Shown in pieces: positions 1 through 64,000 of a DNA stretch of 64,000 nucleotides (position 1 is its first letter; each line of letters opens with the position of its first letter). The position numbers were made by a program, and so were the translations under genes. Below the pieces are notes generated by a model. It searched no databases and was not told the DNA's origin. It worked only from the letters and a program-made list of their open reading frames with translations. This stretch comes from Mesostigma viride (Eukaryota > Streptophyta > Mesostigmatophyceae > Mesostigmatales > Mesostigmataceae), in contig RPFO01000485.1 in assembly GCA_009746045.1 (NCBI GenBank), positions 1 through 64,000 on the forward strand, read 5' to 3'.

Positions 1-2700
1 AACCCTAAACCCTAAACCCTAAACCCTAAACCCTAAACCCTAAACCCTAAACCCTAAACCCTAAACCCTAAACCCTAAACCCTAAACCCTAAACCCTAAA
101 CCCTAAACCCTAAACCCTAAACCCTAAACCCTAAACCCTAAACCCTAAACCCTAAACCCTAAACCCTAAACCCTAAACCCTAAACCCTAAACCCTAAACC
201 CTAAACCCTAAACCCTAAACCCTAAACCCTAAACCCTAAACCCTAAACCCTAAACCCTAAACCCTAAACCCTAAACCCTAAACCCTAAACCCTAAACCCT
301 AAACCCTAAACCCTAAACCCTAAACCCTAAACCCTAAACCCTAAACCCTAAACCCTAAACCCTAAACCCTAAACCCTAAACCCTAAACCCTAAACCCTAA
401 ACCCTAAACCCTAAACCCTAAACCCTAAACCCTAAACCCTAAACCCTAAACCCTAAACCCTAAACCCTAAACCCTAAACCCTAAACCCTAAACCCTAAAC
501 CCTAAACCCTAAACCCTAAACCCTAAACCCTAAACCCTAAACCCTAAACCCTAAACCCTAAACCCTAAACCCTAAACCCTAAACCCTAAACCCTAAACCC
601 TAAACCCTAAACCCTAAACCCTAAACCCTAAACCCTAAACCCTAAACCCTAAACCCTAAACCCTAAACCCTAAACCCTAAACCCTAAACCCTAAACCCTA
701 AACCCTAAACCCTAAACCCTAAACCCTAAACCCTAAACCCTAAACCCTAAACCCTAAACCCTAAACCCTAAACCCTAAACCCTAAACCCTAAACCCTAAA
801 CCCTAAACCCTAAACCCTAAACCCTAAACCCTAAACCCTAAACCCTAAACCCTAAACCCTAAACCCTAAACCCTAAACCCTAAACCCTAAACCCTAAACC
901 CTAAACCCTAAACCCTAAACCCTAAACCCTAAACCCTAAACCCTAAACCCTAAACCCTAAACCCTAAACCCTAAACCCTAAACCCTAAACCCTAAACCCT
1001 AAACCCTAAACCCTAAACCCTAAACCCTAAACCCTAAACCCTAAACCCTAAACCCTAAACCCTAAACCCTAAACCCTAAACCCTAAACCCTAAACCCTAA
1101 ACCCTAAACCCTAAACCCTAAACCCTAAACCCTAAACCCTAAACCCTAAACCCTAAACCCTAAACCCTAAACCCTAAACCCTAAACCCTAAACCCTAAAC
1201 CCTAAACCCTAAACCCTAAACCCTAAACCCTAAACCCTAAACCCTAAACCCTAAACCCTAAACCCTAAACCCTAAACCCTAAACCCTAAACCCTAAACCC
1301 TAAACCCTAAACCCTAAACCCTAAACCCTAAACCCTAAACCCTAAACCCTAAACCCTAAACCCTAAACCCTAAACCCTAAACCCTAAACCCTAAACCCTA
1401 AACCCTAAACCCTAAACCCTAAACCCTAAACCCTAAACCCTAAACCCTAAACCCTAAACCCTAAACCCTAAACCCTAAACCCTAAACCCTAAACCCTAAA
1501 CCCTAAACCCTAAACCCTAAACCCTAAACCCTAAACCCTAAACCCTAAACCCTAAACCCTAAACCCTAAACCCTAAACCCTAAACCCTAAACCCTAAACC
1601 CTAAACCCTAAACCCTAAACCCTAAACCCTAAACCCTAAACCCTAAACCCTAAACCCTAAACCCTAAACCCTAAACCCTAAACCCTAAACCCTAAACCCT
1701 AAACCCTAAACCCTAAACCCTAAACCCTAAACCCTAAACCCTAAACCCTAAACCCTAAACCCTAAACCCTAAACCCTAAACCCTAAACCCTAAACCCTAA
1801 ACCCTAAACCCTAAACCCTAAACCCTAAACCCTAAACCCTAAACCCTAAACCCTAAACCCTAAACCCTAAACCCTAAACCCTAAACCCTAAACCCTAAAC
1901 CCTAAACCCTAAACCCTAAACCCTAAACCCTAAACCCTAAACCCTAAACCCTAAACCCTAAACCCTAAACCCTAAACCCTAAACCCTAAACCCTAAACCC
2001 TAAACCCTAAACCCTAAACCCTAAACCCTAAACCCTAAACCCTAAACCCTAAACCCTAAACCCTAAACCCTAAACCCTAAACCCTAAACCCTAAACCCTA
2101 AACCCTAAACCCTAAACCCTAAACCCTAAACCCTAAACCCTAAACCCTAAACCCTAAACCCTAAACCCTAAACCCTAAACCCTAAACCCTAAACCCTAAA
2201 CCCTAAACCCTAAACCCTAAACCCTAAACCCTAAACCCTAAACCCTAAACCCTAAACCCTAAACCCTAAACCCTAAACCCTAAACCCTAAACCCTAAACC
2301 CTAAACCCTAAACCCTAAACCCTAAACCCTAAACCCTAAACCCTAAACCCTAAACCCTAAACCCTAAACCCTAAACCCTAAACCCTAAACCCTAAACCCT
2401 AAACCCTAAACCCTAAACCCTAAACCCTAAACCCTAAACCCTAAACCCTAAACCCTAAACCCTAAACCCTAAACCCTAAACCCTAAACCCTAAACCCTAA
2501 ACCCTAAACCCTAAACCCTAAACCCTAAACCCTAAACCCTAAACCCTAAACCCTAAACCCTAAACCCTAAACCCTAAACCCTAAACCCTAAACCCTAAAC
2601 CCTAAACCCTAAACCCTAAACCCTAAACCCTAAACCCTAAACCCTAAACCCTAAACCCTAAACCCTAAACCCTAAACCCTAAACCCTAAACCCTAAACCC
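1..2700. repeat. Telomere array, plant type (CCCTAAA)n
   Basis: A perfect 7-bp repeat, about 385 copies, with no variant unit that I could see. The C-rich strand reads 5' to 3' away from the window start, so the G-rich TTTAGGG strand runs outward. This is the orientation of a true left chromosome end rather than an interstitial array. The last unit passes into TTAAACAGCTTC at 2701. TTTAGGG is the usual land-plant and green-algal telomere, also known in some other protists. Confidence 0.98.
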
Positions 2701-4562
2701 TTAAACAGCTTCACTAAACATTCAGATTTCTACATTGTCGGCACTTGGGCGCAGCGGTTCACGCTTTATTTTATTACCCTGGGTGACTATCGGTTGCCAG
2801 CCGTGACCAGCCTTGCAAAGCCCAAGACCCCTTTGTTCTTCTGAGAATACAACGAGCTTGATGGCGCCTATATAAAGCGACCACAAATGTTTTAAACGGT
2901 GGGCCACCTTCCAGGCGACATGGGGTTTCTTTTTCCTAGTTCCAGCCAAGCATTATTCAGATTTTTTGCCAGTCGCCATGGTTTGGAAGCACCATCGTAC
3001 ATGAGCAGCTATGCACGGACCACTACAACGGCATCAACTACAATGCTCCATCCCACGTCGGTGCGGGGAAATCTTGCAGCATCCACCTGGTTCTCCTCTC
3101 GCACCCTTGGCTTTTCTTCAATGGGAAACAGCTCGTTTAAATGCCGCTCGCCAGCCGCAGCAGCCGTCATTAGTTAAGTGGCCAGTGACAGCCAACTGCC
3201 GCACGCAGCCGTAGTGCAGTACCCAGCACGCGCCATACAGCATGATAGGATATAGTAGCAGCAGTCAGCCACACACCACAGCCTGACTCGCTTGTGGTAG
3301 TTGTTGCAACCAGCTGCAGATACCTACCAGCACCCCATCAGCATGGCAGCACACAGTCGCAGCAGCCAGCAACACACAGCAGCCTGATCAGCTCTTAGTA
3401 GTAGTTGCAGCCAGCTGCACGTACCTGCCAGCCAAATCGCCACTTCAGACCAGCATCAATGCCACCAGCCAGCAGTACGCAGCCGTCTAGTCAGCGGTTA
3501 GTAGTCACTGCAGCTAGGTGCCTGTAGCTGCTCACACCCACTGCGGTCGTCGCTAGCTCCTGATAAATGATTCCAGAGCGACTCCTGCCATTACCAGCTT
3601 TTACGTCCACGATTTCTGCTGATTATTACTCCAAGGGGGGCACCCTTCCAGGGGCATCTACACACGGGGCCGAGCTGGATCCAGTCCTTGTTTTTTTTTT
3701 TTCCCAGTATTTCTACGTGACCTGGGGCACCCTGTTCTTCACCTGGCGCACTCCAAGGGCAACTTGGGGGCCATGTGACCCTTAGCTCCAACTGCTACTC
3801 TTGCCTATTTCTCCTTTCAGCATGACCGGGTTAGCCGTGTAAGGGGGGGAGAGCTTGGGTTTCTTTATACCCGACTACCCTCACTATCCATGTGTTACTT
3901 GCCAGGGGGGGTGAGCTTGTATACGGCATTTGGTGCAAGGGGCATGTCAGGAATATGCCCCAATATGCCTGACAAGTCTAGCACTTACTAATCTAGATAA
4001 AGTTCGGGTAGTCCGTAGTTAAGTCAGAACAACCTACAACGCCAGTATGACTGCGTAGAGCTCATGTTTGGCTACAACTTTGCCACTAGAATCACCTTGA
4101 TCTGAGCTCTAGGTAGAAAGTTATGAGTCTTTTCATATATATGTGCCTGGTCACTATACGGCACTGTAGTACAATCCATGTCGTGTCATGATGTGGCGCA
4201 TGGCCCATATAGGACAGGCGCCAATAATTCAATTCGTGGCACCTGGACCGTCAGCTAGGCGTACCTAATTCTGTCTGCCATGGTACAACCATGATTTGCC
4301 AGCAGGCAGCATCTAGCACGGGTTAAGTGTTGCCTAGCTGTCATGTTAAGTTAATTATGTTGTGGTCCTGCCGACCAGCCATATAGGTGGTGGCTGGGCT
4401 ACACGCCAGACATCTTTTCTGACCACCACTATTCTAGAAAATGGCACCTTTCAGCCATGGTGGTTGACAAAATATTTCCATCATGACAAAGTCGTAAATG
4501 AGGTCATCATTATTAATGTAATATCAACAACCTCCCATGGTCACAGCATGACATTTTTGACA
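2701..4562 (+). mobile_element. TRIM3, telomere-truncated 3' half (internal part plus 3' LTR)
   Basis: 2707-4147 is almost identical to 62445-63886, with about ten base differences and a poly-T length change. It therefore represents the internal region (2707-3944) and 3' LTR (3945-4562) of the short LTR element whose 5' part lies at 61578-63886. The left part has been replaced by telomere. No gag or pol motif is visible. The internal region is rich in CAGC-type imperfect repeats (about 3230-3540). The ORFs at 2899-3177 and 3567-3785 recur in both copies but match no family I know. A polypurine-like GTGCAAGGGGCA sits just before the LTR. Confidence 0.85.
3945..4562 (+). repeat. 3' LTR of TRIM3
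   Basis: Begins TGTCAGG and ends TTTGACA, so it has TG...CA ends with a 5-bp inverted TGTCA/TGACA. A second copy lies at 61578-62196, differing by a 3-bp and a 4-bp indel and few substitutions. A third, cut short, lies at 63684-63886. The LTR is followed directly by GTGTT (4563-4567), which matches the GTGTT just before the 5' LTR at 61573-61577. Confidence 0.9.
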
Positions 4563-5128
4563 GTGTTGCTTGTCCTGCAAGGAAACAACGGCCTTGCGCA
4601 CACTCCCATCCACGGACACTACCGTGGCTGGACCATTCCACTGTCCCCTCTTTCCAAAGGGGCCCTCTTTATGCACCCAAACCAGGTCTCCTACACTATA
4701 GGCGGTAACCGGCCTACGTGTATCCCTTCGTACCAGGTTGGCAAATCTACCCTGCAAATGGCGTGCCCACTCCTCTTCTATCTCTGGTGGGTAGTGGCCG
4801 TGCTGTGCACAATCCGGCCTCAGCTGTTATCACCACATTGCGAGAAGGAATGGACAACAACACACGCCGATTAAGGCATGCACAAATCCGCAGCGCCCAC
4901 ATGAGGCGGGCTGCATATGCTGAAAGGGATGCGTCACCTCAAGTGTCTCCGTGCAGCTTGCTTGAATTCTTGCACGGCACGCTCCACTATACCCTGACCA
5001 GTGTGGTCCTCACGCCCAACTGTCTTGAGGCATTCAAATCCAGGCTGGCCCTCTAGACACGCGAACTGCCTGTCCATCTGTATTGACTCCAGTGGTGAGA
5101 AAAAGGACGAAGAGACATCAATGGCTTC
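4563..5128 (-). pseudogene. Integrase C-terminal fragment of copia-2
   Basis: The minus strand encodes the end of an integrase. The last part of the catalytic core has a GQGIVERAVQEFKQ stretch, matching GQQGVVERAIQEIK in the copia-1 integrase. An SH3-like C-terminal segment follows, with VTAYSVGDLVWVHKEGP and WNGPATVVSVDG. The reading frame is broken between the two parts, so this is a relic. The downstream end (4563) is cut by the TRIM3 insertion, and the frame resumes at 61577 on the other side of that insertion. The upstream end (5128) runs straight into a partial LTR, so gag and the N-terminal integrase domain have been deleted. Confidence 0.8.
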
Positions 5129-5382
5129 TGCCGTATTCGTCTGCCCGCTGAAGGGGTGTTTTATCTCATCAATCCTTGGCACGACTTCAACAGCCTGACC
5201 GACAGTCAGTGCTCAACAGTCAGCGCGACCACTAGTTATAATGCATCAGCTTGGCTATACTGCCACCATGGTCATGTACACAAGCTGTGTGCAGCAATTG
5301 TGAGTATTGTTTCACAGATTTACATTCCATTATGCATGCACCAGTTTATACACGCATTTCGGTCAAGCAACAGATTGCAACT
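5129..5382 (-). repeat. Partial 5' LTR of copia-2 (outer 254 bp)
   Basis: Identical or nearly so to 55649-55902, the matching half of the full 501-bp LTR at 55402-55902. It ends ATTGCAACT on the plus strand, the terminal motif of this LTR. The next bases are TAGTG (5383-5387), which equal the TAGTG before the other LTR at 55397-55401, so this is the outer edge of the element. The inner half of the LTR and the start of the internal region are missing. Confidence 0.88.
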
Positions 5383-5695
5383 TAGTGGATGCATTCCAAG
5401 TAGTGGTAATGACCAGTCCAGGATGATATGGCACGCGAACGCGACAACAACAACAACAACAACATGCATGCATGCAACTCCCATGTGGCGAAGTCGGTGC
5501 TTTCATCAGGCGGAGCCAATTTCGGAAGAACCGTTAGGTTCGCCAGAATTGGCGAATCTTATAAAGCCGTACACGGCAGAAAAGACATAGGAACAAGCTT
5601 AAGGGGGGGGGATGCTTCGCATGCCCCCCCAAAAGAAGGCGCAAAGCCGACCGTAACTCTAGTAGTCGAGTCAGATGGCAACTCGATTTCCAGTC
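5383..5695. other. Right flank of copia-2; shared flank sequence and a G/C hairpin
   Basis: 5383-5446 matches 38561-38624, the copy of the target sequence that has no copia-2 insertion. A CAA microsatellite follows (about 5447-5463). At 5603-5630 a run of G, then GATGCTTCGCATG and a run of C, can form a strong hairpin. No supported gene. Confidence 0.7.
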
Positions 5696-6439
5696 TGTCA
5701 GAAACCGGGGCTCGGAGGAAAGATCTTTTGCCTGTTATGACCCAGATATTGCACAAGTGTATGGAAAAGACTTCTTGTATTAAAATACGTTTACTGAGAG
5801 TGGAAAACACGGTGCGGCCAACACTGGGCGCAGTCTACCATAGCCAACACTGGGCCAGGGCAAATGACAATGCCAACACTGGGCAGGGTCACACGACCAA
5901 CACTGGGTCGGGGCCACACACGGCTAGGCAAGCAAACAACTCTAGGCACACAAAGTAGTGGCGGCTAATGCATTATGCACCGTTGATTTACATCTGACGG
6001 CACTGCAGCTTAGCGTCTCTACAACCACGGAAAGAACACTAGATAATAACGACTTTGCAGCCTGTAATCTATTGTCCACATCATGGTACATTGTGTGTGT
6101 GGTCTGATAGGCTCAAAGTCCTATCGCCTCCAGGGCGGCACCACAAACTGCGGACCTGATCTGATCCGGAGAGAGCCGATGTAAATTACGGCACCTGTAA
6201 CGGTGCTGACAGGTAACGCTTGCTGTATTCCGAGCAACATCATTCGGATTTTAGTACACTCAAACATTGTATATGATATTAAACTAGTCAACGACCTGTG
6301 GGTGCAATTAATAGGGATGCAAACCCAACAACAAGTCGTGTAAATAAACACCTAGCTGACGGCGTCAATTTTCCCCGCATATAATGCGTGATAACATAAT
6401 GCGTGACAAAAGTAGAGAAACATCGCTAGATATTTGACA
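5696..6439 (-). repeat. 3' LTR of TRIM1
   Basis: 744 bp, TGTCA...TGACA. Contains a cluster of short CCAACACTGGG direct repeats (about 5817-5910), repeated in the partner LTR at 7718-8461. Confidence 0.93.
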
Positions 6440-6469
6440 CACCCCCATACTGCATGTCACGTATTCCGG

Positions 6470-7355
6470 CTACTCAATGAAAAAACCAGCAGGAACATCT
6501 GCCACGTCGTCAGCCAGTGGCTCGCCGTCCATGGTGAAGTGCGCCTCAGGTTTCTTGGACTTGTTCTCCGCCTTCTTGGACCAGCAGCGATCCTCAGTGT
6601 GACCGGTACGGTGGCAGTGCTTGCAGGTCAGCACTTTCCCACCCTTGGTGAGGAAGACTGATTCGTCGATAGTACCCGCACAGTGGGGGCAGGCAGCAGT
6701 ATGATACACTGGTGCACTGGAATCTGAGCTGCCAGCTTGGGCCGCGCGGTGCACACGCAGATGGTCGTCCACTTTCAGGACGGGCGGTCTTGTAGTCTTT
6801 CCACGTCAAGTCGGGGGGAAGGTTGTACGCCGCCAGGACGGGGCCATACTGGGCAGGAAGTCTGCGGCGGTGTGATGTCACCAGGATGGAATCATGGAGT
6901 TTATTGTTGCTTAATTTATTATATTGCAGGTACAATCGTTCGGTGAGATTGACATTTGCAGGAACAGAATCCATGGGAATCTGCTCAGCTGACAGCAGTT
7001 CCTCAAGTGTCGCGGCCTGATGGGTGGATGTCGTTTCGTCACGTCCATAGACGTCAACCAGGACGGTCCACGCCTCGTGCATATACTTGTTGGGGGCCGT
7101 AGCGGCATGCAGTAGCGCGTTGCCGTCGAGGCCAGCAATCAGGGCAGCGTAACCAATTTTTTGCTGCTTTACCACGATCGGATCCTTTCCAGCTAGTACA
7201 TCTGAATATCCGAGGGCGTCGAATTGCCCTTCCGCCTTGATTCGGAATCCGGTGAATTTCTTGGGGTCGCTCCCATCAAAGTTGAGATTCTTGAGAGCAC
7301 TAAGAACGCTGCTCTCCTTGACTTCTCGTGCCACAGCTGGCGCACCTCCCGACAT
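6470..7355 (-). pseudogene. TRIM1 gag, frameshifted, CCHC zinc knuckle
   Basis: The N-terminal part (minus strand from 7355, MSGGAPAVAREVKESSVLSA) resembles a copia-type capsid region: FDGSDPKKFTGFR, an EAWTVLVDVYGRDET segment and an NLTERLYLQYNKL helix. The frame shifts near 6770-6800. The C-terminal part then has the zinc knuckle CKHCHRTGHTEDRC (CX2CX4HX4C, RNA binding) and ends at 6470 with PAGFFIE. A second CPHC motif precedes it. Known copia gag proteins are about this size. No protease, integrase or reverse transcriptase follows before the LTR, so the element is non-autonomous. Expected role: capsid protein packaging the element RNA. Confidence 0.82.
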
Positions 7356-7705
7356 GTTCTTGATTGCGTTGGAGATTTGTAATGTGAAGTAAAGTGTGAT
7401 TTAATCTCTCCAGAGATACTGCGTTGTTGTCGAGCAGACCCTGTAGATTTCTGATTGAAAAGTCTGGAAGTTCGCTGAAACACACACAGTTGAAAAATTC
7501 TTGTCGAATGCCACGCAGGAGCCAGCGGCAGTAGGCAGATTCAGGAAACACGCCCGGGAAGATGTCTTCAACTTGGGCAAAAAGCAGATTTGCTCTTGCG
7601 AGGTAGTCTGGGCAAGATTCTTCGGGAAATTGAAAAAGCTCAATTCCAGATCTCAGGTTGCGGTCGTTGGGAATTGGAAAATATGGGTTCATAGGCATCA
7701 CTCGC

Positions 7706-7717
7706 TACTCGATACCA
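7706..7717 (-). other. Primer-binding site of TRIM1
   Basis: Minus strand TGGTATCGAGTA directly abuts the 5' LTR end. It begins with TGGTATC, as in plant copia primer sites paired to initiator tRNA-Met. Confidence 0.8.
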
Positions 7718-8461
7718 TGTCAGAAACCGGGGCTCGGAGGAAAGATCTTTTGCCTGTTATGACCCAGATATTGCACAAGTGTATGGAAAAGACTTCTTGT
7801 ATTAAAATACGTTTACTGAGAGTGGAAAACACGGTGCGGCCAACACTGGGCGCAGTCTACCATAGCCAACACTGGGCCAGGGCAAATGACAATGCCAACA
7901 CTGGGCAGGGTCACACGACCAACACTGGGTCGGGGCCACACACGGCTAGGCAAGCAAACAACTCTAGGCACACAAAGTAGTGGCGGCTAATGCATTATGC
8001 ACCGTTGATTTACATCTGACGGCACTGCAGCTTAGCGTCTCTACAACCACGGAAAGAACACTAGATAATAACGACTTTGCAGCCTGTAATCTATTGTCCA
8101 CATCATGGTACATTGTGTGTGTGGTCTGATAGGCTCAAAGTCCTATCGCCTCCAGGGCGGCACCACAAACTGCGGACCTGATCTGATCCGGAGAGAGCCG
8201 ATGTAAATTACGGCACCTGTAACGGTGCTGACAGGTAACGCTTGCTGTATTCCGAGCAACATCATTCGGATTTTAGTACACTCAAACATTGTATATGATA
8301 TTAAACTAGTCAACGACCTGTGGGTGCAATTAATAGGGATGCAAACCCAACAACAAGTCGTGTAAATAAACACCTAGCTGACGGCGTCAATTTTCCCCGC
8401 ATATAATGCGTGATAACATAATGCGTGACAAAAGTAGAGAAACATCGCTAGATATTTGACA
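7718..8461 (-). repeat. 5' LTR of TRIM1
   Basis: 744 bp, identical by eye to 5696-6439. It is followed by target duplication CAGTC at 8462-8466. Confidence 0.93.
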
Positions 8462-8643
8462 CAGTCAACTGAAGCTGGCAATCATTACCGGGTCAAGTTG
8501 CGACGCCGGTAAGTTGGGCGGCGTATACCACACGGCGCCCACCTTTCGGTAAATATCTGGCCGGAAAAATGGGCTTCGGGCGACTTGATGCTGCAGCTGC
8601 ATCGGGCTTGACGAGAGCTATCGATTGCCGTATAGAAGAGGAG

Positions 8644-8679
8644 GGGTGACATCCCCACTGTACAATGGGGATGTCACCC
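8644..8679. repeat. Perfect 14-bp inverted repeat (hairpin)
   Basis: GGGTGACATCCCCA and TGGGGATGTCACCC are separated by 8 bases. It lies at the inner terminal repeat of the DNA element above. Confidence 0.9.
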
Positions 8680-9232
8680 ATGTGGAATCTCTGGGTGCTC
8701 CCACACTCCCGGGTTGCCGCCGACGGAGGGCGGGGTGGGCACTCCACTAGCAAAACTGGGAACTCCTTCCGAGCATTGTGGATGATGACGACGGTAGCAA
8801 GGAGGAAAGAGCACCGTTGTACGCTCACTACAGGCAGCCGCACAACCTGGGAGCCAGGCGCGGCGCTAGTTCTAATGGTCATACGGGAGCTTAGGGGAGC
8901 TTGTAAGGGAGCTGCCCAGCCATGGCTCAGCAGCAAGAAGCACCTTGGCCAGCGGGAGAGCGGCGTTTCAAATGGATTATTGCTCGCTCGACCATGAGAA
9001 CTACCGGTGGCGTGGCGCCAGCCTGCACCGCCTGGGTCGGTCAGCCTAGTCTTGACGCTCCTGCAGGATCCGTAGTACGTATGTGCCAACCGACGACGGA
9101 CGATCTTCTAGGAATACCTTCCGGCCAAAAAGATAGACGACCGTGTCAAAAATGTCCCGGGAATGCCCAAACTGCTCCTTCCTTTTGCAAACTGGACGAC
9201 GGGCCTGCGACGGCCTCATTTTGGTAAGACCA

Positions 9233-9588
9233 AAAACCTCCTTCCCGTCCAAATTTTTGCCGACGACGGAGGGTTGGGTACGACCAAATTTGGCTTGATG
9301 TCACCCCTCCTTATAGACTAAGTTCGCCAAAGGAGGAGGGGCTGGGCTGCTAGCCTAATTCTATCGTTAAGGTTACGTTACCGCGTTAAATTGCGACAAA
9401 ACCTCCTTCCCGTCCAAATTTTTGCCGACGACGGAGGGTTGGGTACGACCAAATTTGGCTTGATGTCACCCCTCCTTATAGACAAAGTCCGCCAGAGGAG
9501 GAGGGGCTGGCCGGCTGGGCTGCTAGCCTAATTCTATCGTTAAGGTTACGTACCCGCGTTAAGTTGCGTTACCGCGTTAAATTGCGAC
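9233..9588. repeat. 165-bp tandem duplication
   Basis: Two head-to-tail copies (start 9233 and 9398), each beginning AAAACCTCCTTCCCGTCC and ending near TTAAATTGCGAC. The second copy carries small insertions. Confidence 0.88.
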
Positions 9589-9612
9589 GCCAGATTTTAG
9601 GCGCGGTAATGA

Positions 9613-10262
9613 CGGCCGGTAGTAGTACTCGGCCCGTCGGCCGATATATAATGGCCCAATCTCTGTCTGCCCGTCTGGCATGGGAATCTCTGTCTGCCTC
9701 TGGCAATGACCGGCGTGGGATCGAGGGGAAGGCCGGAGTCGCCAAAGAAATGGGTTCCCAGTCGCCAAAGGCGAATCCCTAGTCGCCAAAGGTGAAATCG
9801 GGCAGCATAAGCGGAATTTTTCACTGTTGTGTCAGCTAGAAGAATAAGCAAACCTGCTTGCAGACCGGCCAGCCTGCGTGACTGGCTTTGATCAATGATC
9901 AGTCAGGAACTCAGGATCCTTTACCTTACTGAAAGAAAAGAGAAAATAAGAGAATAAGCAATAAGCAGCTGGCGAGATGGCGGCCGGTACACTTGAGTAC
10001 CTCTGTATTATTTCATGAATTCATCGCGCACTCTTTAAGGCTTTTTGCCGCGTCGATGGCTGCTGTTGTGCGAGCCTTCCTGAATACTAAGAATAGCAGA
10101 TTGTGACGCCAGTGAACCGACGAAGCTCCGTAGCTTTGGCTTTTTAATGGCATTGCTGTCAGTCGGGACATTTGCGGGCTAGAATAGGAAAGCCTACAGT
10201 ACAAAATGCATCATTGATGTTATGAGTGGGACGAACATGAGCAATGGCAGCACGCAGAATTT
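9613..10262. other. Intergenic, nothing recognised
   Basis: Short repeats of AGTCGCCAAAGG (about 9735-9795) are the only pattern. No gene is supported. Confidence 0.5.
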
Positions 10263-11195
10263 TTGTCTGCGCTGCCTCCATTAGTGGATTATGCAACGGC
10301 CAGGGAGCGGGCTGATGCTTATTCACGCGTGGTATCCCGCAAGGGCCCTATCAACAAGAGCAACAATCAGAACTGCACACTTTACCCGCCAGGAGGCCCT
10401 TCCCACAAGATGCGGTATGCGACGCGGACGTGCAGCTGCACCCGCTGTCTCGATGTCATCAACGAGGGCGGCCGTGAAGCCGACCTTGCTGGCGGTGACG
10501 AAATTCTCCGTGATGGCACCGACGAACAGCTGCTTGGTGGCAGCCCCGAATCCGGCGCTGAAAAGCTGCACAGCGAGAGCCAGGATCTCGGCACTGAGGA
10601 CTACCAGTGCCCGTTCCTTGTCAAGTATCTTGTGTGTCATGCCACGTTGAAGACCGGGATGTACACGCTGCGCGATGCTCCACACGCATTGCCGGATGAT
10701 GCCCCAGGAGGCTCAGTGCCCACTCCTCAGAAGATTGTGAAATTCACCAACGAGCTGAAGGAGAAGCTGAAACCTTTGATGGTCGACGCAGGGCTTCAAC
10801 CGAGCGCTGCTCGCAATCTATTTTGAACCCAGAATCCCGACATGCCGCTGTCTTCGCTTGGCCAGTGTCAGAATGCGAGCAGGCGGATGCGCAGGAAGGA
10901 TGGCAACAACAACAACGAGCTGGATAAAATGAGCGTGTACATTCAGGGCAAGCTATGCCGCGATGATCTGGATGATCATGCCTTTTACTTCTTCGGCGTC
11001 CCCGAGCACGAGGATGGCACACCTAGATTAGGGCTCAGAGATGGGGTCGTGTACGGCGATGGAGACCCTGCTCGTGGCGATGACGGCGTCTTCACTCTGA
11101 TGATCACCACAAAGGTAAATTGTATTGATCAGGATAACGGCATGGGAGGGAACTTTGTACATTGCTGGCATATGCTTAGGGATGATGGCTTCTAA
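10263..11195 (+). pseudogene. Unrecognised protein-coding relic with one internal stop
   Basis: One plus-strand frame runs about 310 codons and is interrupted once, by TGA at 10824-10826. Both parts are in the same frame, which argues for a former gene. The first part has cysteine/histidine groups (CSCTRCLD, then CPFLVKYLVCHATL and DAPHAL), followed by a helical KIVKFTNELKEKLKPLM. The second part has LSSLGQCQNASRRMRR and an acidic segment. This layout is faintly like the N-terminal zinc region of MULE/FAR1 transposase proteins, but I do not recognise it firmly. A possible donor site GTAAAT at 11115 could mean an exon end. Antisense ORFs of 120 and 92 codons overlap and are taken as shadows. 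Confidence 0.35.
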
Positions 11196-11232
11196 TGATT
11201 CAGCTCTTCCTCAGTTTATCACCCACCTCCAC

Positions 11233-11300
11233 CTGCCCGCCCGCCCGCCCGCCCGCCCGCCCGCCACAAACCAACCAACCAACCACCTGCCCACCAAACA
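11233..11300. repeat. (GCCC)n and (CCAA)n low-complexity tract
   Basis: Tandem GCCC units followed by CCAACCAACCAA. No gene. Confidence 0.9.
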
Positions 11301-11332
11301 GCCAGTTAACCAGCCAATCTATCAGCCAATAA

Positions 11333-12238
11333 TTAATTAATTAATTAATAAGCACGTGACTGCGTCACGTGGGTGCCAATACAGAGTAAAGGAACCTTCA
11401 ACCCTATATACACAGTGAGAAGGAGGGAGGGCGCCCTAGCTTCTCTCACTGCCGCAGGTGGGCAGGCCACAGAGCGCTCTCTCCACGGCATGGTGCCGGG
11501 GCGCAACACTGTGGGTGCAATACAACCAGTGCAATACCATAGGTAGGCTGACGCATAGCTTATGCTACAAATGTGAGGTGGGCTCAAGACGTCGGCTAAT
11601 TAAGGCGCAAGCTGATGGCCACAAGGTGCCAGAGCTAATTGAAGGTACTATAACGCTGTGCGCTAATATCGTTTCAAGTGCTGTAATGCCTAAGCTATCC
11701 CATCATCGATTGCCCCCATCTAGACAACTAGCTGGAGTGCTCTATCCCGGGGAAGCCCGGGGGGGCTTCCACAGTTTCTTGTTGACGTAGAGGTCCCCGC
11801 CCCGCCAGTACACTTGGGGCTTCTCGGGGTTGGTCTTGTGGCGGATGTAGTCGGGCCACTGATCGCGGCGTTGCTGCTGCTGGGCTGGCGTCAGGTCGTC
11901 GTCAAGCGACCAGGAGGTGTCCACCAGCTTCTTGCGGCGAGAGAGGAACCGAACTCGGGCTGTGATGTCGCTGAAGGTGAGGACCACTGGAGGGGGCCCA
12001 GCCTTGGCCCGTGGATGGGGCAGGCGGTAGGCGCCCTGCAGTATCGCACCTGGCAGCTGCATGCGCGCCAAGAGCTGTTTCTTCAGCTCGTCGAGAAGAG
12101 AGTCTGGGGTCTCCTCCGGCAGCATGTCGAAGCGCCTGAGGATGACCCGGCAGCGGCGACGGTCGCGGTCAGCGGCCTCGCGGCGCGTGTCTTCCAGCTC
12201 CTGGAGCTTGGTGGTGATGGCGGTCGTGGTAGAGGATG
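11333..12238 (-). mobile_element. 5'-truncated LINE copy (ORF1 end plus 3' UTR)
   Basis: Flanked by a 10-bp target duplication CAGCCAATAA (11323-11332 and 12239-12248). On the minus strand it runs from inside ORF1 to a 3' end made of the palindrome CACGTGACGCAGTCACGTG (11352-11370) and a TTAA tail. Truncation at the 5' side plus the terminal tail are the signature of target-primed reverse transcription. Confidence 0.85.
11742..12238 (-). pseudogene. LINE ORF1 protein, C-terminal two thirds
   Basis: Encodes the conserved C-terminal part of an L1-type ORF1 protein: a helical start (TTKLQELEDTRREAADRDRR), the RRM-like CRVILRRF strand, YRLPHPRAKAGPPPVVLTF, FLSRRKKL and SLDDDLTPAQQQQRR, and the closing VYWRGGDLYVNKKLW. 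The same order is seen in the ORF1 copies at 13553-14626 and 50590-51960. ORF1 proteins of this kind bind element RNA as chaperones. The N-terminal region is absent because the copy is 5' truncated at 12238; the ATG at the start of the open frame lies in the target duplication and is accidental. Confidence 0.85.
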
Positions 12239-12248
12239 CAGCCAATAA

Positions 12249-13520
12249 ATCAGCCAGCTATCACGCCACTCTCTATCACCCATTGCGTCTATTCATGGCA
12301 CGCTGTCGGGCACAATTTTCTTTCGTTGGCCCACTGCTGAAAAGGCAATAGTGCCATGTGTGGCCGCAGCAGTGCCATGGTCATCAGGGTAACTATGGTT
12401 GTTTCGCTACCTTAGCAGCCAAAGTGTCTCTAAAATCGACCTCTGACATGTAATATAGGACCATGGCTATGCTAATTCTGATTTATTTTCGGATAGGAAG
12501 TTGGGTTGGTTACTTTGACTGTTATTGCTGACTGTGTTGTGCTGTTGCATTTTGTGCATTTTTTAAGCGCACATGTATGTTTAGTTATTTCTATTGAATG
12601 CAGGGAAAAGCTCCACAGTGGTATCCAAGGCTTTTCCGAAGACCATGGGCATTTTCTGTCCACTAGATAGCAAGCTTTGCACGTATTCCGAGTAGCCTTG
12701 CTTATGTGTTGCACAGGGCAGAGCTATGCTTGCACATGCGTAGTGGCAACATGTCTTGCTGTTTTCAGTTTCTGCCAAGCATAACCAGTCCCATTGTCAT
12801 TGCCATATGTTACGGAGGCATCCTAGGAGTAAGATGACCAATGGCAGACTTGGAAAACAGCCGTGTCTGCTTCCTCATACAGTGTGAGATGTCATGTTAA
12901 GTGAGACAAAGTTCTATGGGTGTGGAAAATTTTAAGTCGCTCCCCCCCCCCCCCAACCTCACCCCCCCACACACCCCCACCCCACCCACCCACCCACCCA
13001 CCCACCCACCCACCCACCCCACCCCACGGTACCCTATTTGGACAAGTTTGCTTTTGGTACCAATTGATGTAATAGATAAACGATGTTATTAAGCATTTAT
13101 TTTCTCAAACATGCCATAAATGACACATCGATCCAGATTTCTGGCCTGTGCTGGTTGTCTCATTGATATTAAGTGATGTTAATATAACCCTATATGTCAT
13201 AGAGCCCTCCAGATATCTGACCCGCGCCGACCAGTTTCCTCGTTGATAAATCGCCCTATCGCGGAATCTATGGCATAGGTTCCAGTTGGTAGCTAGTTCG
13301 AACCCTGATTTTTCTGGCTACCGTGAGTTCTCGCATATTTTCGCGTACAGGCCGTTGGCAGCATTTAGTCCATTTGCTGCCTTTCTTGAGGATAACAGTT
13401 TCTGACAACTTAATTAATTACTGATAAATACACGTAGGCTGCGTCACATGTATGAGCATAATAACCCGCCGGGAAAGGAGAACTTTTGCAGTTGGACTGT
13501 AGGTGTCAGTTGGCGATGCC
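12249..13520. other. Intergenic with degraded retroposon pieces
   Basis: Contains a C-rich tract (12943-13029), two diverged copies of the CTCCTTG retroposon 3' end (about 13130-13163 and 13212-13243), and a short segment with a GTTCGAACC box (about 13290-13305) that resembles a tRNA-type B box. No coding region is supported. Confidence 0.5.
12943..13029. repeat. Poly-C and (CACC)n tract
   Basis: Runs of C followed by about a dozen CCCA/CACC units. Confidence 0.95.
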
Positions 13521-13606
13521 TTAATTAATTAATTAATTAATTAATTAGACTCGTGCTCCCGTTGGGGAGTCACGGAGCATTAACCCCGATAGATGGATGG
13601 AACCTT
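13521..13606 (-). mobile_element. LINE 3' end, hairpin type GTGCTCC/GGAGCAC
   Basis: On the minus strand it reads ...GACTCCCCAACGGGAGCAC followed by a TTAA tail (13521-13546). The same terminal sequence occurs at 37983-38030, 46513-46545 and 50175-50220. It joins head-on to the plus-strand ORF1 below, a layout that could come from twin-primed (5'-inverted) insertion. Confidence 0.75.
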
Positions 13607-14626
13607 TTCCGCAACGGAGCTGACGGCCGGTTTTCCAACCGCCCAGCTGACGCCCCTACCTCGGCCAATACGGCCGGCTGGCCTCGCCCCCGCCTTCAGC
13701 TCGCAGCTCTCTTTACCATCACTAAGCGCTCGGCCGACGACCTTTTGCAACCCTGCCCCGTTACCGAATTCACCCTCCTCCGCCACCTCCAGGACGCCTT
13801 CTACCAGCACGCTTCGCCCATTGCTGTCAATGTGCGCAAGCTGGCTGCTGAGCTCCCCACCATCCCCACCGCCACCGCCACCCTCCTCGCCTCCACCCCC
13901 CCTCCCTCCGCCTCCACCGACTCCATCACCGCCCAGCTCCGCGACATCGACCAGCGTCTTAAGGATAACGCCATCGCTATCGAGGTTCTGCAGAACACCG
14001 CAGGCCTCACCGCCCAGGCGGTGAAGGACATTGCCGCCAAGCCAGCCCCGGCTGGCCTGGTCGGCGATGCTCCTCCCATCACCACCTGGGCGGACATGCT
14101 TAAGCAACACACCACCTCCACCACCTCCGCCGTCGCAGCCCAGCTCCAACGGCAGACGCTTGACCTCCGCGAGGAGGCCGAGCTCGCCAAGCGCAGCCTA
14201 AACGTCATTGTCAAGAAACTCAAGATGGAGGAAGGTGAGAATTCCGAGAAGCTTGCGCGTGCTTTTGAGAAAGAAATCCTTGATCGCATGGGCCTTACTG
14301 GTGAGATCGACCTGGTCGCCCACCGCCTTCCCCGCGCGCGGGGCAAGGCAGGGGCGCCCCCACTCCTTCTCACCTTTAAGACCCCGGCGGACAAGATTTC
14401 TTTTCTCAGACGCCGCAAGCGGCTCGAGAAGACTCTCTTCACCCTTGATGATGACTTGACCCTGGCGCAGCAACAACGGCGACGGGAGCTATGGCCGACC
14501 TACCTCCAGCTCCGGCAGACCAAGGCGGGCCAGCCGGTGTACTGGAAAGGGGCGGCCATCTACGTCGGCCACAAGCCCTGGCAGGCGACCCCCGCGGCCC
14601 CAGCGACTCCAGACGCCCCAGCTTAG
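13553..14626 (+). CDS. L1-like LINE ORF1 protein
   Basis: 357 codons without a break. The central part (residues about 130-235) is helical with heptad-like runs (ITAQLRDIDQRLKDNAIAIEVL; QTLDLREEAELAKRSL) and is probably a coiled coil. The C-terminal 120 residues carry the RRM-like core shared with the other ORF1 copies: LNVIVKKLK, HRLPRARGKAGAPPLLLTF, FLRRRKRL, TLDDDLTLAQQQRRRELW and VYWKGAAIYVGHKPW. Likely role: RNA-binding chaperone of a LINE particle. The first ten or so codons lie in the inverted 3'-end fragment at 13521-13606, so the true ORF1 start has been lost or replaced. No ORF2 follows. Confidence 0.8.
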   Translation: MLPLGSHGALTPIDGWNLFRNGADGRFSNRPADAPTSANTAGWPRPRLQLAALFTITKRSADDLLQPCPVTEFTLLRHLQDAFYQHASPIAVNVRKLAAELPTIPTATATLLASTPPPSASTDSITAQLRDIDQRLKDNAIAIEVLQNTAGLTAQAVKDIAAKPAPAGLVGDAPPITTWADMLKQHTTSTTSAVAAQLQRQTLDLREEAELAKRSLNVIVKKLKMEEGENSEKLARAFEKEILDRMGLTGEIDLVAHRLPRARGKAGAPPLLLTFKTPADKISFLRRRKRLEKTLFTLDDDLTLAQQQRRRELWPTYLQLRQTKAGQPVYWKGAAIYVGHKPWQATPAAPATPDAPA

Positions 14627-17179
14627 GGGAATACAGCAGTAGTAGTGTAGCATAGATAGACCGTGGCCATGTACATGTACGCCTCCTAGAGGCACTATCC
14701 CAGCTAAGCCATGCGCTTTATGGCTATCCGGAGGGGACATGCCTAAAGGGCACTTTTCTGGAAACCATACCTATGCATGTGCAAAAAATCCAATGATGAT
14801 TGGGGACCATAAATATGATTTTAAAAAAAATTTCCAGCCACTTGGGGGGGGTACTAGCCCCCACCATACACCGGTAACGCGCTAAAAATAGAAAAAGACG
14901 CTATTTTAGTCACATTTTCCCTAGGACAATGGGCAAACATATTGGGACCAAATCATATATTCCCGCATAGTTCCCCCACTTTTGAGAAATTCTACCTAAT
15001 TGGGACCAAGAAATAAGAATGTTTACTCACGTTGATGGATTTCCCGCAAAACAGGTACTTTTTTAATCCAAAAAAAAAAAATCAAATCATAAACACATCA
15101 TATCGTGCTCCACCATATATTCCCAAATATTACAGGTGGGGGGACATGCAGCCCCAAATTTTCAGGTCATTCTGACGAGCGCAGCTCTAGTTGATGGATT
15201 TCCTAGGTAGCCACCTGTGACGAAGCTAAGGGAGGTTTCTTAGTGTATCTTACACCATAAACACCCCTTTATCCATCCAAACCATGCAAAAACTGGCCAA
15301 ACCACATGCTGCCAACCTCTGCACATACGGTACCTCCTATGTTCAAGGTTTGACGCCATTCTGACAAGAACTGCCCAAGTTACAACCATTCCAAGACGGC
15401 CACCCATGTGGACTCTACAAGGAAATTAGAGTAACCATTCAGCCACACTAGCACCTCCTTCTTCATCAAGGACATCTGCAAACTGACCAAAGCACACATA
15501 ATTAACTCTTGCACGCTGACGGCAACGCATGCTCAACGTGGGGGGTCATTGTGACAAGAACTACTCAAGTTGATGGGTTTCCTATATGACCACCTGACAA
15601 GGCGCTAAGGACCACTCAGTAAGTTAGTAACCCCACAGTGCCACTTCGTATGCCATCCAACATGCACCAAAACCATGCTGAGTATGTTTACAATGTACGA
15701 AGGGGTGGCCACGCTCCTCATATGTCTTCATCATCCCTCCAGCATGGCCAGCCTTGTAAATATGTTCATAGCCTTGACGATGGTAGCCCTAATATGCCTA
15801 AGCAGCATTTCCTATGTTTCTCCTAGGTTAGAGTGTAAGGTTGATGAAAACCAAGCTAATCAACTCAACAACACCTCCTAAACTGTCCTCCCCGGCATGG
15901 ATGACAAACTGGGACTATGGAGGGCAAGGAACCAAGTAGGAACATGGTATATATAGCTTGCATGCAGTCATGCATGTCAACCATGGTTGGCTCAGCACAT
16001 TGTAGTCTTGTCACATCATCATAACAAAGGAAAGCTCAAACAACCATTGGTGACAGCTATCTACATGCAGTCACACAAATGCAATATCTCCAACATCATC
16101 ATCACTAAAACACTTCCATCCCTGCACGATAAAATTCAAAGAAACCATTGGCGGCCCTTCAGCGCATGAGCGCTGTGATGCCGCTGAGAAGAGAGGGTGC
16201 GTCACTCTCACACAACAAGAAGCGTCCATACGCACAACATCCTTGCCGGAACACGTTTTATGAAATGCCTTATACCTTCCCGAAGAGCTATAGGCTGCGA
16301 CTGAAGCGGCCCTGATCACGACATCAACGAAAACAATCTAAAGCTGCCAGGTATTCGACAACACAACGGCAAGCGACGGCGAGATAGCTGGCGGAAACGG
16401 CCCAAAAAGAACGCAAAAAACCTCTAACGATGAGCTCATAGAAGAAAGCACTGATAGCAGATAACATTCGCGACAAACCTGTACCTCGCTCTCGTAAATC
16501 CCTCGCCCAGGCGCGCAACAACCGCCGTTCTTCCATGGACAGGTCAGACACGCACTGCGCAGGTCTGAACAATTACTTACCGATTATGGCCGAAAATCTG
16601 GCAAAAAGCACCAGCTCGGTTTAGAATTCGATGCAAAGGGTATTAACGCCTGCTTCACGGTCAAAACAACCCTAAAAACCGCGATTTTACTGCCGCTATC
16701 ATGAATTCTATTTTATTCCGCGCGACCAAAAAATTCAGATTACCCCCCATGCCGATGGCATTAAAAAACAACAGCGATATTGTAAACCAGCTGATTTCCG
16801 CCACAAACTAACATCATAAACTCATCGTCTTTTAGATTCGAGTAAAATTTTTGCATTTCGCCTGCCCTAGTGTGGTAGTTTCGCCTGAACGCAGTCGCCA
16901 TGGCCACTTCTGCAATGGGTGCGCGCACCGTGCACGTGAAATTTATGACCTTCGGTACCGGCGCGAATTTTTTGGCGCCAAAAAATTCGGGCATGTCCCG
17001 TCCGGCTAGCCATGCCCCGGCTTTATGGCTAGGCCATGTACATGTGTGCCTATGATGAGCCACACTCCAGATGATGCCTAGCTTTATTTAGTTATGTTGT
17101 GCCCAGGCAGGGAGTAACTCTCTGCTGAGACGCCATGCCCTAGCTTTTGTATAGCTATGCTGATCTTCCCCCCCATGAC
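14627..17179. other. Non-coding stretch, little recognised
   Basis: 14627-14760 may be the 3' UTR of the ORF1 copy. 15000-15860 holds loosely repeated phrases (GTTGATGGATTTCC at about 15033 and 15190; a variant at 15570). Only short ORFs (16324-16572 minus, 16761-17063 minus) occur, with no motif, splice or repeat support. Confidence 0.45.
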
Positions 17180-17372
17180 AGGCTCCCCCTTCGCTGGGCA
17201 TAGCTTGAAGATCATGGGGATGCAAGTGCCTTGGTGCACCTAGAGCAAGGGTCCTTTACATCCCCACCCTTGCAGGAAGTAGCTTAGGATGTATGATAGG
17301 CCATATGCCCCCTCTCAAGGGCTATGTGCTACACATACTCCCAACGGAGTTATGTTACAATTCAATGGATGG
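17180..17372 (+). mobile_element. LINE 3' end, hairpin type ACTCCCAACGGAGT
   Basis: Shares the phrases GGTGCACCTAGAGCAAG, CCCACCCTTGCAGGAAGT and TGTGCTACA...ACTCCCAACGGAGT with 58014-58196 (plus) and 34371-34560 (minus). The tail is a short ACAATTCAATGG. Confidence 0.72.
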
Positions 17373-17409
17373 ATGGGTGCAAACAGCGATGCCTTAGGAT
17401 CAGGAGACG

Positions 17410-17472
17410 TCCGTCCTATAGTCAGCAAAAGTTGGTGCGAGAGGTCCCCAGTTCGATTCCGGCCTGGATTCA
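17410..17472 (+). other. tRNA-like remnant (B box), possible SINE head
   Basis: CCCAGTTCGATTCCGG resembles a tRNA T-arm and B box. A weak A-box-like CTATAGTCAGC lies about 30 bases upstream. No acceptor stem pairs and no anticodon arm can be folded, so it is not called a tRNA gene. Confidence 0.35.
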
Positions 17473-17564
17473 TTTGCAGATCGCGTTTTCCGCGGACCGG
17501 CACTGAACGCAAATGGTTTTTACCTTTGCGGCGTGCCAAATCAGAAATTAGAATAATCCTCAGT

Positions 17565-17604
17565 TATTTCTCCCGATTTCTGGCCTGCGCTGGTTGTCTC
17601 CTTG
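17565..17604 (+). mobile_element. 40-bp copy of the CTCCTTG retroposon
   Basis: A 40-bp insert ending GGTTGTCTCCTTG, bounded by a 12-bp target duplication ATAATCCTCAGT (17553-17564 and 17605-17616). It is one of the shortest copies of a family present at 22214-22425, 29197-30743, 46636-46818 and 58697-58747. Confidence 0.88.
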
Positions 17605-17624
17605 ATAATCCTCAGTCATTGATT

Positions 17625-17782
17625 ATTAGGCACGCCAGTGCGTCACATGGGCCGGTGCCAACAAAGGAACCTCCAACCCCCATACATTACAAGGAGGGAG
17701 CGGGCGCCCCTGACTAGCATGCACTAGCCTAGACCTCTCATGCTGCCATGAGTGGGCAGGCCACAGAGCGCTCTCGCCGCAT
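17625..17782 (-). mobile_element. LINE 3' end fragment, target of another LINE
   Basis: Resembles 11350-11490 in reverse: GTGCGTCACATGG palindrome region, GGTGCCAA...AAAGGAACCT, CAAGGAGGGAG...GGGCGCCC and GTGGGCAGGCCACAGAGCGCTCTC. It is interrupted at its right edge by the insertion at 17783-18850. Confidence 0.65.
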
Positions 17783-18850
17783 TAAAAAAAATTAAATTAA
17801 ATTAAATTAAATTAAATTATAACATGCCTCCGTGGGGAGGTCATGTAGCACATATTTCATGATGGATGGGGTGGAGGAAGCCGCGTGATCGAACTATCCT
17901 AACTCTATCTAGAAAAGCCTAACTACACTACTCATCAAAACGCCTCCTCCGCTTGGGGGGAGGTGGCTTGCCCACAGGGTCGGGCGTGTGCGCCTTGACA
18001 ATCTTCTTCCACCGCGTCTTGTCCTGCATGGCAGTCCAAAGACGGGAGAGGGAGTGGATGCGGTGCTCAAACTGGGCTGGGACCACTAGGTCGTCCAGCA
18101 ACATCTGAACGTAGTTGGTGACAGGTTTCCCTACCCTTTTGGGAATGTCCGCGGGGCCAGGCCAGGTCAGAATGTGCCGCCCTGGCTGTCCAAGCCGCTG
18201 GGGGCCGGCCAGACCAAGGGTGGTGTCGACCTGGCTGGTGCGGGCAAGGTGTCCTACAAATGCTATCCTACGCTGCCTAATCTCGTCCGAAACACGAGGC
18301 ATGCCATGATACAAAGACTCTGATGACGGACGCTCGGAAAAACCTATACGTGCCGGAGCATCCTATAAACGGTGCCGTCGAGCCGAGCTGCCAGTTTGGG
18401 TGGGAGGGTCCACGCCTCGGCGCCATACGTGAGCACCGTGAGGACGAGGACCTTGAAGAGCATGCGCTTGCGGTGCCCGTCCAGGCCCTTCGAGCGCCAG
18501 TAAGCCGGTGTGAGCGAACGGAGCTTGGCCCAGGCAAGGCCGATGCGGGTGTCCACATCGTCGGCGGTGTCAGGAAGCCAGCTCCCCAACAGCTTGAAGC
18601 GGTCGCGGAGCGGGACCTCCGTCCCGTCGAGCAGGCGCGGCAGCGGTGGTTTACTGGATGCCCCTATCACCATCGCCTCAGTTTTGACACTAATCTCCAG
18701 CCCCACCGCCCGCGCCTCCAGGCCCAGGCAGTCCAGCCAGGTCTGAATGTGCGCGGGGCTCTCGATGAGGGTGGTATCATCCGCATAAATCAGGTCGGCA
18801 AGGCGGTAACCAGGTCTAACCCCGCCATGTTCTTTCACGTTAAGGATGTG
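17783..18850 (-). mobile_element. 5'-truncated LINE insertion with RT end
   Basis: Bounded by an 11-bp target duplication TCTCGCCGCAT (17772-17782 and 18851-18861). On the minus strand it ends with GACCTCCCCACGGAGGC, a hairpin, then TTATAATTTAATTTAATTT. The same 3' end occurs at 19472-19739. Confidence 0.9.
17928..18838 (-). pseudogene. LINE ORF2: C-terminal reverse transcriptase and tail
   Basis: The minus strand from 18838 holds the RT palm with the catalytic motif LIYADDTTLI, followed by QTWLDCLGLEARAVGLEISVKTE, KLLGSWLPD and the thumb-like LTYGAEAWTL. This is the usual order in non-LTR RTs of the L1/Jockey type. A stop near 18344 and a frame change break the protein. It resumes as YHGMPRVSDEIRQRRIAFVGHLAR, the typical post-RT region, and ends in a basic KPPPPKRRRRFDE tail at 17928. 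The endonuclease and N-terminal RT are absent because of 5' truncation. Inactive copy. Confidence 0.9.
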
Positions 18851-18861
18851 TCTCGCCGCAT

Positions 18862-19399
18862 CATTAAGTAATTAATTGACTAATAAATATTCAGTTGGGC
18901 CCGACCCGCACGAAATACATGCGATTCTCCCGATTTCTGGCATGCGCTGGTTGTCTCCTTGACATGAAATCACGGCATACATCATAATAACGTATTAAGT
19001 GCATGGTTGGTATTAAGTGCATGGTTGGGGCATGATGCAGACGATATTTGTAACTTTAATTGGTGTAATTATTTTCTAATGAGATTAGCATATAGTAGCT
19101 GGTTGTCTCCTTGATAGTAGTCCGTGGCATGCCCATGCACATAACATCCCCTTTGGTTTGCACATTAGCAATGAGGATTTGTACGCTGATTTGCCCTATG
19201 TCTCCCACATTATTAGGCACAGGCGCCTGGGCCTAGCCGGGCACCGGCCTGGCCCGCACAGATCAGGTAGACACATCAGATAGACTATAGCTGGCACCAA
19301 GCCCGCCCAGCCTGGGCGATATGTCCTCACCTGACGTGCCCCAAGCTGCGCGCGGCAGGGCCGCCACCCGTGGACTTTTCGTGATAGACTCGGCATGGG
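18862..19399. other. Intergenic with CTCCTTG retroposon ends
   Basis: A copy of the retroposon 3' end lies at about 18926-18961, with a possible 5-bp ACATG duplication, and a shorter one at about 19099-19116. Otherwise no feature. Confidence 0.5.
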
Positions 19400-20012
19400 C
19401 ATGTGCTACACTAGACGTGACGGGCTCACACCCGGGCAGCCTCCTGGTTTGTCTGTAATATGGAGGCAGATATGGGGATACTCTCTCTCCCGTCTTTGGA
19501 CTGCCATGCAGGACAAGACGCGGTGGAGGAAGATTGTCAAGGCGCGCACGCCCGACCCTGTGGGCAAGCCCCCTCCCCCCAAGCGGAGGAGGCGTTTTGA
19601 TGAGTAGTGTAGTTAGGATTTTCTAGATAGCTTAGAGTTAGGATAGTTCGATCACGCGGCTTCCTCCACCCCATCCCTCATGGAATATGTGCTACATGAT
19701 CTCCCCACGGCGGCATGTTATAATTTAATTTAATTTTTAATGGAGGCAGATGGTACGCAAGGATAGATGGCAAGTAGTGATGAAGGAGACCACCCCCAAG
19801 TCTTTGGGGGCTCCGCGTGTGACCGCGTATGGCGTTCATAGCGATTCGGGCCGCGGTGCTCACAACCCTGTAACTAGGACGTAGATAGCTAATTCCACCG
19901 GCCATCCATTCCATCCCATATGTTCCCCTCCCACTGAGGACTTATCCTCACGTGACGCAGTCACGTGTCTATTAATTAATTAAGTAATTCATTAATTAAT
20001 TCATTAATTAAT
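19400..20012 (+). mobile_element. LINE 3' end with nested LINE fragment
   Basis: Reads GTGCTACACTAGACGTGACGG, then GGAGGCAGATGGTACGCAAG, then CTCACGTGACGCAGTCACGTG and a TTAA-rich tail (about 19970-20012). It matches the fragment at 36387-36686 in reverse. It is split by the insertion at 19472-19739. Confidence 0.78.
19472..19739 (+). mobile_element. 268-bp LINE 3' fragment inserted in another LINE
   Basis: Flanked by a 12-bp duplication ATGGAGGCAGAT (19460-19471 and 19740-19751). It encodes the same closing peptide as the LINE at 17928 (LWTAMQDKTRW, KPPPPKRRRRFDE) and has the same 3' hairpin and TTTAA tail. Confidence 0.9.
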
Positions 20013-20391
20013 GACACGCAAGTACGTACGTGGAAGACCTTGAAGTAGACTTGTCCCACTTAATTTTGAGTGATCTTGACAACTATTACTTGATAATGGA
20101 TATTCATTAACGGCTCACGATTTTGTTAAAATAGGTTCATTGTAAAGTCCATCACTATAGATACAACCAGCGGAAGAATTCGGACCATGGTAGCTCAAAC
20201 CTGCCGTTATCTTGTCCACAATTCTAGAGTCGTTGAGGAATATGGAAGTGAGTGTCCACTCTATGTTGTACATACGAGCATACAGCCCTATTCAGGGTAC
20301 ATCCCAGTTGGCATCATCAAATACCATACCATGTAAACTTGTGCCCCAAAATGCAAATGACCCAAAGGTCGCTAAAACAAAATTGCGGCAT
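20013..20391. other. Intergenic, one retroposon remnant
   Basis: 20181-20222 is similar in reverse to the GGCAGGCTCGAGCTACCATGGTCC part of the CTCCTTG retroposon. Nothing else is supported. Confidence 0.45.
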
Positions 20392-20678
20392 TTATAAACC
20401 GGAGTAGGCAGGCACGGCCTTACCATCCGGCAAGTGCAGGCTCATCTCAGGATTCTTTGCACATGCCGAGCTGGAAAAAAAAAACGGACCTGGGTTTCTT
20501 TTTGACAGCTTATCATTAATCTTTACCCAGGTACTGCAATCAATTGCAAGGTATGTGTACCCATTCTCAAGTTTCACCTGACAATGGTGACTAGCGTTCA
20601 CGCCCTTGCCGCCGCAAACCCTCTTTCTGCTGTCCATCTTCGCATTCGTCCAGCCACCCACCTGCAACAGCAAACGCA
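20392..20678 (-). CDS. Candidate exon of an unrecognised minus-strand gene
   Basis: The minus strand reads TTTGCTGTTGCAG before VGGWTNAKMDSRKRVCGGKG, a good splice acceptor. The frame continues through NGYTYLAIDCSTWVKINDKL and crosses a poly-T stretch to a stop at 20392. The peptide looks structured, with spaced cysteines, but I know no family for it. A gene reaching this exon from the signal-peptide-like ORF at 21779-22120 is possible, but I could not find a consistent phase across the gap. Confidence 0.3.
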
Positions 20679-21778
20679 ATCATGACACAATCAAATTTAG
20701 ACACTGATGTTCTTGTACACGACTGAATCCTAAATCAAGCCCTAAGCATTTAAAGGAAATGAGAGAGGAAATAAAAGAGGGCGGCAGCTAATGCCTGCAT
20801 GGCGAAATAAGGAGGGGTGGAGGAATGGCAATGCAAGTGGCATCATTGTGCACAAGCAAGGGCGCAAGTCAAGCGATGGACAAGACGGGTGTGGGGCACG
20901 CGAGAAAGTAGCCAATTTGTCACAAAGAACAACACCATTATGAAACTAGACTGACATGTAACAAGAATGTCTCCCCATAACGAAGAGGAATCCAATACTG
21001 GCGCTACCGACCCAAGGCAGGTGTGCACACTTGCTTCCCCCTCCAAGTGACTCATCATTACCACAGTCCCATGTGACATCACAGCAATGCAAACCAAATT
21101 GCCCCACACCCAATAGACATCTCTGAGAAACTTCGCCAAGTGTCTGTAAACATGTAAACAGAACAAAAAACCCGCAAGTTTCCAACAGATGAAGGTGGGG
21201 TGTAAACCATGGTGCGGCATGGGCGCACCCACTTTGGGAAAACTCATCGACTCAGCCTTGATGCATACCTGCTCACTTTACATGCTCTCAGTGCCCCCCT
21301 ACATTCATAATGCAGAGTGAAAATACCCGCGAACCATACTCCTTAGCAAGCGATGCGAGCATTATTGGTATGGTAAAATGCAAACTTGCCATCACACACA
21401 GAAAAAATGAACGATGTAGTTGAGATGGACTGTAGGTGCGAATGATGGGCAACCTATTATTGAAACAGGCAGAAGAGCAATGCCTTCAAAAAAACAAGTG
21501 ATGGTCATCTCTTACAAAGGCTGGCCAATCAACCCCATGTAACATTTAGCAATGCATGTGTAAATGGCTGATGCAAAGTAAACCCAATTGCAGAAAAGGC
21601 CTACAAAGACAAGCACAGTTAACCGCCAGTAAGTCACCACAATACCATCACAGCTGGCAGCTCGGTAGACGTCGCTCGGGACACCGGCGGACCACGCTCT
21701 TCCTTAACACACCAGTGCGATCCCTCAAAGGCCCTTCGAATTCTCCCTGAAGTACGAATGCCACGCAAAACAATGTCG

Positions 21779-22120
21779 TTATGTTAGACGATGCTTTCCA
21801 AAAAATGCTACCGACATTAAGAATACAGGCGCAGACTCGCACTTGCTCGATCCGCCTGAAGAGGAGGCAGGGTCCTCACAAGCCGCGGCTTGCTCGCGGG
21901 GGAAGAGCGCTGAGGCGAGAAATCCAAGCATATCGGAGAGGCCGCCGAATTCCCCGATCCTCTTTTCTTGCTTTGTTTCTTCGGTGTGGAGGGATCTGGC
22001 AACTCCGCCGAGGCCCTCCTCCAGCGTGTTGGCGTCGACATCGTGGAGTTGAGAGGGGAATGGGAATCTGTTAGAAGACGCAGAGAGCAGCGACCAAATT
22101 AACGAAACAAGCCAGAGCAC
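21779..22120 (-). CDS. Candidate first exon with signal-peptide-like start
   Basis: Starts MLWLVSLIWSLLSASSNRFP, a hydrophobic leader of the signal-peptide kind. A polar region follows (ANTLEEGLGGVARSLHTEET) with an FLASALFPREQAAACEDP stretch and a serine/glycine run. A GTGCGAG or GTATTC donor near 21825-21845 could end the exon. No family recognised. It may form one gene with 20392-20678. Confidence 0.3.
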   Translation of the reverse strand: MLWLVSLIWSLLSASSNRFPFPSQLHDVDANTLEEGLGGVARSLHTEETKQEKRIGEFGGLSDMLGFLASALFPREQAAACEDPASSSGGSSKCESAPVFLMSVAFFGKHRLT

Positions 22121-22213
22121 CGTTGCATTATACGTTCCGTGAAAAATGGATGCTTATGATCGCACGGTCATGATCGCACAGCAGCTGGCGTCGCCCAACG
22201 CAGGCTATAAAAC

Positions 22214-22425
22214 CCAACGCAGGCTGTTTCCGGCCCCACCGTCTAGGTCATCTAGTCGCTCTACACGTAAGCCAGCCATAATTTCAATGCACAAGGCTAC
22301 ACATTTCCATCACCATTCATCTTCATCATCCTGAACGACTCGAACACGCGGACAAGATAACGGCAGGCTCGAGCTACCATGGTCCGGATTCTCCCGATTT
22401 CTGGCCTGCGCTGGTTGTCTCCTTG
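22214..22425 (+). mobile_element. 212-bp copy of the CTCCTTG retroposon
   Basis: Flanked by a 7-bp duplication ATAAAAC (22207-22213 and 22426-22432). It contains GGCCCCACCGTCTAGGTCAT, ACACGTAAGCCAGCCATAAT, CATTCATCTTCATCATCC and the 3' end CTGGTTGTCTCCTTG. There is no A-tail. The same segments occur in 29707-30743 and, in reverse, in 46636-46818. Confidence 0.85.
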
Positions 22426-22432
22426 ATAAAAC

Positions 22433-23029
22433 TCCATCGCCAAGGTGCAGGAAACTAATGTTTTTGTGCTCTAACCCTCCGCCCAGCACCACAAACTAAC
22501 TTCTGGCGACCGCAATCCATCCTTTGGCGACCGCAATCCATCCTTTGGCGACTCGGAAACCAATTCTTTGGCGAGGCCGCAACTTCACTCCGCTTTCCCC
22601 GGACGTTACACAGACGTTCACGTCTTGTCCGCGCCAAAATTTCGCACATGTTCCGTAAAGGGCGTGACGGAAACAGGAATCTGACCAAACGAATCAGATT
22701 TCGATCGGAAAAACCGCTGTCTGACCATGGTCTGACGCATCGAACTAAGAATCCCGACTGATCTGTAATAAAAAACACCTGTCTGCAATTAGTGAAACTA
22801 ATTTGTAATTACCGGGCCCCAACTTGACTAATCTGAAATTTTCTATAAACTACAGTACTAATGCGGACGGTGTACCCACAGTGAGCTAGATTAATTAAAC
22901 CCTGTCAATTTCTTGATACCCTAGGCTTAGCAGGGATTAACTACTGGCTATATTTGGAATAAACGTACACCTATTTACCTGGAATTAAACCCTGTCGGTA
23001 CACCGGCGCGCGAATAAACCTGTTGTCAC
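22433..23029. other. Intergenic with a MITE end
   Basis: A short repeat of GGCGACCGCAATCCATCCTT occurs at 22506-22550. At about 22859-22876, AATGCGGACGGTGTA matches the terminal repeat of the MITE at 29796-30615. No gene is supported. Confidence 0.45.
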
Positions 23030-23797
23030 AGGAGGGGTGACATCTCCAGGCAAAATTTCCTGGATACTAGGGGCCCGTCCCAGGGCCTGACTGCTGCGGT
23101 AAGCGCCGGCCCCTGAATTGAAATAGGGGCTGGCGAGTAAAACGAGGGTCGGCGGCGGTGGCCCCGTATTACTGGCCCCCAATAGCGCAGCGCTACGTGG
23201 CCGAGCTGCGGCCCCACGTGGCAAGATGCGGCACCACGTGGCAAGATGAGGCGCCACGTGGCTTGATGCCGGCATGCCTCTCCGGCGACAGGCAATTACT
23301 GGGCAAGACATACACAGTACCCTAGTAAGGTTACCATCCGAGCTACTTACGTCGCCACACTATCTCTGTTGGATATGACCGGCGTGGGATTCCAACTAAA
23401 CTGAACTGAACTGAACTGAACTGGGCAAGACATCTGCAGACTGCATGACAGTATAGCGCGGCGCGGCGTGAGGACGGATGCCGACACAGTTTTTTGTGTA
23501 GGCATCCGTAGGCCCGTACATAGCTGGCATCCGGGGCATGGCAAGATGGGACGCCACGTGGCATGATGCGGCATGCCGCGCCTGCTGTACAATATGGGGG
23601 CCCGAAATCTAGGGCTGGCGGCTGCATAAAAATTCGGCCCCTGGAATCTCCCCTATAGGGGCCGAAAAGATGGGGGCTAGCTAGAATTGGTGCCGGTAGC
23701 TGCACGGGCCCCTAGTATGGAAATAGGGGCCAGACATTCTGGACCGGCGGCTGCAGGATCCGGCCCCTTGTTAGCTTGGCTCAATGTCACCCCTCCT
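23030..23797. mobile_element. 768-bp candidate DNA element with 14-bp terminal repeats
   Basis: Ends AGGAGGGGTGACAT and ATGTCACCCCTCCT are perfect inverted repeats, and the same pair bounds 8639-9311. Internal sequence is GC-rich and repeats CACGTGGCAAGATG-type units. No transposase was found, and the target duplication is unclear. Confidence 0.55.
23205..23275. repeat. Tandem CCACGTGGCAAGATG units (G-box core)
   Basis: Four close units carry CACGTG. Another, with variants, lies near 23550-23575. CACGTG is the core of plant bHLH/bZIP sites, but here it appears to be part of a repeat. Confidence 0.75.
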
Positions 23798-23948
23798 GCT
23801 AGCAGCTCACCCCCTCCTCTCACGGACTTGTGTAAGTACGGCATACGGCATTCGACAGCTCTCGTCAAGCCCGATCATGCTGCAGGCCTGCAGCATGAGC
23901 AAAGCCACCTAAGGCCTGCTGACACCTACAGTACAAATTGAGTCATTA

Positions 23949-24070
23949 GTCATTACCGCGTTAAGTTGCGATGGCACCGATGCTGACGTTGCGGTCGCCG
24001 CCCAAAGTTCGGCGTCGCAACTTAACGCGGTAACGCAACCTTAAGAAACGCAACTTAACGCGGTAATGAC
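23949..24070. repeat. 122-bp MITE-like element with perfect 22-bp inverted ends
   Basis: GTCATTACCGCGTTAAGTTGCG at the left is exactly inverted at 24049-24070. An extra internal copy of the arm (about 24016-24034) suggests rearrangement. It is related to the phrase near 9380-9600. Confidence 0.8.
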
Positions 24071-24432
24071 TGTACCATGACGGCCTAGGTATGTACCACT
24101 AGTACCAGGTTGGAACGTTGGCAGTTGGCACTTCGGCACAGGCCGGAATCCATCTCCTTCTCTCGTCCGGAAGGCAGCCTTTGACCAGGTGTTTTTTCAC
24201 GTCGGAGTCAGCTGGAACAGCAATTTGGCATACGACGGGAGCTGTCGAATGTGCTGAAAACTTTTCAGAGCAACATATTTTCCCGCGTAATTGGGCGCCT
24301 GGATGGGAGATTTACGTTAGTTCAAGCGAAATACACGCGCATTTTGGAAAAGAAACTAAGTAGACGTTCTCGTCACTTTGCATATTTATTCGTTAAAGAG
24401 GGGCTCTTGGCTTCTCTTACAATTCTAGGGTT

Positions 24433-27400
24433 ATGCGCTCTGGATTTGACGACGTCGTGGTTGGTGCAAACTACGCAAAGCAGGCTATCGTCACGCTGGC
24501 CACTTTTACAAAGATGATTGACCCGGAGGAGGTCTCCACCATCGGGGGCATGGTGACCGTCTCCTTCTTGCACTCACTTTTGCCCACGCACTGGCTTCCC
24601 TTCTCGCTGGTTGGGAAAGCACAATCGTGGACGCTAACCAAGACCTTGCTCATAAGTGAGTGGTGCTCGTATCGTCCTGCTACACTAAATGAAATAAGGC
24701 GCATGTACCAACATGACAGAAGACCGGTAGTAGCGTCTTTCTCAGGATGCGTGGCATATATGCTTCATATTGGGCAGCACGTAATGGGTAACTTACCGCC
24801 ATAATGGACCGTGGTCAACATGTCACGTGGAAATTGCTTGAAGTCTCGAGCGTGAGCCTAACCTAACGCATTTGGGCAAGGGAATGGCTGCACCACGCCT
24901 CCCTACTGCATGCATGCCATGCATGCGTTTCTGGAATCACCGTGTTTTCTTCCCCTGGCCGTGCTTGGGCCGAGCCAGGATGAGCTTTGCTGCGCCGCGG
25001 TTGCAATGATACAGCTCTTGTGGTGCTGCAATTGCAGCCCACGATAGCCGTCGTGCCTGATGATGATGAGTTGGCCTGATGATGAGAGTTGGACTAGGCC
25101 AGTCCTGGCTTGTTCATCCATCACATGTTTCGCTGTTTGTGATGCTGTATCTCTAAACGATCCTTGGACATGGCAGCCCTCATTCCTGCCCTGCGCTGGG
25201 GCCATGCGTGAATGTGTATTCCCCCCCAGCCCTTTCACAGCCCCAACTACCGAAAGTAGCATCCATGAGCACACACACAAACATGAGCATGCGCACACAC
25301 CTGGGTATGCGAGTGCAGCTTTTGCGGGGTGCTTGATCCCCCCTCCTTGAAAGGCGGTCCACCCCTCTCCGCACTCTTGCGCTTGTCTTACGCGTCTCAA
25401 GCCGTACCCTACCACTTTCCGGTGCGTCCCCGTCTGGCTGCTGGATGCTCTGCTGGGCCAACACTGGACCCCTCTCCGCACTCTTGCGCTTGTCGTACGC
25501 GTCTCAAGCCGTACCCTACCACTTTCCGGTGCGTCCCCGTCTGGCTGCTGGATGCTCTGCTGGGCCAACACTGGACCCCTCTCCGCACTCTTGCGCTTGT
25601 CTTACGCGTCTCAAGCCGTACCCTACCACTTTCCGGTGCGTCCCCGTCTGGCTGCTGGATGCTCTGCTGGGCCAACGCTGGGTGGGCAGCTTACGTATGA
25701 CATGGCACAGGTGTGTTGCAGAAGCAATGGCGCACATCGTGCGTCATAAAGAACCAGGTTACACCATGGAGAGGCATGCCCTTTGCTCGTTTTGGTTTGC
25801 CCAGGTATCCAACCAGGGTAACCGACGCATCCCCTATCTTGGTTTGCGCAGGTATCACCAATGCATTCCCCGATCTTCCTGCGTGTTGCGGCGGCTCCCC
25901 CCCCCTCCCAAACCCTCTCTCTGCCCCCCCCCCCCAGCCACGCTGGGCGCGCTGGGCCATGTGGTGAGCACCTCCCTCATGGGCCTGGCTGCGGTGGCCA
26001 TGGCCCACACCGTGCTGCCGGAGGAGTACGTGCACGCGGCCGCGTCCGGCCTGCTCATCATCATGGGCATCGTGTGAGTGGACAATCGTCATCGTGGGAG
26101 TCGTGGGAGTGGACAATGGTCGTCGTGGGAGTCGTGTGGGAGTCGTGGGAGTGGACAATGGTTGTCGTGGGAGTCGACCATCCGTACATAGCGCAGGACA
26201 GGGTCTAGCCCTGTCTTGTGCTGTATCGTCGGCTGTATCGTGAGTGTCCCAGGGGGCCTCTGCGCTCGACTCAAACGGGCCAACAATCCAAGCTTGTTCT
26301 CTGATCTTGGCTCGCAACCTGGTGACACTTGCCAAAACACAAAAAACGGGCCTTTCCGTGTAGTGACAGCAAGCTACGTGAAAATCCCCGTGTTTCGCAA
26401 TTCCCACGTGTCGGGTAGTTTTTTCCGTGGTCACCGCTCCGAGCATCTGGAGGGACTACGTCTGAAGTACATCGAGTTCCCCGCATTTTCGCACATCCGT
26501 GGGGTGGTGCTGACGCCCCAGTGATGGAGGACCCATGCTTCTTCTATCACCATGCTGATTCGTCGCCGGTCGAAGGTAGCGTAAACTATAGTAGAGCATT
26601 CCGATCCGGCCGGCCAAATTCTGCCCACAGTCAATTTGGGGGATTTTTTTACTGCGCGCCGACTCCCCACACAACTACGTTTATGTCGGAATAAAAACCC
26701 CCGTGATTTTGGGCACCCCAAATCGAGTGTCTGTGGAAACCCCCTTCTGTTGTATCGTATTCTGTATCGTGATTGCAAAGCATGCATTCGCAGCGGGTAT
26801 CGTGATTGCGAAGCATGCATTCACAGTGGGTCGGTGGCCACGCTTATGGGTGATGTGAATGCAAGCATGGGCGTCTGGATGCCAGCCAGCACCAGCAGGT
26901 GGGGCTTCCCCATGCATCATGGCAGGCAGGCAGCGCCGTGCGGTTGTGCCGCCACCTGTGGGAGCCCGCTGCTTTTCACTGGCATGCACCAGAAACACCT
27001 TGAATCATGGTCGGTGAGGGTACAGGCGGGTGTGTCGTTTCTTGCATGCTTGCACTGTAGAGCCCAAGGACCTCTGCCTGTGGCCCCTCCTGAGGCATCA
27101 TCTGATCTCGGGCACAGCCGGTGTACTCTGCGTGTGCCAGGCGCAGCCGTTCCCTGGTGTGCCGGACGATAGTGTCCAATATGTGCGGGGATGCATTGGC
27201 TCTAGCGACCTGCCTGCCCGTGCGTGGGCGCGCATGCGATGGATGGGGAAGCGCGGGGACGCGGATGGCAGACCAGCCGACGTGCCTTAGACATGGCTAG
27301 AACAGAAAAGCCTGTCTGCGCACTTGGGCAGTGCTCTTTGGCACGACTAAACTGGGCTTTAGCGGGCTTGCACTGATTTGCCTCGAATTAGGTATTGGCT

Positions 27401-29174
27401 GGGGAGCTATGCCAGCGTTCCCGAGGACTTGGCAAGCTTTTCAGCACTTAAAGTATGAAAGAATTTAATATGAATGAGGGACAGATCCTGAATTTTCACG
27501 CTTGCCATGGTTGTACCCTGTGGCTGTAGCCACACGGCGCAGCCTGCCCATGGCTTACACGTGACGCCGATTGTGTGTGAATGCCACCCCGACGACCCCC
27601 CCACTGCCTACCCTTTGGCCACACGCAGGTACATATTCCAGAACATTACAGGGAAGGGCCACTGCTCGCACGCGCACCACGGCGGCGGCCACCGCATGGA
27701 CCGCATGGCCACTGTCGGCCTGGTGCTCGTGCCCACGCTCACGCCCTGCGCCAGCACGCTGCCTATGTTCCTCGCCGTCGCCGAGTCTGGCTTCTCGGTG
27801 AGTGCAGTGCCTAAGTGTACTGTTCCACCCCATATCCTCCAGGTTTGGATCAGATCCTGGAACTGAACATTACAAACAAGATGAAATGGCAATAACATGA
27901 TTATGTTTTATTAGATAAAGAAGTATAACCCATAGTGAGGCCCCCTGGCAACCACATCCAACATGGTCACACAACCAGGGATTTATTTGCATGCAACAGG
28001 TTGGTTACAGAGAATATATACAAATGTACAGCAACATGTAAGAGCCAACACTTGGGCTGCCCTTTCAGGGTCCATTCCATGAAGACCCAAGGCCAGTTAC
28101 AAGGTCCTTAAGACCCTTCTGCAACCCCATGACAGGGCCAGGCAAGATTCTCAGCCAGGGGAGTGACTCCACCCTGACTCCTGTCAACCAGAGCGTGTCT
28201 GAACTCTGGAAGACCTGCTGCCAGCCAACACTTGGCTGCACAGCCCACTGGGACGCCTCCCACCTAGAGCAAGGCTGTTTGGTCTCCTATGGCACTCCCC
28301 CCTTGGAAGCCATGAGCCCCCGGACCAGAGGGTACTGCAGCTCAGCCTTCTCCTCCAGCTTGGTGAGAGCATCTGCAGGGTTATCCACCCCAGCCACATG
28401 TTCAATCTTAGCGGGAGTCGCGCTTGTCGGTGAGCGCGACGCGTGGTTGGAAAGTGCACTGTGGGAGTCGCGCTTGTCGGTGAGCGCAACGCGGGGCTGG
28501 AAAGCGTAACGTTAGAAGTAGACGTCTATCATCGTGCATCCAGCGTACACGCGCCCAGACCAGGATGGGGAATCCGCCAAGCCAGCAAGACGTAGCAGGG
28601 CTACGTTAGAGCCAGGGGCTGGCGTGCTGCCAGTACAGGGCTGGCATCCGTTACTGGTGTGAATTGTTTAATGACCTGGAACGTTTTTTGAAGAAATTAA
28701 GAAAGTATGGGAATGGCAACATGTTAGACTGGCATCATGACCTCATCAAACTTTTGGTGCATTGTCATCTGATTTTCTAATTTATGTTTTTTTTGCTTGT
28801 GCTTCCATCTGCAGGGAATTATCAAGGCTACTACTGTGCTCCTGGTGACCACGCTGACCGTGATGTTGACGTTAGTCACGTTGTCCTATCTGGGAGCGTC
28901 GCGGTTCAAGTTTGACAGCCTCAAGCGGTACGACCGTTTCTTGGTGGGCATCGTGCTCATCTTGGTGGGCTTTCTGACCATTGTGTTGCATCATGACCAT
29001 GACCACGACCACGACCACGACCACGGGCAGGGCGGTCATGGTGCCGGACATGATGATGCCAGCACCGGTGCGATCTATGGTGACAGTGGCGACTTACTAG
29101 GTGGCATGGAAGACATGGTGAGATTGGAGACTGGGCATGCGCCTGGTTCGGTAATTGGCTTGGCAGAACAATAA
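24433..29174 (+). CDS. Histidine-rich membrane protein, NicO/RcnA nickel-cobalt transporter-like (four exons)
   Basis: Exons 24433-24655, 25938-26073, 27629-27797 and 28815-29174 join in phase (1, 2, 0) across GT-AG introns of 1282, 1555 and 1017 bp, giving 295 residues. Exon 1 has LHSLLPTHWLPFSLVGKAQS; exon 2 LGALGHVVSTSLMGLAAVAM; exon 3 a histidine cluster (CSHAHHGGGH) and LVLVPTLTPCASTLPMFLAV; exon 4 two strong membrane helices, then an HDHDHDHDHDH run and an acidic tail. About six membrane segments, His-rich loops, a GLGH-like motif and a TPC motif point to the NicO/RcnA/UreH-like superfamily of divalent-metal carriers. The exact HX4DH signature is not present, so substrate is inferred only. 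The start is uncertain: TAA lies in frame at 24394 and an AATTCTAG acceptor-like site precedes the ATG, so an upstream exon is possible. A retroposon occupies the 3' UTR. Confidence 0.72.
25361..25681. repeat. Three 107-bp tandem repeats in intron 1
   Basis: Copies start at 25361, 25468 and 25575, each beginning ACCCCTCTCCGCACTCTTGC and nearly identical. The ORFs on both strands here repeat with the same period and are artefacts. Confidence 0.93.
26084..26180. repeat. GTGGGAGTCGTGGGAGTGG minisatellite in intron 2
   Basis: Imperfect units of GTCGTGGGAGTGGACAATGG follow the exon 2 donor site. Confidence 0.88.
28305..28419 (-). pseudogene. Copia-3 RNase H end, relic in intron 3
   Basis: The minus strand encodes KIEHVAGVDNPADALTK, matching the copia RNase H closing motif of copia-1 (HIPGEENPADALTK) and copia-2 (EHVAGDQSCSDALTK). 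A short tail ends the ORF. The rest of the intron (about 27890-28305) may be its 3' UTR and LTR, but I found no second LTR. An old, truncated insertion antisense to the host gene. Confidence 0.75.
28409..28505. repeat. Two 51-bp tandem units in intron 3
   Basis: GGGAGTCGCGCTTGTCGGTG recurs at 28413 and 28464, followed by GAGCGC(G/A)ACGCG. Confidence 0.85.
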
Positions 29175-29196
29175 CTGGGAAGTATCATCTTATAAT

Positions 29197-30743
29197 CATC
29201 TTATTAGTCATCTTATTGGTCAAAGACTATGACCGAGCCATTATGCTCCGTCAAGTCCGATGTTTTTTGCAACGTCACCCACATCTGTTCGGTGCTGCCC
29301 CTTGGCACAAGCTCTACAAACAGGTCGTGGACCGGCTGGATTGCATAGTATCTCCGCACATCTGAACCCTGTGATGCCAGATCTCCTTTGCGGCCGTTCC
29401 GAGCTTGGCACTGGATTCGTTGTCCACATCGTCGCGTCGCTGCCGCAACACGATGTTTTCTGGCATCCGCGGGCTTTTGGTTCCCGCCGCACATTTGAAA
29501 GTGCTGTCCTCCGGCTTTTTGCCTTTGCACCGTGTGCAGTTCTTGGACGTTTGGAATCATGGCATGGCTAACGTGATGACTGACTAGCTAGACCTTTTCA
29601 GTGGTTTTCCATTTGCGGGTATTTCCTCGTAAATGGTGGGAGAGCGATCGCAGCAATGGTGCTCACCACTAGACACTCCCGGCCAGTTAGGCTCGAAACA
29701 CACGCCCTGATCAAGCATGCTGTTTCCGGCCCCACCGTCTAGGTCATCTAGTCGCTCTACACGTAAGCCAGCCATAATTTCAATGCACAAGGATACACCG
29801 TCCGCATTGGAAGTTTGTTATTATGGGTCAATTTTTGCCGTATTTGCATTACGAATAACCCTGGATTGTTTGTTGGGGAGCCAGTTAGAGTCCCGGGTTT
29901 TTATTATTTAATTAAAACCTTTTGTTTGTTTGTTTGTCCTGCAGCCGTTCAAGGCACGTGGGTACTTAAATTTCTTTTGTTTGTTTGGTAGATATGGTAC
30001 ACGCCGTCCCCAACCCGGCCCGGCGGCCCCCCTTTCGGCGGCCACAGGCTATAGCTATAGTCAGTGGAGGTCTCAGGTCAGTGATACCCTATTTAATTGC
30101 TCAAGGTCCATAAGTATCGCACATGAGTGCAGTACATCTTACATGTACATCTGTAGACACGCTCAGGCCTCAGCCTCTACTGAGTACCGACCGACGTGCC
30201 CTGCCGAGGCAGTAGAGCGTGGATTGCTGGATGCAAAAGCGGTTCACTTGGTTCGCGCCTCACCCCGCGCTCGGCCTGCGTCTCGCGGGTTTTTTTCGAT
30301 TTTCACGATATTTCATGTTCCCCGCCGGTCCAAGGTATTTTCGAAGGTTTTATGTACTTTATATTATATATAATTAATTAAATTATATATAATTAAATTA
30401 AATTATATATAATATAAAGTGTTTGTTTGTTTTCTCACAGGCGACGACCCCGTGCCCACATGAGTTAATTAATTAATTTTGTTTGTTTGTTTGTTGAGTC
30501 CAGTCCTCAACCCCCGGAGTTAATTAATTAATTTTCTTTTGTTTTTTTTATGGTTTTCAGCCAGAACATTTTCCAGAAGCTAATTATTTATTTAAAACTT
30601 CCAATGCGGACGGTGTACACATTTCCATCACCATTCATCTTCATCATCCTGAACGACTCGAAAACGCGGAAAAGATAACGGCAGGCTCGAGCTACCATGG
30701 TCCGGATTCTCCCGATTTCTGGCCTGCACTGGTTGTCTCCTTG
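29197..30743 (+). mobile_element. Longest CTCCTTG retroposon copy, carrying a MITE
   Basis: A 10-bp target duplication ATCTTATAAT (29187-29196 and 30744-30753) bounds the insert, which ends GGTTGTCTCCTTG. Removing the MITE at 29796-30615 leaves about 725 bp. The 5' part (29213-29590) has ORFs of 103 codons (plus) and 115 codons (minus) that I do not recognise. It lies 22 bp after the stop codon of the host gene. Confidence 0.82.
29796..30615. mobile_element. 820-bp MITE with 21-bp terminal repeats and TA duplication
   Basis: Ends CACCGTCCGCATTGGAAGTTT and its exact inverse, flanked by TA (29794-29795 and 30616-30617). Removing the element and one TA restores the retroposon sequence seen at 22290-22310. 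TA duplication is typical of Tc1/mariner-type insertion. The interior is rich in TTTGTTTG and TTAATTAA. No transposase ORF. Confidence 0.9.
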
Positions 30744-30753
30744 ATCTTATAAT

Positions 30754-31142
30754 AGGCTGGGAAGTATCATCTTGAGTTCCCTAAACAAGTTGAGCTGGCG
30801 GGTTGGCTACAAATTTGTGGGTGTAGTTGTATCAATTACATGCGGCTATTGACTACCCCCCCTTAATAATACATGCATGCATGCAGAGTACTTAACGGTG
30901 TGCCGAGCTATGGATGCCGAGAATGCTCATAACTTTTGACTCCGGGCATGAAATTTGGTCGGGTAAATTGCAGTAGACTCGCCTTTTGATGACGAACACG
31001 TTGATTTAATTTTTGGCAGCCATCGCCCAGGATTTCGCAAGTTATCGCTAGCGGCCTGCCCAGAAGATCTCGCTATTTTTCTGAACATTATGGCGGCACC
31101 ACACACGTGATCAGTGCGCCTGCGCCCCCTGCCATCGTCTAG
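30754..31142. other. Intergenic, nothing recognised
   Basis: No gene or clear repeat beyond a GCATGCATGCA run at about 30872. Confidence 0.45.
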
Positions 31143-31910
31143 GTGCTATTAAACGTAGATATGGAGGTCCCCGCATCGTCTTCAGCTCCTGTCGCCGATT
31201 CTTTTGATGCCACTATTGCTGCAAACAAAATCGCCAACGACATTGTCGCCGCCGAGAACGCCGCTAACAAGCGACCCAAGGCTTCGGAAGCAACTCCAAT
31301 AGCGGCTGAAACCTCCTTGCCGGACACCATTTCTGCATCATTCTACATGCCAGGCCAGCGTACGTTGAGCCTGGACGACATCGCTGTCTTACTCGCCTTC
31401 AGCGACGCCGCTGTGTTAAGCGTGCTGAAGCTCCACAACTAACACGACGCCCCGATTCGCAACCCTCGCAGCGGCCAGGTTGAGGACGCTCCTTCGGATG
31501 AGTGGCCTCAGTGGGAGCCCAAAGATTGCCGACTTGCCTGTCTTATTTCGTGCTGCCCTGAACTTGTCGAGCTGCCGGCGACAGCCATCGCCAGTCCAGC
31601 CCCCGCGACCGATAATACCGTGCTGCTGCAGAACCTCGCACGGTCTTTTACGACCGTGCAGGGCGACATTAAGGTCCTGACGGAGGCGTCTGCAGCTGCG
31701 ACGGCACAATTGCTGGAGCCGAAGAAAGCCCTGGCAACCCCCACCAAAACTACCACGTTCACAACGGTACGAGCCGCGCCAAAATCTGCCCTCGTAAGCG
31801 GTACCCGAAAAGTGGCGCCAAATGCGATTTTTGGTGTGCGCGTGCAAGAAAGTGACCGAATTCCGGGCGACAGGCATGGCGGTCTGGCAGGCGATGCTGA
31901 GCGTGTATAA
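31143..31910 (+). pseudogene. Unrecognised ORF with one in-frame stop
   Basis: A single plus frame of 256 codons, interrupted by TAA at 31440-31442. The first part is alanine-rich (IAANKIANDIVAAENAANKR) and acidic. The second contains LQNLARSFTTVQGDIKVLTE, likely a short coiled coil, as in LINE ORF1 or capsid-like proteins. No diagnostic motif. The antisense ORF at 31416-31922 is an alternative reading. Confidence 0.35.
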
Positions 31911-32289
31911 AGGCACTATCAAGGCTGAAATTTTACGATTATCCTCCTATGGTGTTATTAGATCCACCACTGTTTTTTTTTCGCCATAAAGTTTGCGGAA
32001 TCGAACAGCATGTTGCGTCATTCATAGATGGGTGCCTGAATGGTCGCAGATTTTCTCTCGACCCCACCTGACCGCAGCAAAAAATTTTCCCGATGAAGTG
32101 CGCCCTAAGATCGGGGTTTCGATCATAAACGACGCATTTTTTAATTCTAAAGACTTTGACCGAACGACTTTCTTCATTACCGCTGCAATTTTTTTTTCCT
32201 GAGCTACCGCATATTTCCGACCAATTTCAAGGCTGTGTCAGGTTTGGCAGACCCATACTTCGTATACATCTGCGTTTGCCCCGAACGTC

Positions 32290-32505
32290 ATGTTTAATGC
32301 AGGCTTTGTGGGCTCTAAAGACGCCCACGATGTTGGGGCTTTTATCAGCCTCTGGACATGCACAAACTGCGGTCAGCAGGCGAATGCCGGAACGAGTTTC
32401 TGCGGCGGGGTGTGCGAAACAGACATCAAGCGCAAGGCAGACATGGATACCTCCGAGCGGTATGTTCCCATATTCATATCTAGGGGCGAATTCACTCCTT
32501 GTTGA
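32290..32505 (+). CDS. Small ORF with a zinc-ribbon-like CX2C...C pattern
   Basis: 71 codons containing LWTCTNCGQQANAGTSFCGG, with the C-x2-C and a later C-x3-C spacing of a zinc ribbon, followed by a charged KRKADMDTSERY. Upstream in another frame is a 148-codon ORF that overlaps it. Could be the remains of a larger protein. Function unknown. Confidence 0.3.
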   Translation: MFNAGFVGSKDAHDVGAFISLWTCTNCGQQANAGTSFCGGVCETDIKRKADMDTSERYVPIFISRGEFTPC

Positions 32506-34370
32506 GGCCCTGACCTTGTCACGGATGAATATGTTACCAGTTCCCCATCTCCGGAGTTTCTCTTTTGGTCATCTTCTTATCTTACGGGAAGTGCGTCATT
32601 AATCGTATAGCGAGCTACGGTTTCATGGCGAGCCTTTTCTTCACATCAGCGACGTACAGGTTACCTTACAGGCTAGGGATGTCAAGGAATTCTTCCACGG
32701 ATATTAGGAAGGTTGCATGATGGATTGCGGGCAAGATATTACGGGCTGGATGGCAGCCTTGCAGCGCTATTGCCGCCGATGGCAATGATTTGCAGTCAGG
32801 GCTATGGATCACAAAGCTTTTGCTTTGCTCTAGTTGTACATGCTGCAATTTATTGGCATTGTGCTCACGGCAAGTAATGTTGCATTACATGGTTGACCAC
32901 GAAGATTGATGGAAAACCCAGAAGCAATTGGTGGCTTTCTTTGATGCTTGATGGCTTCACATGCTTGTGAGTCCATAAAACCCACTGCATACGTGCCCAC
33001 CATCTCTAAGCTGAAAGCATCTGCCTTCAACAAGCATCTTAAGACATGCATGCACATGAGAACTGTCATGGTTTGTGGAGAGGGTGGCATATTGCGTGAG
33101 AGTGGAGAGAGGACAGTGGCCGGGCTAGGCCAGCTACCTGTGCTGCCACAGGCCGGGCGGCAAACACTGATGCACAAGCTGCCTTACACGCCAGCACCCA
33201 AGCTGCCTTCATACCCCTGAATGATGAGCAGAGGGCATCCTGAACGGCCGCATCCATGCAGTTCATGCAGTTCAGGCTGTGCGTGCTTGCCAAGGGCACA
33301 GGTAAATGAGCCAATGGCGGGCTATTATTACGCACGCTGCAACCAGCGCCAATGAAGCAACCCAAGCCTGCCCTCCTGACAGGTATGTGTGTTTTGTTTT
33401 CTCATGTCGTGTGCACAACCAGCAATCCTTTATTTCCCTATGATGCATGTTTGCGGAATTCTGGCAACCTGGCACATGGCCAAACTCCTCAATGTCAGGG
33501 GTGCGAGGGGTTGTTTGTCAAGAGGATAGATACACGCACATGCTCAACACCTCTTGCTCCAATGCCACTGCCACTCACCCAGAAACTCAGGCACAACCAC
33601 GCACGATCGCTAAGCTGCTAGCCAGAATCGCAGTCCTCACCAAAGTGAGGGATGGGGCACCAGCTAGTTTGACAGTCTGGCTGAGGACGTGCAGGAGTTG
33701 AATGACATTTCTGAAGCAAGTAGTCACGGATGGCTTCGAGAAACATGGTGAAGCATGCAAGGGCATGCATCTCATGCTGACAAGGGCCAGAGCAAGAGCA
33801 TGAGCACAAGCACGTGCCTATGAAGAGGCCATTGGCCTTGCACTATCTGTTGAAGACAACTGCGGTATGGTGGCCAAGCGGCTCACCGGGGATGTGCAGT
33901 GGCTTCTTCATGCTAGGTATGATGGCGGCCAAGTGCAGTCCTTTGGTGGCACATTTCAAGCCGGCAACCTTGAGGTAGCAACTGAGCAGTGTATGAGCTG
34001 TCTGGCTATGCACCACAGCGCTGGCTGAGGAGATCTAGTCCAACTTAGAAGCTGCATTGCCAGCAACGTGAGCCCCTATAACATAGACAGGGACATGGGG
34101 ACATCCATGGTGATGCAGAGGACCATGTGTGGCAATCTTAGTCAGGCGGGCCGCTTGCCAAGGGATGTGCTGCTACCGAATCAAGGCGCACAAAACACAT
34201 CGCAGCCATGCCTGGCATGCTTAGATTATTACATTGCCAAGCTGAGTTTGCGACTCCCGTGCATGCTGTGGGTTTGAACTGATCATGCTAGCCAACGTGA
34301 CAGCTGGCAGTTCTTATGTCTAACAAGCCCCTACTTGAAAATTGCCTGAGCAAGGCCATTGAATTGAATT
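32506..34370. other. Non-coding stretch, nothing supported
   Basis: Several ORFs of 60-115 codons occur on both strands (for example 32830-33177 minus, 33066-33365 minus), but none has a motif, repeat partner or splice support. Confidence 0.45.
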
Positions 34371-34560
34371 GAATTGAATTGTAACATAACTCCGTTGGGA
34401 GTATATGTAGCACATAGCCCAGAGAAGGGGCATATGGCCTATCATACATTCTAGGCTACTTCATGCAAGGGTGGGAATGTAAGCTACCCCTGCTCTAGGT
34501 GCACCAGGGCACCTGCACCCTCATGGTCTATCACGCTATGCCCGGGTAAGGGGGCATATG
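34371..34560 (-). mobile_element. LINE 3' end with AATTG tail
   Basis: On the minus strand it ends ACTCCCAACGGAGT, TATGTTAC, then AATTC repeats (seen as GAATTGAATTGAATTG at about 34358-34380). Matches 17180-17372 and 58014-58196. Confidence 0.78.
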
Positions 34561-34805
34561 CACATAGCAAGGCCATATGCACATATATACAGCCATGTCT
34601 AGCCACTGTTCATAGTAGTATTCATATATCTTTGTCTATTCGTCACAAAAGCTGTGTTATATTATCTGTGAAAGGTCTGAACAGTTAGCAACACAGTTGG
34701 TGGGAGTTGGCCATACCGTTACCAAAGAACTTTGCATCCAAGGTTGAGTGATTAGCTGGAAACTAGCAGGTGTTGCATGGACCAGTGAACCCAATGACAC
34801 TTGAT

Positions 34806-35325
34806 GGACCTGAAGTTTTGTGTAATGTCTGAAATGATGATTTTTAACATGTGCGCTTGTTTTCAGCCTCAACTGAGCACATCTGGCATGGGAAACTGCA
34901 AGAAATGTGGCGGAAATGCAAAAAACGCACATTTTTGCTCACACTTGCTAGCGAGCTGTCAATGAATGAAGTACAACGGACCTGAATTTTTGTGCAATGT
35001 CTACAATGATGATATTTAATATGCTTGCAAGTTTCCAGCCCCAACTGAGCACATCTTGTATGAAAACTGTCATGAAATGCGTTTAAAAAACGCGGAAAAT
35101 GCGCATTTTTGCTAGCATTTGGTGGCATTTTGTTACCAAATACAGTACGATGGACCTGATTTTTTGTGCCATGTCTACATTAATGATGTGTAACGTGATT
35201 GCAAATTTCCAGCCTTGGCTGAACACATCTTCTATGGAAACTGCAATGAGATGTGGTGAAACAGTGCGTTTTTGCTAGCATTTGGTGGCAGTTTGTCACC
35301 AAATGAGGTCAGATGACCATGGGAC
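34806..35325. repeat. Three 173-bp diverged tandem repeats
   Basis: GGACCTGA(A/T)(G/T)TTTTGTG recurs at 34806, 34979 and 35152, each followed by CAACTGAGCACATCT-like and TTTTTGCTAGCATTTGG-like phrases. The length is in the range of nucleosome-size satellites. The ORFs at 34657-35128 follow the repeat period and are not called as genes. Confidence 0.82.
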
Positions 35326-35877
35326 CTGGTGCACAGTTGGTAGACATGGGCATTAGCCTACCTGCAAACAGCCAGATCAGGAGCTCTTTATTTGCATATT
35401 AAATGGTATTTGTTTATATTGAAATCTGAAAAGTTGCTAAAAATAGACATGCCAAAAATAGACCAACCGATGTCGGAAAATTCTGGAAAGTCAAATTCCT
35501 TCTACTGGTGTCCTAGACATGCTGCCTACCAATATACGAAGGCAAAATGAAAAAAGTTAAAACGTTAGCCTCCGACAATCTGGAGCGTCCGATGATGGAT
35601 CCAACGGCCGCGATAAACCCGCTAAGTTAGCGGCTCGGGTCGTCTAGCATGTTTGGACTCAATTTGCTCCATGTAGGGCTTATAAGGGCATTTTTTGGCA
35701 CTTTCATACCGTTGCCGACGTCACAGGCAAGCAGTTGACCACCATAGATTAATAGGCGGCCAAGTCTGCAGCTACCGCTGCAGTCACCCAGAGGCCAGAA
35801 TGCAGTGCAGCAACGCCAACACAATATTGTCATAAAGAATTTAATTCCAGACAGGCGCGGCTGCAAAAGCCAATGAG

Positions 35878-36340
35878 ACAGCAAACTCACTTGCCGAGGA
35901 GCTGCGCGGCCCAGCGTTTCTGGGGGTGATGCACCTCCAGAACCGTGTTGTCATTGAACGAGCCATTCGGCTGCCAGGCCCTCTGGGCTTGGTCGTACGT
36001 CGTCACCATGGCCTCCATGCACGATAAGCGCCTCCTGCTGGGAGCCCGTCGCCTGCTCAAGGACACCGACTACAGCCTGGACGAGGACTACACGCCGGCA
36101 CAACTGAAGGCGAGGAGCGTGGTGTGGAACAGCCCCAGCGTCCAGGCGGCGAGGGAGCAACAGACACCGGGTAAGAGCGTTAAGATGCGTTTGCTTCAGG
36201 ATGGTTCCTTCGCAGCATTCTTTAACGGTGTTCCGATTAACACCCCAGGAGCAGAGTCTCGTGAGGTGTCTAGCAAGAAGGGTGCTGCCTCTGGTGGTGC
36301 CAGTACTGGTAGACAACCTTCCTCGTCGGCTCGTGGCTAA
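35878..36340 (+). pseudogene. LINE ORF1 C-terminal part, frameshifted
   Basis: One frame begins LAEELRGPAFLGVMHLQNRV and reads IERAIRLPGPL. After a frame change near 35985 it continues KRLLLGARRLLKDTDYSLDE, then DYTPAQLKARSVVW and an FFNGVPI closing strand. This order matches the ORF1 copies at 11742, 13553 and 50590 (RLPxxR, RRKRL, LDDDLTPAQ). It is followed by ORF2 of presumably the same LINE at 36794, once the 300-bp insert at 36387-36686 is set aside. Confidence 0.7.
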
Positions 36341-36386
36341 CAGGCTTCTCGGGCAGCCTCTAAATAGTCCCCCGTTCCACTACCAT

Positions 36387-36686
36387 TAATTAATTAATAG
36401 ACACGTGACTGCATCACGTGAGCATAAGTCCTCAGTGGGAGGGGAACATGGGATGGAATGGATGGTATAAGCTATCGAGGTCCTACTTACAGGGGTGTGG
36501 GCACCGCGGCCCGAATCGCTATGAATGCCATACTTGGTCACACGCGGAGCCCCCACAGGCTTGGGGGTGGTCTCCTTCATCACTACTTGCCATCTATCCT
36601 TGCGCACCATCTGCCTCCATATTACAGACAAACCAGGAGGCTGCCCGGGTGTGAGCCCGTCACGTCTAGTGTAGCACATGTCCATG
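36387..36686 (-). mobile_element. 300-bp LINE 3' fragment between ORF1 and ORF2
   Basis: A 9-bp duplication CACTACCAT (36378-36386 and 36687-36695) bounds it. On the minus strand it ends CACGTGATGCAGTCACGTG, TCTATTAATTAATTAA. It matches the plus-strand copy at 19400-20012. Confidence 0.9.
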
Positions 36687-36793
36687 CACTACCATGCATC
36701 GACCTAACAGTCGACTGAGACACATGGTGGTGCCGGTATCTCGGGCTAGAACGACGTACAGCTCTCAGCAGCAAGATTAGCAACACCCAACGC

Positions 36794-37490
36794 ATGCTAG
36801 ATTTTCTACGCCTCTGCATTGCGCAAGCATCCCCGAATACCCAGAGCAGGCGGCAGGCTCGCATCCTGCACCTGCAGGACAAAATAAATGCGATGAAAAG
36901 CACTCTTTCCTCCGCTTCCCTTCCCTCCGTTCCATCCCCACCCCCACCCCCCGCTGCATCCACCCCCATCACCCATCGCCATTCTCCCCTGGTGGGCCAG
37001 CAGGCATCCTTGGCCCTTGCAACCTTCAATGCACGCACATTGCTAGCAGATGGCGGCCATAGCTACCGGGTAGAGGAGCTCGTTGCCTTTTGCATAGCCC
37101 ATCGTGTGTCTATTCTAGGCGTGCAAGAGCATCGCCGCTCGGTGCCACTTGGCATGGTGAGCACTGATCGCCTGGCACGTGGCTGGCGGTTTTACTTCGC
37201 TGGCAGTGGTACGCCAGGCCAAGGTGGTGTTGGTCTTTTGTGTTTGCCGCTGGCAGTTGCCAGCCTCAGCACGCTGAAGTTTCTAACCCCATGCACGCCT
37301 TATGGTAGCACATTTCACCTCCACGTCGAGGGGCGGTCTAAACACCACCTCACGGTGGGGTTGGGCTACGCACCCCATAGTGGTCTACCTGAGTCGGAAC
37401 GCCAGCAGTTCTTCGAGGACTTGCATAGCCTTGAGGGGGCCACCCCGGCCCGCCACTTTTTGGTTATGCTGCTCGACGCCAATGCCAGTT
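36794..37490 (+). pseudogene. LINE ORF2: APE-type endonuclease, N-terminal part
   Basis: Starts MLDFLRLCIAQASPNTQSRR with a basic, then proline-rich linker. The endonuclease fold follows: LALATFNARTLL (the N of motif I), VSILGVQEHRR (the catalytic QE) and FLVMLLDANA (the D-x-N of motif III). This is the L1/Jockey apurinic-like nuclease that nicks the target before reverse transcription. Coding identity ends near 37490, where an AT-rich junction leads into repeat S; the open frame to 37564 is non-LINE sequence. The remaining endonuclease and the RT are missing. Confidence 0.88.
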
Positions 37491-37508
37491 ATTTTTATTT
37501 ATTTTTAT

Positions 37509-38624
37509 GTCGTTGTTCGTCTGTTTCTCTCCCTCGCAACTGGTTTGTTGTCTTCATGGGGTGAAATAGTTCGAGCAGCCCGGAGCAGCCCCCGTGAGTG
37601 GTTGCATGCAGTCAGTTGCCATGAGGATGGACTGACGGATACGGCAATGTATTGGTTTTGTTAAGAATGTGTGTAGGACTGAGAACGAGACAAGGGACAG
37701 GGCCTTCGGGCAACCCTGGTCGTCGTTGGCATGCGTGCCAGTAGGAACTAGGTCGGGAACACACGCGCACTGCCGCCACAAGGGGCCTGCAGTGGCGTCA
37801 CCCAAGGGGCCTCACAGCTGCTCTTATAACTACAACATTACAACTCGACAGTCTTTGTAATTCGTCGGCTGCCTAGATAGATGTTGTCATTAGAATGCTG
37901 TTAGATAGATGTAGTACGTAGCCAATGTAGATAGATTAGACCGGTAGGAATGTTGCACCCATCCATCCATCCATCGGGGTTAATGCTCCGTGACTCCCCA
38001 ACGGGAGCACGAGTCTAATTAATTAATTAATTTGTAATTCGTCATGTATCTCATTGGAATTGAAAGGTCTTTTGGTTGCTTTGATGATAAAGCATTGTCT
38101 CAAGAATCGGCTGATTGGGCCGGATTGCCTGTCATGAAGGTGGCGGTGCCGTAAAGGACCGCACCTTTCATTCACATTTTAAACGGACGAACAACCCATG
38201 ATGGGTTCAGTCCGGCCAGCCTGGGGGTTCCTCCTGCTTCACCCAGGGAAGCACAAGGAAGAGGTTATTGCTTAGCCTTCAAAAGCATCTGAAGAGGTTA
38301 GGCTTTTCCCTGTAAAAGCCATTGAAGGGGTTATTGCTAAGCCTTTAAAAGCATGCATGTTAAGGTTGTTGCTGCATGATCCTGGAAAAGCATCTGTGAG
38401 CAGCTGGAATTTATTTTTGGCTGCTGCCTGGAATGACGCCCTCTTTGGGCTTCCTTCTTTTGTGTGAGATCGATGCCTTTCTTTCACTTTTTGCTCTCAC
38501 GTTGTTGTGAGCTAAAGAGTGGGGGGGGAGGTGGCATATCACACACATGATTACTGCTGATAGTGGATGCATTCCAAGTAGCGGTAATGACCAGTCCAGG
38601 ATGATATGGCACGCGAACGCGACA
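37509..38624. repeat. Repeat S, copy 1, with the empty copia-2 and copia-1 target sites
   Basis: 37509-37866 matches 39157-39480 plus 55183 onward, and shows the copia-1 target uninterrupted (GCTGCTCTTATAACTAC). 38031-38182 and 38530-38565 match 55210-55401. 38561-38624 matches 5383-5446, showing the copia-2 target TAGTG uninterrupted. A 347-bp piece (38183-38529) is absent from copy 2. The nature of S is unknown. It carries a short ORF shared by both copies (MATDC... on the minus strand) that I do not regard as a gene. Confidence 0.85.
37867..38030 (+). mobile_element. 164-bp LINE 3' fragment with 13-bp target duplication
   Basis: TTTGTAATTCGTC occurs at 37854-37866 and 38031-38043. The insert ends GGTTAATGCTCCGTGACTCC, CCAACGGGAGCACGAG, then TTAA repeats. 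The uninterrupted target is seen at 55213-55230. Confidence 0.92.
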
Positions 38625-39156
38625 GCTGTCGCGTCCGTGATTTATCACGTCCGCAATTCAGATTTTAGCGCTACCATGGTACGAGTAGCTACCAGATTTT
38701 AGCGTAATTCTGACGTCCGCAGCCTTGTGCGGGTTGCTATACCGCGGCCCGGTACTGACGCCGCGGATCTCAGTTGTACTTACGCGCCAAGTCCGCTGAA
38801 TTTGCTGACGGAACTTTTGGGCGGACCTGAATTTCACTGACAATGATTTGTCACAAGGGCAGTTTGCCGAATGCTGGTACACAGCAAGCTGGCGAGGCAC
38901 TGAGCAGCTGTGCAATTTCAGGATGTCAACGTGGGACACCAGACACAAATGCAAGGAAGCCCCAGGCGGTGCCTGGCATGGCCGATAGATTTGCCCTTGT
39001 ATATATTTGTGTTCGCTTGACAGATAAAGCTTGAAGTTTAGCTTGTCGGAAATTAGACAATGTTATGATTGGCTGATGTCTAAAGTGGCGCTAGTGGCGC
39101 CAGCCGCCAGGCTTGAGCTTTGAGCAGTATAGAAGGATGAGCAACAAACCATGGTG
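38625..39156. other. Intergenic, nothing recognised
   Basis: Contains ACGCGACAGCTGTCGCGT, a palindrome, at 38616-38633. No gene supported. Confidence 0.45.
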
Positions 39157-39480
39157 GTCGTTGTTCGTCCCGTTTCTCTCCCTCGCAACTGGTTTGTTGT
39201 CTTCATGGGGTGAAATAGTTCGAGCAGCCCGGAGCAGCCCCCGTGAGTGGTTGCATGCAGTCAGTTGCCATGAGGATGGACTGACGGATACGGCAATGTA
39301 TTGGTTTTGTTAAGAATGTGTGTAAGACTGAGAACGAGACAAGGGACAGGGCCTTCGGGCAATTAACCCTGGTCGTCGTTGGCATGCGTGCCAGTAGGAA
39401 CTAGGTCGGGAACACACGCGCACTGCCGCCACAAGGGGCCTGCAGTGGCGTCACCCAAGGGGCCTCACAGCTGCTCTTAT
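39157..39480. repeat. Repeat S, copy 2, left part (target of copia-1)
   Basis: Matches 37509-37836 and stops at CTTAT (39476-39480), the copia-1 target duplication. The right part continues at 55183-55401. Confidence 0.9.
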
Positions 39481-40179
39481 AGTTAACGTTCTTAGCAAAC
39501 GCAATGTAAAGGATATGGTTGCAATGCAGCAATATGTGAATATGGTTGGAAACGGAGCTTTGTTAAAATTGGATAATGTTACAACGCTCACACACTTGAG
39601 GCTTGTACACGAGTTTGCCAAGTCAAGGCAACACACGTGAGGCGGGCTCGCAAGAGATGCCCAATTGGCACTGGCCTATTCTTTATATACTTGTGCACTG
39701 TGCTTTGCTAGCCCTGAGCAGCCTAGGAGGCCTGCTCAGTAATAACACGCCCAGTACAGTATTCACAACCTGTACAGCGCCCAGATCCTATACAGTAGGT
39801 CTGCCATACAGGCACAGTGACCACAGAGTACAGTCACCACAGTGATTATTGCATCTGCACCTAGAAGTCCAGGACTAGGCCTGCGGTACCAACAGACCAC
39901 AGGTTAAGGTTCCTATTTCCTGCGTACGACGTATTAATCCAATACCGTTGTAGGTTCAGCACCTAATTCCTGTCAGCCCAGGAATTACTGTCGACCCCAT
40001 ATGTCGTCGGCAAATATTCACGTCCGACTTAGAAGAACAGCCGGCTCGCGCTCGCGCGCGACCGGGAAGTCGGAACGCCATAACTTTCTTGATACTTGTC
40101 GGAATGAACTCGTTCCGGTGCCGCTGGAATCGCAGAGAAATGCCGAATCAGGATCACGCAAATGCGCTTGGCGTTAACT
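39481..40179 (-). repeat. 3' LTR of copia-1
   Basis: 699 bp, AGTTAACG...CGTTAACT. Nearly identical to 54484-55182 with a few substitutions. Confidence 0.94.
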
Positions 40180-40926
40180 CCAATCCTTTCTTTTCTTGAG
40201 CTGTAGCAGCTCACACAAGTCTACATACAAACACACACAATGGGTACTGGACATCCTCCCCGACTACAAGTCACAACCCGCTGGGCATGACAGTCAGCTT
40301 GGATTCCTTATTATATGTACATAGCACCCATACTGGTTCAGGAGCACAAACAAATTACAATGAGTCGCTATCCCTTCACGGGAGGCTCGTTGTGTTACCC
40401 ATGTACAAGAGGTTGGCCAACTGTGGTAGCCCATAGGTGTTCAGTTAAGAACTTGAGAAGTATGTACAACCTTCAGGACCTTAGGCGAAACCCCACAGAT
40501 CACCCACAACAGCTCATCAGAAAACATTGCTGACCCCCAGACGGGAGTCGGCGCCGGTCTGCTGCCCCTTATCGAACCAGACACAACATCTACGCGAAGC
40601 ACATGCAAAACACAAGCTCCTATACTCGTTCCAACCGTGGAAAATCAGGGGACCTGTCGCCACCTCACCAGCATGGTGGATGGGTCAGCCAGTCCGTGAA
40701 ACTCCGCCTTAAGACGGCACCAGGGAATCGAACCCCGCCCACAAACCACAGATCTGGGGAAACCTCAGACTGAGATGAAAACCCCAGATAGACATCTCTC
40801 CATCAGAGACAATGTCAGACATTCCCACACCAGAGACATGTCTCACCCCTCAAGGTGTGCTCAGGATTATGTACAATCAAGCTCCCAGCCTGATATCCAG
40901 AGACTTAAGCACCCAGCTCTCAGCTT
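40180..40926 (-). other. 3' untranslated region of copia-1
   Basis: Between the RNase H stop and the polypurine tract. On the minus strand about 40718-40745 reads GGGCGGGGTTCGATTCCCTG, a tRNA B-box-like phrase of unknown meaning. No ORF is supported. Confidence 0.55.
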
Positions 40927-41714
40927 TTAGACAGATAGACCGACTTGACAGTCAGCATTCATGAGCTTCCTCAGTACATTGTACTGGGCTGCTGGGGCCT
41001 TGTGTGGCAGCTTTGTCAATGCATCAGCAGGGTTTTCCTCGCCAGGGATATGCTTCAAGTCAACCAGACTGGCCAACTCCTTCAGCAACAAATAATCCAG
41101 GTCCCGGCTTCTGGCCAGCTGCTTGTGAACAAACTGGACCATACCCATGCTGTCTGTTAGCAACAACGTCTCCATCTGCAAGGTCCAAGGGGTAACTGAA
41201 GCCAGCTCCAGCATTAACTCCTTTATGTACAAGCTGGACTGGATCCCCTCGCATATGGCCCTGCATTCTGCCACATCTGAACTGATACAGACCCTCTTCT
41301 GCAGTCTGCTGTACCAGCTGAACAAACTTGCCCTGCTCTGATAAAAAGCAAACAGAGCAGCAGATCTCCCCCTGACCTTGGTAACCTGGCGAGCATCCAT
41401 GGAACTGTCAACAAAGATCTCCAAGGTGATAGGCTGGGCAAAGTCAATCCCAGACAAAATCAGATCAGGGGTACTCTCCACCAACCGGGCTATGACTCGA
41501 GGCTTCTCATTCTCAAGCACCTCATCAGGCATTCTGCTATGGACCATCAAAGACGGACCACAGATGCTGGCAAACCAGGCCCACATGCCTCTCAACTCAG
41601 GTCCTGCAGCCTGGGTGATCTTCTCTGGCAAGGCCTTCACAATGGTCTGTTTATAATCTCCTCCAGCCTGAAGCCTGATACTCCACTCCCCATCCCTCAC
41701 TAGAAAAGCATATG
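40927..41714 (-). pseudogene. Copia-1 RNase H domain and end of pol
   Basis: Minus-strand coding for the last part of a copia-type pol: the connection region (SIRLQAGGDYKQTIVKALPE), then RNase H with its acidic residues in LEIFVDSSMDA, SSDVAECRAI and LLLTDSMGMV, and the copia closing motif HIPGEENPADALTKLPHK. RNase H degrades the RNA strand during reverse transcription. The N-terminal codons shown by the open frame (MHVTGPVTG) come from the foldback-like insertion. The natural upstream sequence is at 47283. Confidence 0.88.
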
Positions 41715-42760
41715 ACCGGGCGGTAACACGCCCGGTAACACGAACGAACCCGGTAACGGGGCCGGTAACATGCACGGACCCATGTTACCGGCCGGTAACA
41801 GGGTCCGTTCCGGTTACGGCCGCAGTTACCGGAACGTGCCCGGTAACGTGAACGTGGCCACGTTCGGGTTACCGGGCAATAACCAGAACAAGCCCGGTAA
41901 CAAGGCCTTGTTATCGGGCCGGTTCAGGTTACCGCCCGGTAACCGGAACGAGACCACGTTCACGTTATTGCCCGGTAACAAGGCCTTGTTACCGGGCTGG
42001 TTCAGGTTACCGCCCGGTAAACGTTCAGGTTACCGGTCAGGTATTGGGGTCCGTTTACTGTACGATCCCGGTATTCGTCCCGTAGGTTACGACCTCGTAT
42101 GCTTCTCGCGTACACTACCGGTACTACAATCATGTCGTTATGTCGTTCTGAATTGCAGTCACCAGGATGTCACTTAGAATTTCACTTAGCATTTCGGTCA
42201 ACCTAACCCCTAACACCCATTTACCCGGGGGAAAAAAAAAATGAATGGGATTTGCAGCAAGGCTCATGCAAGACGAGTTTCATTTTCATAAAACATTTCA
42301 TTATTACATGCAGGATTACATGTCATGCACAAAAATCCAACGCCTTCACAGAAAGAAGCATATCAAGTCAACATCAAATTCGTGGCTTCTCTTCGTGGCT
42401 TGAAATACTGTTTCCATGCGGTGCTTAGGACAGATCCGGGGATGTCGGCACCGCACAGAAGCTCCATCCGGGAGCAAGTGCGCCGGGGGAAGATGTTGTA
42501 CATCCAGAGCTCGATATGTACGGGAAGCCGTCGTGTTGGAAACCGAGGTGTCTCCACAGAATTCCGCGCGCAGGCAGCTTGTGCCTTTACGGGGGAAGAC
42601 CTGCGACACAAAAACCGTGTCCGGACAAAGCAATACGGAGAAATGGCAACGGCAGATGGAGCCGGCAAAGGCCGCTTGTAAGGAAAGTGATTTTTAATGC
42701 ACGAATCAATGTATAATGCATGCTACATCGCCATCGCTTGGGCGGTGAAAAGACAAGGAC

Positions 42761-43045
42761 CAAGCACATGCACCCACCTAGCCTTCGTGCCTCCCTCCCT
42801 TGACGAGGACCAACCACATGCCCCCACCTACCCTTCGTCCATCCCGCCCTTGACGAGGCACAACCATGTGCCCCCACCTACCCTTCGTGCATCCCTCCCT
42901 TGACAAGAAACAAGCACGTGCACCTACCTAACCTTTGTGCATCCCTCCCTTGGCAAGGAACAAGCACACCCACTGACCTACTCCACATGCATCCCTCCCT
43001 TGACAAGGAACAAGCACGATCACCCTGCTACCCACTAGCATGGTA
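42761..43045. repeat. 50-bp tandem repeat, about six copies
   Basis: CAAGCACATGCACCC-like phrases begin at 42761, 42811, 42861, 42911, 42961 and 43011, each with CATCCCTCCCTTGAC in between. Confidence 0.9.
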
Positions 43046-43559
43046 GCAAGGCAGACCTTACAATTGCATGTGATGTTTATCGGTAGAAACTGTTAGACAA
43101 CTAGCAAACGAGCCAGCCGGTGAAGAGCAAGGCACGCATGCAAGGAATTTGTCGTTGCCTATGTCTACCCTTGTGTTTGTCACTGCAGTTGATGGAAAAA
43201 GAGTGCTTAGAAAGCAAGAATGCTTTAACGTTGGTAATAGCAGAGGTGGCGGCAGCAAAAACACTGCGGATGGTTTCCAGCACTAATGTGGATAGTGATA
43301 ATGCATGCCACTTTACGGGACCATACAAACCACAACAAGGATAAATCGTGAGAGCAAAAACAGGGGAGTACAAAATGGCCGGCTTACCTAGCAACAACAA
43401 AAAAATTGCATGAAAAACGAGACAACTCACCTTTGTCGCAGCAGTGACCATATCAGACAGCTCACAAAAACTTGTTGATCCTTGAAACTTCCTGCTTGAA
43501 GGCAGCCACCAACGGTGTGGAGTTTTCACCCCAGTCCTTCTCAACAGCCAAGGGAAAGG
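43046..43559. other. Interior of the foldback element, nothing recognised
   Basis: Overlapping short ORFs only (43101-43544 minus, 147 codons). No motif known. Confidence 0.4.
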
Positions 43560-44245
43560 GAAAGAGAGAGGAGGGGTGCGGGAGGAACAAGAGAGCGGGG
43601 GTGGGAAGGGGGAGAGAGAGGGAGAGAGAGGGGAGAGAGGGGAGCGAGGGGCAGCGAGGGGGAGCGAGGGGGGCGAGGGGGAGCGAGGGGGAGCGAGGGG
43701 AGGCGAGGGGGAGCGAGGGGAGCGAGGGGAGCGAGGGGGGCGAGGGGGGCGAGGGGGGCGAGGGGGGCGAGGGGGGCGAGGGGGGCGAGGGGGGCGAGGG
43801 GGGCGAGGGGGGCGAGGGGGAGCGAGGGGGAGCGAGGGGGAGCGAGGGGGAGCGAGGGGAGCGAGGGGAGCGAGGGGGGGAGGGGGGCGAGGGGGCGAGG
43901 GGGGCGAGGGGGGCGAGGGGGGCGAGGGGGAGCGAGGGGGAGCGAGGGGGAGCGAGGGGAGCGAGGGGGAGCGAGGGGGAGGGGGAGCGAGGGGAGCGAG
44001 GGGGAGCGAGGGGCAGCGAGGGGAGCGAGGGGGAGCGAGGCGAGGGGCAGCGAGGGGGAGCGAGGGGAGCGAGGGGGAGCGAGGGGAGCGAGGGGGCGAG
44101 GGGGGCGAGGGGGGCGAGGGGGGCGAGGGGGGCGAGGGGGGCGGGGGAGGAGGGGGAGCGAGGGGGAGCGAGGGGGAGCGAGGGGGAGAGAGAGGAGAGA
44201 GAGAGGGGAGAGAGAGGGGAGAGAGAGGGGGAGAGAGGGCTACTA
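43560..44245. repeat. GAGCGAGGGG purine-rich array
   Basis: About 690 bp in which nearly every base of the plus strand is A or G apart from the C of GCGAGG. Units are GGGGAGCGAGG and GGGGGGCGAGG. Long Arg/Gly/Glu or Pro/Ser/Leu ORFs in all frames are repeat artefacts. Confidence 0.97.
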
Positions 44246-44249
44246 AAAT

Positions 44250-44940
44250 TCACCAAGCAAGCATGCAAGGAAGCAAGGCCGGACTAACCGAGGAAGCAAG
44301 GGACTAATTAAATTCAGCAAGCAAGCAAGAGTGGCTAACCAAGGAAGCAAGGGCCTAACCAAGGAAGCAAGGGACTAATTGAATTCAGCAAGCAAGCGTA
44401 CATGCGCGCAAGGAAGAGAGTGGCTAAAAAAGGAAGCAAGGGCCTAACAAAGGAATCAAGGGACTAATGAAATTCAGCAAGCAAGCAATTGCAAGCATGC
44501 AAGGAAGAGGGGCTAACAAAGGAAGCAACGGCCTAACAAAGGAATCAGGGGACTGCTTCCATTCAGCAAGTGGTCAAGCATGCAGGGAAGGAACGGCCTA
44601 ACCAAGTAGGCAGGGTCATATCAAAGGAAGCAAGGCATTAATTAAATTCAGCAAGCATGCAAGGAAGAGTGGCTGACAAAGGAAGCATGGGAATAACCAA
44701 AAGCAAGGGACTGATTACATTCAGGAAGCACGCATGCAAGGAAGCAAGGGAATAAAGCAAGGAACTAATCAAATTCAGCAAGCGACTATACAACGAAGCA
44801 AGGGCCTAATCAAGGAAGAAAGCAACCACGCAAAGAAGCAAGCAAGCAGGCAAAAACGGAAACAAGCATGCAAGGAAGCAAGGGGTTTATCAAAATCAGC
44901 AAGAAAGCAAGCATGCAAGGAAGCAAGGAGCAAGTGAGGG
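44250..44940. repeat. AAGCAAGG / GCAAGCATGCAAGG irregular repeat
   Basis: Some fifteen imperfect units of GGAAGCAAGGGACTAA and AAATTCAGCAAGCAAG. No coding support. Confidence 0.88.
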
Positions 44941-46500
44941 ACCAAGGGACTAATCAACTTTATGACACTTACCACGCAGAAGGGACAACCTCATGGCCGC
45001 GGAGAAGATAACACTCCGTCCCTCCTGTTGCGATTGCAAACGGGAGAAAGAATAGTGGTGATGTGAGGAATGAATTCCAGTGCAAAATTAGGAAAATACC
45101 TTCAATAACAAAGCTAGTAAGTAGGTAAGGTAATTAAAAAGTAGGTAGCAAACTGATGACAACACGCACATACTCACGCATGGACCAACCAAGTTAGTAT
45201 CTAATCAACTATGTGGCTTATGAGGAAGCACCATGAAACATTTGACCTTACTGGCTTCATCAAAACACGTCTAGATGCTTTTCCTTTGCAAAGATAGTCG
45301 CAATTGACGCTTGGGGCCTGCATGGGATTCAGGTCTGCATGGACGTGCTTTGACAACAAACGGGCACGTACGCACGAAAATGCCAAGGACGGTACTTCAT
45401 GATGGTCATCTTCATGAAATTGACCACGCATATAAGAAGAAAAGAAATCAAGAATTCAGAGTTCATGCTATACCAAGCAACCAGCTTTTGCTCATAATGC
45501 CGCTTTTGCGGTCTATGGGCCTTCCCATGCAACCTGCCAAGCAATTCTCATAAGTATCCTTGCTCAGCTACGCCGTTGCTCATTTTCCAAGCTCAATTCC
45601 TCTTCGATCACAGCCTGTCCATGACGGCCTTGTAGGTTTTGGATAGCTCCAGAATCTCGCTCTGCTTATTCTTCGTTACTTATGTCACTCACATGTCGTC
45701 GCTACTAGAACCGCTTCTAGTGCGGTTCTCGCTGCCACCCCTGCTGCCATGCGGTCTGCACTGCAGCTCATCGCTCCATTTACCGCTCGCGTTCTCTTGA
45801 ATTGCTACCCCTGCTTACTGCCGGATTCGGGAGAGGCCTCCAGGATTGGCTCCTCGTCGGTGCTGTCGTGGAAATACAACCGCGGCTGACGTCCTAGCTA
45901 CCTAACAAGAGGCACTGTGTACGTAGTGGGAATCACCATCCTTAGCTCATTTGAGCAATTCTTGACAAACTGCCAGGCCGCATTGAAAAAACAACCAGAA
46001 TAACATCGAATTTCTCCAGGCATACTCGGTTACGGACCTACATCTAAACTGTATGTGGAAACTCTCTGAACTTCGCTGAGAGTTTTCCGTGCTGGCAATC
46101 CTTCTTTTCCCGACCTTAACGGTCCACCATTCCTGCCAGACGAATTCTGCCATGTCAACCCTATCTTGTCCCGAGCCAGCACTGTCACAAGCGCTGGCGT
46201 ACTGGCCAGCGGCGATAATGTTTCCGCCCGTCGCCATTCATGGCTTTCGTCAGTTCCGTGTCCGCCGACCGCCATCCCCGCCCCTGGTCTTCTAACGTCT
46301 TTCTTTGGAGGTAACAACCCGTCCCCCAAATTTGAAATCCGCGCGGCGAAAGTTTTGTGCCAGGCGTTAGTACGCGCAGTACATATCTGTGCTTCGAACC
46401 GTACATCAATGTGCCTCGTACTGAACGGTGCAACGTACGGCAAGCAAAACGGACTGGAAGGACACTATCTAGTATCCCGTACATAGGCAACGAACGCAAG
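44941..46500. other. Interior of the foldback element, nothing recognised
   Basis: Short ORFs on both strands (for example 46030-46443 minus) without known motif. No repeat partner in the window. Confidence 0.4.
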
Positions 46501-46612
46501 ATGTTAATTAATATGCTCCATGACTCCCTAACGGGAGCACGAGGTTAATAACGAGTTTAATTAATAACGAGTTTAATTAATAACGAGTTTAATTATGTAA
46601 TATCAAAGAGAG
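46501..46612 (+). mobile_element. LINE 3' end with a 16-bp tandem tail
   Basis: ATGCTCCATGACTCCCTAAC, GGGAGCACGAG, then three units of TTAATAACGAGTTTAA. It is the hairpin type seen at 13521, 37983 and 50175. Confidence 0.78.
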
Positions 46613-46635
46613 TCAACCATGCAGCACCGACATGT

Positions 46636-46818
46636 CATTTATCAAGGAGACAACCAGCGCAGGCCAGAAATCGGGAGAATCCTGACCATGGTAGCTCGAG
46701 CCTGCCGTCATTATCTTGTCCGCGTTCAGTTGGCGAGTCCGGTTCATGATGATGAATATGAATGGAGATGGAAATGTACGTAGTGTAGCCTTACATGCGT
46801 TGAAATTATGGTTGGCTT
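46636..46818 (-). mobile_element. CTCCTTG retroposon copy in the foldback element
   Basis: The reverse of about 180 bp of the 22214-22425 copy, from CAAGGAGACAACCAGCGCAG to the CTTACGTGTAGAG phrase. The 5' side stops at the CCCGGTAAC arm, and no target duplication was found. Confidence 0.82.
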
Positions 46819-47282
46819 ACGTGTAGAGTAACATGAACATGCCCGGTAACCGGCAACGTACCATGAACGTGCCCGGTAACACGCCCAGTAACACGAACAT
46901 GCCCGGTAACCGGCCCGGTAACACGCACTAGCCCGGTAACATGAACATGCCCGGTAACAGGCATCGTAACATGACTCCCGGTAACACGCCCGGTAACACG
47001 AACATGCCCGGTAACCGGCCCGGTAACACGAACTGGCCCGGTAACATGAACATGCCCGGTAACAGGCATCGTAGCATGAACGTGCCCGGTAACACGCCCG
47101 GTAACACGAACGAACCCGGTAACCGGCCCGGTAACACGAACTGGCCCGGTAACATGAACGGACCCATGTTACCGCCCGGTAACATGAACGGACCCATGTT
47201 ACCGGACGGTAACATGGGTCCGTTCATGTTACCGGGCATGTTACCGGGTTCGTTCGTGTTACCGGGCGTGTTACCGCCCGGT

Positions 47283-48700
47283 CATCTCCTTTTCTAGTGC
47301 TCCTGAACAGGGTAGCCTGCATTCCACAGAACACTACAGGCTTGTTGGGCTCCTGCCACAGCTCCTTGCCCAGTGAAAACTTGCCACTGATGACAGGAAT
47401 AAACTTCTTCAGCCAGGTCGTGGGGGCTAGCAAATGCAGATCATCTCCATGCAAACTAGCATACACTGGCAGACCCTCCCATTGGGCCAGCAGCAAACAG
47501 GGATCAACTGAAGACACTCTCAAGCCACACTCACTGATCAGAGCTTCCTGCAGCGTGAGTCTCCAGATGATTGGGCTCGACCTGAGTCCTTCCAGGCCCT
47601 TCAGAATAACTAGGAATTGTTGATGCAGCTCCAGCTTAATTCCAGATGGCAGGCACCTCAACACAGTAAGGCTCATCCTGCTTCCACACCCTCCTGGCCA
47701 CTTCTGGATCAGATTTTAAAAATGCCCTCTTGAAGTCCAGCAGCACTGATGACATAGCTGCTCCCCTGTTCAGCAACCCCACGTAGAGACATAGCAAAAT
47801 TCTCCATGTGTCGTGTAGCATCCCTGGCGTGTACAGCTCCTCTCCTGGCAGACTCCCCGTGCCGTGATACTCATTCAGGACAGGCCTGACATGGGGCACT
47901 GATACCTCATCCACAACCTTCCTCTTCAGCACAAATCTCAAAGCAAGCTTCCTTGATGCTGGGGGACGTCTGTCTGTTGGTGCAGCACACTCAAACTGCA
48001 ACCACTCCTCCAATGCCTTGGAGAAGGCGAGCTTCCAAGCCTCAAACAAAGTAGGCGAGCTCATCTCTTGGACCAGCTGGTCATATGTCAAAGGAGAGTG
48101 TGCAGCAAGGCTCCTGTGAGTTATGCCAATACTGCTGGGGTGCAACACAGCTGGAATCACCAAACTGGCTGCTGGGGGCACCTCCCCTTCATCCCATTTT
48201 ACACCCTTGACCGGCTTGACCCTGCACCTGATTGGAAATGTTGTCCTGAAATTTTCTAGGGGAATCATCCCCCAGCCATCTCTTTTCAGAGCTGTAGCTC
48301 TGATAGAAATCCCAGGATTGCCCAGAAAATTCTGACCCAAAATCACAGGGCCATCATAGTCCTCTAGGACAAGGAAGGTCACATCCACACCCATGACAGG
48401 GGCAGTAACCTCTCCCAACACCCTTAGATGCGTCCTACCACTGAAATCAGACACCCAGGGGCAACTTGGTTCTCCGACCAGCAGTTCTCCTGTATGCTGA
48501 GGTCCCATGACAGAAACCTGTGCATTGGTATCTATCTCCATGGCAGCTACCTCAGGTTCATCCAACTGGACAAGCTTGGACACCTTAGGCTCCTTCTTGG
48601 CTCTTTGCAAAGCCTGTACAATATCTGATAGACGCACACCCCTAGGCCTGGTGTCGGGCCGTGCCGGAGGTGCAGCCTGTCCGCCTGCTTGCCCAACCAC
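47283..48700 (-). pseudogene. Copia-1 protease-like domain and reverse transcriptase
   Basis: From 48700 the minus strand reads a linker, then a retropepsin-like segment: AMEIDTNAQVSVMG (DTNA where DTGA or DSGA is usual) and, about 55 residues on, PVILGQNFLG (like the ILGxxFL of retropepsins). A copia-type RT follows: LRFVLKRKVV, VRPVLNEYHGTG, DTWRILLCLYVGLLNRG and SVLLDFKRAFLKSD. A frameshift near 47650 leads to GLRSSPIIWR, SVDPCLLLAQW and the catalytic SLHGDDLHLL in place of YVDD. The frame is cut at 47283 by the foldback element. Protease would process gag-pol, and RT would copy the RNA. This order differs from standard copia, where protease precedes integrase. Confidence 0.82.
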
Positions 48701-50134
48701 CGTATGTGAAGGTATACCCCAGGGGCCGGGCCAGGGTCACCCTGAGGGCTCGATACAGCTGTAGCACCCTGATCAGGAAGTTCCACGTCACCCCCGCCTT
48801 GTACACCAGCGGGCACCTGGAAGAGGTCTCCTTGATTACCTCCCCGGGGACGGATCTTTGACCAGGACAGACGGTGCACTGCTTGGGAGCCATCAATGGC
48901 CACCCAGCACTTATGGCCAGCGGCTTCTACTCGGGTCACCACCCCATCATGCCAGCTGCCACGTTTCCCTGGAAAGCTTGGTTCCTTCCACACAACAACC
49001 TGTTGTCCAACGTTAGGTTCTAGGACACTCCAGCCCTTGTCTTTCTGCCTCAGCTTGAGGAACTTGGCCTCTAGCTTCTCCTTCCATGCCTGCTCAGCAT
49101 CAGCTGGCAGCATCCTGGTATGCAGCATAAGAGGATTGATGGCAATGTCACCAAAGAACATCATTGGGAGTCCTGAGGTTCAGCCTATCCTCCACAGAAC
49201 GTAGCCATGCAGATGTCACAATGGCAGATGACGTCCTTGGAATCCTCTCCACCAGCAGCACAGTCTTGATCTCTTGGATGGCTCTCTCCACCACCCCTTG
49301 CTGGCCGTGGCTCTCCCTGGGTGTAATCAGCAACTCTGGAAACTCTGGCAGGTTCTCACAGCACTCAAACTGAATGTCACACTGCAACAACTCCAACCCA
49401 GGGTATCTGCTCCTTGTCAACTTCAGAGCAGCAATCAATGTAGGCTTCTCCATGTCAGGCAGGATCTCTAGGGTCTTGTACTTGGTATATCTATCCACTG
49501 CCACCAGCAGCTTCAAACCCCTGATTCTCTGAATATCTACCTGCACATGGCCTGGCTGCAAAATAGGAGTCCTGGCATGAGACTGCTTGGGCTTTCTAGC
49601 AACTAGCCTGCACTTGCAAGCTTGAGCAACCTGTTGGCAGATGGAGTAAAACTCACTTCCTCCCAGCCGTCTAGCAACTTGCAAAGACTGAGCTGCATGG
49701 CCAAACATGGTATGCAACCTTGAGGCAATGTCATACAAGATAGAAAATCTTTTATTGTCATTATCAGCACTCAAGGTATGTACAGATCCCTTATGTACAG
49801 GAGGCACCAGGGTCGTGCCTGTCAGACTGTCTCCAGCCCTACCCTCATCCTGACCATCCTGTGCCAGTCCTGCACGGTCAGAATGCTTCTGAGATCCACC
49901 TGGGTCCACATCACCAGGTCCTACCTCAGGCTCAGCACCGCCATGGCGGGCACGTTGGCGAGTAACCACTGCAGCTACAGCTGGCATACTCTCTGTGGTA
50001 ACCAAGCTTGCCCCATCGTGTCCAATAGGCTCTGTCACTAGAGCATGGGGCTGCCCCTCACTGCCGTCACTAGCAGCTACATTACACACCCCTGGGGGCA
50101 CCCTCCAGGGTTCAGGGATGTGTGCAGGCTCAAG
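48547..50134 (-). pseudogene. Copia-1 integrase
   Basis: After the gag stop the same frame continues through a proline-rich linker to a zinc-binding region (LHTMFGHAAQSLQVARRLGG, then CQQVAQACKC; H-H-C-C). The catalytic core has VQVDIQRIRGLKLLVAVDRY (first D), LELLQCDIQFE (second D) and QGVVERAIQEIK (E). A frameshift near 49150-49164 separates an SH3-like C-terminal part (VGQQVVVWKEPSFPGKRGSW, GHKCWVAIDGSQ). Integrase inserts the DNA copy in the host genome. The core and C-terminal parts match the copia-2 fragment at 4563-5128. Confidence 0.86.
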
Positions 50135-50174
50135 TCAATGATCAGCAGCCTTGCCCTTGCCCTTATCCTGGGAT

Positions 50175-52198
50175 TAATTAATTAATTAAACTCGTGCTCC
50201 CGTTGGGGAGTCACGGAGCACCGAAGTGCTTTTAATCCCTGTGTGTGCACTACAGGAGAAAGGGCAGAGACCCCCAGTCTCCTTCATGCCAAAGGCATGC
50301 CACAGCTGCAATCGGGCGCGGCTAGCTAAAGGACAGGCTAACGATCCGGCAAACTGTGGGTGCAATAAGACCCATGTGAGCATGTCATAGCAAGGAGCGT
50401 GGGCAAGTAATCTGAACATAGCCAGGGCGTAGCATGGCTGTACTAGAACTAGGCTAAGGCTATGGCTGGTTGTGTACCGTGCGTTGGCGGCACGTGACTA
50501 GGTTTGTTGGCACAGCTAGGCAAACATTCTAGGCATGGCTGCCTTAGCGACAGTGACTCCAATGGTTACAAGCTAGGGCTATTGCTATTCTAGCCCGCTG
50601 GGGGCGTCCACATCTTGTGGTTGATCATCAGGTCCCCGCCCCTCCAGTACACCTTGGGCTTCTGGGGGTCCTGCTTATGGCGGAGGTATTCCGGCCACAG
50701 GTCGCGTCGCTGCTGTTGCTGAGCGGGGGTTAGGTCGTCATCCAGCGTCCAGGTGAGGTCGTGCAACCGCTTGCGACGAGAGAGGAACCGCTGCTTATCC
50801 TCAGGGGAGAGGAAGGTGAGCAGGACTGGTGGGGTGGCCGCCTTGTCCCGTGAGTGGGGAAGGCGGTGGCACCCACGCAGTTCTACCTCACCTACCAGGC
50901 CCATGAGGGTAAGAAGCTGTTTCTTGATCTCGTCAGCAAGGGAGGTTGACGTCTCACCTGGCTTCTGGGGGAAGCGACGTAGCACCACTCGGCACTCGCG
51001 GCGAGCGCGATCGGTGACCTCCCGTTGCTGGGCCTGGCGGTGGTCCTCCAGCTCCTGGAGCTTCGTGGCGATGGCGTCGGTGGTGGAGGCGGTCGCTGTC
51101 CGCAGCAGGTCCGCGTAGGAGAGCGGGAGGTCACCAGCATCCTGCCGGGGTGGCTGGGAGGCAATGGTGGCCGTCTGCTCCGCTAGCTTTGGGACCTGTG
51201 TGGCCAGGGCCTCGGTGTGGGCGGTGATGGCCTCAAGCTTCTTCATGAGCACGCCGCACTTGCCTTCCACCTGGTTAAGGCGAGAGACAAGTGCAGCATG
51301 CGTTTCCGAAGCCTGCGCCGCGGTGTGTAGCGCCGTGAACTGTGGTTGTAGCTTGTGGACGACCTTGGTTTCCACGTTGGAGACCCGGGCCTCGACCGTG
51401 TTGAGCGTGGTGTTCAGCGAGGTCATCTTCTCGGCCAGCGGCCAGGTCACGTGCTCCTCCAGCACTGCGCGGATGTCATCCTTGCAGAGGGAGGAAGCCG
51501 ATGGGGCTGCCGGCTGTGCGGGGGCTGGGGCGTTGAGTGCGTTCCAAAGTTCTCTGTGGATGGCGCCGAAGCTGCGCTGGTAGTAGCTGGTCAAGATAGA
51601 CTCGCGTTGGCGGGATTCGGCACAGGTGTAGAGCCAGGACGTGTCGCGGTAGTCGATAGCCGCCCTTGTCCAGGGCACAAAGAGCTTCCGCTCCTGTGTG
51701 AGGAACTGGAGAACTTCGACGACTTCCTGCGGCGACAGCTGCTGCCACTCGAGGAGGGAGAACATTCCGTCGCCGGGCAAGAATTTGCTCCATTTGTGGC
51801 GATCGTGGCATGGTTTCTTGGGCTCAGGCGAGGCGCTTGGCGAGGGTTTGGCGGGTAAGCCTGGCGGCTGAACAATGGCGAGGGCGAGAGGGTTGGGCTG
51901 GGCGCTGGGAAGCTGTGCCAGCTCCTTTTCCAGCCCTCGTTTTGCTTTGGTAGTCGTCATAGCTGGTCACGTGCGTAACTTTGTCTATACTGCGTGGCAG
52001 CCGTAACCGTTTATACTGGCAAGTGCGTCTTAGAAAGGCGCATCGAATGCAAGTGGTCTGACCGAATTTGGGGCTCAGACGCAAAAGATCTGAACTCCGC
52101 CGTCAGCCATACCGCCGTCAGCCATTTTCGTCAGAAGCCACCACCGCCATAGCAGAGCTCGAAGATAGTAACACATACGTTAATGCATTGAGATCAGC
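50175..52198 (-). mobile_element. ORF1-only LINE (HAL1-like), complete with target duplication
   Basis: An 11-bp duplication TATCCTGGGAT (50164-50174 and 52199-52209) bounds 2024 bp that contain a 5' leader of about 240 bp, one ORF1, a 370-bp 3' UTR, a GTGCTCC...GGAGCAC hairpin and a TTAA tail. No ORF2 is present, as in the mammalian half-L1 (HAL1) elements. It sits between the gag end and pol of copia-1. Confidence 0.9.
50590..51960 (-). CDS. LINE ORF1 protein, 456 residues, intact
   Basis: An open frame from MTTTKAKRGLEKELAQLPSA. The N-terminal 60 residues are proline-rich. Residues about 75-160 form a domain with LEWQQLSPQEVVEVLQFLTQ and DYRDTSWLYTCAESRQRESI. Residues about 180-300 are heptad-rich, probably a coiled coil (LNTTLNTVEARVSNVETKVV). 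The last 130 residues are the RRM-like and basic C-terminal core: CRVVLRRFPQ, CHRLPHSRDKAATPPVLLTF, FLSRRKRL, TLDDDLTPAQQQQRRDLW and VYWRGGDLMINHKMW. It resembles L1 ORF1 in layout and would bind element RNA as a trimeric chaperone. It is the longest ORF1 in the window and may still be translatable. Confidence 0.88.
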   Translation of the reverse strand: MTTTKAKRGLEKELAQLPSAQPNPLALAIVQPPGLPAKPSPSASPEPKKPCHDRHKWSKFLPGDGMFSLLEWQQLSPQEVVEVLQFLTQERKLFVPWTRAAIDYRDTSWLYTCAESRQRESILTSYYQRSFGAIHRELWNALNAPAPAQPAAPSASSLCKDDIRAVLEEHVTWPLAEKMTSLNTTLNTVEARVSNVETKVVHKLQPQFTALHTAAQASETHAALVSRLNQVEGKCGVLMKKLEAITAHTEALATQVPKLAEQTATIASQPPRQDAGDLPLSYADLLRTATASTTDAIATKLQELEDHRQAQQREVTDRARRECRVVLRRFPQKPGETSTSLADEIKKQLLTLMGLVGEVELRGCHRLPHSRDKAATPPVLLTFLSPEDKQRFLSRRKRLHDLTWTLDDDLTPAQQQQRRDLWPEYLRHKQDPQKPKVYWRGGDLMINHKMWTPPAG

Positions 52199-53361
52199 TA
52201 TCCTGGGATGGTCCAGCCTTGTCCTTGCTGCCACCCTGAGCTGGCTTGCTCTGACCTTCCTGCCTCAGGTACGAGGGACACTCATTCCTGAAGTGACCCT
52301 TCCCTTGGCAGAAATAACATTCCACCTGACTGATGTCCCGTGAGGTCCCACTGCTGGGCCCAGCCTTGGGAGGACCACCCACCCTCTTGAAGTCAAACTG
52401 GGACTGTGGATGTCCCGACTTCGGCGGGGTCCCCCGTCCAGCCCTTCTGTCACGCCCCCTCCTGGACCTTCCTCGACCCCTTGAAGAGGTCTCAGGCCCT
52501 CTCGAGGGCGCTGGGCCCTCGTGGCCCGATCCCCTCATGGACTTAACCGCAGGTTCAGCGGCCTCCTCGTCCCCTTGACGAGGGCGCTTACCACCCACGT
52601 ACTTGCCGCTGAAACACTCATACAACTGGTCCGTCATGGCTGCCCAGCCATGGACCTGTCGCATGTGGATGGTCACATTATCCATGGTGACCGGATCCAA
52701 CTGCAGCGACTTGAGAAAGTCGCCCATGGCCATCCGATCTGCCACGAAGAATCCCTTGGCCATGGCGTCCTCCCTCAGCTTGACGAAGTCTTCAAAGGCG
52801 TGGACCACTAGCTGCCCCTTGATGGGCTTGTAGTCCAGGTATTCTTGCTTCAGGTGGGACCCATCTATGGTCCTCTTGTCACTCAGGAACACCCTGAGTC
52901 GCGTCATAAACGCCGCCCAGGTGTCCCCCGCCGCGTGTCGCTCCCGAACAAACTTAAACAGCCGCCTCGCCGACTGCCTTATGTAGGCACTGGACGCCAG
53001 GATGCGAAGCTTGTCACCGGTGTATATCTCCGTGTACAAGTTCATGTCCTCTAACATCCTCTCAGCGTCCCGGGGCTGCCAATTGTCCTTGATGGACTGA
53101 ATTAAACTGGCCTAGCACCGCGTACCCCTCAGCCACGGTCGGTCGCTTAGGTGCCGCTTGATCTGCGGCTGGCGCGTTCTGACCACCCTGCGATCCTTGG
53201 CTCTGATCATCTGGCACCGCAGCCTGGTCTCCCAGCGCCTGGCCGTCCCCGCGTCCATCGCGTCCACCGCGTCCATCGCGTCCATCTTGTCCATCCATCC
53301 CAGCGCCGCGCCGCGCAAAGCCCATAAGGCGCGCGTGTTGGTCAATAGCACCCTCACTCAT
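52199..53361 (-). pseudogene. Copia-1 gag, interrupted before its last codons
   Basis: The minus strand from 53361 starts MSEGAIDQHARLMGF and a Gly/Asp-rich stretch. A one-base shift near 53090 leads to the capsid part (MLEDMNLYTEIYTGDKLRIL, WAAFMTRLRVFLSDKRTIDG, DFLKSLQLDPVTMDN). A basic RGRGRSRRGRDRRAGRG region and the zinc knuckle CYFCQGKGHFRNEC (CX2CX4HX4C) follow. The LINE at 50175-52198 cuts the frame. The natural end continues on the far side with DKGKGKAADH and TGA at 50135-50137. Gag forms the virus-like particle and packages RNA. Confidence 0.86.
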
Positions 53362-53463
53362 GATGGCCTCTGTTCAGATCTGCTACAGCCAGCCAAGTGG
53401 CCAAGCAGCAATTAAAGCAATATAAGCTACTGAACAAGAAAGGAAAATGCCAAGTGTTACCAC

Positions 53464-53510
53464 TCAGGCAAGACCACCACGGTCACCCGCAGGCGCGTCC
53501 TGGTTCTCCT

Positions 53511-53541
<31 letters not shown>

Positions 53542-54390
53542 CACCACAATCAGCTCTGGCACCCTGCTACCCGCTGCGCCGTCGTCGACCCGCTGTCGGC
53601 CCGCGATGACAGAATCGTCACCGTTAGTATAGTAGACAGGTGACAACCCGTCGTTGGCACCCCGCGGATTGTATCTTGGCACCTCGTGGTCACCAAGCGC
53701 CTCGTCGCCTAGCCCAGCGACGCCCACTGCTCCCACCTCAAGGTCACTATCGTAACCAAGAGGGGCAAACTCTTCCCAACGCGTCACACGAACGCGAAGG
53801 GGTTGGGGCAGTTCCTGAAAAGGAACCCTTGCTCGCTCCGGAAACCTGCCGACTCGTGCCGCACGCTGTCCTCCGGTGATGGCTTCCGCTGTCGCCCCGA
53901 CCTCTGCAGGCCGCCTGTAGTGCTCCGCTCCGCGTCGTTCACGTCGAACTGGCCCCGCTGCAACACCCTCGTCGCCGATTACGCCTGCGAAAGTACGTGG
54001 TACACCCGCACCCGTTGCTGCCGGCACGAACTCGTGTCGCACTGCACCAGCCGCCTCCGCAGCCTCTCCTCGCCTAACCGCCAACTCCGCACGCACCCGC
54101 TCAGCTACTGCTGCAATCACCGTCTGGATGCCGACCAAACCGTGAAGCTCTTGCTCGAGGTCGTCGATGCTCCGGTGCTCCGGAATGACGATGGTTTGGA
54201 CGTGTCGCAGAATTCGCTCCCAATCTTCGACCTGGTCGTCGACGAATTGCACGAAGCTGCGATTAACAGGCGGACGATCTGCAAGCAATAAAGATAAATC
54301 TCGAACGACACGACGCAATTCAGGCGAAATTGAACCCCCAGCAGACTGCCGAAACCGGAAATTCTGCTGCCGTTGTTCTTCCTGCACCAT
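53464..54390 (-). CDS. Extra ORF upstream of copia-1 gag, 308 residues
   Basis: An open frame between the 5' LTR and gag. Helical, Arg/Glu-rich N-terminal half (LRRVVRDLSLLLADRPPVNR, VEDWERILRHVQTIVIPEHR), an alanine/glycine-rich middle, and an acidic end with an SDSDSDSDSDKENQ run. No match to gag, protease or env families that I recognise. Its position directly after the LTR leader suggests it is part of the element, perhaps an N-terminal gag-like or accessory protein. A stop and about 100 bp separate it from gag. No counterpart was found in copia-2, where this region is deleted. Confidence 0.6.
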
Positions 54391-54483
54391 TCACCACCGG
54401 ACGAGCTCCTCGCGTCGTCAACGCTGCACACCGCAACCAGCAACGACCCTCCTGGCCGTTCCGCTGAGACTGTTTGTAATTTG

Positions 54484-55182
54484 AGTTAACGTTCTTAGCA
54501 AACGCAATGTAAAGGATATGGTTGCAATGCAGCAATATGTGAATATGGTTGGAAACGGAGCTTTGTTAAAATTGGATAATGTTACAACGCTCACACACTT
54601 GAGGCTTGTACACGAGTTTGCCAAGTCAAGGCAACACACGTGAGGCGGGCTCGCAAGAGATGCCCAATTGGCACTGGCCTATTCTTTATATACTTGTGCA
54701 CTGTGCTTTGCTAGCCCTGAGCAGCCTAGGAGGCCTGCTCAGTAATAACACTCCCAGTACAGTATTCACAACCTGTACAGCGCCCAGATCCTATACAGTA
54801 GGTCTGCCATACAGGCACAGTGACCACAGAGTACAGTCACCACAGTGATTATTGCATCTGCACCTAGAAGTCCAGGACTAGGCCTGCGGTACCAACAGAC
54901 CACAGGTTAAGGTTCCTATTTCCTGCGTACGACGTATTAATCCAATACCGTCGTAGGTTCAGCACCTAATTCCTGTCAGCCCAGGAATTACTGTCGACCC
55001 CATATGTCGTCGGCAAATATTCACGTCCGACTTAGAAGAACAGCCGGCTCGCGCTCGCGCGCGACCGGGAAGTCGGAACGCCATAACTTTCTTGATACTT
55101 GTCGGAATGAACTCGTTCCGGTGCCGCTGGAATCGCAGAGAAATGCCGAATCAGGATCACGCCAATGCGCTTGGCGTTAACT
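54484..55182 (-). repeat. 5' LTR of copia-1
   Basis: 699 bp, same ends as 39481-40179. Followed by CTTAT (55183-55187). Confidence 0.94.
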
Positions 55183-55401
55183 CTTATAACTACAACATTA
55201 CAACTCGACAGTCTTTGTAATTCGTCATGTATCTCATTGGAATTGAAAGGTCTTTTGGTTGCTTTGATGATAAAGCATTGTCTCAAGAATCGGCTGATTG
55301 GGCCGGATTGCCTGTCGTGAAGGTGGCGGTGCCGTAAAGGACCGCACCTTTCATTCACATTTTAAGGTGGCATATCACACACATGATTACTGCTGATAGT
55401 G
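55183..55401. repeat. Repeat S, copy 2, right part (target of copia-2)
   Basis: Continues 39157-39480 and matches 37827-37866, 38031-38182 and 38530-38565. It ends in TAGTG (55397-55401), the copia-2 target duplication. Confidence 0.9.
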
Positions 55402-55902
55402 AGTTGAGATTGAGAATGATGCTTGCAAGAATGCGGCACTAGGTGCCTGGGTTTATTATCAATTTATATGGTTACAAGTCATGTGTGCAACCCCAAGATT
55501 GCGATAGGCCTTATCGTCATTGCACCAATCACATTTCATGTGCATTAGCGATTTCCAAGAGGCACACTGAACTAGCGTTACGCCAGCGTTGCACAATGCT
55601 TCTAGACGCTTCTAGAACCATTTACAAATATCCATTAGCTGGGAATATTGCCGTATTCGTCTGCCCGCTGAAGGGGTGTTTTATCTCATCAATCCTTGGC
55701 ACGACTTCAACAGCCTGACCGACAGTCAGTGCTCAACAGTCAGCGCGACCACTAGTTATAATGCATCAGCTTGGCTATACTGCCACCATGGTCATGTACA
55801 CAAGCTGTGTGCAGCAATTGTGAGTATTGTTTCACAGATTTACATTCCATTATGCATGCACCAGTTTATACACGCATTTCGGTCAAGCAACAGATTGCAA
55901 CT
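55402..55902 (-). repeat. 3' LTR of copia-2
   Basis: 501 bp, AGTTGAGATTG...GATTGCAACT on the plus strand, inverted ends AGTTG/CAACT. The next bases on the plus strand are CCAGCCCTTTCTTTTTTC, a polypurine tract when read on the minus strand. The outer half recurs at 5129-5382. Confidence 0.86.
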
Positions 55903-56119
55903 CCAGCCCTTTCTTTTTTCATGTGGCAATAGGACTGCGTACTCAAATCTGTAAGAACTACGGCCGCGCAGGCCTTGCCATCATGAACGCACCTTAGGCC
56001 CCACATGGTTTTGGAGGGTAATCCCCAGCCAAACAAATTACACCAGAGCATCGCTACCGGGAAAACCTACCAAGGTAAAACCCGAGTCAAGGGGCCATTC
56101 ACACTCCACGACATCTCAA

Positions 56120-58006
56120 CTAGTGCCGTGGCTGACCCAGCGACATATTGTTCATTTGGTGCCTAAGAAGAGTATACTGTGCCTTGGCGGAGCTATAGAG
56201 CTTGGTAAGAGCATCCGAGCAACTCTGGTCGCCTGCCACGTGCTCGGTATGGAGCGCATCAGAAAATTCCTTCACCCGGAGGAAGTCAAGGTCTCTCGTG
56301 CGAGCGTAGGGGTTCTCAATGAAGTCCACCAGCGCTTGGCTGTCGGTGCGCATGACGCGATCGATGCGTGTGGTGAGACCGCCCAGCTTGAGGATCCAGC
56401 AGAGTAGCGCGTGGAAATACGCGAGCTCACTTGCAGCCTCGCAATACGCACGCGCCTCGGCGGTGTCCGACCCCACATACACACGGCGGTGTAGACGTGA
56501 GAACCACGCAAAGATGGAGGATGGCGCAGATTGGTCAGCGTTTGAGATATAGCTAACAGCCGCACACCTACCACGCATCTTGGTGAGCACCCGCGCATCC
56601 AAAGAACTGTCACAATAAGCCCCTAGCTCGATGGGCTTGTCCCAGTCAACACCCTGCAGGACCAACCCCGGTGAGGCCTGCACATACTCAGCTACAACCG
56701 GGCGGGCCAACAAGCAGAGAACATCGTCTGTCAACCGACTAAGGACAGCCAAGTCAGGGCTCGTGGTACACGCAAGCCAATTGAGTTTGCCACGCAGTGC
56801 ACCACACTCAGAGGGAAGGATAGGCCCAGTGCGAGCCATGACCTCCTTGACCAGGTCGGGGACATAGCTACCCTTAGGATGCAACAACATGACCCACTGC
56901 CCTTGCTCATCGTGATCGAGAATAGTGTCCATGCCCATGAAGGGCACGATCTTGCCCGGCTCCCTAAAGACGAGCATGCCCACAGGGTACACTGAGTGCA
57001 CGAGCGAATGGAACCACACAATCCACTCCCGTGGCCCCAGGCAGTCACAGTCATCGGCATGCACGAAAACAAACACGAGCTCCCCCTTCCAGACACCAAC
57101 AAACAAGGAGGGGTCCAGGTCGCTGTACATCATGCGTGCGCGGTTAAGTAGAAGGTGCTCTAAACTCTTGCGCCACGCCCGCGGCCCGGCCACGGTCCCA
57201 TCCACAGCCTTCACCAACCTCATGAACTTCTTGCCCACAATAGGTTCCCACATCTTGGGTGTCCTAACATACAGCGGTGTGGTGCCCTCCCACAATTTAG
57301 CCGTCTCATCTGAATCCCCGTTAAGGAAGGCCTTAGAAAAATCCAGCACCGCGGAGCCATGCGGCAAACCTTTGTTGAGGCGCCCGAGATGAAAGCACAC
57401 TAACAATCGCCAAGTGTCTTTATTTAAGCCCGGGGCAGTCAGGGCTGAGGAGGGCAGGTCAGAAGATCCAGAAAATTCTAGCACCACAGGTCTAGCAAAC
57501 TCTACTTTCCTGTCAGTGCCGGGAACCGGCTTCATCTGGAAGGTCCATTTGAAACGAAGCAACCGGCCATCCCTTGGGACTAGGTCCACTGGCTCCACAC
57601 AACCCAGTCCTAACCATCGTTCCCCTGCAGCCAGCATAGCCCCTTGGGTATTGTCTAGCCCTTCCTCGGTTGAGACGTGCCTAGCAACATCATGGAAGGA
57701 CATGGGGCTTTCAGTGGCAACATCGTGGAAGCTAATTATCCCCAAACTGTCAGGGGTGAGGGCTTTAGGGGTGAGAAGATCGCGGGCAGGAGGCAATTCA
57801 GAATCCTTGTACTCTACCCCTTTCATGGCAGCCACCATAGGCAATGAGAGACCCCGAGCAGCGACATCGAGGGAAAAATTATTCAATCGCATGCAGCCAA
57901 ACCCCGCTCGGGACAGCTGTGTGCTGCTCACTGTAACCCCGGGTAGCGTCAAGAACGGCTGTCCTAATAAGTTATAAGGCGGGCCCATCTTCCCCCTCAC
58001 AGGCAT
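56120..58006 (-). CDS. Copia-2 reverse transcriptase and RNase H, 628 residues
   Basis: An uninterrupted frame. N-terminal residues 1-25 are the end of the protease-like domain (PYNLLGQPFL). Copia-type RT covers about residues 130-400: LLRFKWTFQMKP, FARPVVLEFSG, DTWRLLVCFHLGRLNKG, SAVLDFSKAFLNGD and the catalytic VFVHADDCDCLGP. The connection has VPFMGMDTILD. RNase H covers about 460-610 with AYCDSSLDARV, GSDTAEARAYCEA, RTDSQALVDF and AGDQSCSDALTK. The start codon is only the first ATG after the LINE insertion at 58014-58196; the natural frame came from upstream. RT copies the element RNA and RNase H removes it. The open frame suggests a young or selected copy, yet the element as a whole is broken. 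Confidence 0.9.
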   Translation of the reverse strand: MPVRGKMGPPYNLLGQPFLTLPGVTVSSTQLSRAGFGCMRLNNFSLDVAARGLSLPMVAAMKGVEYKDSELPPARDLLTPKALTPDSLGIISFHDVATESPMSFHDVARHVSTEEGLDNTQGAMLAAGERWLGLGCVEPVDLVPRDGRLLRFKWTFQMKPVPGTDRKVEFARPVVLEFSGSSDLPSSALTAPGLNKDTWRLLVCFHLGRLNKGLPHGSAVLDFSKAFLNGDSDETAKLWEGTTPLYVRTPKMWEPIVGKKFMRLVKAVDGTVAGPRAWRKSLEHLLLNRARMMYSDLDPSLFVGVWKGELVFVFVHADDCDCLGPREWIVWFHSLVHSVYPVGMLVFREPGKIVPFMGMDTILDHDEQGQWVMLLHPKGSYVPDLVKEVMARTGPILPSECGALRGKLNWLACTTSPDLAVLSRLTDDVLCLLARPVVAEYVQASPGLVLQGVDWDKPIELGAYCDSSLDARVLTKMRGRCAAVSYISNADQSAPSSIFAWFSRLHRRVYVGSDTAEARAYCEAASELAYFHALLCWILKLGGLTTRIDRVMRTDSQALVDFIENPYARTRDLDFLRVKEFSDALHTEHVAGDQSCSDALTKLYSSAKAQYTLLRHQMNNMSLGQPRH

Positions 58007-58013
58007 GCTCCCC

Positions 58014-58196
58014 CCTTACCCGGGCATAGCGTGATAGACCATGAGGGTGCGGGTGCCCTGGTGCACCTAGAGCAAGTGTTGTTTACATTCCCACCCTTGC
58101 AGGAAGTAGCTTAGAATGTATTATAGGCTCATATGCCCCTTCTCAGGGCTATGTGCTACATATACTCCCAACGGAGTTATGTTCCTAATTAATTAA
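58014..58196 (+). mobile_element. LINE 3' end inserted in the copia-2 protease
   Basis: GGTGCACCTAGAGCAAG, CCCACCCTTGCAGGAAGTAG, TGTGCTACATATACTCCC, AACGGAGTTATG and a short TTAATTAA tail match 17180-17372 and 34371-34560. The target duplication is not clear. Confidence 0.82.
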
Positions 58197-58797
58197 TCAT
58201 ACCCCTCTACCACACACATGGGCGTGTCTGCGCCAAGTATGGTTAAGGGGAAATTCCCCCAGGACCTTGTAGGACCCTGACCTAGCAAAATCAGTGACCT
58301 GAGTCCAATGAGAGGGCAGCAAAGGAAAGTCTACACAATTGGCCCCGATAATAGAGACCTGGGCCTGGGTATCAATGAGGAGCCCACAATTCAGCGCCCT
58401 AGTGGTCAACAAGGAAGAGATGACTGCAATGCTCGGGCCCAGCTGAGGGGGGGCGCCTGCAGTCTGTGGTGGGCGGCGAAGGGAGCCTAACCCCTAGTTA
58501 TTGTCCCGGCGCAGCCCTAGAACAATCTTGCTGAGCAACCCACCACCCCGGCGAGGCTGACTAACGGCAGCCGGACCCTGGCTAACGGCAGGGGTAATGC
58601 CCTCCCTACTACCCTCGCGCAGGTCAGCAGGGGGCTCGCGAGCTAAGGTCTGCACATCTGCAGCAAGTGCCACCAGATCACCGTCCTCCTCAACATCAAA
58701 GAGACAACCAGCGCAGGCCAGAAATCGGGAGAATCCGGACCATGGTATCCTCAACATGCTCATCGTCCTCTACCTCCCGAGCTTCGGCAGACATTTG
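58197..58797 (-). pseudogene. Copia-2 protease-like domain and upstream linker
   Basis: The minus strand reads ALNCGLLIDTQAQVSIIGAN, with DTQA where retropepsins have DTGA or DSGA. A WTQVTDFARSGSYKVLGEF segment then leads to the site of the LINE insertion. The other half of the domain is at the start of the 56120-58006 frame. Before it lies an acidic and proline-rich linker (EDGDLVALAADVQTLAREPP), which is interrupted by the 51-bp retroposon and continues past TRIM2 at 61420-61577. A frame change is needed at the LINE edge. The order integrase, protease, RT is the same as in copia-1. Confidence 0.72.
58697..58747 (-). mobile_element. 51-bp CTCCTTG-family retroposon in copia-2
   Basis: A 10-bp duplication TCCTCAACAT (58687-58696 and 58748-58757) bounds it. 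On the minus strand it ends CTGGTTGTCTCTTTG, and the duplicated target starts with AT. Confidence 0.9.
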
Positions 58798-59399
58798 TGT
58801 CAAAAATCCTAATAATAATGCGTCAACGAATGAGCTCAAATGTTGCGGCACAACTCATTTCATTAATACAATAAAAGACGCATATATAGAATTTAAGGAC
58901 CGTGACCGGTGTCCATTGCCAAGCCACAAGGCAACTGGCCCACCATCAGGTAACGTGAAAAGGTGCACGCCGACCTCTTAAACAATGTCCAATGTCGGCT
59001 GCACACATTATCCCTACGTTAACTTAACACATAAAGTGTCTCGACTTGAACAACTGGCACACAAAATCCACTAGGCAATGATGCGAATATTCGGCACCAA
59101 TATTTGACCCCACTATTGCGCGGCGCTAGGAGTTAGCCACCGCCAAATGGCACGAGATACTCACGCCCTACAAGTCGTACCATGCAACCACAAGGTAGAG
59201 CCGAATTAATCCTAACTTCGGCACCTAATATATTTGTGCATACTCAACTGTCCGTCATAAGAAAAGTACCGCCGGAAAGAACACGGCAAGCCCTACTCAG
59301 CCCTAATAATATCCTTGGCCAGAAAATACAGAAGATTGGCCACAACATAACATAGGCTGGCAAACGGGCACATGCAGGGTTTATATTAAAACCCTGACA
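58798..59399 (-). repeat. 3' LTR of TRIM2
   Basis: 602 bp, TGTCAAAAATCC...AAACCCTGACA on the plus strand. Confidence 0.93.
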
Positions 59400-60800
59400 C
59401 CCCCCTTGCACGTTGCCAGTGCAGGGTCCAATGAACGTCAAGTCCCCCCTCAACTAGGGTAGGGCTTGCCGGGTACAACATACCCCAGCAACCCCCCTTA
59501 CCCGGGAAGCCCCTCCCAAGGAACCATCCAGCAACAAATTCACTGGAAAAAATGCCATCCTGGTCAGAACAACAAAGGTGCTACATGCCTGTGTCTCTTC
59601 CAAAATACATCCAGGCGTCCCTAGAGGTATAAACTGACAGCCCCAGCGTCCCAGGTCTGATGCAGAAACACAGCAATAAGTCACAACAACTACACTTGCC
59701 AGGAATAGCACACATGGGCAAACACTGCCCCATCAGGCTACCAATAGCCCTAAAATGGACCACCACTGTCCCAAGGCCTCCACGGCCCCACGCTGGCACG
59801 CCGTCGTGCCAACAAACTCCCGGGAATGATCAGGTCCCGAGCATGGAAAGTCAACCAAGAACTTCCCCCAGAGCGCTCCCATAACAGGTTGGACTGATCC
59901 CAACCTCCAGACTGGCCAAAACACTAGGCTGCACATGCTAGTTTGCCTCGTCCATTCAAAAACACAGCTGACCACCAAGTTTGCATGCAAAGCAGGCGCG
60001 TATACATCCCAAAGTAGGTCAATACAGACCACAGGCCACGTTAGGCCCCACAAATGTCGTCGCGAGACAGTCTCATGCCACACACCCCCCCTCAAGAAAT
60101 AAGTGGGGGCAAATATTTTTGTCAGCTTTAAAATGTCAGAAGCTCCCTTGGCTTAGAGCTTCTAAAATAACATGCAGCTCACTGGTACTTCTGACCAGCT
60201 TCAAAATCAAAAACCCACTGGCATAGCCAGCTTCAAAAGAGAGGCCATGCTGGCACTCCTGGCCAACATCTTCATCGCCAACAAAAAGCCGGCAGGCAGG
60301 CAGTCCTCGTCGACAAAAAATGCAGGAAATTCCGCAGGCTGCGCCACCAAAAATGGCGATAATCCGTTGCGCAGGTCGCTCGCAAAATTCCAGCCGACGT
60401 CCGCTCCGAGCCACATGTTGATGCGCAGGTCACTGGTACAGAAAAAGAGAAAAAAGTCTGCACCCAGCTGGAACCAGAGCCTTGACCTCGCCATGTGGGG
60501 CTCAACGCCAGGCGGCGCCAGCCCACAGCAAACCCGAAACATGAAAGTTCCGCTGGCTTTGACACATATAACAACTCGCCTGCGTGGCTGCGCTGGCCCA
60601 GGCCTGTCGACCCATGAAATTTCTGCCCGTTCCGCCGAACTTCAAATTCAAAATGCTGCGACGTATGAATCCTCACGACATTGCTCACGAAATTACGTAA
60701 CAACGCTGCCGCCATCAATTATATGCGCCGGCAGGGTAAAATGGCTTCATCATGGTCACAAGAATGTCGTTCAAAGTCGTCTCAAAGGTGTGGAACTTTC

Positions 60801-60812
60801 CCTCCGATACCA
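60801..60812 (-). other. Primer-binding site of TRIM2
   Basis: Minus strand TGGTATCGGAGG, directly inside the 5' LTR. It shares TGGTATCG with TRIM1. Confidence 0.82.
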
Positions 60813-61414
60813 TGTCAAAAATCCTAATAATAATGCGTCAACGAATGAGCTCAAATGTTGCGGCACAACTCATTTCATTAATACAATAAAAGACGCATAT
60901 ATAGAATTTAAGGACCGTGACCGGTGTCCATTGCCAAGCCACAAGGCAACTGGCCCACCATCAGGTAACGTGAAAAGGTGCACGCCGACCTCTTAAACAA
61001 TGTCCAATGTCGGCTGCACACATTATCCCTACGTTAACTTAACACATAAAGTGTCTCGACTTGAACAACTGGCACACAAAATCCACTAGGCAATGATGCG
61101 AATATTCGGCACCAATATTTGACCCCACTATTGCGCGGCGCTAGGAGTTAGCCACCGCCAAATGGCACGAGATACTCACGCCCTACAAGTCGTACCATGC
61201 AACCACAAGGTAGAGCCGAATTAATCCTAACTTCGGCACCTAATATATTTGTGCATACTCAACTGTCCGTCATAAGAAAAGTACCGCCGGAAAGAACACG
61301 GCAAGCCCTACTCAGCCCTAATAATATCCTTGGCCAGAAAATACAGAAGATTGGCCACAACATAACATAGGCTGGCAAACGGGCACATGCAGGGTTTATA
61401 TTAAAACCCTGACA
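60813..61414 (-). repeat. 5' LTR of TRIM2
   Basis: 602 bp, same as 58798-59399, followed by ATTTG (61415-61419). Confidence 0.93.
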
Positions 61415-61419
61415 ATTTG

Positions 61420-61577
61420 CATAGGGTCAGAGGCAGGCATGGGTAAAAGAGGGGCAATCACGTCACCTGGTGGAGGCCGCAAGAAGTTGTCCGCGTCCTC
61501 GTAGTAGTGCAGAAGGCGCTCCCACGCACTTGTGTTCGGTTGATAGTGCTTGAGCTTGCTCCACGGGATGTGGTGTT
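61420..61577 (-). pseudogene. Copia-2 pol linker after integrase
   Basis: The minus strand reads HIPWSKLKHYQPNTSAWERL and a proline-rich PPPGDVIAPLLPMPASDPM. The frame is continuous on one side with the coding at 58797 (once TRIM2 and one ATTTG are set aside) and on the other with the integrase end at 4563 (once TRIM3 and one GTGTT are set aside). It is therefore the piece between integrase and protease. Confidence 0.75.
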
Positions 61578-63886
61578 TGTCAGGAATATGCCCCAATATG
61601 CCTGACAAGTCTAGCACTTACTAATCTAGATAAAGTTCGGGTAGTCCGTAGTTAAGTCAGAACAACCTACAACGCCAGTATGACTGCGTAGAGCTCATGT
61701 TTGGCTACAACTTTGCCACTAGAATCACCTTGATCTGAGCTCTAGGTAGAAAGTTATGAGTCTTTTCATATATATGTGCCTGGTCACTATACGGCACTGT
61801 AGTACAATCCATGTCGTGTCATGTGGCGCATGGCCCATATAGGACAGGCGCCAATAATTCAATTCGTGGCACCTGGACCGTCAGCTAGGCGTACCTAATT
61901 CTGTCTGCCATGGTACAACCATGATTTGCCAGCAGGCAGCATCTAGCACTGGTTAAGTGTTGCCTAGCTGTCATGTTAAGTTAATTATGTTGTGGTCCTG
62001 CCGACCAGCCATATAGGTGGTGGCTGGGCTAGGTACACGCCAGACATCTTTTCTGACCACCACTATTCTAGAAAATGGCACCTTTCAGCCATGGTGGTTG
62101 ACAAAATATTTCCATCATGACAAAGTCGTAAATGAGGTCATCATTATTAATGTAATATCAACAACCTCCCATGGTCACAGCATGACATTTTTGACATGGC
62201 ATCGGAATGAGGGGGGTTGTGATCTTTCCAAATCGGGCAAATTTTTGCCTGGGCAGCATTTCGGCAAGAACTTTCGGAATTCTAATCCGTTGGTGCCACT
62301 CAACATGTCCACGGAATCAGCATCAAATTGCGCATCTATTGAACCAAGTCCGGCGTCATTCCGTGGAGTATTGCGTCGGCTACGAATTTTCTTGCGGCAG
62401 GCCCTGTTTGCTCCGAATTTCGACCTTAAACGACCTCTTGCATGAGCTTCACTAAACATTCAGATTTCTACATTGTCGGCACTTGGGCGCAGCGGTTCAC
62501 GCTTTATTTTATTACCCTGGGTGACTACCGGTTGCCAGCCGTGACCAGCCTTGCAAAGCCCAAGACCCCTTTGTTCTTCTGAGAATACAACGAGCTTGAT
62601 GGCGCCTATATAAAGCGACCACAAATGTTGTAAACGGTGGGCCACCTTCCAGGCGACATGGGGTTTCTTTTTCCTAGTTCCAGCCAAGCATTATTCAGAT
62701 TTTTTGCCAGTCGCCATGGTTTGGAAGCACCATCGTACATGAGCAGCTATGCACGGACCACTACAACGGCATCAACTACAATGCTCCATCCCACGTCGGT
62801 GCGGGGAAATCTTGCAGCATCCACCTGGTTCTCCTCTCGCACCCTTGGCTTTTCTTCAATGGGAAACAGCCCGTTTAAATGCCGCTCGCCAGCCGCAGCA
62901 GCCGTCATTAGTTAAGTGGCCAGTGACAGCCAACTGCCGCACGCAGCCGTAGTGCAGTACCCAGCACGCGCCATACAGCATGATAGGATATAGTAGCAGC
63001 AGTCAGCCACACACCACAGCCTGACTCGCTTGTGGTAGTTGTTGCAACCAGCTGCAGATACCTACCAGCACCCCATCAGCATGGCAGCACACAGTCGCAG
63101 CAGCCAGCAACACACAGCAGCCTGATCAGCTCTTAGTAGTAGTTGCAGCCAGCTGCACGTACCTGCCAGCCAAATCGCCACTTCAGACCAGCATCAATGC
63201 CACCAGCCAGCAGTATGCAGCCGCCTAGTCAGCGGTTAGTAGTCACTGCAGCTAGGTGCCTGTAGCTGCTCACACCCACTGCGGTCGTCGCCAGCTCCTG
63301 ATAAATGATTCCAGAGCGACTCCTGCCATTACCAGCTTTTACGTCCACGATTTCTGCTGATTATTACTCCAAGGGGGGCACCCTTCCAGGGGCATCTACA
63401 CACGGGGCCGAGCTGGATCCAGTCCTTGTTTTTTTTTTTTTTCCAGTATTTCTACGTGACCTGGGGCACCCTGTTCTTCACCTGGCGCACTCCAAGGGCC
63501 ACTTGGGGGCCATGTGACCCTTAGCTCCAACTGCTACTCTTGCCTATTTCTCCTTTCAGCATGACCGGGTTAGCCGTGTAAGGGGGGGAGAGCTTGGGTT
63601 TCTTTATACCCGACTACCCTCACTATCCATGTGTTACTTGCCAGGGGGGGTGAGCTTGTATACGGCATTTGGTGCAAGGGGCATGTCAGGAATATGCCCC
63701 AATATGCCTGACAAGTCTAGCACTTACTAATCTAGATAAAGTTCGGGTAGTCCGTAGTTAAGTCAGAACAACCTACATCGCCAGTATGACTGCGTAGAGC
63801 TCATGTTTGGCTACAACTTTGCCACTAGAATCACCTTGATCTGAGCTCTAGGTAGAAAGTTATGAGTCTTTTCATATATATGTGCC
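61578..63886 (+). mobile_element. TRIM3, 5' part: LTR, internal region and cut-off 3' LTR
   Basis: 5' LTR 61578-62196 (TGTCAGG...TTTGACA) is preceded by target duplication GTGTT (61573-61577). The next bases, TGGCATCGGAATGA, resemble the primer sites of TRIM1 and TRIM2. The internal region 62197-63683 carries no gag or pol motif. The 3' LTR begins at 63684 and stops at 63886, where the sequence departs from the full LTR at 3945-4562. 62424-63886 matches 2699-4147 except for a 13-bp gap at 62432-62444. Confidence 0.88.
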
Positions 63887-64000
63887 AGGGACGTGCGTGG
63901 CTGTTCTCGCTTTCCTTGCGGAGTGTGGGCTCGGCGTACCTTCGTGCTCTTCCCATGGCCCCCCCATTCGCCTTGGCTCCCAGCCACTACTCGGTGGCGC
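63887..64000. other. Unique sequence after the cut LTR, window edge
   Basis: GC-rich sequence not found elsewhere in the window. Too short to identify. Confidence 0.4.

Follow-up and report, generated by a model that had tools for sequence, protein, structure and literature searches.

Organization of the scaffold end

The window comprised bases 1-64000 of scaffold C2100 of Mesostigma viride (64,000 nucleotides in total). It starts with a telomere of 385 uninterrupted CCCTAAA units (3-2697) at the chromosome end. This repeat sits directly on TRIM3, a non-telomeric sequence, and the boundary reads CCCTTAAAC (2698-2706). Assembly alignment revealed two adjacent units in direct orientation, sharing ten collinear blocks. 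The distal unit is shortened to about 21 kb (2699-23797, plus strand) and is collinear with scaffold positions 62425-105700. The proximal unit (23798-63886 in the window, plus strand) extends beyond the window to 105700. Across the ten blocks, 26 substitutions separate the units in 15 kb; the raw count was 29 in 15,015 columns, three of which (4875-4878) were a block-edge effect, and the comparison leaves out about 2.3 kb at 14679-17034. Insertions private to one unit face empty sites in the other.

Nested retrotransposons in the two units

In the distal unit, the TRIM3 remnant (2707-4562, plus strand) consists of an internal part (2707-3944) and a complete LTR (3945-4562). It is followed by its right target duplication GTGTT (4563-4567), which is identical at 65230-65234 in the proximal unit. 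The adjoining copia-2 remnant (4568-5382, minus strand) is internally deleted, with an integrase part abutting a 254-bp partial LTR at 5128/5129. Next come TAGTG (5383-5387) and the target flank, and this segment (5383-5446, plus strand) equals 38561-38624 at 63 of 64 positions. The latter belongs to an unoccupied homologue of the copia-2 target site (38530-38624, plus strand), which corresponds to 55366-55401 (36/36) joined to 5383-5446 (63/64).

The proximal copia-2 begins behind its left target duplication TAGTG (55397-55401, plus strand) and runs to the TRIM3 site (55402-61577, minus strand), with the 3' LTR at 55402-55902 and the RT frame at 56120-58015. TRIM3 follows the left GTGTT (61573-61577) and extends on the plus strand from 61578 to 63886, where its LTR is interrupted by a 918-bp insertion. 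The first 114 bases of this insertion (63887-64000, plus strand) lie in the window; it ends at 64804 and has a 13-bp target duplication, ATATATATGTGCC. The locus thus runs on past the window edge: the second TRIM3 LTR resumes at 64818-65229, followed by GTGTT from 65230, copia-2 and the right TAGTG at 67787-67791. Positions 67792-105700 then match 5388-23797 of the distal unit.

A sequence-only reading of the window had regarded the elements at its two ends as one split locus. Both pairs of target duplications were found where this reading had put them. GTGTT and TAGTG occur 40 and 36 times, respectively, among 61,290 five-mers of the non-telomeric plus strand; since each makes up about 0.06%, pairing of both by chance is unlikely. 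The locus is not split, because 55397-67791, a stretch spanning the window edge, contains it in complete form with later insertions, and what lies at the left is a truncated duplicate. Positions 61577 and 4563, formerly taken for one-time neighbours, both border the TRIM3 site, on opposite sides and each in another copy of the locus. Position 63886 is no locus end; it is the edge of the 918-bp insertion, and TRIM3 continues behind it. A direct junction of 63886 to 4148 is accordingly absent, the equivalent of 4148 being 64818, after the insertion and its 13-bp target duplication. The proposed overlap of about 1.45 kb was real over 1.44 kb (2707-4147 versus 62445-63886), and the extra bases counted on its left were CCTTAAAC.

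The suggestion that the copia-2 pol frame passes from 61577 to 4563 was borne out. The right piece (4563-4820, minus strand) ends with ..AVVSLQDKQ at the GTGTT site, the left piece restarts in equal phase with HIPWSKLKHY.., and copia-1 in the window reads ..WVAIDGSQAVHRLSWSKIRPRG uninterrupted across the equivalent place. The two pieces were read separately; BLASTP matched only the right one significantly to copia-1, and the left one was compared by eye. Searches against Pfam assigned a family at E 0.01 to 2 of 10 window proteins. A protein comparison with 7,996 candidates scored gave one hit, a Mesostigma viride protein at 54%. In Ty1/copia elements the integrase precedes the reverse transcriptase, which has an RVT_2 domain. 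The copia-2 RVT_2 score of 22.2 bits lay under the cut-off of 31.6, and the putative integrase, which had no Pfam match, was identified by visual inspection and from its resemblance to copia-1. Target duplications, LTRs and nesting resemble those of Ty1/copia-type and non-autonomous nested LTR retrotransposons, whereas the LTRs of copia-1 and copia-2 start with AGTT and end with AACT instead of TG..CA (AGTTG..CAACT in copia-2).

Four further insertions were delimited. Copia-1 (39481-55182, minus strand) has 699-bp LTRs with three differences and the target duplication CTTAT; its empty site was found in the copy near 37825. A second non-autonomous LTR element (58798-61414, minus strand) is nested in copia-2, with identical LTRs of 602 bp and the duplication ATTTG (58793-58797, 61415-61419). 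The distal unit contains an LTR element (5696-8461, minus strand) whose sole frame is gag-like, with identical LTRs and the duplication CAGTC (5691-5695, 8462-8466). This frame was called gag-like by eye and had no Pfam match; the element is missing from the proximal unit, where the empty site is 68095-68099. Also missing there is a 906-bp insertion (11333-12238) with the target duplication CAGCCAATAA. Its A+T-rich end suggests a non-LTR-like element, and the A+T-rich end of the 918-bp insertion (63887-64804) points to the same type.

The TRIM3 family

TRIM elements are non-coding and their LTRs are very short, so that 619 bp is long for such an LTR. TRIM3, with LTRs of 619 bp and an internal part without an ORF of at least 180 aa, is too large in its LTRs for a TRIM and is better named a non-autonomous LTR element. 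For comparison, 38 copies outside C2100 were taken from the best 40 of 235 candidates, the two C2100 rows being left out. Identical 5-bp target duplications flanked 25 of the 38 but not the other 13; in nine of these 13, the bases scored as 'left' precede the second LTR, and the first LTR was not reached. Copia-2 flanks occurred around none of the 38, the flank possibly not having been reached in 13. Both the copia-2 and the TRIM3 family are numerous in the assembly.

Aligned over 1,441 columns, the two TRIM3 copies of C2100 show nine substitutions and a single 1-base gap; their substitutions exceed those of the other blocks (17/13,571; Fisher P 0.0005). Derivation of the overlap from a different TRIM copy was considered and found unsupported, as the nine sites represent three changes peculiar to the left and six peculiar to the right copy relative to the 38 others. 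One of the 38 has the left base at 2790, and two are gapped at 3703.

The junction MITE and its probable parents

The duplication junction (23022-23805, plus strand) contains a hAT-like MITE of 768 bp (23030-23797; TIR AGGAGGGGTGACAT). Such families are defined by terminal inverted repeats and an 8-bp target duplication, and copies R2a and R2b have terminal inverted repeats with matching 8-bp duplications. At the junction these are unequal, with GTTGTCAC on the left and GCTAGCAG on the right. The parental copy R2a (104933-105700) is flanked twice by GTTGTCAC; the junction MITE has the left flank of R2a and another right flank. To the right of 23797 the assembled sequence is GCTAGCAGCTCACC, while the own flank of R2a is GTTGTCACTTGTCAG.

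Up to 23353 the junction MITE is identical to R2a; beyond this point it departs from R2a at 23354, 23357, 23358 and 23769. Of these variants, the first three are shared by a MITE at C2100:366 kb that has GCTAGCAG on its left; this flank together with the MITE start has a single exact match in the 439.9-Mb assembly, at that position. The second parent, R2c, would be expected beyond the telomere truncation. An intact R2c locus had no exact match in the assembly, and its left flank survives only in the chimera at C2100:366 kb. The sequence of R2c itself is a guess, because none of the three other copies has the 23769 variant, and 11 listed differences separate the 366-kb copy from the junction MITE. 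If R2c resembled the 366-kb copy, the recombination switch would lie between 23123 and 23354. The mismatched duplications of the junction MITE, together with an intact R2a, point to ectopic recombination. The palindrome at 5446/38625 was considered as an alternative junction and dropped; the proximal unit reads identically past it.

Probable origin of the chromosome end

At the scaffold end, a unit of about 54 kb was probably duplicated in tandem, head to tail; its proximal copy measures 82 kb with the later insertions. The second unit would have been made by ectopic recombination of the distal MITE R2c (flank GCTAGCAG) with R2a, a proximal copy in direct orientation (flank GTTGTCAC). The chromosome would have lost all sequence distal to TRIM3 in the outer unit, either later or in one event with the duplication, and the broken end would have been capped with telomere repeats. 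Capping may have started on CCTTAAAC, a possible telomere-like seed within TRIM3; the right TRIM3 copy has it as well, at 62425-62432, with 13 nt separating it from the homologous AGCTTC downstream.

Tandem duplication by non-allelic homologous recombination between transposons likewise gives direct adjacent copies, a hybrid transposon with mismatched duplications at the junction and, bordering the other side, a parental copy that is intact; here, however, the search for the distal parent found no such copy and the chromosome ends inside the outer unit. The telomere resembles those formed by chromosome healing (de novo telomere addition) in that its repeats lie directly on a transposon, without another subtelomeric repeat between, and in the telomere-like CCTTAAAC at the boundary. 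It differs in the 13 nt missing beside the putative seed, and synthesis by telomerase on the broken end would be a putative step. Together, duplication, truncation and telomere cap appear to form a rearrangement of a known kind that is well resolved here, with an ordinary mechanism.

Independent insertion of two unrelated copia-2/TRIM3 copies would draw on the size of both families, but it deserves practically no weight: target duplications, the TRIM3 site and the internal deletion are common to both copies, and the flanks are collinear over 21 kb, which refutes it provided that the contig is correctly assembled. The copia-2 deletion junction was present in two of the 41 matches listed, both in C2100 (40 of 1,375 candidates having been scored). 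The sequence-only reading had already rejected independent insertions, rightly, and had listed, as the first of three options, tandem duplication of a unit of such size, which the contig supports by its two collinear units and the hybrid MITE. Its further option, a circular intermediate, is not needed. One unit excised as a circle closed at the MITE and reintegrated by homologous recombination, or copied by rolling circle, should give the same junction; this is very improbable, as it requires an extra intermediate, and the overlap that hinted at more than one lap is accounted for by the insertion at 63887 and the telomere truncation.

An assembly misjoin inside the 768-bp MITE, fusing homologous copies from two haplotypes or from two separate loci, would yield an equal hybrid element with mismatched flanks. 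Other copies of neighbouring sequence exist at C1504, C394 and C2100:360-365 kb, and of the scaffold stretches inspected, 112780-153000 and 163001-168882 read N. Positions 1-112779, on the other hand, contain no N. They include 2.7 kb of perfect telomere as well as an LTR element of 12 kb whose LTRs are identical, and therefore the reads were presumably much longer than 768 bp. A published k-mer analysis of M. viride (PMC7027972) indicated homozygosity, which also counts against a misjoin. This explanation is considered unlikely.

Tandem duplication as preferred above is compatible with a one-step variant giving an equal product in a single event: a break at R2c, invasion of R2a on the sister or homologue, break-induced replication outward over about 17-21 kb to TRIM3, and a new telomere. 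It would cover hybrid MITE, duplication and truncation together, and a terminal, partial second unit is what break-induced replication followed by telomere addition is expected to leave. In fission yeast, intermediates of homologous recombination are reportedly linked to telomere addition at breaks, which was counted in its favour. In the assay of PMC10123110, break-induced replication was a very minor contributor, which was counted against it. No sequence feature ties the time of capping to that of duplication, and nothing here marks the two steps as one event; the variant is a possible but somewhat doubtful account. If true, it would bear on how telomere-proximal sequence is rebuilt in a probable early-branching green alga.

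A wider proposal is more tentative still and rather unlikely: chromosome ends of this organism might be rebuilt by break-induced copying of transposon-rich units of 50-60 kb, with MITEs as landing sites and new telomeres where copying stops, and the C2100:366 kb chimera and C1504 as further products.

The steps of the rearrangement, namely the recombining MITE copies and the later insertions, were largely readable from target duplications. The case also cautions that, where a sequence window has a partial element at either end, the two may be separate copies, of which one is incomplete just because the window stops there. On C1504, repeats were observed about 57 kb apart.

Copia-2/TRIM3 locus

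The two copies of the copia-type LTR element copia-2 derive from one copia-2 insertion, in which the non-autonomous LTR element TRIM3 is nested. The positions assigned to the target duplications and the two parts of the locus in the sequence-only reading were confirmed at both window ends. At the window start, 385 perfect CCCTAAA telomere units (3-2697) are followed by a partial TRIM3 (2707-4562), GTGTT, and the integrase end of copia-2 (4568-5382, minus strand) with TAGTG behind it. The right end holds, in order, TAGTG, copia-2 (3' LTR through to the corresponding site in pol), GTGTT, and TRIM3 up to 63886. As had been proposed, the two pol pieces are in phase at the GTGTT site, where the related copia-1 (39481-55182, target duplication CTTAT) is unbroken, and the TRIM3 parts overlap (9 of 1,441 positions differing, plus one 1-base gap). 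At 38530-38624, positions 55366-55401 and 5383-5446 are read through without copia-2; since this empty site unites both flanks, the left flank, copia-2 and the right flank form one locus. The segment holding it, from 37509, has the copia-1 empty site as well.

Two tandem copies of a segment 1.1 kb or more in length stand at 37509-38624 and 39157-39480, and both copia insertions sit in the second. The LTRs of copia-1 and copia-2 (55402-55902) start with AGTT and end with AACT, not TG..CA.

The window comprises bases 1-64000 of scaffold C2100 (1,064,062 bp) of the 439.9-Mb assembly. The CCCTAAA telomere type and a single protein match, at 54% to a Mesostigma viride protein, suggest a green-algal source close to Mesostigma. 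The scaffold was examined to base 153000 and in five later samples; N stretches, either gaps or withheld sequence, occupy 112780-153000 and 163001-168882. The locus had been described as split between the window ends; the right-hand locus is in fact uncut and continues beyond 64000. Its second TRIM3 LTR is interrupted by a 918-bp insertion (63887-64804, 13-bp target duplication) and resumes at 64818-65229. Behind GTGTT (65230-65234) copia-2 resumes, carries a TTAA-flanked 1.7-kb insertion (65539-67274, ends CCCGTG..CACGGG), and is closed by its own TAGTG at 67787-67791.

A genome search with 4568-5693 gave 41 listed matches (40 of 1,375 candidates scored). Among these, the deletion junction of copia-2, integrase part joined to partial LTR, was found only in C2100:4568-5693 and C2100:67262-68097; 38 cover the integrase part alone, and one, on C1690, covers the LTR part alone, on the same strand as and 0.77 kb from an integrase-only match. 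Apart from the two in C2100, the 40 listed matches to TRIM3 comprise 38 family copies, none of which showed copia-2 flanks; in 25 both LTR ends were seen, bordered by equal 5-bp duplications, and in 13 a flank was perhaps not reached.

Comparison of the two units

Beyond 67791, C2100 repeats 5388-23797 in order up to 105700. This proximal repeat contains three LTR-element insertions with 5-bp duplications (71363-83383, ACCAT; 85397-88090, ACATG; 88707-99497, GTTGT), none of them in the distal unit (2699-23797). The distal unit has two private insertions, and the proximal unit is empty at both sites: a 906-bp insertion (11333-12238) and an LTR element (5696-8461, target duplication CAGTC) with identical LTRs. 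The latter has recently moved despite carrying only a gag-like frame; no pol frame was seen in it. About 2.3 kb at 14679-17034, without a recognised target duplication, is absent from the proximal unit.

Ten blocks compared between units showed 29 differences in 15,015 columns. Once three at 4875-4878, caused by the block edge at the TTAA insertion, are discounted, 26 remain. TRIM3 is more divergent than the remaining blocks (9/1,441 vs 17/13,571, P 0.0005). The difference is about fivefold (2707-4147 vs 62445-63886), with six changes private to the right copy and three to the left.

Origin of the duplication

Homology between the units stops at the end of a 768-bp MITE with inverted ends AGGAGGGGTGACAT. 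Target duplications of hAT-like elements are 8 bp long, and two copies of this MITE fit that pattern: R2a (104933-105700) is flanked on both sides by GTTGTCAC, and R2b (106204-106954) by GTTAGTGG. The junction MITE (23030-23797) has mismatched flanks, GTTGTCAC on the left and GCTAGCAG on the right. It equals R2a up to 23353 and is unlike it at 23354, 23357, 23358 and 23769. We take it for a hybrid to which R2a and another copy, R2c, both contributed.

In the whole assembly, GCTAGCAG plus the element start occurs exactly only at C2100:365986-366011 (minus strand). The MITE there carries the junction variants 23354, 23357 and 23358 and not 23769, with 11 listed differences from the junction MITE in all, and has in common with R2b a 17-base gap, the base at 23697 and the right flank (93/93 bases). 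The region C2100:365150-366050 holds a second chimeric copy, with GCTAGCAG on the left and the right flank of R2b. This chimera is a product of the deletion type and lies inverted on C2100; its orientation relative to the window depends on the scaffolding across the intervening N. Given the GCTAGCAG flank, the common variants and the R2b right flank, two exchanges appear to have involved R2c. That between R2a (left) and R2c (right) would have made the tandem junction; the other, of the deletion kind, between R2c (left) and R2b (right), would have made the 366-kb chimera. The two products are not exact reciprocals.

The distal unit terminates within TRIM3, and the telomere base reads CCCTTAAAC-AGCTTC. 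The right unit and 37 of the 38 other family copies have 13 nt between a CCTTAAAC-like stretch and AGCTTC; in the remaining copy the sequence searched for was not found. Compared with the right unit, 33 of the 37 are identical there, two differ within the 13 nt, and the stretch itself is CCCTAAAC in one and CCTTCAAC in another. Capping may plausibly have started at this telomere-like stretch.

Duplication and capping may also have been one event, in which break-induced copying from R2a was followed by a new telomere. We regard this as possible, with a probability somewhat below even; one-event and two-event histories would give the same sequence. An assembly misjoin inside the MITE would likewise produce an identical hybrid element, and is considered improbable.

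Duplicated neighbourhood

The neighbourhood of the duplication is itself duplicated. With 40 of 1,917 candidates scored, 107001-112779 recurs at 97-99% twice in C1504, in C394 and at C2100:359914-365196, and as diverged pieces in C1391 among the matches listed. The copia-2/right-flank segment (4568-5693) was found in neither C1504 nor C394 among its 41 listed matches. C1504 further carries sequence up to the R2a end and an R2b copy, with the order kept. Sequence adjoining the proximal unit lies at C1504:2-4396 and 55629-61392, in direct orientation and about 57 kb apart.
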